From positions 10,746,499-10,810,498 of the forward strand of contig CM026551.1 in the NCBI GenBank assembly GCA_015143295.1: a DNA stretch of 64,000 nt. Reading direction: 5' to 3'. Shown here in pieces: positions 1 through 64,000 of the stretch; within the stretch, counting starts at the first letter, position 1; each line of letters starts with the position of its first letter. This DNA is from Tetracentron sinense (Eukaryota > Streptophyta > Magnoliopsida > Trochodendrales > Trochodendraceae). Made by a program: the position numbers and the translations under genes. The notes under the pieces were generated by a model. It was given only the letters and a program-made list of their open reading frames with translations. It made no database searches and was not told the DNA's origin.

Positions 1-626
1 CGGGAAACAAATAGTTGGATATGTAAACGAATATGAATTCGGAGATACCTCTGTCCGCTCTGAATTCACTCCGTTAGTGGTAGTTATGTAATAATGCAAA
101 AAACGAGAGGCAAACTTTAAGCATTATTTCTCTCATAATTACAAAACTATCACCAATTTTCCTTTGAAAAGGAGAGCTCTACCAGCTAAAACATAAACAC
201 TTAAAAGGTTTTGTGGCATTTTTATAGCTTCCATGGAGTAAATAGGGATGACTATCTTTGAGGCCCAAATTGAATCCCTTAATGCAGTTAGACTAAAAAC
301 CATCCCTACTAGTTTGATCACTGATACTCGAGCAAAACTCTCGTCTCGAGCCTGACCCATTTATAAACAGGTTAAAAAAAGAAAAAGAAAAATATATTAA
401 CCTGACCTGATGGAGGGTTTGGTTTGGTAACACCTGATGAGTCATAAAGCTTTTGTGACCATATGGTCCTAGGGTTATCTGAGACCTCACATTAGAATAC
501 ATTGAAATAGTCACAAAATAATTTAGGGTTTTGAAATAGTACGCAACCGATAAATTTATATGCTGCATATAAACTGTTCGAATCCTAATTTTTTATTTGC
601 TGCATGTACCTACAATTTATATATGC
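1..626. other. Intergenic, nothing recognised
   Basis: AT-rich sequence with no coding exon, RNA gene or repeat boundary that I can support. The short open frames here lack any motif. Confidence 0.5.
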
Positions 627-1318
627 TAACCCAAAGTGGTGGACCAGTGGTTCCCGGGACTTATGCCTCAGGAAGCAGGTCTTGGGTTCGACTTCTCACT
701 CCCCCTTTGGGGCTAGCTCGCATGGGTTTTCCGGACTTACCTGATTTGGTGGATTGTGGGCCTCTGTCGCACCATCGGGGAATAGTCTTGACCTAAAGGG
801 TCGGAGATAGGGTTGCACAAAGCCCAACCAACCCAATTGTTCGGCTCGGCTCGGCTCGGCTCGGCCCGGCCCGGCCTGATTTTTAGGTTCAAATCGGGCC
901 GAGCCGAGCCTAAAAAAATGCTTGAAAAGTCAATCAACCCGAGCTCGGGCCAACCCCTGTTTGATTCGGCCCGGCTCGATTGAGGCTCGATTCGGCCTGA
1001 GCTTGGCTCGCCTTGAATATTATTAATAAATTAAAAAAAATTATTTATATATATATATCATTATTATATATATAAATAATATAAAATATTATTATTTTAT
1101 TTATTTTTTTAAAAAAAAGTATTCAAGCTAAGCTTCGAGCCAAGCTTTTGAATTAAGGCCGAGCTTTGGTCCGACTTTTCAAGCTTGATTTCGGGCTGAG
1201 CCGGGCATCGAGCCTAGAATAAACCCTTTCAAGCCGAGCCGAGCCGAGCAAGGCAAAGCCCGGCCCAAATACACCCCTAGTTGGAGACACCTTGAGTTAC
1301 AAAAAAAAAAAAAAAAAC
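627..1318 (+). repeat. tRNA-derived SINE, split by a MITE
   Basis: The left part (to about 807) carries a B-box-like GGGTTCGACTTCTC near 686. The right part (from 1280) ends in a poly-A tract at about 1301-1316. The halves are the two sides of one SINE, because a related copy at 57385-57548 runs without interruption through the same sequence (AAAGGGTTGGGGACA). No clear target-site duplication of the SINE itself was found. The 5' boundary is approximate. Confidence 0.7.
808..1279. mobile_element. hAT-like MITE inserted in a SINE
   Basis: The ends are TAGGGTTGCAC and, inverted, TAGGGGTGTATTTGGGCC. The 8-bp flanks GTCGGAGA and GTTGGAGA match at 7 of 8 positions, as expected of a hAT target-site duplication. 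The interior is GC-rich near both ends (GGCTCGGCTC runs, and GAGCCGAGCC runs inverted) and AT-rich in the middle. No coding capacity is seen. Confidence 0.75.
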
Positions 1319-1439
1319 AAGTAAAAGAGCTTGCTTCAAGCCAGTTGAATATTCTTTAGATAGAGAGAGTCTTCAAATAGACTGATTATACTTGCATTAC
1401 ATGCATCCATACTGATACCCTAAAAGATGAAAGAGATGA

Positions 1440-1815
1440 TCACTCGCCACAATATATAGCACCAGGTCCCCCATAGGTGAAAGTTTGATCCATATATTCT
1501 CCTTGATATTTCCAATATTCCAAATTATAGCATTCGAAATTTTGGGCATTCTTTCTCATGTTGTGCTCCACAACATCTCCCAGCATGTATGATGTATTCA
1601 CAATCATAACGTTGGCAAAGTAACTTGATTCTTTATAGCCATAGCTTGGAAAAAATCCGTTCCCCATTTCTGGGCTCTCTCTTGGGGCTGAATACCATCC
1701 CACCATATCGAACGTAATTTGCACCCTTTTCAAAATGTGTGAAATTCTCACTTGGACTGTATCCCACTTCTATGTTTTCATCCAATGTCAAATACCATTT
1801 TCCAGTCAGCTTGTC
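1440..1815 (-). pseudogene. Neprosin-type last exon, frameshifted fragment
   Basis: On the minus strand this is the counterpart of the last exon of the neprosin gene at 6524-12519. It starts at a conserved acceptor (GATAG before GAC) and reads DKLTGKWYLTL, then IEVGYSP and FEKGANYVRYGGMVFS. The reading then moves to another frame for PEMGNGFFPSYGYKESSYF, the Cys-Tyr-Asn-Leu segment and a final FTYGGPG before TGA at 1440-1442. The length of 376 nt against 387 in the intact gene is not a multiple of three, matching a frameshift near the GGMV motif. The 30 or so bases of intron before the acceptor also resemble those of the intact gene, so this is a genomic copy and not a retrocopy. No upstream exons are visible; a Helitron begins about 230 bp away. 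Confidence 0.85.
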
Positions 1816-2049
1816 CTATCATCATCACATCAAATAGATAAAAGGTCACAACTACACTTAAAACCTAGCTGGTATATATATATATATATATATAAAAGCA
1901 TCTTGTTGAGAAATTGAAGGAAATAAGTTGTTGGCAAGATTACTCTATTCACTCCATTTTTCTCCTACTTAAAACACTACCAAGGGTAAACAAGTCCAAT
2001 GAAGTTTACTATGTTAACTGAGACCAGTATATATATATATATATACTAG

Positions 2050-2215
2050 CAAACACCCCGCGCGATGCACGGGTGTGTATATAAAGAAAAAAAAAATACC
2101 CCTTCATGTCTCTGTTTTATAGAGTAATAGCAAACACCCCGCGCGATGCACGGGTGTGTATATAAAGAAAAAAAAAATATCCCTTCATGCCTCTGTTTTA
2201 CGGAGTAAATAGATC
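2050..2215. repeat. Tandem duplication of the Helitron 3' end
   Basis: Two units of about 83 bp start with AGCAAACACCCCGCGCGATG, at 2048 and 2131. Both run through an A-rich stretch to CTCTGTTTTA. Only the outer unit is preceded by CTAG; the inner one has CTAT. Confidence 0.8.
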
Positions 2216-2918
2216 AAGGAGTAGGAAGAAAAAAACTTGAATTTAGTGGCCCTGAAACTAAGCTACATACTGATGGGTAAATGCGTGATCTCTAGATGGA
2301 TCATACCATCACTAAGCATTCCTCAATAAAATTTGAAGTTCAGAAAAGAAACTAAATAGAATTACGTTAGGCATTGTATGTGATGTGATCAATAGTATAG
2401 AGGTCAGTGTCAACAAAGTAATTGAGTGAACTAAATAGAATTACGCTAGACCGGCCCTCTCACCTACAAATCCCCCCCAGAAAAAAACTATCCTGAATCG
2501 TCCTATTATTAAATTATAGAATCGAAAAAACAAAGATCAATTTTTACAACACTTTTAACGAAAAATTCAAATTAATTGACCTTTACTGGAAAAAATAGAA
2601 CTGCTAGAATGCTGATTCATGAAAAAGCAATATTCTCATATAGGAAATTAAAATCTATTGAAAATAAATCTAGATAGGAATTTTTTTAATTCAAAATAAA
2701 GGACATACCTCAAGATTGACTCTCTTAGAAAACCACTCTATCATCTATGTTTATAATTGATGTGCTTCTATTTTCTCACTCTTAAAAATCCCAAAAGCAA
2801 AGATGCAGTATTCTATTAATTTATGATTGGGGAGAGAAAGGGGTTTCATGGGGAGACGACTCAGGGAGAGAGAGTGGGGATGTTTACGTGAGAGATGAAT
2901 GGAGAGGAGGTTATTAAG

Positions 2919-3371
2919 TAAGTAATAAGTAGATGATGTACGTGGAGTATTTTTATTGGAAGAGGATGACATGTAAGCAGAGACATGGCGTCAACTTGAA
3001 GAGCAAATGGTGAACTAATATCTATTTTAATAGGTATTAATGACCTATTTTAAATACGAATTCAGTAAGTAATAAGTAGACGATGTGAAGTATTTTTATT
3101 GGAGGAGAGTGACATGTAAGCAAACACATGGTGTCAACTTGAAGAGCAAATGGTGAACTATGGGATGTGCCACTTGGAACCAACCAACATATAATAGTAA
3201 AATAAATATTGCCTATTTTAAATACAAATTAACTAAGTAATAAGTAGACAATGTGGAATATTTTTATTGGAGGAGAGTGACATGTAAGCAGATAAATGGT
3301 GTCAACCTGAAGAGCAAATGATGAACTATGGGATGTACCACGTGGAACCAACCAGCATATAGTAGTAGAGA
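2919..3371. repeat. Three tandem copies of the Helitron 5' subterminal unit
   Basis: Units start with TAAGTAATAAGTAGA at 2919, 3066 and 3234. Each contains TATTTTTATTGGA, GACATGTAAGCA and GAAGAGCAAATG. The second and third units both run to a terminus-like ACATATAATAGTA / GCATATAGTAGTA, so the 5' terminus itself has been multiplied. Confidence 0.8.
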
Positions 3372-3711
3372 TGAAATGTTACTGTTCACCATGACCAACA
3401 AACTTGGTAATGGTCACTAGTCTATTAAACCCATATATATTACATGCCATTCTATTATATGTGAGGGTGCTTTTGTATTTTCATAAGTGACAATACTAAT
3501 TAAATGGCGGAGACAAGAAGTATTGTACTCATTCTCTCATGCATTTAATGACTGGTCACTAGTGAAAAACTAAACTACCCTTAACTTTAATAAGTTTGAT
3601 AATCAATATAAGGATAAAAATATCTTTATGAAGGTTGCCAAATTCAGTGAACAAAGTTCATTGGACCCTTTAGCCTTTCTATTGAATGACTAAGCTTTTG
3701 AGATGTAGATG
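3372..3711. other. Intergenic, nothing recognised
   Basis: AT-rich spacer between a Helitron and an LTR-like block. No exon or repeat boundary was found. Confidence 0.45.
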
Positions 3712-4574
3712 TATTTGCGTCTGTAGAACCATAAAAATTGTCAACTTTACAAAAATGCCCTACATGCCCGTAAAGTTGGAAAAAGATCCCTAAGACCATG
3801 AAAAAGGATCTACACAATTAAATTGGGTCCAATGGTAGGAAATGGGCCTCATGCGGCCCAAATTTAAGCATGAAGAAGAAAGCCCAAAATCCAAGATCAA
3901 GTTCAAATGGGTCTCCGACTGCCCGGGTTTTAGGTACGAAGAAGAAAACCTACAATCCGAAGTCAAAGTTAAAATGAGTCTTACGCCCATCAAAATGGGT
4001 CCGTCCATGAAGAAGCCATAAACCACCAAATGGGTCAGTCTGCTAACATAAAAGCTTTTGTGGGTTTAAAACCACTTAAAGAAGTGGGACCCACAAGATC
4101 TCCATCTCAAGAGTCTATAAATAAGACTCTCAAGCCAAAAAAAAAGAGGACACAGACAATGCCTTAAGAAAGAAATCAAAGAAGAGACAAAGATTTAAGA
4201 AGAGAAGAAAAGAAAAGATCAAAGAAGAGACTCAAAGCTTTCCAAAGAAGAATCAAGTCAAAACTAAAGCAAGTCTTCCAAAGAAAAAAACACCTCCTTA
4301 GCCAGTAATGTGCTAAGCACTGAAGGAAGGATAAATCTATTACAATATCCAAATAAGATCAAGTCAAAGCCAAAGCCTGGTTCCTACCAAAGAGAAGAGA
4401 GTCACACAACTTCTTCAAGAGCTAGGAACACATCCGGCCCCTTCTTCTTGTCATCAAATTTGTTTTTGAAAAAACTCTTACTGTTAATTAAGGGGTTTAT
4501 TGAGAGTGTACCATTTTTAATATTGAATCGTTATTTGATCCTCCATTATTTCGTCCGCGAAATTTTGTGTCGAC
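3712..4574 (+). mobile_element. Probable solo LTR
   Basis: The block has a promoter-like TCTATAAATAAGACTC at about 4113, then a purine-rich leader. It ends in TTTTGTGTCGACA, typical of plant LTR 3' ends (closing CA). No second LTR, primer site or pol coding follows, so a solo or truncated LTR is the best reading. No clean 5-bp target duplication was found, so the left edge is uncertain. The 92-codon frame at 4310 lies inside it and is unlikely to be a gene. Confidence 0.5.
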
Positions 4575-4653
4575 AGTGTGTTGTATAAAGTGTGAGGAAA
4601 ACCAGAGAGAATCCATTAATTAATCTTTTAAGGGTCATAAAAGTTCATTAATG

Positions 4654-4796
4654 CTATGTTTGGTTACCGAGAAAATAGGTGAAAAAATGGAAAATAAAAG
4701 AAAATTTTAGATTTCTAATACAATTTTTAGTTGTTTTTTGTCAAATTTTATTTTCTTTTCCGTGTTTTTACTTATTTTCTCGGCAACCAAACATAG
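4654..4796. mobile_element. Short palindromic MITE
   Basis: The arms read CTATGTTTGGTTACCGAGAA on the left and, inverted, CTATGTTTGGTTGCCGAGAA on the right. Similarity continues for about 45 bp. There is no coding capacity and the target duplication is unclear. Confidence 0.7.
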
Positions 4797-4872
4797 GGTA
4801 AATGTTACAATAGTCATTAATGTCAGGAGTGGCATGAATGGTAGCACAACACCTTCTCTCTTTATATATATA

Positions 4873-5360
4873 CTAGTGGGCGGCACGTGCGATGCACGTG
4901 AGAGAGAGGGGAAGGGGAGAGAGACCGGAAAGAGGGACTCTAGTGAATGAATTTTAAAATATTAACTTAGAAAGATGGAGAAATATGTTGAAACTATCTC
5001 ACAACACACGTCCCTACTTTTTCTCTTGAAAAATAGTTACAAAGTAAAGAGAGTGGGTCTCTTCGTTCATAGACCAAAGAGGGAGCATGAGAGAAGATAA
5101 GGATAAGATTTTGAGGAAATCATGGAGATATTGAGGGATTATTGTTAATTGTAGTTGATATTACTTCAATACCCCTGCTAACTTTTCTCATGTAAAAGTA
5201 AGATAACATAATATCTTAATTTTTTTTATATGAAGTTATGGGCAAAATAAGAAAAATATAAAAAATTCACCCATTTACCATAAAATTGGGACTCATTAGG
5301 AATATTAGAAAAAAATCAACGAACTTTTTAACCCCGCTTCTCTCATTATAATAGTAGAGA
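4873..5360 (-). mobile_element. Non-autonomous Helitron, 488 bp
   Basis: On the minus strand it begins TCTCTACTATTATAATGAGA after an A. It ends with a hairpin containing CACGTGCATCGCACGTG and then CTAG before T. The terminal design is shared with the Helitrons at 2046-3371 and 61941-62331. No coding is seen. Confidence 0.8.
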
Positions 5361-5689
5361 TGGAGAGAGAGAAGGAGAAATAATTTCTTTAGACTTCGAT
5401 AGGTTTCTTGTACAAGGCATGAAGTGGTAGATTTTGTTGGGAATGTAGACAACCTTCAGCAGTTTACAGTGAGCTAGAAGCAATGGTGAGAGTATTTACC
5501 ATAACAAGAGCTAACGGTGGGAGCAATGGCGGGAGACGACAGGAATAATGGTGAGTGTTTACAGTGAGGAAGAAGAGAGTTACAATAGAGATAGAAGAGA
5601 GTTACGGTGGGGAGAGAAACTTTTGATTTTCTTTGAACTTTATTTATTTATTTATATATATATATATAAGGGTAAAAGAGTCTTAAAAG
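5361..5689. other. Intergenic, purine-rich
   Basis: Contains GAGA-rich runs and near-repeats of GAGAGTTACAATAGAGATAG type around 5570-5610. No gene was found. Confidence 0.45.
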
Positions 5690-6082
5690 GAGCCAAATGA
5701 TCTCCGGTGATAACCGGATTTGGCAAATCCAGTTATCATCCCTAGAGGTCACCACGTGTCTCCTTTGACACCCCTTAACCGTGGGTAAGGTTCACCCACC
5801 CCTAGGGTTCACCCACTCATTTTTGGTTTTTTTTTTTCTAATATTAATTCTTTTTTTAAAATTAAAAAACTGTTTTTAATATTAAAAAAACTCTAAAAAC
5901 AGTTTTTTAATTTTAAAAAAAGAATTAATATTAAAAAACAAAAAAACAAAAATGGGTGGGTGAACCCTAGGGGTGGGTGAACCTTACCCACGGTTAAGGG
6001 GTGTCAAAGGAGACACGTAGCAACCCCTAGGGGTGATAACCGGAATTGCCAAATCCGGTTATCACCAGAGGATTTGACTCCC
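5690..6082. mobile_element. Long palindromic (foldback) MITE
   Basis: Almost the whole 393 bp is one inverted repeat with arms of roughly 170-190 bp. For example CCGGTGATAACCGGATTTGG on the left is mirrored by CCAAATCCGGTTATCACC on the right, and AACCGTGGGTAAGGTTCACC by its inverse. The flanks TCTTAAAAG and TCTTAAAAA match at 8 of 9 bases, which points to a MULE-type 9-bp target duplication. A transcript through it would form a very long hairpin. Confidence 0.8.
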
Positions 6083-6523
6083 TCTTAAAAAGGGTGTTTG
6101 GGGGTGTATAAAAGTAAAACGTACACTAAATATGTGATGTATTTTGGGTCTCTCAAAGAATCCAGGTATATTTAGGGAAAGTTCCCTTTTTTTTACGTCT
6201 AAAATTTTCATATATAGAAAGTGTGGACCTTTCATATCTCTTCCTGCTTCATGCTGTATACCTAAGGATCATGAGCTGGTTGGCATGAGATCTGCCCAGT
6301 CATATTGATCTCGATATAAGAATCTCAAAAAGATTTCAGCTAGCTTAACATGGATATTTGAGATTGTCCATAGAATTATTTCCCAAATTACCTTAAATAT
6401 TTCCTAATAAAACTTAACGCAATAAATAATATATACAACCAATAGTACTCGTTGTTTCTTTTATGTATAAAATAAATAGACCATTCTATGTGTAGTGGTA
6501 TTGAAGAAGACAAAGATTGAACT

Positions 6524-9500
6524 ATGGCATTTGAAATGGTTCCAGGTGGTGGAATCATGGGTCTGAATGCTCTCATCGCAATTTTGATAGTTTTATGTCT
6601 TAGTTTGACAAGCAGCAACATCTATGGAGTGGAAGGACTAAGAAGTATTCCTAGACAAGAAGATATCAATAAGCCTCCTATTAAGATCATTCAGGTATAA
6701 CTCGTAACTTTCAATATGCATGTAATAACATTCTTGGATCATCTTTATATATATATATATATATATATTTTGATAGATCTCTCTTTATATTCTCTATTTT
6801 CATCTTTCTATCAAACTTATTGATATTGTTTTGCAACAAATTATGTAAATACCATAACTTAATATGGTTATGAGTTTAATTTCATTATACCTTATAATCG
6901 TTTCCTTTTCATCAGGTATCTTAAGAGTGGAACTTATAAAACATAAGTAATAGAATTGTTATTTTTTATTTTTACAGACCACAAGTGGGAATATATTTGA
7001 TTGTGTCGACATCAACAAGCAACCCGCTTTTGATCATCCTTTGCTTAGGAAACACAAAATCCAGGTATTATTCTGTCGTTTTTATTTTTTTTGTAATTTT
7101 TAATATTTTGGGTCGGGAATTTGTTTTTTCTGCATTCAAATAATTATATGTATGAGGCAGGATTTACTATTTTAAAAGGTGTTAGGTTTCTTCATAGAAG
7201 CTAAGGATGTAAGTTTGATTTCTTGGAAAAATTTCAAACAAAAGAAAGGGAGAATCATAGAAAGAGATTAAAAATTAAATATCGAGATTAATGAAAGTGT
7301 TGAGAATTATCTTCTATTAAGAAGGAGAAATCTGATAACTTCATACTACTATAGATGAATCACTCATCTAGTCGGGACATCACATCCCAGCATATTCAAA
7401 TGCGACCATAACGGAAAATTTTCGATTACATAAAATAAAGGAATTGCTTCTTCCCCATTAATAAGAAGAATACAAGTTAATACTCTTTAGACAATATTTG
7501 CTTTTAAAATACCAACGCTTTTAATTACTAACCGCACAAAGTTGAAACATTTAGGAAAAGACTCTTACTTAGCCAAAAATTAAAGGATTAAAAATAAGAA
7601 CTAACAAAAGAACCTAGCTCAAGTTTATTTGCGGATTAAGATTTAGAAAGTACAGGTACTCTAGCTAGGTTGGAAACTCTTTCTTACTTGGATTGATATA
7701 AGACCTAAAAATAGAAAGCAATTGAATATAACATAAGAATTTCTTAACTTCTCAAAAGTGTTCAAAACAAATTAGAGGGATGCTATAAGCCTATATGCTT
7801 TTAATAAAAATCCACGTTATAGGTTTCAATTAAACTTGTTTGATCAGCCAAACAATAGACGTTCCAAAATCAATTTAAATATTTTGTGTAACTTATAATT
7901 ATATGCTAAACAACTATAAGGAGTTATAGAAATTCGTGTGAAATATCTATTAGCACATATAAAAAATATTTATAACTTTTTAATAGAGTTGTAGTAAGCT
8001 TTTATTTTGTTTGTAATATATATACTACAATATAATACAATTTTATTATTTATTAACAATGGATAGAGATAATTACTAAACGTATTTGTCTTTTCTTGCA
8101 CATAATTGGGAGAATGAATTCTAATATAGAGACTAAATTTTTTTTCTTTCTCTGATAGTCTTTAAGTAATGAACATTAATCAACTGTCTCTTCTAATATA
8201 TCTATCAAATATACACAAGAGATGCTTGAAGTGTCTTATATCCCATTTGGTTGCCAAGACAATCAGCAGAGGAAAAGAAAATAGATAGCAAATGAAGTTT
8301 TTATGTATTGAAATGTTAGAAAATTAGCAAGTCTCGCCTTAATAGTAAGTTCAATAATTCAATAGTCTTCACTTTTAATATTGTAATAAAATTACAATAT
8401 CATGTAATTTTGAAAGTTTTATTAATAATAATATACTATGTTCATTCATGCTTTACTTTGCCTTCTATAACCACTTAGATTGGCTATTTTATATTCTTTT
8501 TTATTTTTTTAAATGAGATTACTAAGATTTTGTACTCACAACATGCCATAAAGATGAAGCCAAGTTCCCTTTTGAGAGGAGTTAGTGATGAAGCACCATC
8601 AATTGCTGAAGATTCAAACATTGAGTTCCCAAGTGAAGATTGCCCTTTGGGAACAGTACCAATTCGGAGGACACGAAGAGAAGACCTAGTACATTCCAAA
8701 TCTCAATCAGAACCATATCTTGGAGATATTCACCAACTCACGCTTCAGTACCCTGGTAAACATGTAAGTGACATCTTGCTATGTAATATTATTTATCTTT
8801 TTCTTACCATCCTACAATCAACAAATAAGTGGTAAATAAATTTTTCCACAATCCTTAAAGTTAGGGAAAGAGACTTACATTTCTTTTTCTTTGAAGAATT
8901 TCACATATGAGCAACATAAACCAAACTACCTTCCCTAAAATAAAATCATGATACAATTATCGGAGGTCGGAACTCTAAAAAGGGTGTAAGAAGAAAAAAT
9001 ATTGGATTCAAGAGACCAAATTATCAACAATAACACTGCCAATAGAAATATACACAAGCTTTATTTTCTCAAATAGTGTTCAATTCTTCAACTTCCATAA
9101 CTACTGTATGAACTCTGGCAATAAATGCCAGGAGATAGGGGTGTCAATGGGTCAGGCTGGCCTGTGTGCGGCTTGAACCGATCCGACCCGATTACATAGT
9201 TGGTCAGCCTTCTAATCAATTTTAGGTCGGTAAGCTCGGCCCAATTCTAAGAACCCCCAGAATTAGTGTATTTTTTCTTTCTTTGTCCTTAGATGAGTCA
9301 GCCCGAACTCGGACCAACTAGGCCCGATTAATAAGTGGGATAGCCTAGCCCATTGACACCCCTAAGCATCTCCATATATAGATAACATTATGAGGATAAG
9401 ATACTATGCAAAGGCGAGGAAAATCCTATCTAAGGATGCTCTCACTCAATCAAATGTCATCCCAAAATTTGATTATAGGGTTAGAACCAATGTTGTGCCT

Positions 9501-12500
9501 AATATAAGGATGGAAAAGGAAACAAAGAGTACAAATTGACTTTAAAATCTTCCCTTAGGCTTTAAAAAGCGGTCCGGAATATTAATGTTTTAAAACCAGA
9601 GGCATGAGTTTGTGAAGAGAGGGGAGATAGTTTTTAACCCTTTTACATGATGGTATCTCGGATTTATCAAGTTCAATTTAATTAGAAGTTTCATATATAT
9701 GGAACTTAAAATATCCAAAAAAAATTGTGGAACTTGTAAGTTCCATATTTGTAAAACTTATGCACTCTATGAAATCATATATTTCTAGACATTAAGTAAA
9801 ATTAGGCATGAAACAATGAAAGTTCTAGACTTTAAAAGTTCCACCAAAAGAACGGAGCCTTATAAAAACTGAAATTCAGGATACAGGTAGGTGGAGGACA
9901 ATGTATCGAATGGACAAGTTAGATCGGACACATCATTGCTCCTTTGGGTTGACAAGCAAAGAATCCCCGGATGAAAACTATAAATCAATCATAATTAAAA
10001 TCACACATATAATCTCGTGATATTTATATATATGTTTCAATTAAATGTTTGGATGACTGATTTTATATTTTTTTAGTTTGCGACTCTTGACACGGTGCTC
10101 GATAAACCATATCATGGGGCCAAAGCACTTATCAATTTACAAAATCCAAGCGTGGAAATGGACAAATACAGTACGGCTCAAATTTGGATTGAAAACGGTA
10201 TCTTGACAGAAATCAATAGCATACAAGTTGGATGGGCAGTAAGTCACCTTTATCAATCTTTATCCACCAACCATATTTTTTGTGACTTTATTTGATTTGT
10301 TTAAGCATTGATTTTGTTTCAATTAAAAAGAATTGATTTTGTTTGAAGTATAAAGTTTAATTCTCTTGGGTGAAAAAATTATTTTGTCCTTTGACTCAAG
10401 TTAAGTTTTTCATATGGACTCTAGCTAGCTAGAGAATCACATAAAATAGTCCAAATTCACCTTAGATGTTCTTGCAATGTTTTTTTTTGTTTTGTTTTTT
10501 TTGTTTTTTTTTATGTTGGGTTCATATCATTGAAAATAGCTACATATATCTCACTAAAATTATGAGTTAATATCTTTCAGGTACATCCAAGATTATATGG
10601 TGATAATGGCACTCATCTGACTGCATATTGGACTGTAAGATTCTTTTCTTAACTCTCATGTCTTATATTTGACTGAACTGTTTAAGACACTGATAAGCTT
10701 ATTTCATTTGTATTCTTTACAAACAGGCGGATTCCTATAACAAAACTGGTTGTTTCAATACATTGTGCCCAGGTTTTGTGCAGACTCACTCTAAGATAGC
10801 ACTCGGTGCTGTTTATGAAAAAACTTCTACATATGAAGGAGATCAACGCAGAACGAACATTAAGATTGCTCAGGTAACGCGTAATTCTGTAAGCTCTATT
10901 CATCGTAATCCTTCAGGAAATAATTAAATAAAATCTAGCAAGCACTTAATTTGTTACACAATCATCAATGCATGAAATTAATTTTCTCTAGAGATCACAT
11001 TTTACTAAAACCTACAAATCTAATACTAATAGTGTATAAGCTAGTTACCTAGTTTAGCTTATCAAAACTTTTGGCCTAAACAACGGGAGCGGAAACACAC
11101 AATTAGAAAACGAGGATTATATTATTATTTTCTATATTTTGTCTCATAATATCCAATCAACTTAAATAATAACTCTTACACACGTATAGAATCACAATTT
11201 TTTTACTCAAGCATACAGGATTTGTATTTCTCATTGTTTTAGTACTTCAAAATATGTTCATTACAATAGTAAATATAAATATACTTAATATTTGAAAGTA
11301 AAACCAAGATGGAGAACCTATTAAAACATTAGAAAGTTCCAAGTAGCAAGTTATATATATATGGTGGTACTGTGTGTTTTCTGCATAAGCGAGCTTCGTC
11401 ACGACTTATGAGGCCATTTGGTAAGTGTTTGGGCCTCCAAAGAAAAATAAATTTGTTGGATCCGTGTTGGATTATTTATTGTCCATGGCCCATTTCACAT
11501 CACCAAGCCCAACATTCCGTTGTCACAAATCTATCTGCTCGGATAGTCCACAATCATCTTATTGAACTTCAATTGCTAAGTTTACATAGGAAGAACTTAC
11601 AAATTTTTTTTTAGGATAAAGCTTCTGAGACCCTCTTAGAGCCGAGACCACCAAGACTACGCTCTAAGAGCATGGGATTTCAGGTGGAGCCCACCATGTG
11701 AAATGGGCCCCACCTGAAATCTCATGCTCTAAGAGCATGGTCTCGGTGGTCTCGGCCCTAAGAGGGTCTCAGTAGCAAAGTCCATTTTTTTATAAGACAA
11801 GTGGGCTTGAAATCCATTTTTATTTGGTACAATCATTATAGTTAAGCTGGCCTACCCCGGTTTTGTTGGTTAATGCCCAGCATTTTAAGCTTGGCTAGAG
11901 AGTGCATGTATATAACCATTACACCCTAATTCGGAACTCAAGCCCAATATGTGACCTTAAAACCTATGATTATCATTAAAAAAAACTTGTCTGTGCATTT
12001 AGCACATATTATATGTGTGCGCATATGCATGTGTTTGTCTTTGAGTCCTTCTATTGACAAAGCAACTGACTATGTATAATATAGTGTGGTGTGTGGAGTT
12101 TTGACCTTTTTATCTATTTGATATGGTGATAGGACCTAACAACTGGTAGTTGGTGGTTGACATTGGAGGACAGCATGGAAATAGGATACTGGCCAAAGGA
12201 GATATTCACCCATTTGAAAAAGGGTGCAAATTACGTACGATATGGTGGGATGGTATACAGCACCTCCGGAATTATCCCACCAATGGGGAGCAGTCGTTGG
12301 CCTGATAATTTCCTAAGACGGTCATGTTACTTTTCAAACATTAAGATTGTCAATGAAGAAAACATGCTGGTTGATATTGACAAGTCTAACATGAAAAAAT
12401 ACACTGACAATCAGCACTGCTATGACTTGATATATTGGGGATATGAAGGGAAATTTCTGGAACAAACATTTACGTTTGGAGGACCCAGTTGGACTGTGGG

Positions 12501-12519
12501 TCAATGTGGTATTAATTAA
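6524..12519 (+). CDS. Neprosin-domain secreted protein (putative glutamic peptidase)
   Basis: Seven exons: 6524-6694, 6978-7064, 8554-8763, 10077-10238, 10581-10634, 10727-10873, 12133-12519. All junctions are GT-AG and all exons are phase 0, giving 405 residues, the usual family length. The start follows an in-frame TGA four codons upstream. Residues about 14-33 are hydrophobic and read as a signal peptide, so the product is likely secreted or vacuolar. HPLLRKHKIQMKPSS (exons 2-3) is the hallmark of the N-terminal neprosin-activation domain (DUF4409). The C-terminal half shows the neprosin (DUF239) motifs IQVGWAVHPRLYGD, TGCFNTLCPGFVQ, GSWWL and FTFGGP. Nepenthes neprosin is a glutamic peptidase that cleaves after proline; I could not align its two catalytic glutamates with certainty, so activity is inferred. 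No frameshift or internal stop is seen. Introns 2, 3 and 6 exceed 1.2 kb and introns 3 and 6 hold MITEs. A broken inverted relative lies at 1440-1815. Confidence 0.9.
7065..8553. other. Neprosin gene intron 2
   Basis: AT-rich, 1.49 kb, with no recognisable inserted element. The next exon opens at ACATGCCATAAAG before ATGAAGCC, a weak acceptor without a strong pyrimidine tract. The internal ATG there could be mistaken for a gene start, but the family motif continues across this junction. Confidence 0.6.
9136..9364. mobile_element. TIR element in neprosin intron 3
   Basis: The ends TAGGGGTGTCAATGGGTCAG and, inverted, TAGGGGTGTCAATGGGCTAG match closely. They belong to the same terminal class as the MITEs at 808-1279 and 39815-40260. 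The 8-bp flanks do not match, so the target duplication has decayed or the edge is misplaced. Confidence 0.65.
11614..11783. mobile_element. Palindromic MULE-like MITE, copy 1 (intron 6)
   Basis: 170 bp with near-complete inverted symmetry. The left arm CTGAGACCCTCTTAGAGCC is mirrored by GGCCCTAAGAGGGTCTCAG. The flanks TTTTTTTTA and ATTTTTTTA match at 8 of 9 bases. The same element occurs at 35378-35547. Confidence 0.85.
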
Positions 12520-12823
12520 TTGATACTCTTTTTATATTTATATATTTAAAGACAATCTCTTTTGCTCGTATGAAGACTACTGCTTGCTCTCTCTCTCTCT
12601 CTCTCTGTGTGGATTACAACAAAGATTAACTATGAGCATCGGAGTTACCCAAATGAGCCTTTAAAGTATTTTGAGAATTATTATAAAAAAAGGTTTGGTG
12701 ATAGAAATACATTTCTTTGTATTTGTAATACCAAACTGCCATGCACCATTCTAAGGGATTATTTTGGGTGCCCTAGTAATATGTTCAATCAAAGCTCCTG
12801 CTCATAGTTAAATCTCTACTCTA
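12520..12823. other. Neprosin gene 3' flank with CT microsatellite
   Basis: Sequence after the TAA at 12517-12519, probably the 3' UTR at first. A CT dinucleotide run lies at about 12587-12606. The 66-codon frame at 12607 has no family motif. Confidence 0.5.
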
Positions 12824-15416
12824 GTTATCTCTTTAATTGGAGCTCATGTTCATATTGATCTCGAGTTTTAATATCCAATCATTTGGAATTTTTTTATTGA
12901 AGGGCAATATCAACATGCCCTTTTAGAGTGGTTGCTTGGACTTACCCTTATGATACCTTAAACCCAATTTTTACACCCTGTCTAAACCTTGAATCCATAG
13001 GACAAGACCTAGCCCTAGCTAAACCCAGACCTAACCCTAGCTAAACCCTAGCCCAAGACCTAGGACAAAGTCCTATGGGCTCAAGGCCCGCTACACAACC
13101 CAAAATCCCAAAACCACAAAGTCCTTAAAGCCCAAGCACTTTGGGGCCCACACTTGGGCCCACCACAACCCATGAGGACCACATGGGTGAGACCCACAAC
13201 CCTCAATCCGAAAAAGGGCGGGAAAACCCCAAAGTAGGTGCGCACTTTGCTTTTGGCCCAAGTGGGTTTGGGTCTGGCCCGAAATAGCAATAATTTCAGA
13301 TTACCGACACCCCAAAAAACCTCAGTTTTGGGAATTGTGGTAATTCGATTACCGCCATTCTTGGATTTTGCAGTTTGGCGTGTGCAGGCTCCCCTGCAGC
13401 CACCCCAGCCACTTGGGACCTCCCCCACTGGTCCCCCACACCTCCGTTAATGCCCGTATTGCCCCTGAGGGGTCCTCCCTTCTCCTCTATAAAACCCAAC
13501 CACCTCCCATTCAAAACCCACGCCAACTTCATACCCAAACCTCTGTCAAAATACCTCCAGCCCACCTGAGCCTTCTCCAGTCATTCCAGTCGACCCCCAA
13601 ACTTCCCTTCATCTCCCTCAGGCGTCCGTAACTGCACCAGTCCAGGCCTGCTCAACCTGCTCACCACCATAGTAGCAGCACCACCAACCCGCAGAGGGTA
13701 GACCATGTTGAAACTCAGTGTAAGGACCCCTGGTCCTACTCCAGGGGTCCATTTGTTTTATTTTTTATTATTCGTGGTATTGGTTTAGCCAAGGACAGAG
13801 GTATCCTGTCTCAATCATGGGCGTGGAGAACCCCTTGAGGCTTTTATCTCGGGTGCAACACCCACCTAGTGGTTTGGTATCTCCCCATAGGGTCTAGGGG
13901 TCTCTCAGTCCATGAAGAAACCCTCAGACCCCTACTGGTTCAAGGCCAGTTAGGAAAAATGGCTTTTTTTCGAACTCTGCTAGTGGTCGGTAATATATTT
14001 ACCACCACCTTCAAACATCAAGCCTTTGTTACTGTCGGTAATCCTATTACCGACAGTTTTGACCTTTTTCTGTAGTGAGTTTGGGCTCCTGTGGGGCCCA
14101 CATGTCTCAGGCCCTGGGGTCCACTCCAAGCCCTTCGGGTAACCCTGTACCTCAGCTTTACCCCTGCAAAATTTCAAACCTTAAATCCAAGGTTAACCTG
14201 GGTTAGCATGACCCTAAACTTGAGTTAACCAAGCCCTATAGACTGTCGGCAGTCTGTTTGCCGACACACTAGGAGAGCATTGTTTGGGTATGGTAATCAT
14301 TTTACCGCCAATACAGAGACATCATTTTGCACACTTTGGACCCCTGTGGGGCCCACACCTCTTACTTGCCGGACCCGAGACCTGCACCACTGGAAAGCTT
14401 GCATTCTTAGCTTTCCATGCATGCTTTTACTTTACCCAGGGGAGGTCCCTAACCCTAGTTATATCCTCACAAACCTTGGTTAAAATTTTACAGAAATGAA
14501 GGTAATCCGATTACCTTCATTCTGTAATTTCTTGATTTCGGGCTTTGTGCAGGGCCCAAACCTGGTAGGAGGCCACTCTAGGCCCTACCATATCCTTTGG
14601 ACCCATTCTTGACCGATCATGACCCTTAAGCATTGTTAAAACGGCATTTAGTTAACTTTTAACAATGGTTAAGCACTATTTAACCCCATAAAAAATATGG
14701 AAAAATCTCTAAAAATTCATAAAAAATACAAAAGACCAAAAAATCTCAATCTTAGACTTTTTAACCCTGGTTAACACTCTTAACCATGATTAACACTCTC
14801 TTAACCCCGGTTAGCAACCCTAACCCTGAGTTAACACACCCATTTGCCTTCGGGCTTCACTTTTGGCTTACCGGGCCTCACCCTAGTCTACCGGACTACC
14901 TTTCGGCCTACCAGGTCCATCACTTTACACATTGACCGACCTCAGTCAAGCAAAACCCTAATCTACCGGATTAGGTCCATTAGCCGCCTTTTGGTGCACA
15001 CACACACACTCCCTCGCCTTAGCACGGGCTCAAGTGCTAAAACTACGCTCGGTCTGATCTCACCCCTCATATGAGTACGTAGGCAGCCCAACACGGGCCC
15101 GACCCTAGTTAGCTTTTACTTTCTTCCGGTTAGTATTAACTTAAACACTAATGGTATTCGATTAATCTTGATCTTAATTTTGGCTTAAACCTAGCAAGTA
15201 GGGAACCATCATGTGTGGAAGTGTTGGGGTGCCTAACCCCTTCCTCGAACTTAACCGAACCTCTTACTCCGATCCCTGATCACAGACCAAGCTTTATCCA
15301 ACATTTCCGGTGACTTATCCCTTCTGAATTAATAAGTGGCAACTCTAAATCCCGTGAGATCTTTTTAGGGAGTGAAATCCCGTGCTCATAGTGGCTACAA
15401 TAGGTCTACCAATTCC
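12824..15416 (+). mobile_element. LTR-retroelement-like insertion between 19-bp repeats
   Basis: A 2.6-kb block, clearly richer in G and C than its surroundings, lies between two identical 19-bp sequences (TAGTTAAATCTCTACTCTA at 12805-12823 and 15417-15435). It holds a promoter-like CTCTATAAAACCC at about 13484. Near its right end TAAGTGGCAACTCTAAATCC resembles leader and primer-site regions of Tat/Ogre-type Ty3/gypsy elements. No protein domain is present. A repeat of 19 bp is too long for a standard LTR target duplication (4-6 bp), so the flanks may instead reflect a LINE-like event or chance duplication. Confidence 0.45.
13339..14521. repeat. Series of GGTAAT / ATTACC hairpins
   Basis: Small inverted repeats with the same core recur at 13339-13353, 13989-14003, 14031-14057, 14292-14306 and 14495-14521, plus a variant (TGTCGGCA / TGCCGACA) at 14244-14266. 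Those at 14031-14057 and 14495-14521 have perfect 12-bp arms around a 3-base loop. Nearby text such as CCTGTGGGGCCCACA (at about 14088 and 14342) also repeats, so the block looks like a decayed tandem repeat with one hairpin per unit. Confidence 0.7.
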
Positions 15417-15435
15417 TAGTTAAATCTCTACTCTA

Positions 15436-15943
15436 CCTTATATTTCTAAAATTAAAAGGAAGAATGTATCGATATTGTAAAGGGAGACATGAGCAGTGAG
15501 CACTATCCTTAAGGTAAATATGATCTCTTCTATATTGTTTATGAGGAATGCGAGCCCTACTCTTTCAATCAAACTCTACTCTCAATCACCACCAACCACT
15601 TGTCCATTTTTTTTTATGAGAGATAGTGTTTTAACCACCATAACTGATTTGATAATGAACAGGTGGTTGGTGGAGGCTGAGAGTAGAGTGTGACCGAGAG
15701 TAGGGCTAGCACGCCTCTATTGTTTATAGGTGGCCCAGGAAGACACTCCCACAGTTAAATAGTGTTCCTCCATGAAAGCAAGCACTATTTTCCCTTTGAT
15801 CCCCTTTATTGGGGAATTAGTGTTCATTGTAATAAGGTGAAGGAGATATAATATTGTATCACCACTGGTGTATCTCATCATAATCAGGGGCATTATTCCT
15901 AAAGTTGAATGGGACCTTAACGCCTAGTAAGATGGGGAGGGAA
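15436..15943. other. Intergenic, nothing recognised
   Basis: No exon or clear repeat boundary. The 65-codon frame at 15496 has no motif. Confidence 0.4.
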
Positions 15944-16700
15944 TGTTATGAAACGAAGGATAGAGGACTGAGGGGGAGTGAGACGAGGTTACACCTAGTC
16001 TGGTCTGTCTTAAATTTGTAAGTGAAAGCACACAAGCAAGGGTGCGAAAACACGCAAACAAGAAAGCAAGGGCGATAGAGATAATGGGGAAGCCGTTTTC
16101 TGAACATCTTTGGTAGGTGTAGTATAGATAAGTGAGCCAGACTTCCTTGGTGGCAGCTAAGATGGCAATTTCAGTTCTGCATCAATGGTAGAGGTCGTGG
16201 AGTAAACAAGGACTGCGGCTGAAGTTTAGGCTGAGAAGAGTTCTGCTACCGATTGAACCTGACCAACCAGTTGAATCAGTAAAATCAGGACCGGGAGGGT
16301 CAACTAGTCCCTAAAACCACCAAAATTGAGGTTACTTGAAATCGTTTTTAAAATACGAAGCTGGAAAAACCGGCTAGTTCAATTAGAGAACCGTTGATTT
16401 AATCAAGAAAATCGTAGAAAATTTCTAAAAATGAGAAAAATAAATATTTAAAGATAAAAGAGGCTAAGGTTCATTCAAGATGGTTGAACCAGAAACCAAA
16501 GACCCAACTGATTCGACCTCCGGTTCGGCTATGAAAAAACTGATCACAATCTTAAATTAACATTAGTCTAGGACTATAATAGAATGATTTGCTTTCCATT
16601 AAACTCCTTTGTAATCTCTATATAAACCATTTGGGGTTACGTAAATCAATCAACCATTAGCAATAAAACGAGTTTCTTGTTGTGGCATAAGAGCGGGTCA
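15944..16700 (+). mobile_element. LTR with primer-binding site, internal part missing
   Basis: A promoter-like TCTATATAAACC at about 16617 and an AATAAAACGAG element precede TGGCATAAGAGCGGGTC at 16683. The last resembles the TGGTATCAGAGC primer site for initiator-Met tRNA that sits just after plant 5' LTRs. No gag or pol follows. The left edge is a guess from a TG start. The stretch around 16240-16550 looks like an older insertion (AACCGG-type motifs). Confidence 0.5.
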
Positions 16701-17168
16701 AACCGACCCTATTGTGATTTTTTCTCTTGTTGGCGTAATCCATCTCTTGTTGATAAAAGATTAGAGTTTGAGAGAATAACCCTTGCCCATTTTGGGCTGT
16801 GATCGATGTTATTGTACATATAAGATTTCCTTACAAGATTACAAAGATTTTGAATTTGAAATTTTACAGTTGTCTTGCTAGTTTATGTGATCGGAATATA
16901 CAAGAAAGTATGGATTGGTTAGGATTCCTTGAGATTGGAATGAACCCCATAGTGACAAGGGGGGGAGGATGTTCATGTAGGTAGACCATACTTTGGTCTT
17001 CCTCTCCCAACTCTCTAGGTTCATACATGTACCCAATTAAATATCCTATTAGAATCTAATTTTTCTTCCTCCTATTCATGAGGTTGCCATTTGGCACTTG
17101 CCACCTCACCTTCATCTTTTGGATGTACCTTACTAGATGTTGACAAGTAGCACCTTGCCACACATTGG
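16701..17168. other. Intergenic, nothing recognised
   Basis: Possibly the residual internal part of the preceding retroelement. No domain is visible in any frame. Confidence 0.4.
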
Positions 17169-17408
17169 GGCGTTTGGATTGGATTTTTTTGGCCAAAAAT
17201 CAATTCGGGTAAAATTGATTGTATAGAAATTAATGGTCAAATGATTATTTATTCAATTAAATACTATTCGGTGAATACGTAGGTGAGCCTCTCAACTTCC
17301 TATTCTCCGAACACTATTATTTGAAAAAATGATTATTTGATCATGAATTTCTACACAGTCAATTTTATCAGAATTGATTTTTGGCCAAAAAAATCCAATC
17401 CAAATGCC
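17169..17408. mobile_element. Palindromic MITE, 240 bp
   Basis: The ends read GGCGTTTGGATTGGATTTTT and, inverted, GGCATTTGGATTGGATTTTT. Similarity continues through TTGGCCAAAAATCAATTC. The target duplication is not clear. The style resembles Tourist/PIF-type or hAT-type MITEs. Confidence 0.8.
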
Positions 17409-19697
17409 ACTAATCAGCTAACTTACTTTAGTTTTTAACAGTTAGTTTAATAAATAATTCCATATTTTAATTAACTATATGATTATATAAATAAGAAATA
17501 TCCAAGTTTCTCTATTTATGTATTTTTAATATTTTCATTTCGAAAACTATACAGGTCGTAATAATTGCAATAAAACATTCAAAGCCAAGCTAGTTAAGTT
17601 CAAGAATTAATTCATCAAAGAGCACACAACTATGTTTTCACTGTCAACACGTGTTTAAATTTTACTCCAGTGCGGGCAAAATGAGACTGGGTATCATAGA
17701 AGTTCTTGTGTGCCTGGCCACATAGTTTTACCAAGCTCCAAAAGAAGAAGAGGACCATATTCGCAATAGAAACATGAACCCATCTGAGAAAGACCACTGC
17801 CAGGCTATAAATTAAAATTTAAGGTATATGTTAGAAGTGAATAGACTATTTTTAATGGGTCATAAGTTAATAATAAATAGATAGATCATATTTAACTTCA
17901 GGTTTTGTGAGAGCAAGGAGCAATAGTTTTTTTTTTTTTTTTGGTTAATCATCCAAAAAAAAAAAACAAACTACACCACAAGGTAGAAACAGTCACACAG
18001 TTTCAATTCCCCATCTTTCTCGAATACTTCCAACCCTCATTTTCAAGAGACCATCTTGAGTCAAGAACAAGGTGACAATCTTGATGGAAGAAAAAAGAGG
18101 AGATCCTAAGCCAAGAACAAAGAAGAGAACCAACAGTATGTCTTCTTCTTCTTTGTAATCCAAACAATGGGATTTCTGCACATTAAGGGTTCAGTCATAG
18201 GTATCACGATCATAGGGGTTCGTCATGGTGGTTTCGGCAGGAGGGTTTCAGCTAGAAGGATTCCGATCAGAGGGTTCGGCCAATGGGGTTTTGGTTAAAA
18301 CCCATCTGGCCGAAACACCTATGGTTCGGTCATATGGGCCATAGGGGGGGGGGGGGTTTGTTATATATATGGTTTCAGTTATATTTTATGAGCGAGCAAT
18401 ATCAAATCTCATGAGTGTTTTCATTGTAATTCTTCCTTATCAAACTAATGGGTACTCTCCTAATTCCATCCGTAGGAGTACAACTGTACAATGCCTTGAT
18501 TGAGTTCAATTGGGCTCTTTTTCTTGTTGAGTTCAATTCTCATCTCCATATTATGGACACTCAGTTTCCAATTTCCAAGAAGTAGAAGGGGTTAGATTCT
18601 CCCCCAAGGGAGAATATGTAATGGTCATTTTTATCATCTCTCCGAGTGAAAGATCCATTTTGACTTGCAATATACAGAAAAATATGCATAGTTGGTGAAC
18701 GCTCCACTTGCAGATTCATGTCCACGATATATTTCTGGAAGTACCTACATACCTAAAACTAATGATACAAAAATAAAATATCATTCTTTTCAATCTCAGA
18801 ACCTTGATTTCTTGATTTCATAGCATGCTTCAAATTTCAAGCACATATATTTGGGAATTCAAAAATATCAATATTCCCCTTCCAATTTCTTTAGTTGATA
18901 AGTAATAAATTGGAGAACAAAAGAAAACAATAAAAAGAAAATATAAAAGTACATTTAACTCTCAGTTTGAGATAATTAACAACAATGGGTTTCAGTAATC
19001 ACCTTATGGTGTTATTGAGTTTACCAAAAAAAAAGAAAAAAACAACAACAATGGGTTCTATTCTTGATTAGTTGACCTAGTAAGTATTATTTGAGAGTTG
19101 GATGAAAATTTGATTATTTATATTAAAATATTTTTTGGTCCAAATTTATGTTTGTATGTAATATTTTGTACGATTAAAATATTTTTTATTATTATTTAAC
19201 ACTTACTTTTTTTTATGTTGTTTTTTTTTATGTATAATTATTATTCCAATGTAGAGACTTTGTAAAACAAAAACCATAAACTAAAAATTAGAATCAGTCT
19301 TATCTTTATAAGCACAATTTATATAATCAATTTTTGCATTTGGGTAAATCAAATAGGATTATTTTACACATAATCAATTATTATCAACATCAACGCTTAT
19401 TGACAGTGTCAAACCAAATAGGATTACAACTATTAGCACTTACAGACATCAACGCTTATCAGCATAATCGTTTATGACTACAATAATCCGAACCAAACAA
19501 ACCCTTAGTTAATAGATAATAGATTCCCCTCCCATATCAAGCCACTTCAATTCCAATGTGGTCTTCTCCTATCTTCAGTAATCATCTTGTGGTGTTATTG
19601 AGTTTACCAAAAAAAAAACTCTTTGAATTTGGCTAAGTAACATCAGGCCATACTAATATAATATAACAAGAAAGATAGCATCGCTTGTTGTTACCAG
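17409..19697. other. Long intergenic stretch without a gene
   Basis: AT-rich. Contains a G homopolymer at about 18346-18358 and repeated GGTTCGG/GGGTTTCGG phrases at 18190-18340. TTTACCAAAAAAAA plus CTTATGGTGTTATTGAG-like text appears twice (about 19000-19030 and 19580-19615). No exon or RNA gene was recognised. Confidence 0.45.
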
Positions 19698-20115
19698 TCA
19701 AGTTTTAAATCTTGTTGATATTCTGCAAAATCCCGGTTTCCTCCAACCCCAACGACATTGATACAGCATGGCTTTTGGAAAACACTATTTCAGCCAAGAT
19801 TTCAGAATTCCGGGAACTTAGAATTTCAGGGATATTTCGGAAATTTATTTTTAAATTGGGTTTATTTTTTATTATTAAAATCCGAAATATTTCGATTTTT
19901 TAAAAAAAAAATTGTGAAATTTCATAAACTTTTATATTTATTTTAGAAATAAAATAATATTTGTATAAATATATAAAATTTTAATAAAATATAATTTGTT
20001 TAACATATATATTTAATAAAATATTAAATCAGAATCCAAGATACCGAAATTTTTTGGGACTTCCGTTCGGGTTGGCTGACCGAAATCACCGATAAGATCG
20101 GGATTTCAAACCTAA
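19698..20115. mobile_element. hAT-like MITE
   Basis: The flanks GTTACCAG and GTTACCAC match at 7 of 8 bases. The ends TCAAGTTTTAAATC and, inverted, TTAGGTTTGAAATCCCG are related. The interior shares AACCCCAACGACATTGA and GGTTGGCTGACCGAAATC with the element at 22871-23299, so they are one family. Confidence 0.8.
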
Positions 20116-20185
20116 GTTACCACGGTGAGAGTTTGGAAGCTTGCAAGTGGGGTAGCATTTATCGAGTTGGGGAGTGAAGGGGACT

Positions 20186-20510
20186 GCATTCAATTACATA
20201 ACTAAAAATAGATATGGTGATCTTAATGGCTGCTTTTACTTCCTCTCTCTCTCTCTTCCTAGAGTTTGTTCAAGACACCCATTTAGAGTTTTGGAGTGGA
20301 CTTTGTATTCAATTACCTAACTAAAAATATATATATATGGTGGTCTTAATGGCTGCTTTTACTTCCTCTATCTCTTCGTAGAGTTTGGTTTTTTTTTTTT
20401 TTTTTTGGACTGAATTCGAAGAGTTTGTTCAAGACACCCATTTAGAGTTTTGGAGTGGACTTTGTATTCAATTACCTAACTAAAAATAGATATGGTGGTC
20501 TTAATCAGTG
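20186..20510. repeat. Three tandem copies of a 119-159 bp unit
   Basis: ATTCAATTACATAACTAAAA or a close variant starts at 20188, 20307 and 20466. Each is followed by TATGGTGGTCTTAAT (first copy TGATC). Between them TTCAAGACACCCATTTAGAG occurs twice. A T homopolymer near 20391-20406 lengthens the second unit. Confidence 0.85.
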
Positions 20511-21989
20511 CTTTTACTACTTGCTCTCCAAGTCACTGGGGACTGTGTAGTTTACACCATACTAGTTTAACCCTTCTTGGCCTCACTTGTACAGTTTTTC
20601 AATTCTCTATTTCCTGATTCATATCTACTTTTAAAATAATGGGCCACCATGGTTAAAAGACAAAGCTACCCTAATTAATAAAATGTTTGGGGCAATAAGA
20701 TAAGGGCAACTCTGTCCTTTCAAAGGATAGGGACCCATATGTTCTGCTGCTTCTCCCCTTCCAGTCACTTTCCTCTTTCTGTTTCCCTTGAAAATGGGGA
20801 TTCAACAATTAGGACCGAAATGGGAAATGCTTGTCCAAGGAGAAGAAGAAGAAAAAGAATATGAAGGAATTCCGTGTGGGATTTGTGATTCAAAATTTTA
20901 GGATATTTTTTCTTGAAAATTATGTTTTGGTTATTGTCCTAAAAGACCATTTACATTTCGGTCCATCTTAAAGAAATGAAGGCCATATGTGTTGCTGTGT
21001 GTTTTTTTATGGTTGGACTCATTAAGTGAGGCCAAACTTATCTGGCAACGGATTTCCTCTGACCAATAATACTCGGGCCTAACCTCTTTGTTTGACGCCT
21101 GTCCCTTTAAACTGTTGTTAGGATTCACTTACCATTAAGGTTAATGAATTTAACTCTGGTTTTTAGAAGAAAATGTTGAAAATTCTTTTAAAAGTTAGTT
21201 AACCGAATGCAAAAAAAAGTGAGGGTTTCTTTTACTTTCCCCTAACCAAACACACAATCTGAGATGAAGGTGTAGAAATGTGATATTTCTATAGGTAAAA
21301 TATAAGTAATATAAAATGAGGTTTACAATGAACAAGAGCTCCGGTTGAAGAAATAACTTGAACAACCGAAAATATCCTTTATGACAAGGGTACTTTGATA
21401 ATTAAAATATATATAATGAAAGGTATTTTTATCAACTAAACTATTTTTAAAAATTCCCAAATACATCTATGACATTTTTTTGGTTGTTTGGGTGATTATC
21501 TCTCTAACCAAAGCTCCTGTCCATAGTTAATCTCATTTAAAAGGGAATATTCACCTAGGATAACTATCAAGATAAACCAGAGCAACACAAAAATTGCCTT
21601 TGGGGTACGGTTATTCATGGAAAAAAATATTGTTAAAAAATACTCTTCTTTGTGTTCATAATTACCAACTACCACCTCCATGGCAATTTTTGGGTTGCTC
21701 TAGTTGACTAAGCTTCCGTTCATAGTTAATCTCATATTCACCAGTTGTTTTCGATGGATTTGCCGATTTCTATGCCCAAATTTGAACCGGTTTAGCAGGC
21801 TTTTAGGATCTCATATTCTACGAGACCACAACGGTTGCTAACAAACCCCTCTTATCTCCAACCAAAACAAAGTTGCACCAACCTAAGTCCTTTCCCTTCT
21901 CTTTATCTCCCCATTTACTCTATAACCTCAATACCTTCCTCTTAATTCCATCAAAAGTCAATACCATTTAGAGGTCGGTAGAGGTTGAC
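20511..21989. other. Upstream region of the 119-residue gene
   Basis: No coding signal. CATAGTTAATCTCAT occurs at about 21522 and 21722, matching part of the 19-bp repeat near 12805. A TATA-like TACTCTATAACC lies at about 21916, some 70 bp before the next ATG, and may be the core promoter. Confidence 0.45.
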
Positions 21990-22349
21990 ATGGCTCTCTC
22001 ATGCCTCATCTGCCACACCTTGAAGAGGACAGACTCAGAAACGGACATGGGGTATGAACATGATAAGCCACGTCTGAGAGTATGTTGCGTCAAGGTCGAG
22101 CGGAGCTGGTCGGCAGGCAACCTCACTCCGCCTCGTTATGAACAAATTAGAAATGAGTCTAGGGTGGTGACGAAGAAGGCAAGAAACGGTCATCGGAGGC
22201 TTCATACTACCGGAGCTGTTGCGTGCGAAGGGCTGGCGGTGGCGGAAGAACCAAGACTGTTGCGTAGTTGTGGCATGAGAAGGGATTGGAGCTTTGAAGA
22301 CCTTGAACAAAGATGGGCCGGGAAGAGAAATGAAGGGAGGGGATTTTAA
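21990..22349 (+). CDS. Small conserved plant protein, 119 residues, function unknown
   Basis: A single-exon frame from ATG to TAA. The protein opens MALSCLICHTLKRTDSETD, has a Cys-x2-Cys near the N-terminus and a RSWSAGNLTPPRYEQIRNES segment. It continues with GHRRLHTTGAVACEGL and ends with RSCGMRRDWSFEDLE. This order (CLICHxLxRTDS, RSWSxGNLTPP, HRRLHTTGAV, RSxGMRRDWSFEDL) is one I recall from small uncharacterised angiosperm proteins. I know of no experimental function. It is basic and serine/arginine-rich with no signal peptide or membrane segment, so it is probably soluble. The long antisense frame at 22035-22310 is its shadow. Confidence 0.75.
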   Translation: MALSCLICHTLKRTDSETDMGYEHDKPRLRVCCVKVERSWSAGNLTPPRYEQIRNESRVVTKKARNGHRRLHTTGAVACEGLAVAEEPRLLRSCGMRRDWSFEDLEQRWAGKRNEGRGF

Positions 22350-22870
22350 AATTTGGAGGGTATTTTTTCGTTTTTGTTTTTTTATGTATCCATTGAACTT
22401 GGATAAATGGGTGGAAATTGTGTGCTTTTGAATTTGATGGGCCTAAATTACTCTGACAGCCAGGTGGTACCGTAATCATAATGAAACATGTAAATTGGTG
22501 CATGTTCGATGTCTTTCCAAAGAGAAAGGATGATCATGGTTTTTCGGGCCGGGGTGGATCCAGTTTATGCTGAACTTGGTCTATCAACCTCAAGGCTGAG
22601 GCATTAGGCTTAGATCTAGCATTACCATATTTTCGAGGTTGAAACTATTCCCGAGTGAGCCCAGAGTCCCAGACCGAGCTCCATTTAGTCTTTGCCCAAA
22701 CTCAGTCGGGCCCATCCCAAATTCCACCCAAAATATAAATGTATTTTTTACATAGACATTAAATTCTTATTTTAATAATGATGAAGATTAAATATTAATT
22801 TGCTATTTTTATATTTTTTTAATCATTTTCCTTCTTTCTTTTAATTTTTTTTTCTAAGTAATCCGATAAT
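22350..22870. other. Downstream of the small gene, nothing firm
   Basis: The first part is probably 3' UTR. Around 22540-22720 degenerate GGCCGGGG and CGAGC phrases hint at an old MITE, but no ends can be defined. Confidence 0.4.
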
Positions 22871-23299
22871 CAAGGTTTCGCAAAATTTCGGTTTCGGCCA
22901 CAACCCCAACGACATCGAAACTGGTTTTATTTTGAAAATCAGATTTCGGCTAAAATTTCGGGTCAAATTTCAGATTTCGAAGATTTCGGGCGAAATATGA
23001 TTTTTTATTTTTAAATAGCTTTTTTTAAATTGTTTTTTATTAATATTCTGAAATTTTTACTGAAATTTTGAAAATTTATATATTAATTTTAAAAATAAAA
23101 TAATAATATTTATATAAATATATAAAATTTTAATAAAATAATATTTTTAACATATATATATTAATTAAATATATATATATAATTAGTAAAATATTAATAT
23201 TTTGGATTTCGAAATTTCGCCGAAATCCCGCAATTTTTCAGGATTTCGGTTCAGGTTGGCTGGCCGAAATCATCGCAAATTTCGAAATTAAAAACCTTG
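22871..23299. mobile_element. hAT-like MITE with perfect 8-bp duplication
   Basis: CCGATAAT flanks both ends (22863-22870 and 23300-23307). The termini are CAAGGTTTCGCAAAATTTCG and, inverted, CAAGGTTTTTAATTTCGAAA. The interior is AT-rich with CGAAATTTCG-type palindromes near the ends. No transposase is present. Same family as 19698-20115. Confidence 0.9.
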
Positions 23300-24251
23300 C
23301 CGATAATTATGATATTATCTTATATCTTAGTCGGAGTTGGTTACAAATACTATATTTCTCTATCTAAGATATATTTATTCGAATTCGGATTGCTGATAAG
23401 TAATTGAATATGAATTCGTATAGCCGGATAAGTAATTGGATACAAATTTTTTTAATTTTAATTTTTTTGGGTTAAGATTGGATACGAATTCAGATTTAGG
23501 GCTGCAATGTGTCAAGGTAAGACGGCCCATATTTGGATCAACTGATGCACCCAGTTTGAGCGCTTGAACTCTCTCCGCTTTCCCTTCTCGTTGAAATATG
23601 TAAAGCCAACCCAATAAGGGACTCCAAAGTTGGTGTCAGGCACATCTTGATCAACTACCATTTCACAGTGAGAAAGAATGGAGTAAGAGGAGAAATGTTA
23701 CTGAATGAACCCCCCTGACATTGTCTTCCAACTTCCAAGCAGAGGAGAAATGCTTCTGAATGAGCGCTGGCATTGTCAGCCTTCTTTATGTTCAAAGACA
23801 TTCCACAAATCCAAAACTTATACACTGGAAAGAAAGGAAAATAATCAAACATTGTCAGCCTTCTTTATGTTCAAAGACATTCCACTAATCCAAAATTTAT
23901 ACACTGGAAAGAAAGGAAAATAGCCAACTTCATCAGCCTTTGAATAGCAATTCATATTTCATACAATGAATCAATTACAGGAATCCCAATAAAAATGTTG
24001 CATAAATATAGTTAATGACACAATTAGGCTTTTAATTTAAGACTTTCCCTGAAACCATTTAGCCAATCCGGCCCTGACCGACCGGAGAAAAAATCATTTA
24101 TTCGAGACTTTTTGGAAAAAAATGGAAGAACTTTGGAACTAGGCTCACCCGGACACCGTTCAGCTCCTCTATCTAACTCATCTGGAGCTCAACTGTTACT
24201 AAAAGGGGCCAAGATGATCTATTTTTATAAGAATGAGATTGGTTTCGAGTT
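23300..24251. other. Region downstream of the MYC2-like gene
   Basis: Includes the probable 3' UTR of the minus-strand gene next to 24252. No other gene is seen. It contains the tandem duplication at 23771-23923. Confidence 0.45.
23771..23923. repeat. 79-bp tandem duplication
   Basis: CATTGTCAGCCTTCTTTATG starts at 23771 and again at 23850. The following TCAAAGACATTCCAC and ACACTGGAAAGAAAGG are nearly identical in both, with only a few substitutions, so the duplication is fairly recent. Confidence 0.9.
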
Positions 24252-26138
24252 CTATCTATTGCTTACTGATTGGGGCTCGGTTACTTTGGTTGATATAGCA
24301 ACCCTGAGCTGCTCCTGAGTGTAGTTTCTTCTTCCCATCTTCACTGTAACCTGTTGGATCATCAGATCCTTCACCACTGACATACTAGCATGATGCACTT
24401 CTAGGTCTAGCTCCTTTAGAGTCACCATCAGCCTTGCGGCAGGATGGTTCTTCTTGTTGCACCCGATTTGAATCATCGCTTCCAACCCCATTACCTTTAC
24501 TTCAATATCTGTTTCTGGAGATTTGTTTCCATGGTGATTCAAGACCTTGAGATTTTGATCTAATAGCCGAGGAACCAAACCAGAGTACTGAGATTCTTTA
24601 CTAGCTAAACCCTTTAGGGAATCCAGTTGGGATTGCAAGGCCTCTTTATCTGCTTCAGCAGTTTGAAGCTTCATATTAAGCTCATTGATGTACGTAATTG
24701 CATCGGCGAGAAGGGAGGCTTTGTCCATTTTTGATACATTTGGAACTACAGCTCGAAGAGAGTAGAATCTCTGGTTCAGCTTTTCTCGCCTCTGTCGCTC
24801 GGCCTCAACGTGGTTCAGAGGCTCCTCTCGGCCATTGGCAGGTTTTCTCCCCCGCTTCCGTGGCCGCTTCTCAGGGCCTACTACTCTGCTGCTCTCAGAT
24901 TCTCTAACTGAAGCTTCAAGATCAGAGTTTTCAGAATCTCCAGCACCACCATTCGATTTTACTACAGCAGAAGGTAAGATCACACCTGAGGTGAAGGAGA
25001 GCATTCCTTCTTCATTACTACTCCCCCTCTGTGAATTGGTTGAGATAATATTACTGCTCGAATTCCTCCTACTCTCTCCAAAATTCAGAATTTCCCCAGA
25101 TTCAATCTTCAATGAATGTGAGTTACTATCAAATCCGAATTTGGAGAAATTCAAATCTCTGGTTAAGAAGCTCTGCTTCTCCTTTTGCTGCTGGTGTTGG
25201 ATGTAATTTCTGCTAGGGTTTTCAGTCAAACTACTTGAACTAGGGTTTTCGAATTGAATTGGTTTCGAAATCTCCTGAAAATTGATAGGAGCAATAGCTG
25301 GAGCTCGATCAACAGATTCCCTAATTCGAACAACAGACGGATCAGAGATCAAGCCCTGATCCGTCTGCAATGGCCATGATCCGATTTCAATACTACTGAA
25401 ATTAAACAAAACCCTAACCTTATCCATCAGATCCGAGCTCGGTAAAATCAATTCGGTCGATCCCAATTCAAGAACACCACTCCCCGATGGTACACACACC
25501 ATCGTCTGCAATCCAAACACCTGCCCTTGCCTCACTCGCTCGCAAGACGAACTCGCCAGCCTCTCGCTTCCGGCGAGCCACAACGGAGCCGAAGCAACGA
25601 ACGCCTGACCAGGAAGCCCAACGCCATTGATGAACGACTGTGTCATCGAAACCAGAAAAAACCACTCCGTATCAGTAACCTCCTCATCAACAGCATCATC
25701 GGCCGAAGCTCGAACTCCAGAGATCAACGAGCTCAGCTCCCGGAGCACCTTTTTACGGTGGTCCTGTTCCGCCGCCGACGATGACGTAATTTTTTGGATC
25801 CGTTTATGTTCTTCTCCTTTGTAGTATCCGTCACCCCATCCGAGCATAGAATCGCCGGATGTCTGGACGGAGGATTGCCAGAAAATCGCGTAGGTCCAGT
25901 TCTCTCGAGAGAACTCGATAAGGGTATGGAGACGCTGCTGCAGATTCTCTTGATTGAGCAACAAAGACGATTGTGATTGGTTTAGGGTTTTGGTGGGATC
26001 GGCTGCAGTGTTTGTTGCTGGTGCAGAAGAGGAAGGAGGCCAGGTTAAAGGAGAATGATTGGATGACATGAAACCTTCCACCATCGATGCATTATCATCC
26101 GTCCAGAGATCCATCAGGGGATAGCGGTATTCCATCAT
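24252..26138 (-). CDS. MYC2: MYC2-like bHLH transcription factor
   Basis: A single intronless frame of 628 residues, as in plant MYC2/3/4. Residues about 65-248 form the bHLH-MYC_N domain ([31 protein letters not shown]), which includes the JAZ-interaction region. The acidic [20 protein letters not shown] at 148-167 falls in the transactivation segment that also contacts JAZ and MED25 in Arabidopsis MYC2. A basic KRPRKRGRK at 424-432 fits a nuclear signal. The bHLH at about 437-488 has the His443-Glu447-Arg451 triad for G-box contact. Residues about 540-622 form an ACT-like domain. The protein should act in the nucleus as a jasmonate-pathway regulator; this rests on family knowledge. All key residues I can name are present. 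It begins Met-Met; either could initiate. Whether it is the MYC2, MYC3 or MYC4 counterpart cannot be decided here. Confidence 0.93.
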
Positions 26139-26454
26139 ACCAAATTACCGGGAAATCAGTTTTTGTTGGGAAAAGAAGAGGTTTATAAAACAGCCGGCAA
26201 ACCGGATTTTATTGTTTGGCGGTTTTGCCGGTGGGGTGAGAAGGGTTGTTAAGTATGTGAATTTGGAGTCCCGTTTTAAGTATATTTCAATGCGAAGGAC
26301 GTGGAAGAGAGAGAGAGGAAGTAGAAAGAAAAGGAAGCAGTTTCTTCGAAGCCTCCTCGATTGAATCGGAGCGTAAGAAAGAAAGTGCAAAAGGAAGCAG
26401 TTTCTTCGAAGCCTCATCGATTTAATCAGAGCGTAAAAAGCTAGCAGGCAAGGA
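26139..26454 (-). promoter_or_regulatory. 5' leader / proximal promoter of the MYC2-like gene
   Basis: Directly upstream of the start codon on the minus strand. It contains a TATA-like TTTTATAAACC (minus strand, at about 26180-26190), a GAGAGAGAG tract at about 26307 and the 60-bp tandem duplication at 26331-26440. The transcription start cannot be placed by eye. Confidence 0.45.
26331..26440. repeat. 60-bp tandem duplication upstream of MYC2-like
   Basis: AAGGAAGCAGTTTCTTCGAA occurs at 26331 and 26391, exactly 60 bp apart. The copies continue as GCCTCCTCGATTGAATCGGA and GCCTCATCGATTTAATCAGA. The duplication lies about 200-300 bp before the start codon. Confidence 0.9.
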
Positions 26455-26670
26455 AAATAGTCACCTCCTCGGCGGCCGAGGAGGTGAGTTACCGCCTCGT
26501 CCCCACTTTTTGGGCCACGTGTCCTCTTTTTTTCATTAACTGTGGTTACACCCCTAAGGTCACACAGTTTTTAGGGAAAATATTTTTAAAAAAAATTAAC
26601 CACTTTAAAAAAAATTACCACAGGAGGTGGTTAATTTTTTTAACCACAGGAGGTGGTTAATTTTTTTAAC
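26455..26670. mobile_element. Fragment of MULE-like MITE carrying a G-box
   Basis: Starts ATAGTCACCTCCTCGGCGG. In inverted orientation it matches the right half of the element at 60552-60819: the CCTCCTCGG hairpin, a CTCGTCCCC segment, GGGCCACGTGTCCTCTTT and a TTAACTGTGGTTA motif. The CACGTG at 26516-26521 is a canonical G-box about 380 bp upstream of the MYC2-like start codon. The far end is lost in an A/T-rich stretch. Confidence 0.65.
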
Positions 26671-26730
26671 CATAGCACGTTTATTTCGGACTGTAAAGAC
26701 CATAGCACGTTTATTTCGGACTGTAAAGAC
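26617..26730. repeat. Two consecutive short perfect tandem duplications
   Basis: A 26-bp unit (containing CAGGAGGTGGTTAATTTTTT) occurs at 26617-26642 and 26643-26668. A 30-bp unit (CATAGCACGTTTATTTCGGA then CTGTAAAGAC) occurs at 26671-26700 and 26701-26730. Both are essentially exact. Confidence 0.95.
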
Positions 26731-29234
26731 CAAAGACTATGCCGCCTGCCAAGATAATGAAGGGAATTTGGACTTTGCCTTTAAGAGGGTGCTGATATGT
26801 TGCTTTATGAACCATCTTAATCTATTACTATCACGTAAAATGAACAGACGGTTAGAATTTGTTTGGGTTTTTTCCTTGCCTTTCAAGTTTGGGATTATTC
26901 CCCGCCCCACCCAAAATACCCAAGTTTTAAAATCATAGCATTTTTTTTTATAATTCAGAATTTATTAAAAGTGTTAAATACTCATCCAATACCACTATAA
27001 TTTAGAAGAATTTCGTATAATTTTAAAAGAAGAGAAAAATAAGGATTTACATGAGGTGGGAGAAGCTCCTCACTCCTCCCATCTTCTTATCTTAGGAAGT
27101 TCCTCACGTTTTTCTCCTTTAATGGATGTTTTAAGATGAATTTAATCGGAGTGTTCTTTAAAAGAGATTTTAAAAAATCTATAAAATTCTGATTTTTTTC
27201 GTGTAGGATTATTATTGATCGATACTAGTTGATACACGTGGTCTATACACCTGCTTGATTTTGTTCCAGAAATTTCTGTACTAAAACATGTCAAAAAAAT
27301 TTTAGCTCTTATGAAGTGAAGTGCAGACACATAGAGTCGCTTTCTTTAAGACAATTCACGTCCCCCACATATGCAATGGATTACCAAATACAATGCCTCT
27401 AGGATACAATAGCTTCACAGATCTATCGTTGATTGTAGATGTGCACCTTCTACAATCGTACGCCGCTCTATTATCTCACCCAACAAATAGACCTGAAAAT
27501 AGAGAAAATCCGGAAGCAAAAAACAGAAAATGAATTTGTTTGTTAATGATACTCTAAATAGTATAGAAAATGTTTTTATAGAGAGAAAAAAATCCATTGA
27601 GTTTCCAAAACGGACTTACTAATTACAGGATTAAATCCTCATTAGTATACCCAAACGGTAATAAAATGGTAACAAAGTGATTAGACGATTGAGCTTAGAT
27701 AAAAATAAATAATATTTTATTTAATCAAAGACCCAACCCAGTCTGCTTGATCAACTCAACTCAGAGTACGTCTGTGCGCGTGTCAGTTTGGACATAACAT
27801 TGTGACAAGAGACTAGGGTAAACAACAAATTCAAAGGCCCAAACCTTCTTCCAACTCCACAACTTATAAGGAGATGAAAACTTTCCTACACTTTTGATGT
27901 AGGACTAAACGAAAACACCCAAAACACAAAAACCTTATTTTCCCTTTGGTTTTGAATCACCCAACTACACACCTAAACCACAACACTTGATACACTAGGT
28001 CGATACATATCGATATCGATCGATAAACTTGGTCAATATGGTCAATACAGGATGATACATATCGATACAAGTCATTATATTTTCCGTACATGTATCAATA
28101 CATCGTCTTCAACCTTGAAACACAACCAATATCGATATGAATTATCGACCCGATTTGTTAAGTATCGATCGTACATTGTAAACCATAAAAATTAAAGAGA
28201 AAACACATATAAAACCATCCACACATGAAATTTAAGGTTTAAAATCATAAATGCTACAATTATAAATTTTTTCCTTACATTAATCATACACATAATGATC
28301 TTAACCGATTCATTTTTAAACACCACAAGAAACCCAAAAATGGGTGTTATTCTTCGGTTATTGGCATTCTCTCACGGTCGTGATTACTAGTTTATTGGAA
28401 TGAAACTCTATTATGGAAATCTCAGTCGAAATAGTAGGTAATGAATTGGACTCAGTCGAAGTGGTAGTTTCTCTTGATCTAATGTCCATGTCCATTTCAG
28501 TTGTTGCTCTTGAATTATAGGTTTCCAAATTTTGAAGACTAGAATGGATGAACCATTCTACAATTTCTCGAATCATGAAATACCGGTGGGGGCAACCAAA
28601 ATGTTTTTTTTTCCTATTGTTGGAGTTTTTTTTTTTCTCAAAAAATAATTTCTACTGGACCACAAAAGTAACAAGAGTGATGTTATTAATCAACATTTTT
28701 AATGTTCTTTGTACTTGGCTTTGTTTAAAGTAGATTAGGAATGGTGATTGAGGGGTGATGTCATACCTTTGATAGTTAGAAATTTATTTCCTTATTATAG
28801 AACCTCTCAAGTATGGCATTTTTTTTTTTTGTTTTTATTGGTGTTATTATACGAAATATCTTTGGAACTTTTATTTTTCAAAGTTCTAATTATTTTTATT
28901 CATTCTATATGTTTAGGTCGAACAAAAACTATCAGCAAAGCTCATTTTTCCTCTGTATCATGTTTATGTGGAAGCATAGATGTGTTGTGTGTTAATTGTT
29001 AGGTACCATTCATTTGATCATTTTTTTCACAGAGTCGAAGGGGAACTACATTGCAATCTGAAGGTCGTACACAACTTGCCTCATAATAGACAACGGTGTA
29101 GGATTCACACACAACTCACCCAAGGATCTACACCTGGTGGTCAATCATATCTCACCCCGTTAATAGACCCTAGTTTAGGGATCATACACAACTCACCCAA
29201 GGATCCATACCAAAACTTATCCTTAGCATGGAAC
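26731..29234. other. 2.5 kb without a recognised gene
   Basis: A cluster of ATCGAT-rich text (GATACATATCGATATCGATC) at about 27995-28180 recalls the ATCGGTATCGG interior of the hAT-like element at 46810, but no ends are visible. CACACAACTCACCCAAGGATC-like text repeats at about 29105 and 29185. Open frames at 28358-28576 (-) and 28748-29002 (+) lack known motifs. Confidence 0.4.
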
Positions 29235-30230
29235 AAGATATGACATGCCTAGACCACGCCATCGAGAAGAGAATGTGGAGAAAGAGAAATAGCTCGGTTT
29301 GTCCACCCCTCCTGGCAAAGAAAAGAAAGCCAAGTTCAGAAAGCGAGGCATTGATCCCCAAGCACCGCTCAAACTAGGGAAAGGGAGGATGTGCCTGAGT
29401 ATGACATATTTAAGTAACTTAGGAAGATCCCGACGTAGATTTCCATTTGCAAACTGCTCGGCTTTCAATCTAACTCCTGTAGATGTCAAAACTAGACATA
29501 ATAGGGCAAAGCTGTGGAACTGGAAGGGACGACGACGCTCGATTATCGAGATTCATGGACCGTCTCGTGAAGATCTTCGATTCGAACCTTCACGATGCTT
29601 GAAAGGAATGGACAGGCGGAGACTTAATAGTGAATACAGACCCCCGATCAACAATTCAAGTTTCATTCAAGTCGTCACCTTAATTAAATATAAAAGCAAA
29701 TGAAAAGGAAAGATCAGGAAAATCGGAATTACATCACGTTGTTGAATGGTATGGGGACTTTAAATTAGCCTTCAAGTGTGAATTCGTCTTTGGGAATTAG
29801 CATGAGACCTCTGTAAACTCTTACAATTCTCTTTTATTCCTGACTCCCTCCTTGTTCTAAACAGTTGCCTGTAAGTTCAGCATAGAAATATCCATCGATG
29901 TTTTGGATTAGGAAAGACTAACTCCTAACTAGTTCAACTTTATAGGAGGACGAACCCCATTGAAACTCTGGGACTGGATCCGGATTTGGATATGAATCTG
30001 CAACTGGTTATGGAACATAAAGAGATTTCGCAGGCACTTAGTTATTGAATAGTCCACGGTATGGTTCTCGACACAATGATCGGATGCGATCAATAGAATA
30101 TATATGCACAGGCGGACGAATTCATGTTGCTGCTACCCGCCCTTGCTTCTAAGCGAGCGAAGCCCTCTTCTATTCATTGGATTAAGAAAAACGGGAGCGA
30201 TCAACTCTGATGGAGGTCGAGCACATCTCC
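29235..30230. other. Organelle-like block, possible mitochondrial insertion
   Basis: The block is markedly less AT-rich and less repetitive than both flanks. Its style (for example CTTCTAAGCGAGCGAAGCCC) resembles plant mitochondrial DNA. The longest frame (29299-29703, +) is basic with no domain I recognise and is not called a gene. No mitochondrial gene can be named, so this is a compositional guess. The right edge abuts the LTR-like block starting near 30240. Confidence 0.35.
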
Positions 30231-30239
30231 CCCCATTAA

Positions 30240-31600
30240 ACAATCCTAGCATGTTTAATTGTAGCAATTTTTATAACTTAGCAATATTAATTCATCATAC
30301 TCATAGTAATACCTTATAAAAAGTATTAATCAATTATTCAAATTAATAACAAGTGATCTCAGAGCTACTCTAATGTTTAGTTTCTAACAATAACATGAGT
30401 TGATAGATCATAACAATTTGCAAACAAGATGTATTAGTCTCATAAAATTTGTAGCTGCTCAACCATCTGAGCTCCTATGATTACCAATCATAGCCTTATG
30501 GAAATAACACTTACAAGACTTTCTGAAAAAAATACAAACATTGAGAGAATTGATACTATTTTCTAAAATAAATTAACTAAGAAAAGAAATGCTTGAAATT
30601 TTCTGTTAGACTCAAGCACTCATTAAAACAAAATTTTCTATAACTTATACCTTCATAAAAATGTATGAAATTCACTTTTCTAAAAATTAAATTCAAAATC
30701 CTTTTAAAATACATAAATATCCTAATTTATCCAGAAATATGTTTATAATAAAATATTTATTGAAACAAAATGATTTGCAGAGTTTCTAAACTGATAGCGC
30801 AGTCTAGAATGATTTTAGAAATTCAATAAAGATATAAATTTTTTTCAAAAATTCTAAAATTTATAGAGAATCTCCTAATCTCTTGGAAAGTTACACCTGA
30901 AACAGACTTTAAAAATAAATATTTCATAAATGCTTATAAATATTTTATTACCACTGGTTCGGGAAAAATACAGTCACACTACTTTCTTGAATTATTTTAA
31001 AAATATAATAAATATAGTAAATGATTTCTAAAAATTCTGAAATTTTATAAAATGTTCCCTAATCTCTTCGAATATTACGACTGAAACTTATTTTAAAAAT
31101 AATTATTTTGTAAATTTTAATAATTCTACCATTGCTACTGGTTCCTCAAGGTTTCTTCGAAAGTTATTGTTATTGTTGAGATATAACAATATTGTTCCTG
31201 GTTCCCAAGCCCTAATACGCTCTAATCCTTTCTATTATCTCCAACTCCCAATACAATAACATTCTCTTGATCTTTTCAAAATGATTAGATATAAACCTTA
31301 AACTCATAATTCCCTATTTATAGGCCTAAACAAGAGACCTAGACTAATATAAAGTCCCCTAGTTGGAATAGGGGTTTCCCAAAGCATAATACACTTAAAA
31401 TATCAATTTTCTGAAGAAAACCGCACACCCAGGCCGTCAAACAGCGCCACGGGCGATCGATCCCCACTTGGGGCAATCTATTGCTCACCGGCAATCGATC
31501 CCCCTTGGTGGGCGATCGATCGCCCCTCTTGATTTGAGCCAAACTTCAACAACCTTTGTTAAAGTATTTATAAAACCGCCACTACTATAGGGGTGTTTGG
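30240..31600 (-). mobile_element. Probable 3' LTR of a decayed Ty3/gypsy element
   Basis: On the minus strand GGCCTATAAATAGGGA (31311-31326) is a good TATA box, preceded by a GC-richer region with repeated GCGATCGATC motifs (31450-31530). A long A/T-rich stretch follows. The position 3' of the minus-strand pol remnants at 31880-32140 and 35690-36225 is where the 3' LTR of that element would lie. No clean ends or target duplication were found. Confidence 0.5.
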
Positions 31601-31879
31601 TTCTACTCCCTATTTTTTATTGTTTTTTTTTTGGATAGTATTGGTTCTACTCCCTGTATAAGTCCGATTTGAGTTATTCCTGTTTAATTTACTCTAACCT
31701 CAACTTAGGTAAAATATGACCAATTGCCCATTATAAAATTACCAAAATATCTTTACAAGTATAATTAATTAAGCAGTGCCACTACAACTTCCTTGTTTGA
31801 CTTGAAATAATCTTAACAAAGTAATAAAGTCAAAATAATGCTAAGGAGAGTAACCAAAAGCAATCTCGGAAGGAATTTT

Positions 31880-32140
31880 TCGGTTAAACAGTAGGTCATG
31901 GAGGAAATTTAGCTTCACGTTGAACTATGCCCCATTTCTTAGGCTTAATTCTTCCCAACAAGGCTCCGTAGTATGTTATCCAATGTTCCGTTAACAACTT
32001 CGTCCGTTTGAAGATGATATACACTACTATACCTTGAATTAGGTGCAAACCTTTTTCATAAAACTTTTAAATAATGACTAAGAAATTTTGTGCCCGATTT
32101 AATATAATTGACTTGGGAACACCATAAATTACGACATCTC
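31880..32140 (-). pseudogene. Ty3/gypsy integrase core remnant
   Basis: Minus-strand pieces in different frames read VIYGVPKSII, then YHLQTDEVVNGTLDN and ILRSLVG. They correspond to the integrase signature around the (GVPxSIxSDRD)...(YHPQTDGQTE) region of Ty3/gypsy elements. Stops and frameshifts break it and the catalytic Asp segment has decayed, so it is inactive. Confidence 0.75.
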
Positions 32141-32154
32141 AAAAGTAAAGAGTA

Positions 32155-32345
32155 GACACCCCGCCTCTTGCGTGAGTGGTAGGGGTGTGGCCTGAGGTCT
32201 AGGATCTAATCCTACCTGGTATGAGTTGGAAGAGCTGACCGTCTAACTCTACTAGACTAACTTCTGAACCGTCTGACTCTACTTAGACTACTACTCTAGG
32301 CACATGATATCTCTCCAAAAATGAAAAAAAGAAAAAAAGGTTGAT
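32155..32345 (+). repeat. SINE, same family as 56420-56540
   Basis: CACCCCGCCTCTTGCGTGAG, then GGTGTGGCCTGAGGTCTAGG, match the copy at 56420. A degenerate B-box (GGATCTAATCC) follows, and the tail is A-rich at about 32318-32338. No target duplication is evident. It sits between the integrase and RNase H remnants of the gypsy element. Confidence 0.6.
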
Positions 32346-32359
32346 GACTGACCGAACAG

Positions 32360-33060
32360 ATAGGTGAGGGAGAGAGGGAAAGAGGAATATCTATTTGATC
32401 CTCCCTGCTACCCTGATGACTTTTGATCACTTATGGCATCAATCGTTCTCTTAAGCCGTGAAGATGGTTGGATTTAATCACTGGACACGACGCAAATAGG
32501 AGTACTCGATCTATCAAGGGAAGCCTCGCGGCTCGTCTACCATCTACTGACCGGATGAAAGAACAGAATGGATTAAATGTCTGATTGACCGAACAGAGTG
32601 AGTGAATGGATTACCTTATCGTACTGAACGTCGGTTTCTTTGGCTTGGCTGTCTACTTGACTTGTTTGACTTGCGGACCGAACGATTTACCCTTCAATGT
32701 GCTGGTTGTTTGCTCTCTCAAGATCCTTAGCACCTGTCTTTGTTCCACTTGTAGACTCTACGTTGCTAGATCAAAAGCCTCTGACTCTACATGCTACATT
32801 CGAAGCTTGGAAACACCGGGGTCATGGAGGAGATAAGAAGTGCCCATTATAACGCATTGCCGATGCTTTTCCCCACGGCGTGCTACACTTTTGGCGGCCG
32901 CAGAGACGGCGGATGAAGTAGTGGATTGCAGCAGATGATACGTACTTGGAAATAACCAGATCATACCGCACTATGTGATAAATACATCGTCTCTTTACAA
33001 GGACCTCACATACTATCAAGTGTGTGATTGTTGGATTTAGAATCTTGAGATTTTAAAAAA
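32360..33060. other. Non-AT-rich block of unknown origin
   Basis: Composition differs from its neighbours, with stretches like AAGCCTCGCGGCTCGTCTAC and CTTTTGGCGGCCGCAGAGAC. The frames at 32606-32836 (+) and 32822-33019 (-) show no domain. It could be organelle-derived DNA, a captured fragment or decayed retroelement sequence; I cannot tell which. Confidence 0.3.
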
Positions 33061-33449
33061 CAGTGCACGGAAACTTGAGCTGTCCCTTCCTAAGTAAGCC
33101 TAACTATTTAAGTTGGTTTAGAGTCACATACGGCTCAAGGGAAAAAAAAAAATTAGGAAATAGTCAACTTACCCATGAAATCCATTTACAAATCTAAGGC
33201 GGGACCTTATTGGTCCAGCCCTACCTTAGGTTTAGAAATGGATTTTATGAGTCCGCTTATCACTACTCAAAAAAACTCTCTCCATTTGCTTTTCTTTTTG
33301 CAGACGTACTACCTTCCTTTCTCCTCTTTGTCAACCTGACCCAGTGACCAACTATTTCTAGTCAATTGCAATTGAACTCAACTGCACCACAAGTGTTGGG
33401 TTCAAACACGTGTCTCTTTTAATCATTATTAACTACCGTTAATATGTGC

Positions 33450-35095
33450 TAACTCTTAAGATTCAACAATCTAACTTTATTTATTAGGAAAAATATTAAC
33501 ACTAAGGTTTACCTTTTTTTAACAAGAGAATTTTTTTTGATAATATTTAACCCTTACGGTTAATATTAACCCTTAAGGAAAAAATATTAACCCATATTTA
33601 ACTCTAAGGGTTAATATTTTTTTAACAAGAATGATTTTGGGTTGATAATAACCCTTAGGGAAAAAATATTTAAAAAGGGGATGAATCTTAACTCAAGGTT
33701 AGATGCTTTAACCTTAAGAGTTATTGAATCTTAACTATAGTTAAAGGGAGTTAGAAGGGGGACATGTTAATTTTTTTTCTAAAAATCAAGGTTATATGCT
33801 TTAACCTCAAGGATTAGTGAATCTTAACTGCAGTTAAAGGGAGCTAAAGGGGACACATTAGTTTTTAAATTATTTTTTTCTAAAAACCAAGGTTAGATGC
33901 TTTAACCCTAAGAGTTAGTGAATCTTAACCACAGTTAAAGATAGTTAAAAGGGGGCACGTTAAATTTCTTTAAATACCAAGGTTAGATTCTTTAACCCTA
34001 AGAATTAGTGGACCCTAACCATAGTCAAAGGGAATTAAAATACAAGTTAACCTTAAGGGTTAGTGAATCTTAACCACAGTTAAAGATAGTTAAAAGGTGA
34101 TACGTTAAATTTCTCTAATACCAAGGGTAGATTCTTTAATCCTAAGAATTAGTCAACCCTAACCACAGTTAAAGGGAATTAAAATACAAGTTAACCCTAA
34201 AGGTTAGTGAATCTTAACCACAGTTAAACATAGTTAAAAGGGGACACGTTAAATTTCTTTAAATACCAAGGTTAGATTCTTTAACCCTAAGAATTAGTGA
34301 ACCCTAACCACATTTAAAGAGAATTAATATACAAATTAAAATTTTTAATTTTTTTCTTCTCAAAACTAAGGTTGGATGCTTTAACCCTAATAGTTAGTTG
34401 ATCTTAACCATAGTTAAATGGAATTAAAAGGGGACATGTTAAAATTTTAATTTTTTTAAAACCAAGGTTAGATGCTTCGATCTTAAAGGTTAGTGAGCCT
34501 TAACCATGGTTAAAAGGAGTTAAAAGGCACGTTAAATTTCTTTTATTTTTCTTTCTAAAAACCAATGTGAGATGTTTTAACCTTAAGAGTGAGTGAATCT
34601 TAACTATAATTAAAGGGAGTTAAAAAGGGACACATTAATTTTATTTAATCTTTTTTTTCTTCTAAAATCCAAGGTTATCTGCTTTAACGTTAATGGTTAA
34701 TGAATCTTAACTACAATTAAAGAGAGTTAAAAAGGGAACACGTTAATTCTTTTTCTTTGAAAAGCTAATGTTAGATGCTTTATTTCAAAGGGTGTGAATT
34801 TTAATCATAGTTAAAGGGAGTCAAAATGGGGCAAATTACCTACAAGGGTTAAAACTTGTTAATCATAGATTAAGGGCAATGAAAGGCTTTGTGAGGTTAT
34901 GAAATATCTTAGGGGTATAATAATCATTTTACTAACAATAACAAATGAAAGTGTAACAATACTATGGGTTGAGTTTGTTTGTCTAACCGTTGCAAAACCA
35001 TGAGTTAATTTATAATATTATTAAAAAGAAAACAGTTTATTTGCAATGCAGTTAGAATGTAGTAGCTATGGCAAAATCCCACTTTTTTAATCTCA
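33450..35095. mobile_element. Satellite-bearing TIR element, copy 1 (left end lost)
   Basis: About a dozen degenerate units of roughly 90-110 bp fill 33480-34830. Each contains AAGGTTAGATGCTTTAACCC, a GGTTAGTGAATCTTAACCA segment, AGTTAAAGGGAGTTAAAAGG and GGACACGTTAA. The right part (34850-35095) matches the right terminal region of the copy at 58252-59708, including AGGGCAATGAAAGGCTTTGT and GTTGCAAAACCATGAGTTAA. The left inverted terminus is not found. Confidence 0.75.
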
Positions 35096-35377
35096 TGGGC
35101 CTTGTGCAACTCTAAACCGACTTAAATAATTAGGTTTAGTTACTAAAGAACAGCAAGCTCAAGACTCAAGAGTTTTCGTCAGTTTCAATCATCTCGAGGA
35201 GAAATCTAACTTTCACACCTCTACAGTATGCACTATCGAGTGTTTTTAATCAATTCTTTTGTTTAAAAGTGTGATCAACAAGAAGAAAAATGAAGTCCAT
35301 ACCTCATTGTGTTTTTGACAATTCAAGTACAAAATTCATGCTCTCGTCATCCCATGGAGCACTTGGAATAAAAGAGG

Positions 35378-35547
35378 GGAAGCTTCTGAGACCTCATTAA
35401 GGCCGAGACCACTCAGACCATGCTCTTATTATAGCATGAGATTTCAGGTGGGGCCTACCATGTGAAATGGGCCCCACCTGAAATCCAATGCTCTTAGAGC
35501 ATGGTCTTGGTGGTCTTGGCCCTAATAGAGTCTCAGTAGCAAAGTCC
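35378..35547. mobile_element. Palindromic MULE-like MITE, copy 2
   Basis: 170 bp, the same family as 11614-11783 with shared core GTGAAATGGGCCCCACCTGA. The flanks TAAAAGAGG and TTAAAGAGG match at 8 of 9 bases, supporting a 9-bp target duplication. It lies just beside the RNase H remnant of the gypsy element. Confidence 0.9.
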
Positions 35548-35689
35548 TTAAAGAGGTGTGTAGAGGCCTTTATTTTGTGCACACCCTTTTGAAGCAGCGG
35601 TTTGGTCTCGACCAAAGTGCCCTAACCCTCCAACATGAAGCTCATTGATGTGATGATGCCGCTGAGATCTCCATAAAAGGATGCCATCA

Positions 35690-36225
35690 TAGACTAAAAA
35701 ATCTTCATGCAGTTCATTTTCACTTACTTTTTTTATACATCACCAAAATAACGATCGTTAGCATATGGGCTTTAAATCTCAACAAAATCCATGAAGGGCA
35801 TCTTCATGGTGTTTAGAAGCACCATATGACGACTAAGTGCATCTGCGACTTGATTGAGCCGTTCACTTCTATGTTTCAACACAAAGGTAAAACTCTTGTA
35901 GAAATCTCACACATGTTGCATGTCGATGATTGGAATTTCCTTGATTATTGATGTGCTTAAGCCTCTCATGATCGAATTTCAAAATGAACTTCCTTTGAAT
36001 AAATCATGTCTCCAATGATGTAGTCCTCGTCCTTGTACGATGGCATAGAATTTCAAGTATTATGTAGAACATTTTTGCCTTACTTCTTTGAGCTTTTTAC
36101 CAAAGAAAGCGATGAGACGACCTTCTTGGCTTAGCACACCTCCAATGCCCATATGAGAGGTATCACAGTCGACTTCCAATATTTTCTCAAAATCCGGTAG
36201 CATGTGTGAGGTAGAGGCAACCTTG
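35690..36225 (-). pseudogene. Ty3/gypsy RNase H remnant
   Basis: On the minus strand, [20 protein letters not shown] and [17 protein letters not shown] are the start of a Ty3/gypsy RNase H domain. They are followed by degraded HHWRHDLF and, further on, NQVADALSRH, which marks its end. Frameshifts and stops interrupt it. It lies 5' of the integrase remnant at 31880-32140 in the order expected of one element. Confidence 0.85.
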
Positions 36226-37684
36226 TCTATTAATCATGCGTTTTAACGACACATGACATTCTTTTTGAGTGTACCAAAAAAAAATCCAATGAGCAAGTCT
36301 CCCTTCAAGTAGAAAAAAAATTATTCTACTAGAAGAAAGTCTAGGCCGTCCGATTAGATAGTAAAATTACAACCTAGGTTGTGTCATATAAAACTTAGTA
36401 CTTAATGCTTACCTGACTAATTAGGGTTAATAGCGGATATTTTCAATATCAAATCAAACGATTTAGATATTTTTGATTGAGTTGATTTTTTTGTCATGGG
36501 TTAAGAAATTGGAGCTAAGCATTAATTTTATTTATTCTCAAAAGGTATCATGTGTCATTCAAATTTGCATGCATACGCTTCCTTCTTGCAAGGTATTTCT
36601 TGGCTCAACCCTCCGGCCTCAAGTAGAAGGGTCTAAAAATTAGGGCAATAAGCTATAGGTTATAACAAAAAACGCCTTTGGTTTAGAGGGCTAGGCCCGA
36701 CCACCCTCCCTGAGGGCCGGTTTGAGTCTACATTATCACGACCCTAGAAGAAGAGGAGACATTGGGTATTTTTCTATTCAGTATTCACATCAATTTCATA
36801 TTGGGAAATGGAAAACGGATCGCACAAGGTCAGCTTACAAGCTGACCCGGGATCTCTTTGTTCCACGCCCACTTTTTACCGACCATCAATTGTGGTTAAG
36901 ATTCACTCACTCCTTAGGGTTAAGCAATCTAACCATGGTTTTTTTTAAAAAATAAAATGATTAATTTTTTTAAATTAAGCTTAACTATGATTAAAAATAT
37001 GTTAAAAGGGACATGGGGACACTGCGGTCGGACCACGAGGGCCTCTTCTCAGTACTCCTCTTTCGTATTTACACATAAACGTGTATTTTGGCACGTGTAT
37101 TTTGGCACGAGGTGATAGCATGCATCTTGCATCTTTTATTGGACATCACGTACGTATCTGTGGTCTTTGACACCCACTAATTATGGTTAATATCCGCCCA
37201 TTTTTAGGGTTAAAAAATATAATATTAATTTTTAAAAAAATTAATTACATTAACGAGTGAAATCATTACCAAGGTTCATTTTTCAAAAATATATTCTTTT
37301 TAAAAGATTAGATTATTTAACCTTAAATATAACTGAATCTTAATCATGATTAATGGATGTCAAAAAAGAACATTTGGCGAGCTGGGGAGGTGTGCCTGGG
37401 CAATGCATACTATCACCTTAGGCATTCTATCACTCAAAGGGAATGTGCAATACATGCTATCACTCCCGCTCGTTAGAAGTCTCCTTATGATGATCCGAGC
37501 CGAGCCGAGCCGAGCCGAGTGTGAATATCGGGCATCTGCCAGAGGTAACCGTTGTCAAATAAAAAGTATCCGAAAAAGGCAAAAAAAAAGGATATCGCGG
37601 TTTTTCGTATATTTCTAGTTTTCCCTGAGGAGGTATCTAGGTTCGTAACCCTTTCCTCCTCTCGGAGAACTCTCTGTCACTCTC
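36226..37684. other. Upstream of the ARF-GAP gene, with two module copies
   Basis: Copies of the shared module lie at about 36880-37015 (TTGTGGTTAAGATTCACTC, TTAGGGTTAAGCAATCTAAC) and 37170-37360. A GAGCCGAGCC run at 37498-37520 recalls the MITE at 808-1279. The pyrimidine-rich stretch from about 37640 to the ATG is probably the 5' UTR. Confidence 0.5.
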
Positions 37685-40600
37685 ATGGCTTCCGAAAGCT
37701 TCACCGACAGAAACGCTGTCTTCAAAAAGCTTAAATCTAAGTCGGAGAACAAGGTATTTTCTTAGGTTTTTTTTTTTTTTTTGATTTTCTTTTAATTTTC
37801 TGAATTTTGTTTGGGGCGAATTTGGTTGGTGTTCTTGAGATTTGGTGCGGATCTGAACGATTTTACTAGAATTCTATTGTTGATTAGCTCTGTTTTATGT
37901 TTCAGATATGTTTCGATTGCAATGCGAAGAATCCGACGTGGGCTTCCGTTCCTTATGGGATCTTCCTCTGCATTGATTGCTCTGCTGCTCATCGTAGCCT
38001 CGGCGTTCACATTAGCTTTGTAAGGTAATTTCATTACAGTATTTTTTTTTGGTTTGGTTTGAAGGATTGTTTAGGGTTTCCATGACGAATTTCTCACTTG
38101 GCTTCTTTGGTGCATGCGTGAATTAGGGTTTTAATGATTTTGCTATAGAAAGCCACAAATGTGTTAGTGGTAGCATTGTTGTATTCTCTTTTCAATAAAT
38201 CTGATGTTGTGGACTGCTTGATCTGCTATGGTAATGGACTGCCCTTGATCAATAGGATGGTTCGGTATGGTTGGGAATTCTGGTCTAGCAAATCTAAAAG
38301 TTGGTATTGTTTTGATTGAAATTGCCAACATTAAAAAAAAATTAACAATTATTATATAATAGTTGAGTATACTCTAGACTGAATTTTTCATCAAACAAAA
38401 GAAAAATAAGAAAGGGGTTACTTTCCATGCTTGATGAACATCTGAAAAGGATTAGCTACAGGAGAAGCTTGCAGTGGGAAGATCCAGAGCTCTTTAAGAG
38501 GTCCATCTCTCTCTCTCTCTCTCTCTCATGGACTCGCCCTTGTAGTTGGTAGACAATATGCCTGGAAGGATTATTAATGCTTTTCGTGGAGAAGAAAAGG
38601 TTCTTTGGAAATTGTATTTGGTTGCCCTTTATTGGGTATTGTGATAGGAATGTGAAGCCTAAGATTAGTCCGAAATAAGAGGATATCACTTGTGATGCCT
38701 CTACCATCAATGTCAAGATCATTAGATGTACATCCATTTTGGAAGAGTAAAGATTATCTACACTAACTTAGATATCAGTTCTAAATCCATATGCGCAGTG
38801 TTATTACGGGCAGTTGCTTAGGTAACTTAAACGCCCCCTAGACACCTAGACCCTTTAGATGGCTGCCTAGGCGCCCAGGTGCTCTAAGGTACCTAGGAGA
38901 CCACCTGCCTAGGTGCTCCATGCTTAAATTATGTTAGTATCACGTACTCATGTGAATTAAGTAGCCTTCACTAATCACTCCCACTGTCCTCGCAATAGAC
39001 GTTTAAAAGTTGCAGGCCTTTGGATGAAGGCTGTCTACACTTTTTAATTACTTTTCCATGCTTTAGTAAAGGGCTCGGAGTTTGCTCCAAACACGGACTG
39101 GATGCGCCTGTTGATAATATACACTATATATGTTAAACTCTTCGTCTTCAGCATCAAAATGCAGAGACTATAAAGCCTGATAGTGAGGGTATTCTACTAT
39201 TGAGCCGTTTTCTTTAACACCTAGTCATCATCAGAGTTATTATCAAATTAAAAGAATTCATCACGAATGGCTGACCATGGAACAACTGAAACTGCTGGGT
39301 ATGTTTGATATCTACTATTCTAATTTAGTTGTTATTTGTAGCACCCTTAGTGGAAGAGCTCTAGTCAAAGGGTTTGTCTTCATTGAAGACACTCGGCCAA
39401 GGATTTAAAACCAGTTTCGGGGACTGTATTAGTCCCAACCGAAACCACTATGTATCCATTTCAGATGATACATATATTTTTTTGAAAAATAAAATAAGGT
39501 ACGATGAAGCCAAGACCAAATAGAATGGTAGAAATGTAGGTAGTAGACGAGTAGAGTAACCAATTAAATGATTAAATAGCCAATAGAAAATTAACAATAA
39601 ATCACGGAAAATCTTCAATTCGTTTTAAACCTCAAATCAAGTTTTAAATCACAAAATCTCAAAATGAATTTGAGTTTTGAGGTGTAAAATAGGAAGAGAA
39701 TGAGAGAAATATGAAAGATGTAAGTATTTAGGGTTATACGGTAACCCATAGGTATAGCATCGACTGAGTCTTACATCTGAAACTGATACATATCAGTAAG
39801 ACTCATCCGATATGTAGGGCTGTAAACGGATCGGATTTGGATCAGATCTACATAGATCTCAATCCGATCTGCTTAAGAATCCAACAGACCCAAATCCAAT
39901 CTGAGATCTGTCAGATTTAGAATTGCCGAATCCGAATCCGATTATTAGTTCAAGATCCAAATCCGATCTGATAAACATTAATATAATCAATATTTTAATT
40001 AGAAAATTATAAAAATTGTGGTTAATACTATAATATATTTATAAAGTTATATGAATATTATTATTGTTATATATAATATAATCGAAACGGATTTTAATCG
40101 GATTGGATCGCTATTGATCCAAATATGATCCGATTATAGTCATATTGAAGATCTCATATCCGTATCTGATCCAACAGATTTATAATAGGGTTAGGATCCC
40201 GTCTAATCGAATCAAATTCAGATCATATCCGGATCTTGATCCGATCCAGTGACAGCCCTACCGATATGTATTGGTTTCGGGGCAAGCCCTACAAACCATG
40301 CATAAATAACGTAGCATTGCACAATATTTTGAGGACCCAACCGAAATCGATATGTATCGATTTTGACGATTTTTATTACCATGCACTCGACTTAGAGCCT
40401 GAAAAAGTTACCTAGGTGAGGGGACTAAGTCGGTGCTATACAGTCATCCAGACACTATCTTTGATTCTCTGGGCCAATCTACTGGATTGGTTCTCTCCTT
40501 CCCCAGGGAAGATCCTAATCTACAACATGATGAATGTGATTCCTCTATTTTGCTAATGGGAAGTCTCTAATTCTCGGGTGTTAGGGTTGCACACATGAAA

Positions 40601-43600
40601 TTCACTGGAGCCATAGAAAAAGTTCAAACCATTGCAAGAAGGTAAATCATGATTTGTGTGCCTAGGGTAACAATAGGGGGAGTACTTGAGAAATGCACCT
40701 GATGGCCTTCCTCTTCAGAAAAAAGTACATTGTGCTATAACAATCGTCGACTTTACATGAGATGATGAGATTTAGTTTATCATCTCTCTTTGCTGATTGT
40801 AGCTGTGAATCAATCAACAATGATTGGAGATTAACAAACATCAAAGTTTATCGACACACTTGAATTTTGCAAGAGACTTAACCAGGAGTCTGGTTAGTAC
40901 GCCAAACATTGCAAGATCAGGATTGGGATTCTTCATCTAACGCTTTAGCATTTGCTACTTCTCTTCTTCATCTAATTTTTCTATATCCAGGCATCATCTT
41001 GGGACCAAATAATAACATAAGCAACCACAAATAAAGAGAATTGATCATTATTGACACACTTGAATTTCATTCTTTGTTGGTTTGTAGATCTCTCTATGCC
41101 TAGTCTTTTGTAAGCCTCCTTGGTAGTTTTATGTCCTATGTTCTTGCCATAAATTCTAGCTTTAGTTGCTGGTGTTCTATGAATACCTTAGTGGTTTCAT
41201 ATGGATTCTTTTCACCCGATGGGGCAGGTGTATATATGTACGAATATTATTTGGTTGGGTGGAAGATGATTTCATCTTCATATGGATTCTCTGTTATGGA
41301 TGTTTATTTCTGAAGCAGACTGCCATTGGATAGGAATTCATAGTTATCATGTTCTCCAACTTTTTCAAAAAATGCCGAATAATACCTGATTTTTTCGTCA
41401 AACGATTAATTCACGAAATATTCGCGTGTTTTGGAAAAATAGTCACTTCTTCAAAAAGTCTTGAATTTCGAAAATTAAACATATATTATTCACGATTTTT
41501 TGAAAAAGTCTCGAATAAATATCTAATATATAAACTATATTTTTTATAACTATCAAAATTAGTAATCTTATTTTATATTTTTTCATTTCAAACCCGACAT
41601 TTTACCGATTTATTTCTGAACTTTTTTCGAGGTGAATTATTCCCGAACCTCGACTTGGTAACTATGGATGGGATTGATCATCTAAAGTTTGGGACAATGG
41701 AGAGTGTTTTGATAGTAGGGTTGTACTTTGGGTCAAGGCTCCAAACTGTGGAAATAGGTAAGTCTTATAAAGACTTTCTTACATGGTTTTAAATTACAGC
41801 ATAACGAGCATGGCTGGAACCTTTACGTAACACTATTATGTAACGGTTTTTGTCGTTATGTCCAAAACCTTAATGGCTAATGCACACACCCTTTTTATAT
41901 AAATCCAAAAATAAAATTTTAAAATATAAATTTGAACAAAATGTTTAAAATTGACAAACAAACAAAAATTCATTGATATTAATGTGTATTTAATATGAAG
42001 ATAATAATTTATCAAGTATAATAATTAACACATAATGAGATAAAAATGAAGATACATAATGCGTCTGTCGTAGAGTACATTGATAGGGATAGTGAAGGGG
42101 CTGTCTGGTGTCCTAGATTGAGGAGGGAGTTAAATGATTTGGAAGTCATCGAGTTTAGCAGTCTGTTAGAGTGGTTGGGGTCACAATCTCTGGTTTTTGA
42201 GGGGCGGGACGGTAGAGTTTGGTCTAAAGGCAACAATGGTCGATTTTCTGGAGATCTCTAGTTCAAACCAAGGTTTAAAAAAATGGTTTCAGATACTGTA
42301 ACAGACACGACCGAAACCTTTACGTAACGCCGTTACGTAACGGTTTCGGCCTTTACTTATTTTTTTTTTTTTATAAAAAAAAATCCAAAAAATTTCAATA
42401 AATAGAAAAAAAAAACATATAATAAATAAGTAATAAGATACTTTTAAAGCCAATATGAAGCTCAAAATTTAGAAATAAGGAAATTAGATGGGACGAGGGT
42501 TAAAACATACCCGAAATAAAGAACCTACCTTGGATTCCTTCAAATCTATGAATTAAACCCCAAATCAAGTTGTTAATCGACAAAAAAAAAAGAATTTTAG
42601 GGAAAAAAATGTACTAAGAATAGGTAGAGAAGAAGAGAGGAAACAAATATTAGGTTTTCGAATGAGTTTAGGGATTTTCAGAACCCAGTCCTACGACCGA
42701 AACTTTTACGTATTGGGCGTAACGCCTGTTACGTAACGATTTCGGGCGTTACAATTTTGTTTCGGGATAAACGGATAAAGGTACAGTATCGGGTATCGGA
42801 GGTCACCGAAACCTTTACGTAATGGTTTCGATGATTTTTTAAACCATGATTCAAACACTTAAGCTTAACTCACCCCCCCGCCTTTTTTTCTCATAGGACT
42901 ATGTGGACTCTAGGTATTCCATCAGAAGTATCTTTCTTTGGATATCTTGTCAGGATGACGCTGTCTAGAGTCCGTACGGTGGAGTTTAGGGGACATCATG
43001 GGCTCCTTGTTTTTATTTTAGGTTCCGCATATCAGTTCACGATCTCGTGAGCTATGCACTATTAGTATCTTTGTAACTCTACTGTTCTTGTTATATATAT
43101 ATATATATATTTGTTTGGATTATCGATAAAAAAAAATCATCATTAGTTCATGGATGTTACTTGAAATCCATGAATCGATGTTCTAAACTTGATCATTTGC
43201 ATTAATTGAAAAAAGGGGAGAAATCTTACAAATAAGAAAACCCCAAACTGATTTTTCCTAAGAGTGGGTTTTGAAGATTTGAATCGTTGTATTGTAGCTT
43301 AGGTCTAATTTATGACCAAATAGAAAGATGGAGTGGTCTTGGTTCTAGAGGAGGAAGAAAATGAAATTTCGAAAGAAGTATGTTAGAATGGGTTTTGAAA
43401 ACCCATGGTATGTAAATATAGTGTCAAACGTTATGTAACGGCCATTATGCAACGTAATGTGGCTCGAATCAATTTGGGTATTACTGAAACGTTTACGTAA
43501 CAGCCGTTACATAATAGTATTGGCGAGATTTATTATTTTGCTTTTGTAAGGACATTTATTTTAGGGGTGGCAGGAAGCTAGAATAAGGGTTAAACTTTAA

Positions 43601-46600
43601 AGTTTAAACAGATGTTTGACGCAGGGTAATGCTATGCTTCCGTATGTTCTTACTTTCATTTTTAAAATAATGTATGTAAAGTAGTGGTTTCTGGTCTTGT
43701 TTCTTTGAAAGAGGTCATCACATATCTAATTAAGTGTCGTAAGCATGCATGGATATTAGTTAAATGCTAAATGACTGATTCGAAGCTAAAAATTGTCAAA
43801 TTTGTTCACCAAATTTGACCAGAATTATATTAGTTTTCGGGATCCCCTGGTTCTTGTAAATTCCTTTTCTACTTTTGATATAATTCTCATTATTTATCTA
43901 CATACATATATGTATGTGGATAAATAACCGGAATTATACAAGAAGTAGAAAAAGGAACCTACAAGCTACAGGGGAACCTGAAAATGAAAGAAAAAAAAGA
44001 CTCATGAGTCGCAGAAAGCTCATTACATGACTCCAATTACTCTTAAAATTTTAACTGAGCCCTTCGCATATCAGGGATGGAAATCGACCTGCTAGGGCAA
44101 TTGACCAGTTAGGTTAGCTCGACTCAACATAAGAGCAAAGCCAAGGCAGAGAGGAGACAGAACTGTTGACAATCCTACTGTTCCTTTCCTCCATAAGCCC
44201 AAACAGACCGGATATAGCAATGTGGCAGAGGATATTGCCTCTATGACAACACTCTCCTCATTTGGAAAGGCCTAGAAGATCCCAAATAAAGAGAGGAAAA
44301 ACATCCAAAGGCCCCATGTAAAGCGTAGATGATTTTATTTATTTCCTATGTTTCTATTGGTGTTAGAAATCAAACTAATTTATTTTAGTGGTGTGCCAAC
44401 TGCCAACTATTTTAAACAAAGACAAAACAGAAAATGGAAACTAAAAAAATAAAAGAAAGATAATTGATATGAAACAGAAAAGACAAACTTAATCAAAGCA
44501 ATGTTTGTTTTTTCCCCATTTCCTAGATGGAAACTTTATATTCCTTTTACCTTTCTGGGAAACCCATTAGAATCAATGGTGTAGTTTATCACAATTGTCA
44601 GAAATATAATCATCAATTATTTGGGGCCTTATAAGCTTATTACTGACTGGCTGCGGTTCCATCCAATGTTTTCATTGAACATGTTCTTTCCTTTGATCTG
44701 GTTTATCTGGTTCAATGAACCTGACCGGCTACCTGTATGGTTCCATGTCCGGTCCAGTCCACCTTTATGGTTCTCTCTTTAGACGCTGGGTTAAACTCCT
44801 TTCCTTTATCAATTAGATGAAATCGTGAAACATAATATTTGCATGCACTCTCATGCTTCACGAATTGCTGAATATATACTACGGATTATCTTTTCAGGAC
44901 TTTAACTGGTACTGGATTAAGGAATTTGTTTTTTTTTCATCCAGGTCTACAAATCTAGACTCATGGACTCTGGAGCAGTTGAAGATGATGACTTTTGGGG
45001 GAAACAACCGTGCACAGGTTTTCTTTAAGCAACATGGATGGACTGATGGAGGCAGAATTGAGGCAAAGTATACGTCAAGAGCGGCCGAGCTATACAAGCA
45101 AATACTTTCAAAAGAAGTTGCAAAAAGTGTTGCAGAAGAGGTGGGTTTACCACCATCACCTGTTGCTTCTCACTCAACACTTGCAGCTAATGGACTACTT
45201 CCTGATGTCAATGTTGTGGAAGCTCCAAGGGGAAGTTCTGATGGAAGTCATGAAACTCCTGAAGTTTCTGCTTCACCTAAAGCTCCTCCTCGTACTGTTA
45301 TTACCACTTCAATTAAGAAGCCCCTTGGTGCAAAAAAGACAGGAAAGACAGGAGGGCTTGGTGTCCGAAAGCTTACTACCAAGGTAATTCCACTCATTTG
45401 CATATTTGAACAAGAAAATTGTTCTAAATAGGACTTTGCATTATTTATTATTTTCTTTATTCTCTTTTGACACTAGAACATTCTAACATGCAGCCAAATG
45501 AAAGTCTCTATGACCAAAAGCCTGAAGAACCTGCTCCTGTGGTTTCCACCTCTGCTAATAACACCCCAACACTTGGCTCATCTTTTCCTTCTCGATTTGA
45601 ATATGTGGAGAATATTCAATCTGCTGAGACAAGTTCCGGAGGTATACATGTTATAAACCATGTTTCCCCGCCCAAGTCGTCAAGTTTCTTTTCAGACTTC
45701 GGAATGGACAGTGGTTTTTCGAAGAAGGCAAGCTCCAGTTCCTCAAAAGTACAGGTATGTTAATGCTTTCGCATTGTGAGTTTTGCTGTGCTTTAAAAGA
45801 TTGAAGTGAACTAGTTTGCTGCAGTGTAGTCAAATTGTTGGCTAGGCGATGCCTAGGTCATCGCCTCGCCTCGCCTAACTAGTGCCCCTATTGTCTAATC
45901 TTGATCTAGGCAGGAACTCGTGATTATTATTATTATTTATTTATATTTTAACAGAAAATATAAATTTTGGTAGCCTAAGGCATCACCCAAGCAACACCTT
46001 GCTTTGAGAACCACCTTATTGCCTGGACACTTTTACTACATTGGATTGCTATAGCTTGTACAATTGGTTAGCTTACCATCTTGATTCAATAGGCTGTAAA
46101 ATCTCAATTTTGCTGTTAAAAACTGCAACCCTGTTGGAAGGGTCTCAAATTTTAGTTTTGCAGGACTGGCTGTGTTGGCTGGTCACACTGGTGACTGGAC
46201 ACATAAGCTCTTAATTGATGGTCATTCCAGCATTAATACATAACGCAAAGACCCCGTGCAATGTAGGGGAGTGAAATAAAAAAGACAAAATAAGAATGAC
46301 AAAATAAAAAGTTTAAGGAAAATCCTATGATTCAGGCTGCGAAATAAAAAAGAAAAAATAAGAATGACAAAATAAAAGGTTTAAGGGAATGATTCAGGCT
46401 ATTTCTCATGTTCTAAATTGCAAGAAATTCAAAACTTATTACAGTTTAAATACAAAGCGGAGCCCTGCTTCACGCTGTCGAAGCAGAGCTCCCTTTTTTA
46501 GTGTTTGGTAGTGACAATCATGTAATTATGGATAATAAAATGTTTTGCAAAATTGACCCTACCTCTTTCCATAATTACAAAAGTGCCACTGCTATTCACT

Positions 46601-49600
46601 TAAAATAGGAGCGTCGCTTCAATGCCATGAAGTAGAGCTCTGTCTCAAAATTAGTCTCAACTTATTAACTATGTTCAACTAATAGGTTGTCTGGGATTAT
46701 TGATAAAAAATAAAACTTTGTCTGAGATTTTAAAAGCACACAAAAAATTTATGTGATAAACTAAGCCTAGTCATCGAACCATCTTATCTACTGATTTAAT
46801 AGTCTCATTCATGGTTCAAAATATCGGTATCGGTTGCTGTATCGGTAAGTGCAAAATAAGATACGTATTGACGTATCAAACCGTATCGGATGGATACAGC
46901 GGAAAAAATCATGATACGCTAAGAAATGCTTGAATACGCAATGAAAAACTTGAACACCTTACATAAAATTTCTTTTAATGCAAATATAAGCTATTAACAA
47001 ACTAAATGAAGGTCTCTAATTATGTTTATAACCATACAAATGAGAATTGGGAATTTTATAAGTTAAAAAATATGTGCATGTTGTGCTGATAAGAAGGTAT
47101 TAAAATACATACATGACTGACTTAGCTAATTATAAGAAAAATAATTTAGATATTAAAACCTTACATTCAATAAGTTAAATAAGAATGTATTGAATTACAA
47201 CCATAAATTTTAAGCTTAATGTAAGTCTTTTTATGTTTAACTGTTATACTGTTAGTTGACTTTTTTGATCCTAAAATATTTTTTAAGACTGAAGTATGAA
47301 ACTTTTTTTGACAAACTTTTGAGTTTTGGTAATTTTTTATATAATAAAGTTTATAAAATTATGATATTTGGGAAATACCTTATTATTTGAAAGTTGAAAT
47401 TTTGACACAGTCCCTAAAAGGTGCTAAAAAGAGGATTTTGTTCTTGAACTAAAAGTTGATTTTTTTATTCTTCAGGAATTTAGATCAAGATAATTTTATT
47501 GAATTCAAATAGGGGGATAACCTTATTTGCATATTAATATCTTAAGTAAATGAAAGTGATATTAATTTAAAATCATTTACTTAAATAATATTTTATATAA
47601 ATAAGTTGTGCATATTAGGTCTGTACTGTGGATCCTAGTGTAAATGGAAGGAGAGAAAAATATTAATTGAAAAATCCTATACATCGGGCCTGTATCGGTC
47701 TGATATAGGGAATTTTTTATTCAGCGTGCCAATGTATCGGGTAGCTCCAAACATGATACATATCAGCCCGTATCGGTCGATATGTATCAATATTTTAAAC
47801 CATGGTCTCATTATTATTATTTTTGCTTAGATTTAGTAGTCTCATTATTCCCAAACAATACCAAATAGAATGATGCCTAAATAATGAAATCCCTTGAACC
47901 AATAGGGGGTTGAGCTGTTGGCTAGGACCATGCCTCAGGAAGCGGAGGTCCTGAGTTTGAATCCCCTCCCTTTGTTGGCCACTCTCAGGGAGTAATCCCG
48001 TCTTACTTGGTGCTCGTGGTTTGGGGGGTGTTGCACGTGCCCGAGGGAATAGTCAGGTGCTCTAAGAGGCCTGGATACCCTCGTTTCCCAAAAAAAAATG
48101 AAACCCCTTCTTGATATTGTAAATGTGTATTTTTACCTGCACCATCCTATTTCTTTGTCCACTTCCAAAAGCAGTACATTTTCTTGTGCCTTTGAACCAT
48201 GAGATGATGCACCATTCCCTACTGCCTTCGAAGCATGAGATGATGAACCATTCCCTACCTGTTTAGAACCAGCATGTTCATTTGATTGTCCACCTTGGAG
48301 GCTTTTTCGAATTTCAATCTCATATGGAATTTTGTGCGAATAGAGAAGTTTGGTTTGATCTGCAAAGTTTATAGTGCTTTTATTTTCAACAGTAACTTCT
48401 GGAACATTTTGACCCTATCCGCATAGAAACTGGTCTCTTCAGCATCTCCTGGATTCTAGTAGAATGAATCAGCCCATGTTCATCGTATGGTGCAAGTCGT
48501 TGCTTTGAAATTGCACTGAGAAAATAACAATGTATAAAAACAACAGAAAAAAAATGTGGGCTGAATTAAAGGCATCAATAAATTATCAAGAATGATGTAC
48601 CGTTTTGATGCGAGGAACAATCATTGGGTCGATAAACTCTTGAAAAACCAATTTCGGCACTCTGTGGGAAGTGAGTATATGAAATGTGAAGAACAAACAA
48701 AAGAGTCGATAAAACCCTTAAATTTAAGAATGATGTACCGTTTAATCCGAAAAAAGTGAAACCCTTGAAAAACCAAAATCAAAACTCTGCTAGTCGAGCT
48801 TTGAGTCCAGTGCTGTCTGAATCAAGCTCATCGTCGTTGATTGTAAAACACAAAGAGATAGGAGACATTTGCAGAAATTTGAAGACTTGAAAAACCCACA
48901 GATCTCTCTATCTTCTCAGTAGCTGAAGTTTCCAAGAATACCTCTTAGGAGGCTCAAAATCACCGAGCCCACTTAGATACATCATTGGAACCACGATCGT
49001 GATGATCATAATCAAGCCCGTCGGATTCATAATGTTCCGGAACAAACGTGTTCCCTCATCTTCTTGCTACCCCAAGCAGACATTAAAGGCTTATTACTGA
49101 AACTAAAAATTTCCACCTTTTTCAAATTGTTTTTTGAAGGATTGTTCAGGTAAGAAGAAAAAAGAAATAACTCTTTAAGTCTGAATACTACTACTCCAAC
49201 TGCAATTGTGAAAAAAATGTGTTTTTAGTAGTCTGCATACCATAGTTTAAGGGAAGCTATGTACAGGGTGGGAAGCTCGCTTCTTAGGAAGCTCGTTTCC
49301 CAGAATCGCTTCCTCAGACAGACTTGCTTCCTAGGAAGCACGCTTGCATCACGTCTCATTTAATAGTCAAATGGAGTTGTATGTGTGAAGTGATGGGGTA
49401 GACCGCAATCTATAGCCTAAGGTGTAGACTCTAAGCAAGTATTGTCGGTTTGGAACTTAAGGCACCTACTTCTCCACAAAAATCTCATGTAAGATAAAAT
49501 CAAAGATATAGCTAACCCTAATAATATAATGAGAATAAGGAGCCTATATCTCATTTTTCGCTTCCCGTTTTCTAAGGTTTTTTTGAGTCTCGCTTCCCGC

Positions 49601-52600
49601 TTTCGCTTTGCTTCTCGTTTTCGTTTCTCGCTCTGGTAACTATGTTGTATACTACTACACCGCTTGCAGGCTTGGGTATAAATACAACATTAACTATATG
49701 AAATTAAAGAAAAACCCGACGGACAAAGACAAAGACTTGAATTACAGTAGTCTTTGGGAGTCTTTGGGAATAGGTTGAAAGAGAAGGTGGAAAGTTGCAT
49801 GTAATTGAGAATTTTTCAGAAGATAGAAAGTAGTTGGAAGATGGAAACTCTGGCTCTTGGTGTCGAGTCTTGTAACATTTAGAGAGAGAAGAGGGGCATA
49901 GGAAAGACAAAAAGTTTGTTAGATATTAAATTGTTGGGAGACGAAAAATTTGACTGATTTTGGAAACGTGCCTTTGAAAAGGGTTGGAACTTGGGGATGA
50001 ATAGTTATTTTTTATAGAAGTGGGTGAATAATGCTATTGTGGTGGGCCCCATTGAATGAAAAAGGTGTGAGGATGTGGTAAAATAAAGCAAAAATAAATA
50101 ACAATGAGGGGTGCCACATGTAGGCACCTCTATTCTATAAGATACAGTATAATGAGTACTTTTCACTACTGGATTTTATTCATATATTAAACATTTTGTA
50201 GGAGGATTTAGAAGTTTCTCTATAAACAGAGTAAGAAAGGAAACGAACAAATAACTGTTTATCTGTTCCGCGAAAATCATCTATTTTACCAATTAAAATA
50301 ACATACAATACTCATATGGTGGAAAATAAATACTCAAATATTGTATTTTAATCTTGTCAGAGAATCAAAGGCATTCAATGAACTCATGAATACTATCCTC
50401 CTTTCGTAGTAAAGTTGCGACATATTCCTCATCTATTTCTCTTCTGCGATCCATGATCTCCTATAGAGTTTGGGGTTGAACCTTGGTCCAGCCTGTGCAA
50501 TTTCCTCTATCATATTCATGAACTGAGGATAGAAGAAGCATTTGCAGGTACTTTGTTGAAGAAGCACTGCACATGTAAGGCTTACATTCCATGGACCTGT
50601 ATGCTATTTTAATATGCTTTGAAGCATTTTGCAAGTGCTAAGCCTCGAGGATGATTCGAGGCATATGCCCCAAATGTTTTTTTAATGACTTTGTTTTGAA
50701 GTAAATCAATACAGAATAATATAGATCCATGGATATCATTCAAAATTTATGGATCTATGGTTATTACAACCTATTCTACCTATTGACCATAGAAAGCCCA
50801 AAACTTGAGGTTTGAAACCTAGGGTTTCAAGATTTAAATGTTTGGATTTGAAGCTTGTTTCTTGGTTTCAATTAAAAAATGGATTACCGAAATAGCGTGT
50901 AGGAGAGAGGAAAGAAAAAGAGAAAAAGTAGGGTATTGAAATTGTTAAATAGCCAGCCGTTATGGTTGGCATTATGTAAAGGCCGTATCGGCCATTAGTG
51001 GATTTTCCGTTACATAAAGCTGATGTGACGTTATGCAACTTTATGAGCTTTTTATCGTGTAACATGGCGTAGCCTTGCGAAACCATTACATAGTGGTTTC
51101 GGCAATTTTTGATACCATGGACGTGATAGTTAAGAAGACAAGCTTTTAGTTAAATATTAATTGTATGTTTTGTTTTTCCTCAAACTTATGGATGAATCCA
51201 TGAACACCACATGTAATTCCAACACTTATGGTTATATATATGCAATTGCAAGATAGATCAACTCAAAATAATCAATCTGTCTAGATGGGAGCATGCATAT
51301 GTCAAGATGAAAATTTAAATCTGCCTGCCTCCCCCCATGGATTGTAGATTCGTGAAGTAGGAGTAAGACTAAGCTCTAGGCAGAGGAATCTAGATTGTAA
51401 AGAATTTTTAGACTCCAATTTTCTTTTATTGATTTTTGTTAATAGGACTGCCAAGAAACCAGCTAGAGGTTTCTTATCAAAAAAAAGAAAGAAAGAAAGA
51501 AAGAAAGAAAACAGTTCTTTGGATTTTTCCATCCTATGATGGGTCTTAGCTCACCAAAATCGTTGCAGCTCAATACTTAAGTCTGATTCTGAAATTAGCA
51601 TGGAGCTAAGGCCTTTAATCTTGAGAGGATATGTGGCACATTGCTGCATGGATTGTTGGGCTCTTGATGGGTTGTACTTGATCTTCTTTACTGCATCAAG
51701 TCAAACTTGGCTGGGTTCAATCTGTCCAATTTTCACAGGTTCAAGTGGTGGCAGGGGCGGAGCCAGGATTTTTGGCCGGGGGGGCTAATGGTAAGGTGTG
51801 GGGGTTCGGGGGCGTAGGCCCCGAAAAAAAAATTAGTGCCAAGTTTGTGGGTCATCTCATCTCTTTGTCTGTTGGTAAAGAATATAGTTTTGAGTAATGA
51901 TGATTAGCGGACCGGCTGCTTAACTTACCGTCGTGTCCTCGTCCCTTTTAACACTCCTTTAATCCTAATTAAGGTTACCAAAATTAAATTTAAGATTTTT
52001 ATTGTTTTTTTCTTCTAAAAAACTAGGTTGGATTGCTTAACTCTATGGGTGAGTGAATCTTAACCACAATTGGTAAGTGTTAAAGAGGGCCGTGGACCAA
52101 TGAGGACCGGCCATTTCATTACATGATGGAAAACACTGGTAATTTAAGCATTTTCATATGCCTACGCCATCTTAAATTAAATAATATAAATATATAAAAA
52201 AAATTTCTTCTCAAAATGTTCAGGGGGGGCTTAGATCCCCCACCACCACCCGGCTTTGCCCTTGCTCATTGGCCACACCCACATTACACTATACAATAAA
52301 AAAAAATCCCAAAAGTTGAGGGGGGGCTTCAGCCCCCCCGGGCCCCATGTGGCTCCGCCCCTGAGTGGTGGTAACATCATGGACTAAGAACTTCATTTAA
52401 AAGTTATATTAATTGTATAAATCATGATTATGTACTGTCCTTCCTCGGTTTTCTTTCCAGAGGAGCTCCGCCTTCTATACATCAATGCTGTATAGAAATC
52501 TCGACAAAAAATGTCTTTAGACTTGAGCACCACAAACGTGTGGATTATGCGTTGATTTTGGTGATATTCCCGAATGTTGTTTACTTTAAAGACATGCTGT

Positions 52601-55600
52601 AGAGGAGGTGGGCCCCAATATGATCCCTTCTTGGTGTTTAATCACGAGGAGAGCCAGAAACTGAATGAAGTGAGCAGTGTAATCAAAGTGTCCAAGTGAT
52701 GCCTAGGCGATAGGGGGGTTCCCTAGGCGAGGCAATGCCTAGGCATTTTTATTAGGCGATGCCTAGGCGACCAAAATGTATTTATTTTGTTTACATTATA
52801 TAATATTATTTAAGAATTATTGAGTGCCTCCCTAGATCATGAACTTGGCGATAGGGGTCCTGGCTAGGCGAGGCGGTGGCCTAGGCGACATTTTGGCTAC
52901 ACTGGAACTGAGTAATTTATTTTCTCCAGTTTCTTCTTTGTGTTTTTATTCAAGGCAGTTATTTAATCCGGAGAATTGAGATATGAGGAGAGAAGGAGAA
53001 GGAGGAGCTGATACTGAAAACGCTATTCACATAAGAGAGTAATCTGTGACAATTCTGTGTTTATGTTTCCTGATTTGTACTTATGAGTGCATAAAATTCA
53101 ATGGATTTTACATTTGGAGTGTTCCGATTGGTGTTAATTTCTTAGTTCATTTTGATTTTGACTTTATCTGACACAAATACGGTAATCAGTTAGTATTGTG
53201 TTCCGAAGGGTAAAGGAATTATATCTGTTGTCCAAAGTTTTAAAACGGCAAGGTGTGAGGTGAGGCATTTGGACCTAATACCTCACGCTTCCTCATTTTG
53301 TAGATAAAAAATAATTAGAAATTAGAAAAAATTGCAATATATATATATAGAAGTGCTAAACAAATTATTCAATCATCGTTTATCAAGAAAAGTAAGTCTC
53401 AGAAAGGCAAGCAAAAGCTGCAATCTAAATATACATTTCTATTCATATACTTATTGCAAAATAGATGATGCTTTGTCATCAATTCATGTACTACATTTTG
53501 GATTCCAAGAGACAACTGCAAAGAATTCTTGAAGAGGGACAAATGAAGAAAGAAAAAATAATTTCAAAAGCCATAAGTTATGCAGTTAGAACCCAAATTT
53601 AGGTTGACGTATGCCTTAGTTATAAAGAGAGTCACTAGGCGTGGGACAATTATCTCATGTGAATCTCACACTATGAGGTGTGAGCCTCAAGGTTAAGCCT
53701 CTTTAAGCCCCGCCCGGGGCGAGCCTTGTGGCGTAAGTCTCACATGCCTTTTAAAACACTGATCTGTAAAACATTCTCCAAACGAATGTTAGTCATTTAC
53801 TCATCCCACTGATGTCAGATTTACTCTTTAATCTTAGGGTTGATGTTCTGCAGATGACAGTTGCATTTTGTGTTTGTCCAGTAATTTCCTTACAGAATGC
53901 TTACCTATGTGGATATCCTGTTTGCTAAATTTATGAATACTTTTCCTTTATTCCAAGTGCATTGAAACTCGAGTGTAGTGTTGATCTCATTTTAGTTGCT
54001 GCAGTGAGTTGAGAGTTCCTTTCCAACTTCCAAGAAACTTTTCTAGTGACTAAAGTTCATATCCAATGATAGTTAAAGGGACAATGTTTTAGGTTGGACT
54101 TTCAATTGTACATTGATTCTCTATTTACACCACCTCAAGCCAAAGCATTGTCTAACTGGATAGCCCCTTTAAAGTACATTTACGCAAAGTTATTCCTGTA
54201 CTCCCATTCTGATTTCAGCAGTCTTGATGGAGATCGAATCAGAGCCAATTGTGATTGAACTCGGGGTGAATTCAATCTCACCCACAGGCCAACACGTTTC
54301 CCTTTTAATCCCAATTAACTGTGGTTAAGATTCACTAACCCTTGGGGTTCAACTGTGTAATCTTAGTTTTTTTAAAATATATTGAAAAAAATATTATCTT
54401 TAAGGGTTAAAAATTCTTAACCACGGAACACTTTTTAAATATTTTTTTTCTTCTAAAAACCAACATTATATTGTTGAACCCCAAGGGTTAGTGAATCTTA
54501 ACCACAATTTATAGGGGTTAAAGGGACACGTGTTGGCCTGTGGCCTGTGGGTGCGATTGAATTCTCTCTGAGTTCAATTGAAATTGGCTCTGATTCGATC
54601 TCCTCGTCTTGATGGTACCCTTCCTACTCTCTAGAACATGCTTAGGACCTTATGTTCCTATTCTTTTGATCTCTTTATAGCGATTTAATTGCATATAATA
54701 CTTAATTTTCATATAATAAGGTTAACTTATTGGTACTATTTAGAGTTTGAATCATGTTGCCAATTTACCATATGATTTGCTGTACTTCACTGTCTGATCA
54801 GTTGGCTTGCATCTATGATGCATGTGCTCTGTCAGTACTCTGATGCTCTTACAACCCATCATTATCAGATTCAGGAAACTGATGAAGCAAGGAAGAAGTT
54901 CTCAAATGCGAAGTCTATTTCATCAGCCCAATTTTTTGGAGATCAAAACAAATCAGGTGACATGGAAGCTCAAGCTTCCTTGCAGAAGTTTTCGGTATGT
55001 GCAGCTAGTTACCATCAATGTTATAGTTTGGCAATATTACAAACTTGTTAGAAAAGGTGAACTCTGTATCTACTTGCAAGTCGCAGTTTTTTGAGGATTC
55101 TTCAACTTCCCTCATGAAGGGAATTCTTAGATCAAAACCCATTGGATCTTTTCATAGTAACTGATTCCATTCTGCCTGTACTGATCTTATCTAATCAGGA
55201 GTAGGATCAAGGAAGGCATCTTTATTTCCCCTTCTTTATGGATTCAAGTTCATTAACCTTTTTGTGGATTTCTGACTGATCTATATATCATTTCTATTTT
55301 TTTTTTATAGAGTTCAACAGCCATCTCCAGCTCTGATCTTTTTGGTCACGATGTGGATGATTCCCGACTTGACTTAACTGCAGCTGACCTCATCAACCGT
55401 TTCTCTTTCCAGGTATATGCATTGTGAGTTTGTTGTGTTTCCAGTTGCTGACCTTAAAATTGATAAATTAGAACAATCAAGCAGAAGGTTGTGCTTGTCA
55501 TGTTAAAGTCTCATTCTTGCTAGAACATGTCTGCTTGCTCTTGAAATTAAGATATATATATAAATATATATATATGATGACTAGTTGATACCTTATTTCA

Positions 55601-55764
55601 CTCGGAACCTTGGACTGAGCTTATTTTGGCTTAATCTTTTTGTTTTGCCTCTGCAGGCATCACAGGATATCTCATCCCTTAAGAATATTGCAGGAGATAC
55701 TGGGAAGAAACTCACTTCCCTGGCATCCAGTTTTATGACGGATCTTCAGGATAGAATCCTCTGA
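37685..55764 (+). CDS. AGD8/9: ARF GTPase-activating protein, AGD8/9 (ArfGAP2/3, Glo3) type
   Basis: Seven exons: 37685-37753, 37906-38024, 44945-45383, 45494-45754, 54869-54994, 55311-55412, 55657-55764. All junctions are GT-AG and the frame is kept, giving 407 residues, close to plant AGD8/9. The zinc finger is Cys25-x2-Cys28-x16-Cys45-x2-Cys48, followed by the catalytic arginine finger Arg53 (CIDCSAAHR). [16 protein letters not shown] and [16 protein letters not shown] complete the ArfGAP fold by about residue 110. The C-terminal part has the ISSxxxFG repeats typical of ArfGAP2/3-Glo3 (SISSAQFFG at 312-320, AISSSDLFG at 342-350), which link the protein to coatomer. It should stimulate GTP hydrolysis on ARF in COPI traffic at the Golgi. 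Introns 2 (6.9 kb) and 4 (9.1 kb) are swollen by insertions. Exon 5 has two in-frame acceptors 6 nt apart (54869 or 54875), so 405 or 407 residues. Confidence 0.93.
38025..39396. other. ARF-GAP intron 2, 5' part
   Basis: Mostly unannotatable intron sequence. A CT run lies at about 38505-38528. CCTAGGCGCCCAGGTGCTC-like text at 38820-38910 is a degenerate relative of the MITE pair at 45823 and 52676. Confidence 0.45.
39397..40382. mobile_element. Outer hAT-like element in intron 2
   Basis: Starts CCAAGGATTTAAAACCAG and ends GATTTTTATTACCAT, weakly inverted. The flanks ACACTCGG and GCACTCGA share six central bases. Subterminal text such as AACCGAAACCACTATGTATC and CCGAAATCGATATGTATCGA places it with the CATGGTTTAAAA family. 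It is interrupted by the MITE at 39815-40260. Confidence 0.55.
39815..40260. mobile_element. hAT-like MITE nested in another MITE
   Basis: A perfect 8-bp duplication CCGATATG flanks it (39807-39814 and 40261-40268). The termini are TAGGGCTGTAAACGGATCGG and, inverted, TAGGGCTGTCACTGGATCGG. The interior has repeated GGATCAGATC-like text. The host sequence is the hAT-like element at 39397-40382. Confidence 0.92.
41336..41665. mobile_element. hAT-like MITE in intron 2
   Basis: The flanks GGATAGGA and GGATGGGA match at 7 of 8 bases. The inner ends contain ATAGTTATCATG and, inverted, ATAGTTACCAAGTC, with TTCACGAA/TTCGAGGTGAA-type text near both. No coding is seen. Confidence 0.6.
42010..43136 (+). 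pseudogene. 5'-truncated L1-type LINE remnant
   Basis: The frame at 42046-42261 reads [20 protein letters not shown] then [14 protein letters not shown], matching the zinc-binding region after plant LINE reverse transcriptases (zf-RVT). It resumes after a MITE insertion at about 42902 with [17 protein letters not shown] from the same domain. The tail ends in an AT run, TTTGTTTGGATTATCGATAA and an A-tract at about 43127-43135, as plant L1-like LINEs do. The 5' edge is approximate. Confidence 0.75.
42269..42848. mobile_element. hAT-like MITE nested in the LINE
   Basis: The flanks GTTCAAAC and ATTCAAAC match at 7 of 8 bases. The ends are CAAGGTTTAAAAAAATGG and, inverted, CATGGTTTAAAAAATCATCG. 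The subterminal region carries the palindrome-rich TTACGTAACGCCGTTACGTA. It splits the zf-RVT region of the LINE at 42010-43136. Confidence 0.9.
43541..44944. other. ARF-GAP intron 2, 3' part
   Basis: No element with definable ends. TATGTATGTGGATAAAT-type text at 43900-43930 forms an imperfect inverted repeat with 43845-43900. The exon 3 acceptor is TTTTTTTTCATCCAG before 44945. Confidence 0.5.
45823..46044. mobile_element. CCTAGGCGA-type MITE, copy A (intron 4)
   Basis: Starts AGTGTAGTCAAATTGTTGGC, followed by TAGGCGATGCCTAGG and TCGCCTCGCCTCGCC. It matches the inverted right end of the element at 52676-52903. The right edge (ACTTTTACTACATTGG) is approximate. Confidence 0.65.
46272..46400. 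repeat. 68-bp tandem duplication
   Basis: GAAATAAAAAAGACAAAATA and GAAATAAAAAAGAAAAAATA start two units, both followed by AGAATGACAAAATAAAA and TGATTCAGGCT. The units lie near the presumed 3' end of the candidate Helitron. Confidence 0.85.
46810..47804. mobile_element. 995-bp hAT-like element with perfect duplication
   Basis: GTCTCATT flanks both sides (46802-46809 and 47805-47812). The ends are CATGGTTCAAAATATCGG and, inverted, CATGGTTTAAAATATTGA. TATCGGTATCGG-type text fills the subterminal parts. No transposase frame remains. Confidence 0.93.
47896..48096 (+). repeat. tRNA-derived SINE with 13-bp target duplication
   Basis: Contains an A-box-like TGGCTAGGACC and a B-box-like GAGTTTGAATCC, and ends in a nine-A tail. 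The flanks AATGAAATCCCTT (47883-47895) and AATGAAACCCCTT (48097-48109) match at 12 of 13 bases. Confidence 0.88.
48133..48868 (-). pseudogene. Exon-like captured gene fragment, source unknown
   Basis: Minus strand. A last exon at 48133-48515 follows a CTCAG acceptor and reads [20 protein letters not shown], then [14 protein letters not shown]. After one frameshift it continues [37 protein letters not shown] and a Gly/Ser/His-rich tail to TAA at 48133-48135. A 61-nt exon-like piece at 48601-48661 ([17 protein letters not shown]) has AG and GT at its borders, and a diverged duplicate lies at about 48739-48793. A possible first exon begins at ATG 48866-48868 ([19 protein letters not shown]). Codon-like texture over several exons argues for a former gene. 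I do not recognise the family, and the frameshift argues that it is not functional here. Confidence 0.55.
49253..49650. mobile_element. Degenerate GGAAGC-rich MITE
   Basis: The left part (GGGAAGCTCGCTTCTTAGGA) and the right part (GCTTCCCGCTTTCGCTTTGC) show inverted similarity. Inner edges such as AAGCTATGTACAGGG and CTCTGGTAACTATG suggest the ends. No target duplication could be fixed. Confidence 0.45.
50143..51743. other. ARF-GAP intron 4, middle part
   Basis: The right end of a CATGGTTT-type hAT element is visible at about 51060-51119 (CGAAACCATTACATAGTGG, ending GATACCATGG), but its left end is not found. A GAAA microsatellite lies at about 51483-51510. No coding was found. Confidence 0.45.
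51752..52363. mobile_element. hAT-like MITE, ends CAGGGGCGGAGCCA
   Basis: A perfect 8-bp duplication AGTGGTGG flanks it (51744-51751 and 52364-52371). The termini are CAGGGGCGGAGCCAGGATTT and, inverted, CAGGGGCGGAGCCACATGGG. Subterminal GGGGGGGCT and AGCCCCCCC runs mirror each other. A smaller element carrying the shared module sits inside at about 51895-52110. Confidence 0.93.
51895..52110. mobile_element. Module-bearing element nested in a MITE
   Basis: The left edge has GCGGACCGGCTGCTTAAC and the right edge GGACCAATGAGGACCGGCC, partly inverted. Between them are CTCGTCCCTTTTAACACTCC, AGGTTGGATTGCTTAACTC and GTGAATCTTAACCACAATT, the shared module. The exact ends are uncertain. Confidence 0.5.
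52676..52903. mobile_element. CCTAGGCGA-type MITE, copy B (inverted to copy A)
   Basis: Begins AGTGTAATCAAAGTGTCC and ends CATTTTGGCTACACT. Repeated GCCTAGGCGA occurs near both ends. Its orientation is opposite to the copy at 45823-46044 in the same intron. Confidence 0.75.
53231..53761. mobile_element. hAT-like MITE in intron 4
   Basis: The flanks ATCTGTTG and ATCTGTAA share six bases. The ends are TCCAAAGTTTTAAAACGGC and, inverted, CAGTGTTTTAAAAGGCATG. Subterminal GTGAGGTGAGGC mirrors GAGCCTTGTGGCG-type text. The frame at 53332-53532 inside has no motif. Confidence 0.7.
54231..54605. mobile_element. Palindromic MITE with 10-bp target duplication
   Basis: GTCTTGATGG lies at 54221-54230 and 54606-54615. 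The arms AGATCGAATCAGAGCCAATT and, inverted, the same text, continue through CCCACAGGCCAACACG and GTGGTTAAGATTCACTAACC for well over 120 bp. The centre is A/T-rich. It carries the shared module, with a G-box (GACACGTG) in the right arm. Confidence 0.9.
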
Positions 55765-56403
55765 GGAAGATTCATCATCATCAGATTCTGATGTGTGCAT
55801 TCTCAAGAATCTCTGAAGAACTCCCTATGATACCAGACAATTTCTAGTACATGTTAAAAGAGCTTGTTATAAATTCTTTTGGAAGATGAAAATAGGATTT
55901 AAATTCTCCAAGTTGCTGCTTGGGCGGGTGGAATTAATATTTGAAATTTGATATATGTCCAGTCTTGCACGTTTTAGTATGGATTATCAGTTTCCATTGT
56001 TGGGCCAATCCCAAGTTTCATACTGCCCTCTGTATTAAGAGTTAGGTTGAAGTTGAAATGATCAGCATTACAATATTACATGTTTTAGGGGTTAAAACTG
56101 TTGTGCATCTGTTTCCATCTTTTCCTTCATTAGATTTTAAAAAAAAAAAAAAAAGTCTGTATCTGGGAAGTTTTTCTAGTGATCAGCCTCGAAATATTAT
56201 TGTTAAGACTTGTTACACAGGAACCCTAGAACCGTGCGCACTGGTTTGGGATTGTTTAGGCAGAGATCGACAATAGGAAAAAGTAACCTACGAATGATTA
56301 CCCCTTGACCGTACTTTTTCTACATGAATTGGCACACCTTGGAGTGAAAATTTTCTTTAGAGCAGACTTTCAATCCCCTGCTCCACCAGCTTTAATGCTT
56401 TAA
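55765..56403. other. ARF-GAP 3' UTR and flank
   Basis: The first few hundred bases after the TGA are the likely 3' UTR. No certain polyadenylation signal was identified by eye. An A-tract lies at 56139-56153. Confidence 0.5.
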
Positions 56404-56419
56404 TCCTCTCGTCATTCCA

Positions 56420-56540
56420 CACCACACCCCGCCTCTTGTGCCAATGGTGGGGTGTGGCCTCTCTTCTGCGTGAGGTCTTAGGATCCATTTCCTGGGTGAT
56501 GAGTAGCAAGAACTCCAAGATATCCTCCAACAAAAAAAAG
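56420..56540 (+). repeat. Short SINE with perfect 16-bp target duplication
   Basis: TCCTCTCGTCATTCCA flanks it at 56404-56419 and 56541-56556. It starts CACCACACCCCGCCTCTTGT and ends in an eight-A tail. It shares text with the SINE at 32155-32345. Confidence 0.92.
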
Positions 56541-56637
56541 TCCTCTCGTCATTCCAACTCAGATGAAGGGGTCATTATAGTTATTTATTTTATTATTATT
56601 ATTATTATCATTTAGCTACTGTTAGTAGCATCCGGTA

Positions 56638-56857
56638 GGGGGCTGGATTTGATCTGGCTCTCGCCTGACCAAAATCATCCTGCTTCTACATAACACGGTG
56701 ACATGTGGTGATAAAAAGGGGAGAAATATCAATTGGGGAGAAGTCAAAAAACAGGGGAGGTAATAAAATGACTTCTCCCCTATTTATCGCCACATGCTGG
56801 ATGTTTTGTGGAGGCTGGATGATTTTGGTCTGGTGAGAGCCAGATCAAATCCAGCCC
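56638..56857. mobile_element. Palindromic MULE-like MITE
   Basis: The arms GGGGCTGGATTTGATCTGGC and, inverted, the same text, continue through GACCAAAATCATCC. The flanks CATCCGGTA and CATCAGGTT match at 7 of 9 bases. Inner TGACTTCTCCCCTATTTATC mirrors GGGGAGAAGTCA. Confidence 0.85.
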
Positions 56858-57002
56858 CATCAGGTTGTGGTTAGCAGCGGGGATCAAGTTGTACCACAAT
56901 GGGAGTGGATACCAAGACCTCTCTTAGAAGTATGGGGTCCCGATTATGATGTAATTCATTGTTTGCTTTGAAATAGGTTTAAGAATTCAATACTTATCTA
57001 CA

Positions 57003-57154
57003 AGCCTAACCATATGAATTTATAGGAATCAATTCTTAATGTTAATGGTTGAGATTTTGTTATGTGTACTTGGAGTAATGTAGCCTAACCAAATGAATTT
57101 AGAGGAATCTATTCTTAATGGTTGAGATTTTGTTACGTGTACTTGGAGTAATGT
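57003..57154. repeat. Tandem duplication, about 79 and 73 bp
   Basis: GCCTAACCATATGAATTTAT and GCCTAACCAAATGAATTTAG start two units at 57003 and 57082. Both run to GTACTTGGAGTAATGT. A second small duplication (TAAGTAATTTTAAAAGTAC) follows at about 57277 and 57328. Confidence 0.85.
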
Positions 57155-57384
57155 GATAAGGAGTAATGTGGTAGTAGAGCATGTACCATTTCGTTGTATA
57201 ATTTCTCATTTGCTATTATCAATTTTATTCATATGCTTGAGTTGTGTTTTATGCAAGAAAGGTTTTCATACGTTTTTAAGTAATTTTAAAAGTACAATAA
57301 ATAAATGAAGAAATAATTCATATTTCTAAGTAATTTTAGAAGTACAATAAGGAAGTAAACAAACAATTCTGCATATGGCAATTG

Positions 57385-57548
57385 CTTTCCAGTGTTGGGT
57401 TCGACTTCTCATTCCCCCTTCGGGGCCAGTCCCGCATGGATTTTCTTGGCTTACCTGGTGTGGCCGGGTTGCAATCTCTCGTCGCACCCTCAGGAAATAT
57501 TCCTTACCCAAAGGGTTGGGGACATCCTGAGTTTCCAAAAACCACATT
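57385..57548 (+). repeat. SINE copy, 5' truncated
   Basis: B-box-like GGGTTCGACTTCTC at about 57398, then CCCTTCGGGGCCAGTCCCGC. The flanking GCAATTGC occurs at 57377-57384 and 57549-57556, a likely target duplication. This copy shows the uninterrupted sequence that is split in the SINE at 627-1318. Confidence 0.75.
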
Positions 57549-57587
57549 GCAATTGCCGAAAAAAAAAAAAAACACATGGAATCATCT

Positions 57588-57808
57588 ACGGTTATAACCG
57601 GACTCCTTGGAGTCTAGTTGCAACACAAATGCCTTTTTAAGTGTTTTTAACTCTAATCATAAAATTAATATTTTTTTTTAAACCAAGGTTAGATGATTGA
57701 ATCTTAAAGGTTAGTAAATCTTAATCACAATTAATCATAATTAAAGGTACTAAAAGAGACACGTGTTGACTTATAAGACTAACAGGACTCCAAGGAGTAA
57801 GGTTATAA
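57588..57808. mobile_element. TIR element carrying the shared module
   Basis: The left end GGTTATAACCGGACTCCTTG and the right end CTCCAAGGAGTAAGGTTATA are inverted relatives. The interior has CAAGGTTAGATGATTGAATC, GTAAATCTTAATCACAATT and GACACGTGTTGAC. The target duplication is unclear. Confidence 0.65.
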
Positions 57809-58251
57809 ACTTATTTTTAATGTTTTTTTAATAAATATTTATAATATATTTATTTACATGATTAATATAAGTAAACCAAACTAAGGAACTAAGCGAACCG
57901 AGAAACGAATTCTTTTATCATATTCCTACCGAATCAGGTTCACTCTAAAGTGACGAATTGCTAACCCGAATTCGAACAAAGCGAATAGACGAACTAGATA
58001 ACATTAGATAGAACGATAGAGAATTACAAGTCAAAAACGAACATATGGATAACGATGTGGGTGTAAATGGATACGAATATTATAATATTATCCACCTGAT
58101 TCGTTTCCTAATAATAGTTTTACTATTTGTTTGCTTGGGTGTAAATGGTACATATTATCGGATTCGTTTACAAATAAGTAATTTTGGACACAAATTCATA
58201 TATAGAAATATCCAATTTAATAATATCTAACCAATTATAATAATGAGGTTA
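57809..58251. other. Intergenic, nothing recognised
   Basis: AT-rich with CGAATTCG-type text. No gene. Confidence 0.4.
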
Positions 58252-59708
58252 TTGCATATCTGCTACATTCTTGCTACTTTGCAAATACATTGTTATAAAT
58301 AACAATTTTATAAATTAACTCATTGTTTTGCAGCAACTAGATAAAGAACCTCCATCCATAGTTCTGTTAAGGCTTTCGTTTATAGTTGTTAATCAAATAA
58401 CTATTATGCCCTTAAGAGATTTCATAACCTCACAAACCTTTTTTAACTACTCTTGAACTATGATTAATAAATTTTAGCCTCTATGTTTAGTTTTTTTTAA
58501 TCTTTTCCTAAAACTCAAGATTAGATGCTTTAACCTTAAGAGTTATTGAATCTTAACCATAGTTAAAGGGAGTCAAAAGGGGACACAATATTTTTTTTTT
58601 ATACTTTAACCCTAAGGATTAGTAAATCTTAACCATAGTTAAAGAGAGTTAAAAGGGGACACAATATTTTTTTTCTCAAAACCAAGGTTTGATGCTTTAA
58701 CCCTAAGGGTTAGTGAATCTTAACCACATGTAAAAGAAGTTAAAAGGGGCACACTAATTTTTTAATTTTTTTTTTAAAACCAAGGTTAGATGCTTTAACC
58801 CTAAGTGTTAGTAAATCTTAACCAAAGTTAAAGATAGTTAAAAGGGGACATATTAAATATTTTTAATTACCAAGGTTAGATTCTTTTCCTAAGGGTTAAT
58901 GAACCCTAACCACAGTTATAGGGAGTTAAAAGACATGTTAATTTTTTGTTTTTAAAAGCCAATATTAGATGGTTTAACCCTAAGGGTGAGTAAATCGTAA
59001 CTACTGCTAAAGGGAGTTAAAAGGGGACACATTAAATTTTAATTTTCTTACAAACCAAGGTTAGATGCTTTAATCTTAAGGGTTAGGGAACCTTAAGCAT
59101 GGTTATAAGGAGTTTAAAGACATTAAAAAGAAAAACGGACACGTTAATTTTTTCTAATTTTTTTCTTCTAAAAGTCAAGGTTAGATGCTTTAACCCCTAA
59201 TGGTTAATGAATCTTAACCATAGTTAAAGGGAGTTAAAAGGGCACGTTATATAATTATTTACCTTTTAAAACCAAGGTCAGATGCTTTAACCCTAAGGGT
59301 GAGTGTATCTTAACCACAATTAAAGAGAGTTAAGTGGGACATGTTAATTTTTTTTAAAACCAAGGTTAGATGCTTTACCCCTAAGGGTGTGAGTCTTAAT
59401 CATAGTTAAATAAAGTTAAAATGAGATAAATTAACCACACAATGCTGGGTTAGAACTTGTTAACCATAGTTCAAGGCAATGAAAGGCTTTATGAGGTTAT
59501 CAACTATCTTAAGGGCATAATAGTCATTTTTTTAACAATAATAAACGAAAGTCTTACGAAACTAAGGGTTAGGTTGATTCTTTAACAGTTGCAAAACCAT
59601 GAGTTTTTTCGCAAAACTTAATTGTTTAACAGTTGCAAAGCCATGAGTTAATTGTTACACATTACAATGTATTTGCAAAGCATGTAAAACGTAGCAGTTG
59701 ATATGCAA
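58252..59708. mobile_element. TIR element with internal satellite array, complete copy
   Basis: Ends TTGCATATCTGCTACATTC and, inverted, TTGCATATCAACTGCTACG. Inverted similarity extends about 200-250 bp on each side, through CTTTGCAAATACATTGT, AACTCATGG/TGTTTTGC, CTTTCGTTTAT and ACTATTATGCCCTTAAGA. Between the arms (about 58490-59420) lie roughly ten degenerate tandem units of 85-100 bp of the module type. No coding. The copy at 33450-35095 shares the array and right arm. Confidence 0.8.
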
Positions 59709-59713
59709 AAAAA

Positions 59714-59716
<3 letters not shown>

Positions 59717-59770
<54 letters not shown>
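59717..59770. repeat. AT microsatellite
   Basis: An almost pure AT dinucleotide run beside the right end of the preceding element. Confidence 0.95.
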
Positions 59771-59774
<4 letters not shown>

Positions 59775-59987
59775 TTATATTTTTAAAGTAATCGGATAAT
59801 TTAGATATTTTTTGAATTTTAATATTTTAACCGGAGTCTATACAAATATCATATTTTACTATCCATTGGATTTTTTTTCGAATTAAGATATTTAATCTGA
59901 TAGGAATTCAGATATATCACCATTTGCTCTAATTTGGTTCTGTTTACAACTCTACATGTAGACCCTAAACTGCAACTCATTTATAAA

Positions 59988-60227
59988 AGTAATAGTCCCC
60001 TCCTCAATGAGGAGGAGACTATTCATCCTCGCCCTCACAAAGCCCCTTTGAACTAGGGTTAACAAATTTTAATGCTTGTATTTTTTTTCTAAAAACAAAG
60101 ATAAGTTATTTTAACCTTAAGGGTTAAGAAATCTTAATCACGGTTACAGATTAAAAAAGGAACACGTGGCACAAAAAAGGAGGCTAAGACAATAAATCAC
60201 CTCATTGGGCCAAGGCGGTGATTTCCT
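59988..60227. mobile_element. MULE-like MITE with perfect 9-bp duplication
   Basis: ATTTATAAA lies at 59979-59987 and 60228-60236. The ends AGTAATAGTCCCCTCCTC and, inverted, AGGAAATCACCGCCTTGG are related. Small hairpins (CCTCCTCAATGAGGAGG) sit at the left end. The module (AGGGTTAAGAAATCTTAATC) and a CACGTG at about 60163 are inside. Confidence 0.88.
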
Positions 60228-60551
60228 ATTTATAAACCGGATGCAAAATTAAAACCAATAAAAAACTGCTTAACCCAAGCCCAATTATAAGTACGTTGAG
60301 AAAATCTAACCCGACACGGGTCTAACCCGTGAAAAGGCATACGGGTTGATGAGTCTGAAGTTGGCACTGATAATCAAAACCTCTTAAGGATTTTGGCTGC
60401 GTGAGAACACTTAAGGGGTAGAAAGGGAGAGGCGACGCCATGGTAGACTGACTACTTATTCTAAACCTAGCGCATGGTATTTTCCTCCGCCCAAACCCGG
60501 CCTTTGAGGTCTAATTTGTCGTATGTGAACTGTCCTCGTTTTGATATATAT

Positions 60552-60819
60552 ATGAGCAATAGTCACCTTCCTCGTGATGAGGAGGGGACTATTCCTTCTC
60601 GCTCTCGCAAACCCTTTGAACTATGGTTAAAAAATTAACCATATGATATGATTAATTTTTTTAAAAATATTTTTTTCTAAAAACAAAAGGTAGATGTGTG
60701 AACCTTAGGGGTGACTGAATCTTAACCACAGTTAATGGGAGTAAAGAGGGGACACGTGGCCCCAAGAAAGGGGGACGAGATGGTAAGTCACCTCCTCGGA
60801 CCGGGGAGGTGATTATTTT
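60552..60819. mobile_element. MULE-like MITE, same family as 59988-60227
   Basis: The left end GAGCAATAGTCACCTTCCTC and the right end GGGGAGGTGATTATTTTTC are inverted relatives. Both flanks are TATATA runs, as expected of insertion into an AT repeat. It carries the module, CACGTGGCCCC and a CCTCCTCGGACCGGGGAGG hairpin. The piece at 26455-26670 upstream of the MYC2-like gene is part of this family. Confidence 0.8.
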
Positions 60820-60982
60820 TCTATATATATATATATATATAGGCATGGCGTAAGGGGTAGTCTTATTCAAAAGATTTTGGTTGGTGATGGGGAAATGGAA
60901 ACTAAGGGCCTCGAAAGTCCCCTATCCTTGTTGTCAACACTCGTTCAACACTAAAGTTCAAACATTTGAAATTCTTGTGGTA

Positions 60983-61150
60983 CACAGCAGAGCTTTGTCT
61001 CAGCGGTAGTGTATCTCCTGTTTTGAGGGAGGTACCGGGTTCCATTCCCGAGAGGGTGAGAGTTTGTGTATACTCTCCACCCACCCACTAACGGATACTA
61101 ACACCTAACTGGCAATACGGCCCAAATGTATATCTGGGAAAAAAAAACCT
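60983..61150 (+). repeat. tRNA-derived SINE
   Basis: Contains CTCAGCGGTAGTGTATCTCC (A-box region) and GGGTTCCATTCCCG, a perfect B-box. The two match tRNA spacing, and an A-tail ends at about 61148. TTGTGGT occurs on both sides (about 60975 and 61153). It cannot be a working tRNA gene because the acceptor ends do not pair. Confidence 0.75.
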
Positions 61151-61589
61151 GTTGTGGTGTAAACCATAAATATACATAAGTTAAAACTACATCTTCGAAT
61201 AACATTCATAAGCTTACCCTTATGACACCTTAGCGGGCTACCTGTGTTTGTGTTAGTTACATCCATGATATCATTTCAACTAAAAAAAATAGCGTACAAG
61301 TTTAAAATGCATATTGAAAGATTGTGATGGTATTTCGTTGCCTCAACAGCTTTGCTTTTGGTGTAGTTGTGTTCAACCCAAAACAAAAAAAATATATTGT
61401 GATGAGCCATTAGGATTATGTTCACAGACGATACAGGGGATTGTTAACTTTCATGAATCCAGTGAATTCGACAACTTTTTTTTTAACCTTTAAATGGCTA
61501 ACTCATATAATTGGAACACTTGAATAAAAAAATATAAAAATATTTAGCTGGCGTGCATTCTGCTATTGCAGTCCTCTTTTATCCATGCC

Positions 61590-61745
61590 CCCCTTTTAAC
61601 ACTCACTCATTGTTAAGATTGACTCGTCCCTAAGATTCATCCATCCAGCTTTGGTTTTTAGAAAAAAATAAACAATATTAAAATTAATTTAGTTAAGCTT
61701 AAACATAATTAAAAGAATGTTAAAAGGGACATAGGACACCACGGT
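61590..61745. mobile_element. Module-bearing repeat fragment
   Basis: CCCCTTTTAACACTCACTCA, TGTTAAGATTGACTCGTCCC and GTTAAAAGGGACATAGGAC resemble the copy at 36880-37015. The ends are not defined. Confidence 0.5.
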
Positions 61746-61940
61746 TGACTAGATCAGGGAATGCCGGATCCACTAATCACACCTCTAAAAACATATGATG
61801 GCCAACAAGTACACTTGTTTGTCTATAAGTTTTGTTCTATATTTATTTCATTAATGTTTCCTACTTATGGGACTTGTTCAAATATTCAAAGGATAGACAA
61901 ATTATAAGTGAAGTTGACTTACTAATCTTTAATATATATA

Positions 61941-62331
61941 CTAGCGGGTGGCACGTGAGAGCGAGGGGAAGGAGTTAACCAGAGTTAATAGAAGTTAAAA
62001 GGGACACATGTTAACCCGTCGGTGCGATTGAACTCGTTAGTGGCACGTGCGATGCACGTAAGAGCGAGGGGAAGGAGTTAACCACAGTTAATAAGAGTTA
62101 AAAGGGTCACATGTTAACTCGCGGGTGTGATTGAACTCTTCCTGAGTTCAATTGCGATTGACTGTGATTCAAAATAGATAGATGAGCAAGGGTAGTTTCG
62201 AAATTAAAAAGGCAAGGGATAGTTTGAGAATTAAAGCAAACATTAAGCCAAAGTTTTGTTTTTATATAAGCGTAGTATGGAAATTTCAGAAAAATCATCT
62301 ACGGCTGCCGCTGGCATTATAATAGTAAAGA
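61941..62331 (-). mobile_element. Non-autonomous Helitron, 391 bp
   Basis: The minus-strand 5' end TCTTTACTATTATAATGCCA follows an A. The 3' end is CTAG before T, preceded by GTGCCACCCG. A second 3'-end-like unit with the intact GCACGTGCGATGCACGT hairpin lies at 62040-62060, so the 3' end is duplicated by a roughly 95-bp repeat. Each repeat includes the shared module (GAGTTAACCACAGTTAATA). Confidence 0.75.
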
Positions 62332-64000
62332 TATATATATATATATATGCAATAACTATCAATAGGACAATCTATCGTCATTTATTAGTAAATTTAGTAG
62401 CAAAAATCTCGTGTTATGCACTTGATTTAAAAGTCCACCAAGAATAATTCATTGTATTATAAAATGTTTTAGTATTAAGTGGCATGCTAGCCCTACTATC
62501 AGTCATTCTCTAGTCTCAGTCAAATAGCCAAAAATCAACACCTTGTTAGTTTTTCTTTGAGAGTAAGGAATGCCCAAGAATAGAACTAACACAACTCTAG
62601 TATTAATGTATGGATATTTTAGTCCCTAACAATTATAGGAGAGGACATGTGTTAGACAGATAACTATTTAATTATCTCTTAAGAATAAAATTGTATGTAT
62701 ATATTGGAGGTTAACCACTTTTTAAACTAACTGCATTAATCTCATATAATTGAATGAGGGAATATGATAACGTCAATATATTAATCAATCTTTAGGAGAG
62801 AAAAAGGGGTTGACATGTCATCTATCTATTTCTTCAATCACTTTGATGAGCTATTACAACCACTTCTTCTCTATGACTAACCTAATCACTAGCCCGAAAT
62901 GAAATGATGCCTTCGCACCAAAAAAGAAAAAAAAAAGCATTTAAAAACATTAAAAAAAAAGGGGGGTAGTAAGCTAAACCATACATACTTCGAAGATTGA
63001 AAAGGACACATGTGGGATATTTTTGGAATCCGTTGCTTGAAAATTATAAATAAACAATCAATCTTTGACTGATAATAACTGAGAATCCGTTGCATATAAC
63101 AAGCAAGCCAAGATTTTTTGTTATGTTATCATAGACTAGATTTATAGTTTAGTGTATCATATGTTTTATCTTTTCACACTAATTTTATGTTCACAATGAT
63201 GTAAAGGAAGTGTTAGTGTCAAAATGGCCCCCCCAAAAAAAAAGTCAAAATCACTTTTAGAGATGGTTGTGACTTGTGAGGCCTCCATTAAAAATTATTT
63301 TGGTTGCTAAAGGTTGAGATTTGGGTCTACCATTCTCCAGACAAATGTAAGTCCTAGACCTAACTTCCAAACTCTCACGTTTTTTTATTTTTTTTTTAAT
63401 TTATGTTATCTTGAAAATTATTATAAATCAATTTCTTTCATGAAATTTTGTTTTTTCATAACTTGTCTCATAGTAAGAGCTTAGAAAAAAAAAATGAATC
63501 ATACACGAATTATTACTCATTTTCTTAACATCAATATTAAAATTAAAATAGAGAAATTAAGGCATTTTAGCCATTTACAGTAGTTGCAAAATTCTACTAT
63601 CCAAAAGACCAAAAGTGAACGAGAATGAATTAGCAACAACTCTTACATTGGTCTACTTCAAAAAAAAAGAAAAAAAATTCAAAGGAATTGGCAACAACTC
63701 ATACATTGGTCTACCTCAATTAAAAAAAATATCAAAGGAAGTAACATATTTGAATGTTTTCTAGGAGATAAAAAAAAGGCATTTCTTTTGAAATTTTTAT
63801 TGGCAATACGGTATGACTGTTACTAATTCACACTCTAAAAAAAGTGAATAATTAGTTACAGAAAAGCAAAAGTCTATTAAAATAAAAATCAAAAAGATTT
63901 TCCCACACTTTCTTTTGCACTCACCCTAAAAAAGCAGAAATAAAATAAAGAAACAAAAGGATTTTAATGGGTTTACCTCCATTTGGGGCAGTACAAATTT
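62332..64000. other. Right end of window, no gene recognised
   Basis: AT-rich. A tandem repeat lies at about 63624-63720 (GCAACAACTCTTACATTGGT and GCAACAACTCATACATTGGT). Poly-A and poly-T tracts are frequent. No exon or RNA gene is supported. Confidence 0.45.

Follow-up and report, generated by a model that had tools for sequence, protein, structure and literature searches.

Miniature inverted-repeat elements (MITEs) are short, non-coding, high-copy sequences with inverted ends, and their families are normally recognised by those ends, the inside being free to vary. Members of the Mutator superfamily (MULEs) make target-site duplications (TSDs) of 8 to 11 bp, usually 9 bp, and have terminal inverted repeats (TIRs), often long, and a mudrA-type transposase, and Foldback elements are known by ends that fold back and by internal repeats. 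MuTAnT of Medicago truncatula, as described in the available part of its report, is a foldback Mutator-like family whose members, mostly MITE-sized, have modular TIRs, fold into a strong hairpin and are flanked by 9-nt duplications. By eye, the mask of its TIR (GGGGTTTGC..) is similar to the end of our family A (GGGGTTTTTGC..), but MuTAnT is a single family and has a related autonomous element, whereas here several ends sit on one core and a search for MULE domains found no partner (PMC4486113). The Tm1 Mutator/Foldback elements of root-knot nematodes have composite TIRs, variable tandem repeats, mostly 9-bp duplications and MITE-like members, and in the sections at hand their terminal motifs are common to members, whereas our families have the inner part in common and differ at their termini (PMC3169594). 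Muta1 and other MULEs of Aedes aegypti carry a terminal palindromic motif, subterminal tandem repeats and 8-9 bp duplications, and the non-autonomous ones, in the excerpts of that report, combine the same TIR and subterminal region with different insides, the reverse of what we see (PMC5225508). In Drosophila mojavensis, the two TIRs of each of twelve Galileo copies belong to different groups, and the authors propose that ectopic recombination and conversion led to new subfamilies; Galileo belongs to the P-element superfamily, however, its chimeras have non-matching 7-bp flanks, and the available text describes no end segment of fixed length (PMC3573991). The top-ranked open-licence literature, in the portions accessible, held no description of the present clan or of a fixed-length exchange of MITE ends, which is no proof of absence.

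In this study, we analysed a 64,000-nt stretch of Tetracentron sinense DNA (the window; Table 1) together with samples of the genome, and found a shared core, differing ends, a usual terminus-to-border spacing of 64 nt, 9-bp duplications and a Helitron junction. Contrary to the usual MITE pattern, the core is kept here while the ends change. We favour, with a probability of roughly 0.6, an exchange of ends between MITEs that share a core, in which one MULE-like foldback clan would have given rise to new families through replaced ends. The existence of many small transposons with one core and ends that differ yet are often equal in length suggests that a mobile core can change its ends and persist. 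If end exchange is true, sorting families by their ends breaks up a single lineage into many, and the question of how a non-autonomous element can outlive its transposase gains an answer that can be tested.

Table 1. Elements and module copies in the window
Positions	Strand	Feature	Details
5690-6082	.	palindromic T1 element of 393 nt	core border 64 nt from each terminus; modules 5762-5815 (-), 5957-6010 (+)
21104-21154	-	partial module copy	profile E 6.6e-9; no family end nearby, no end pair found
26452-26514	+	end arm of T2 type, element truncated	outer-arm profile E 3.4e-18; weak module match 26531-26560, E 0.021
33360-35080	.	probable chimera	inverted module 33415-33475, direct module array 33696-34832 (profile matches)
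36874-36935	-	module copy in element "T7", single copy	profile match; GGTCAGCTTACAAGCTGACC hairpin near 36826, by eye; ends not fixed
37166-37552	-	T8-family copy	modules 37166-37364; T8 arm 37378-37552 (T8L, 63 bits); TSD not found
52026-52092	+	module copy inside nested piece at about 51895	profile E 2.1e-10; no family end found
54230-54605	.	T5 element	arm profile matches; modules 54299-54363 (-), 54465-54530 (+)
57575-57813	+	T3 element, one module 57686-57747	T3 arm matches, inverted arms; right end diverged, TSD not established
58245-59716	+	A element, about 1.47 kb	both ends match A arms; direct array, 10 module matches 58518-59422
59988-60227	+	T2 element a, single module 60105-60149	TSD ATTTATAAA, 9/9, best of four end choices
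60554-60821	+	T2 element b, single module 60691-60755	TSD TATATATAT, 9/9, best of three end choices; weak because target is TA-rich
61590-61729	.	degenerate module pair	profile 61590-61648, E 1.8e-4; 61689-61729, E 0.062
61941-62331	-	Helitron with captured T5 arm	T5 arm 62123-62171; end at 62331 as placed in the earlier note

An earlier note on this DNA had described a module of about 60-110 bp common to elements with different termini. That module is genuine. A profile made from 14 of its units in the window, which match by construction, found 39 copies in the window (E<=2.6e-4) and 28 matches in 20 stretches of 10 kb at regular, not randomly drawn, positions on C1-C5 (E<=1e-3; 0 in reversed sequence); searched jointly, the window and these 200 kb gave 66 matches, with 0 in the reversed sequence. 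Across the 1.16-Gb genome an exact 20-base module motif occurs 792 times and a 34-base degenerate module edge has 8,634 exact matches, each with 0 reversed. Profile matches cover every place where the module had been reported and add five that were missed (5762-6010, 21104-21154, 36874-36935, 37166-37364 and 61590-61648). The sharing, the differing ends and, in the one pair tested (T1 and T12), sharp borders thus stand, but the module is not a lone insert of 60-110 bp: it forms a portion of a larger shared core, as seen in the alignment of T1 with T12 and with an A-core profile, whose tally takes any match, module copies included, and at most four copies per family among those listed. The note had also allowed that all its hits might be one family with misread ends; there is indeed a single clan, but the ends truly differ.

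The assignment to a superfamily comes mainly from the TSDs. Copies with at most one mismatch peak at 9 bp in T12 (9/17), T2 (16/20) and T5 (7/13, two of the seven, L084 and L087, lying inside one amplified host repeat), compared with 2/17, 1/20 and 0/13 at 8 bp; lengths below 5 bp were left unscored. These sets include some misplaced ends (the right end of L033 in T12, the left ends of L065 and L066 in T2, the right ends of L072 and L078 in T5, the flank of L072 also being too short), and 3 of 20 T12 copies, which had no right end, and 6 of 20 T5 copies were dropped. These three families do not fit the hAT superfamily, which makes 8-bp duplications, given their few 8-bp matches against the 9-bp peak. 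T3 fits 9 bp in 3/8 rows and T8 in 3/7, from few copies, the T3 matches L099 and L100 having identical flanks, L107 and L096 being wrong end pairs and the T8 fit requiring ends shifted by 2; the 7-bp matches seen at a 1-nt shift (T3 4/8, T8 3/7) are the inner part of the 9-bp match. Family A offers one exact 9-bp copy, the relative L109, read by eye, and its window element matches at only 3/9. The window copies of T1, T5 and T2 match at 8-9 of 9 positions, the T5 and T2 ends having been picked within a few nucleotides: T1 at 8/9 (TCTTAAAAG at 5681-5689, TCTTAAAAA at 6083-6091) and T5 at 9/9 (GTCTTGATG at 54221-54229 and 54606-54614, with the right end set 3 nt past the consensus end). Duplications of 8, 9 or 10 bp had earlier been taken to show different mechanisms, a view at odds with the fit of all tested TIR families to 9 bp. 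Because 9-bp TSDs run across the tested families, the elements look like one clan of Mutator-like foldback MITEs. Inverted ends are seen in T1, T2, T3, T5, T8, T12 and A; the sizes (T2 about 215-275 bp, T12 about 335-406 bp, T5 about 294-495 bp where the ends are right, A about 0.7-1.6 kb) and the abundance of the module edge are those of MITEs, while ends that fold beyond shuffled sequence, the T8 inner 64-mer excepted, and arrays both direct and inverted are Foldback traits. A search for the MULE domain PF10551 scored 150 matches among 1,282 candidates, none tied to a family or to these ends, and thereby found no autonomous element with any of them.

The core border, ACGTGTC, usually lies 64 nt from the terminus in T1, T2, T5 and T12: at both ends of T1, in 20/20 left arms of T12 and 16/20 of T5, and among right arms in 15/20 of T2 (63 nt in 5), 8/20 of T12 (40 nt in 6, border absent in 4) and 7/18 of T5 (absent in 8). 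Right arms of T3 mostly have 62 nt, T8 has 143-149 nt, and the left arms of T2 (20) and T3 (10) are without the border. Sixty further arms were taken from the first 100 listed of the 8,634 edge matches, in the first 7.3 Mb of C1, 20 being every fifth match and 40 being chosen for variant inner sequence. By eye, 13 of the 60 are T1-type and start at 64 nt, 4 are less clearly T1-type (L166, L186, L187, L194), about 8 are T12-type, 5 are T5-type, one has a new end (L184) and about 29, many within arrays, have no recognised end. Five of six compared ends (T12, T2, T5, T3 and T1) are hairpin-prone, 0-4 of 300 shuffled versions reaching their stability; the inner 64-mer of T8 folds no better than its shuffles (143/300).

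Outside the border, the families part company. The outer segments of T12, T2 and T5 show no mutual alignment (p 0.08-0.94), but among the inner 85-nt segments every one of the 21 pairs aligns (p 0.003, the floor of the test). T1 and T3 have similar outer ends, and the inner part is T12-like in T1 (65/67) and T5-like in T3 (73/80); the outer parts of T1 and T13 do not align (p 0.57), though each resembles T3. The clearest case is the pair T1 and T12, which, with one core, different ends and a young T12, makes end exchange directly testable. The window T1 and T12 have about 295 nt of core in common, and in comparisons with 18 of the 21 available T12 elements the main alignment begins at nt 49-51 in both sequences (18/18; identity 79-89%) and ends at T1 nt 343-345 of 393, that is, 48-50 nt from the T1 end, in 16/18, halting early in L029 and L033. 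Their outer 48-50 nt bear no relation to each other and agree in length in 18/18 comparisons on the left and 10/16 on the right. The outer part on the right measures 48-50 nt in 10 of the 18 elements, 24 nt in 4, 39 nt in L047 and, as cut 5 nt short, 44 nt in L015. Arm against arm, with a T1 arm assembled from L140 and the window T1, nt 1-48 are about 31% identical and nt 49-112 about 97%. T12 is, to judge from the 96-100% identity of the 40 best matches to its end query, a young family. Mixed borders are rare: they occur at 2 places, candidates for mixed ends, as against 188 pure T12 places.

We propose that MULE transposases acting in trans would move these MITEs and make the 9-bp duplications. 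Each element would consist of the shared core, arranged around module copies, and family-specific ends, with the terminus 64 nt beyond the ACGTGTC border in the best-studied families and most ends able to form a hairpin. A new family would arise when the outermost part of both ends (48-50 nt in the clearest case) is swapped and the core retained, possibly by ectopic recombination or gene conversion between MITEs with a common core; palindromic arms could then copy the new end onto the opposite side, and only chimeras with suitable spacing would transpose again, placing spacing under selection. The array of family A may be an expanded core repeat. A broader version, which we hold tentatively and as somewhat short of an even chance, treats the ends of transposons as exchangeable cassettes. 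A MITE core would outlive its transposase by taking on, at both sides, 48-50 nt hairpin ends that answer another MULE; the terminus-to-border spacing would usually stay at 64 nt, and compensatory changes would preserve the hairpin. The element reported at 33450 is probably a chimera of a T5-type left arm and an A-type right end: 33360-33475 reads by eye as a degenerate T5-type arm, without a match to the T5 profile, and 34973-35080 matches the AL arm profile; no 9-bp duplication was found around 33360-35080. Likewise, no end pair with a 9-bp duplication scored above thresholds at 33.4-35.1, 51.9, 61.6, 36.8, 37.1 or 21.1 kb.

The same ends could have come about with no exchange at all, if one ancestral family diverged in place: its core would have been kept, and its outer 64 nt would have changed fast within limits set by length and hairpin. 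Besides the similar length of the outer parts, a weak likeness in register speaks for this: six outer 64-mers score 0.362 versus 0.252 when shifted (0/2000), and their nt 1-48 score 0.294 versus 0.250 (22/2000), which suggests some common descent of the ends. The T1 hairpin also shows covariation in one score (0/500 shuffles; two other measures, both-side pair changes at 94/500 and pair types at 215/500, are ordinary), in a set of 15 arms, of which 13 come from the 60 sampled and whose relatedness may let them exceed shuffles even without structure; and, by eye, apical pairs of the T3 and T1 stems are altered on both sides. Against divergence in place stand the fall in T1/T12 identity at one position, the same in 18/18, and the clash between T1/T3 kinship outside and T1/T12 kinship inside. 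The outer part is, moreover, less diverged than the inner within families in four of five arm sets, although copies were chosen with an outer query, and picking copies by similarity to one query lowers the apparent variation of the ends. We consider divergence in place rather unlikely, albeit the strongest competitor to end exchange.

Less probable still is that MULEs with different ends each acquired the same core between their inverted repeats, as Pack-MULEs, according to the accessible part of one report, take foreign DNA between their ends (PMC3169594). Chance capture is expected to give unequal borders, and the T1/T12 borders are symmetrical (49-51 nt on the left and, in 16/18, 48-50 nt from the T1 end on the right) and the usual spacing is equal in four families, which argues against it.

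The view of the earlier note, that the module is passed among superfamilies of differing mechanism or is a landing sequence later captured, now seems very improbable. One Helitron family does carry part of the module, and 6 of 25 module clusters in the window and spaced stretches have no recognised end; against this stand the 9-bp fit of the tested TIR families, which places the TIR hosts in one clan, and a known end near the other 19 clusters. A landing site or free-standing module was rejected, as recognised family ends lie within 350 bp of 11/13 clusters in the spaced stretches and 8/12 in the window, with the module internal to those ends. That the module is an independent MITE inserted into other elements is the least credible reading, for although it is often an inverted pair and T5 copies do nest in another repeat (six, with similar flanks), the duplications found sit at the outer ends, the module-to-end spacing is usually constant and the module is mirrored in both arms of T1, T5 and T12. 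No duplication was seen by eye at the inner border of T8, so T8 is probably no simple nested insertion.

Helitrons end 3' in a hairpin and CTRR next to a T, begin with TC at the 5' end, make no target duplication and depend on a Rep/helicase partner. The 3' end in the window has the hairpin and the CTRR motif (..CACGTGCATCGCACGTG..CTAG) and occurs 4,389 times genome-wide; by eye, CTAG is present in 16 of 20 sampled copies and followed by T in 12. A T5 arm is fused upstream of this end in 19/20 sampled copies. Of the module, the Helitron reported at 61941 has only the outer half, which lies within that T5 arm. As far as seen, the module has been carried into one Helitron family, and the T5 arm probably represents a separate capture that happened once. 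A review, in its available part, describes Helitrons as carrying foreign DNA and producing tandem repeats; compared with such general capture, the cargo here is a MITE arm fused beside the 3' end (PMC12628747). In the window, a 103-bp unit of T5 arm and Helitron 3' end is nearly doubled in tandem at 61951-62138.

The small elements of the window have a common core and different ends, with a usual 64-nt spacing between them, 9-bp target duplications, hairpins, a Helitron junction and a few mixed borders. The clearest pair among the end families is T1 and T12. In alignments of the window T1 (393 nt) with 18 T12 elements, the principal block started at nt 49-51 of both in all 18 and stopped at T1 nt 343-345 in 16, with 79-89% identity and a length of about 295 nt in 16 of 18. 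On the right side the unmatched part of T12 was 48-50 nt in 10 of 16 and 24 nt, the short form, in 4 of 16. With the T1 arm represented by a composite of copy L140 and the window T1, the two arms are about 31% identical over nt 1-48 and about 97% over nt 49-112. Thus, T1 and T12 have a common core and differ over 48-50 nt at each side. The same division was seen among seven arm types (T7, which is without a border, was excluded): the inner 85 nt aligned in 21/21 pairs (p 0.003, the lowest value that the test can give), and the outer part failed to align in 16/21. The outer parts that aligned were those of T3-T1, T3-T13, T12-T1 and T5-T3, and weakly T5-T8; the T12-T1 and T5-T3 matches are at the inner edge. 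The outer ends of T1 and T3 are related, and their inner parts differ, T1 being T12-like (65/67) and T3 T5-like (73/80). Either the end of T1 and T3 is ancestral and T12 and T5 acquired theirs later, or ends passed from one lineage to another; both scenarios mean that ends were replaced. The outer 64-mers retain some similarity when compared in register (0.362 versus 0.252; 0.294 versus 0.250 for nt 1-48), which leaves room for ends that are partly of common descent.

The description of the module as a repeated sequence in the earlier note held up. A 71-position profile built from 14 window units found 39 copies in the window at E<=2.6e-4, the building units included by construction, and 28 at E<=1e-3 in 20 stretches of 10 kb taken at regular intervals along contigs C1-C5 (0 in reversed stretches), so that window and stretches together gave 66 matches against 0 in reversed sequence. 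The 28 stretch matches group into 13 clusters, from which we infer roughly 75,000 module loci in 1.16 Gb, with a wide error. Exact searches of the genome gave 792 occurrences of a 20-base motif and 8,634 of a 34-base module edge (0 reversed for both). We fetched copies of six end kinds: T12, T2 and T5 (n=20 each), T8 and T3 (n=10 each) and A (n=6). A profile of the family A core matched 1/20, 19/20, 20/20, 4/10, 6/10 and 6/6 of these, respectively, and 0 reversed; example matches fell on module copies and, in T2, T5 and T3, also on spots between both modules. These profile matches across families suggest a core made up of divergent copies of a single repeat. In family A this repeat is multiplied into direct or head-to-head arrays (L114), whose unit in the window is mostly 76-107 bp long. 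The core border, ACGTGTC, is presumably like a G-box/ABRE core, and the core could plausibly be a cluster of putative protein-binding sites.

End profiles of the six kinds placed a recognised end within 350 bp of 11/13 module clusters in the stretches and 8/12 in the window; the 6/25 without one include the window T1, since the profile set had no T1. By eye, 13 of 60 sampled arms were T1-type, starting at 64 nt, and about 29 had no assignable end; one, L184, appears to carry a novel end, also at 64 nt. The 64-nt distance from terminus to border was found in 20/20 left arms of T12, 16/20 left arms of T5 and both T1 arms. It is usual, not absolute: right arms gave 64 nt in 15/20 and 63 in 5/20 for T2, 64 nt in 7/18 with 8/18 borderless for T5, and 62 nt in 4/7 for T3; no ACGTGTC is present in T2 or T3 left arms. 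Right arms of T12 had 64 nt in 8/20, 63 or 65 nt in 2/20, no border in 4/20 and 40 nt in 6/20; this common variant, also seen in L135 and L185, is without 24 nt of the hairpin part. Arms of T8 have 143-149 nt from terminus to border, with an additional outer stretch of about 83 nt (L089-L098) that has its own hairpin beyond a 64-nt inner stretch, at which the L011 copy near 5053 seems to begin. Ends may also be added outside old ones.

The earlier note had set 8-, 9- and 10-bp target duplications against one another, a contrast that fails. With consensus-placed ends, lengths of 5 to 12 and at most one flank mismatch, duplications peak at 9 bp in T12 (9/17), T2 (16/20) and T5 (7/13), and other lengths count 0-2 save T12 at 5 bp (3/17). 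T3 (3/8 rows, two having identical flanks) and T8 (3/7 rows, ends shifted by 2) are consistent with 9 bp, as is A, of which copy L109 is flanked by TTTTGTTTT at both sides (by eye). In the window, T1 matched at 8/9, T5, T2a and T2b at 9/9 when the most favourable of a few possible ends was chosen (T2b inside TA repeats), and the A element at just 3/9. The MuTAnT paper (PMC4486113) gives a 9-nt duplication as typical of MULEs. Six T5 copies (L074, L075, L082, L084, L087, L088) have similar flanks of the TGAGGGGCACCCACCT / CATCCACCTCCATGCC type, which suggests that one T5 insertion was multiplied within a different repeat.

In five families the outer 64 nt formed folds more stable than almost every dinucleotide shuffle: of 300 shuffles, those equally stable numbered 1 for T12, 0 for T2, 4 for T5, 0 for T3 and 0 for T1. 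The first 90 nt of A (6/300) and the outer 83 nt of T8 (7/300) show some excess stability over shuffles, and the T8 inner 64-mer has no excess folding (143/300). Across 15 arms, 94.9% of cells in the T1 hairpin pair; 7 cells changed on both sides versus 2.2 in shuffles (0/500), four of the seven come from a single pair seen in four rows. Two further measures were ordinary (94/500 and 215/500). By eye, three apical pairs differ at both sides between T3 and T1 stems with pairing kept. Such changes would be expected under either selection on structure or palindrome-correcting conversion.

The elements look like a variant of the foldback MULE MITE. A MULE transposase would act in trans, ends would be exchanged via the shared core, a new end would be copied onto the opposite arm, and the spacing would be under selection. 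MULE domains are abundant in the genome, and none was tied to these ends as a partner; a MULE-domain frame is located some 2.2 kb away from one T5 copy (see the table). A pattern search, which knows the elements from their borders alone, found a T12 border on one side and a T1 border on the other at 2 places, and pure T12 borders at 188 (188 on each strand, because the pattern is palindromic). Chimeras therefore appear to occur, at low frequency, which would be expected of elements that rarely transpose. An element with a T5-type left and an A-type right end is probably a chimera of T5 and A; no duplication was found at it. Galileo offers a precedent (PMC3573991): chimeric copies combine ends of two groups, with non-matching flanks, and exchange by recombination was proposed. 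In derivatives of Muta1, ends are reported to be kept and insides varied (PMC5225508); here the pattern is inverted, the core being kept and the ends varied.

Features located in the window or elsewhere in the genome
Feature	Location	Remark
T1 element	window 5690-6082	
Probable T5/A chimera	window 33.36-35.08 kb	
Separate element	window 51752-52363	CAGGGGCGGAGCCA inverted ends (14/14); encloses module copy at 52026
Element cluster	window 54230-60830	
Helitron	window 61941-62331	
Near-copy of the cluster	C1:10378468-10385062	with L007; ~0.42 Mb off, same contig
T5 copy L074	C24:7880046-7880650	
MULE-domain frame	C24:7882831-7883115	660 aa

Allowing at most one mismatch, the genome has 4,389 copies of the Helitron 3' end, TCCTTCCCCTCGCTCTCACGTGCATC. 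Upstream of 20 exact 3' ends sampled on C1, the T5 hairpin (up to 6 errors) was present in 19 and, by eye, the exact junction GGTTAAC|TCCTTCC in 13; the hairpin is missing in L129, and the junction is shorter in L126. This near-uniformity points to half a T5 arm captured once by the Helitron and amplified afterwards. The 103-bp unit of arm and Helitron end is tandem in the window and at three more place pairs on C1. The near-copy of the element cluster was 99, 99 and 100% identical to three window queries and 91% to a fourth, which, on sequence likeness, suggests a recent segmental duplication.
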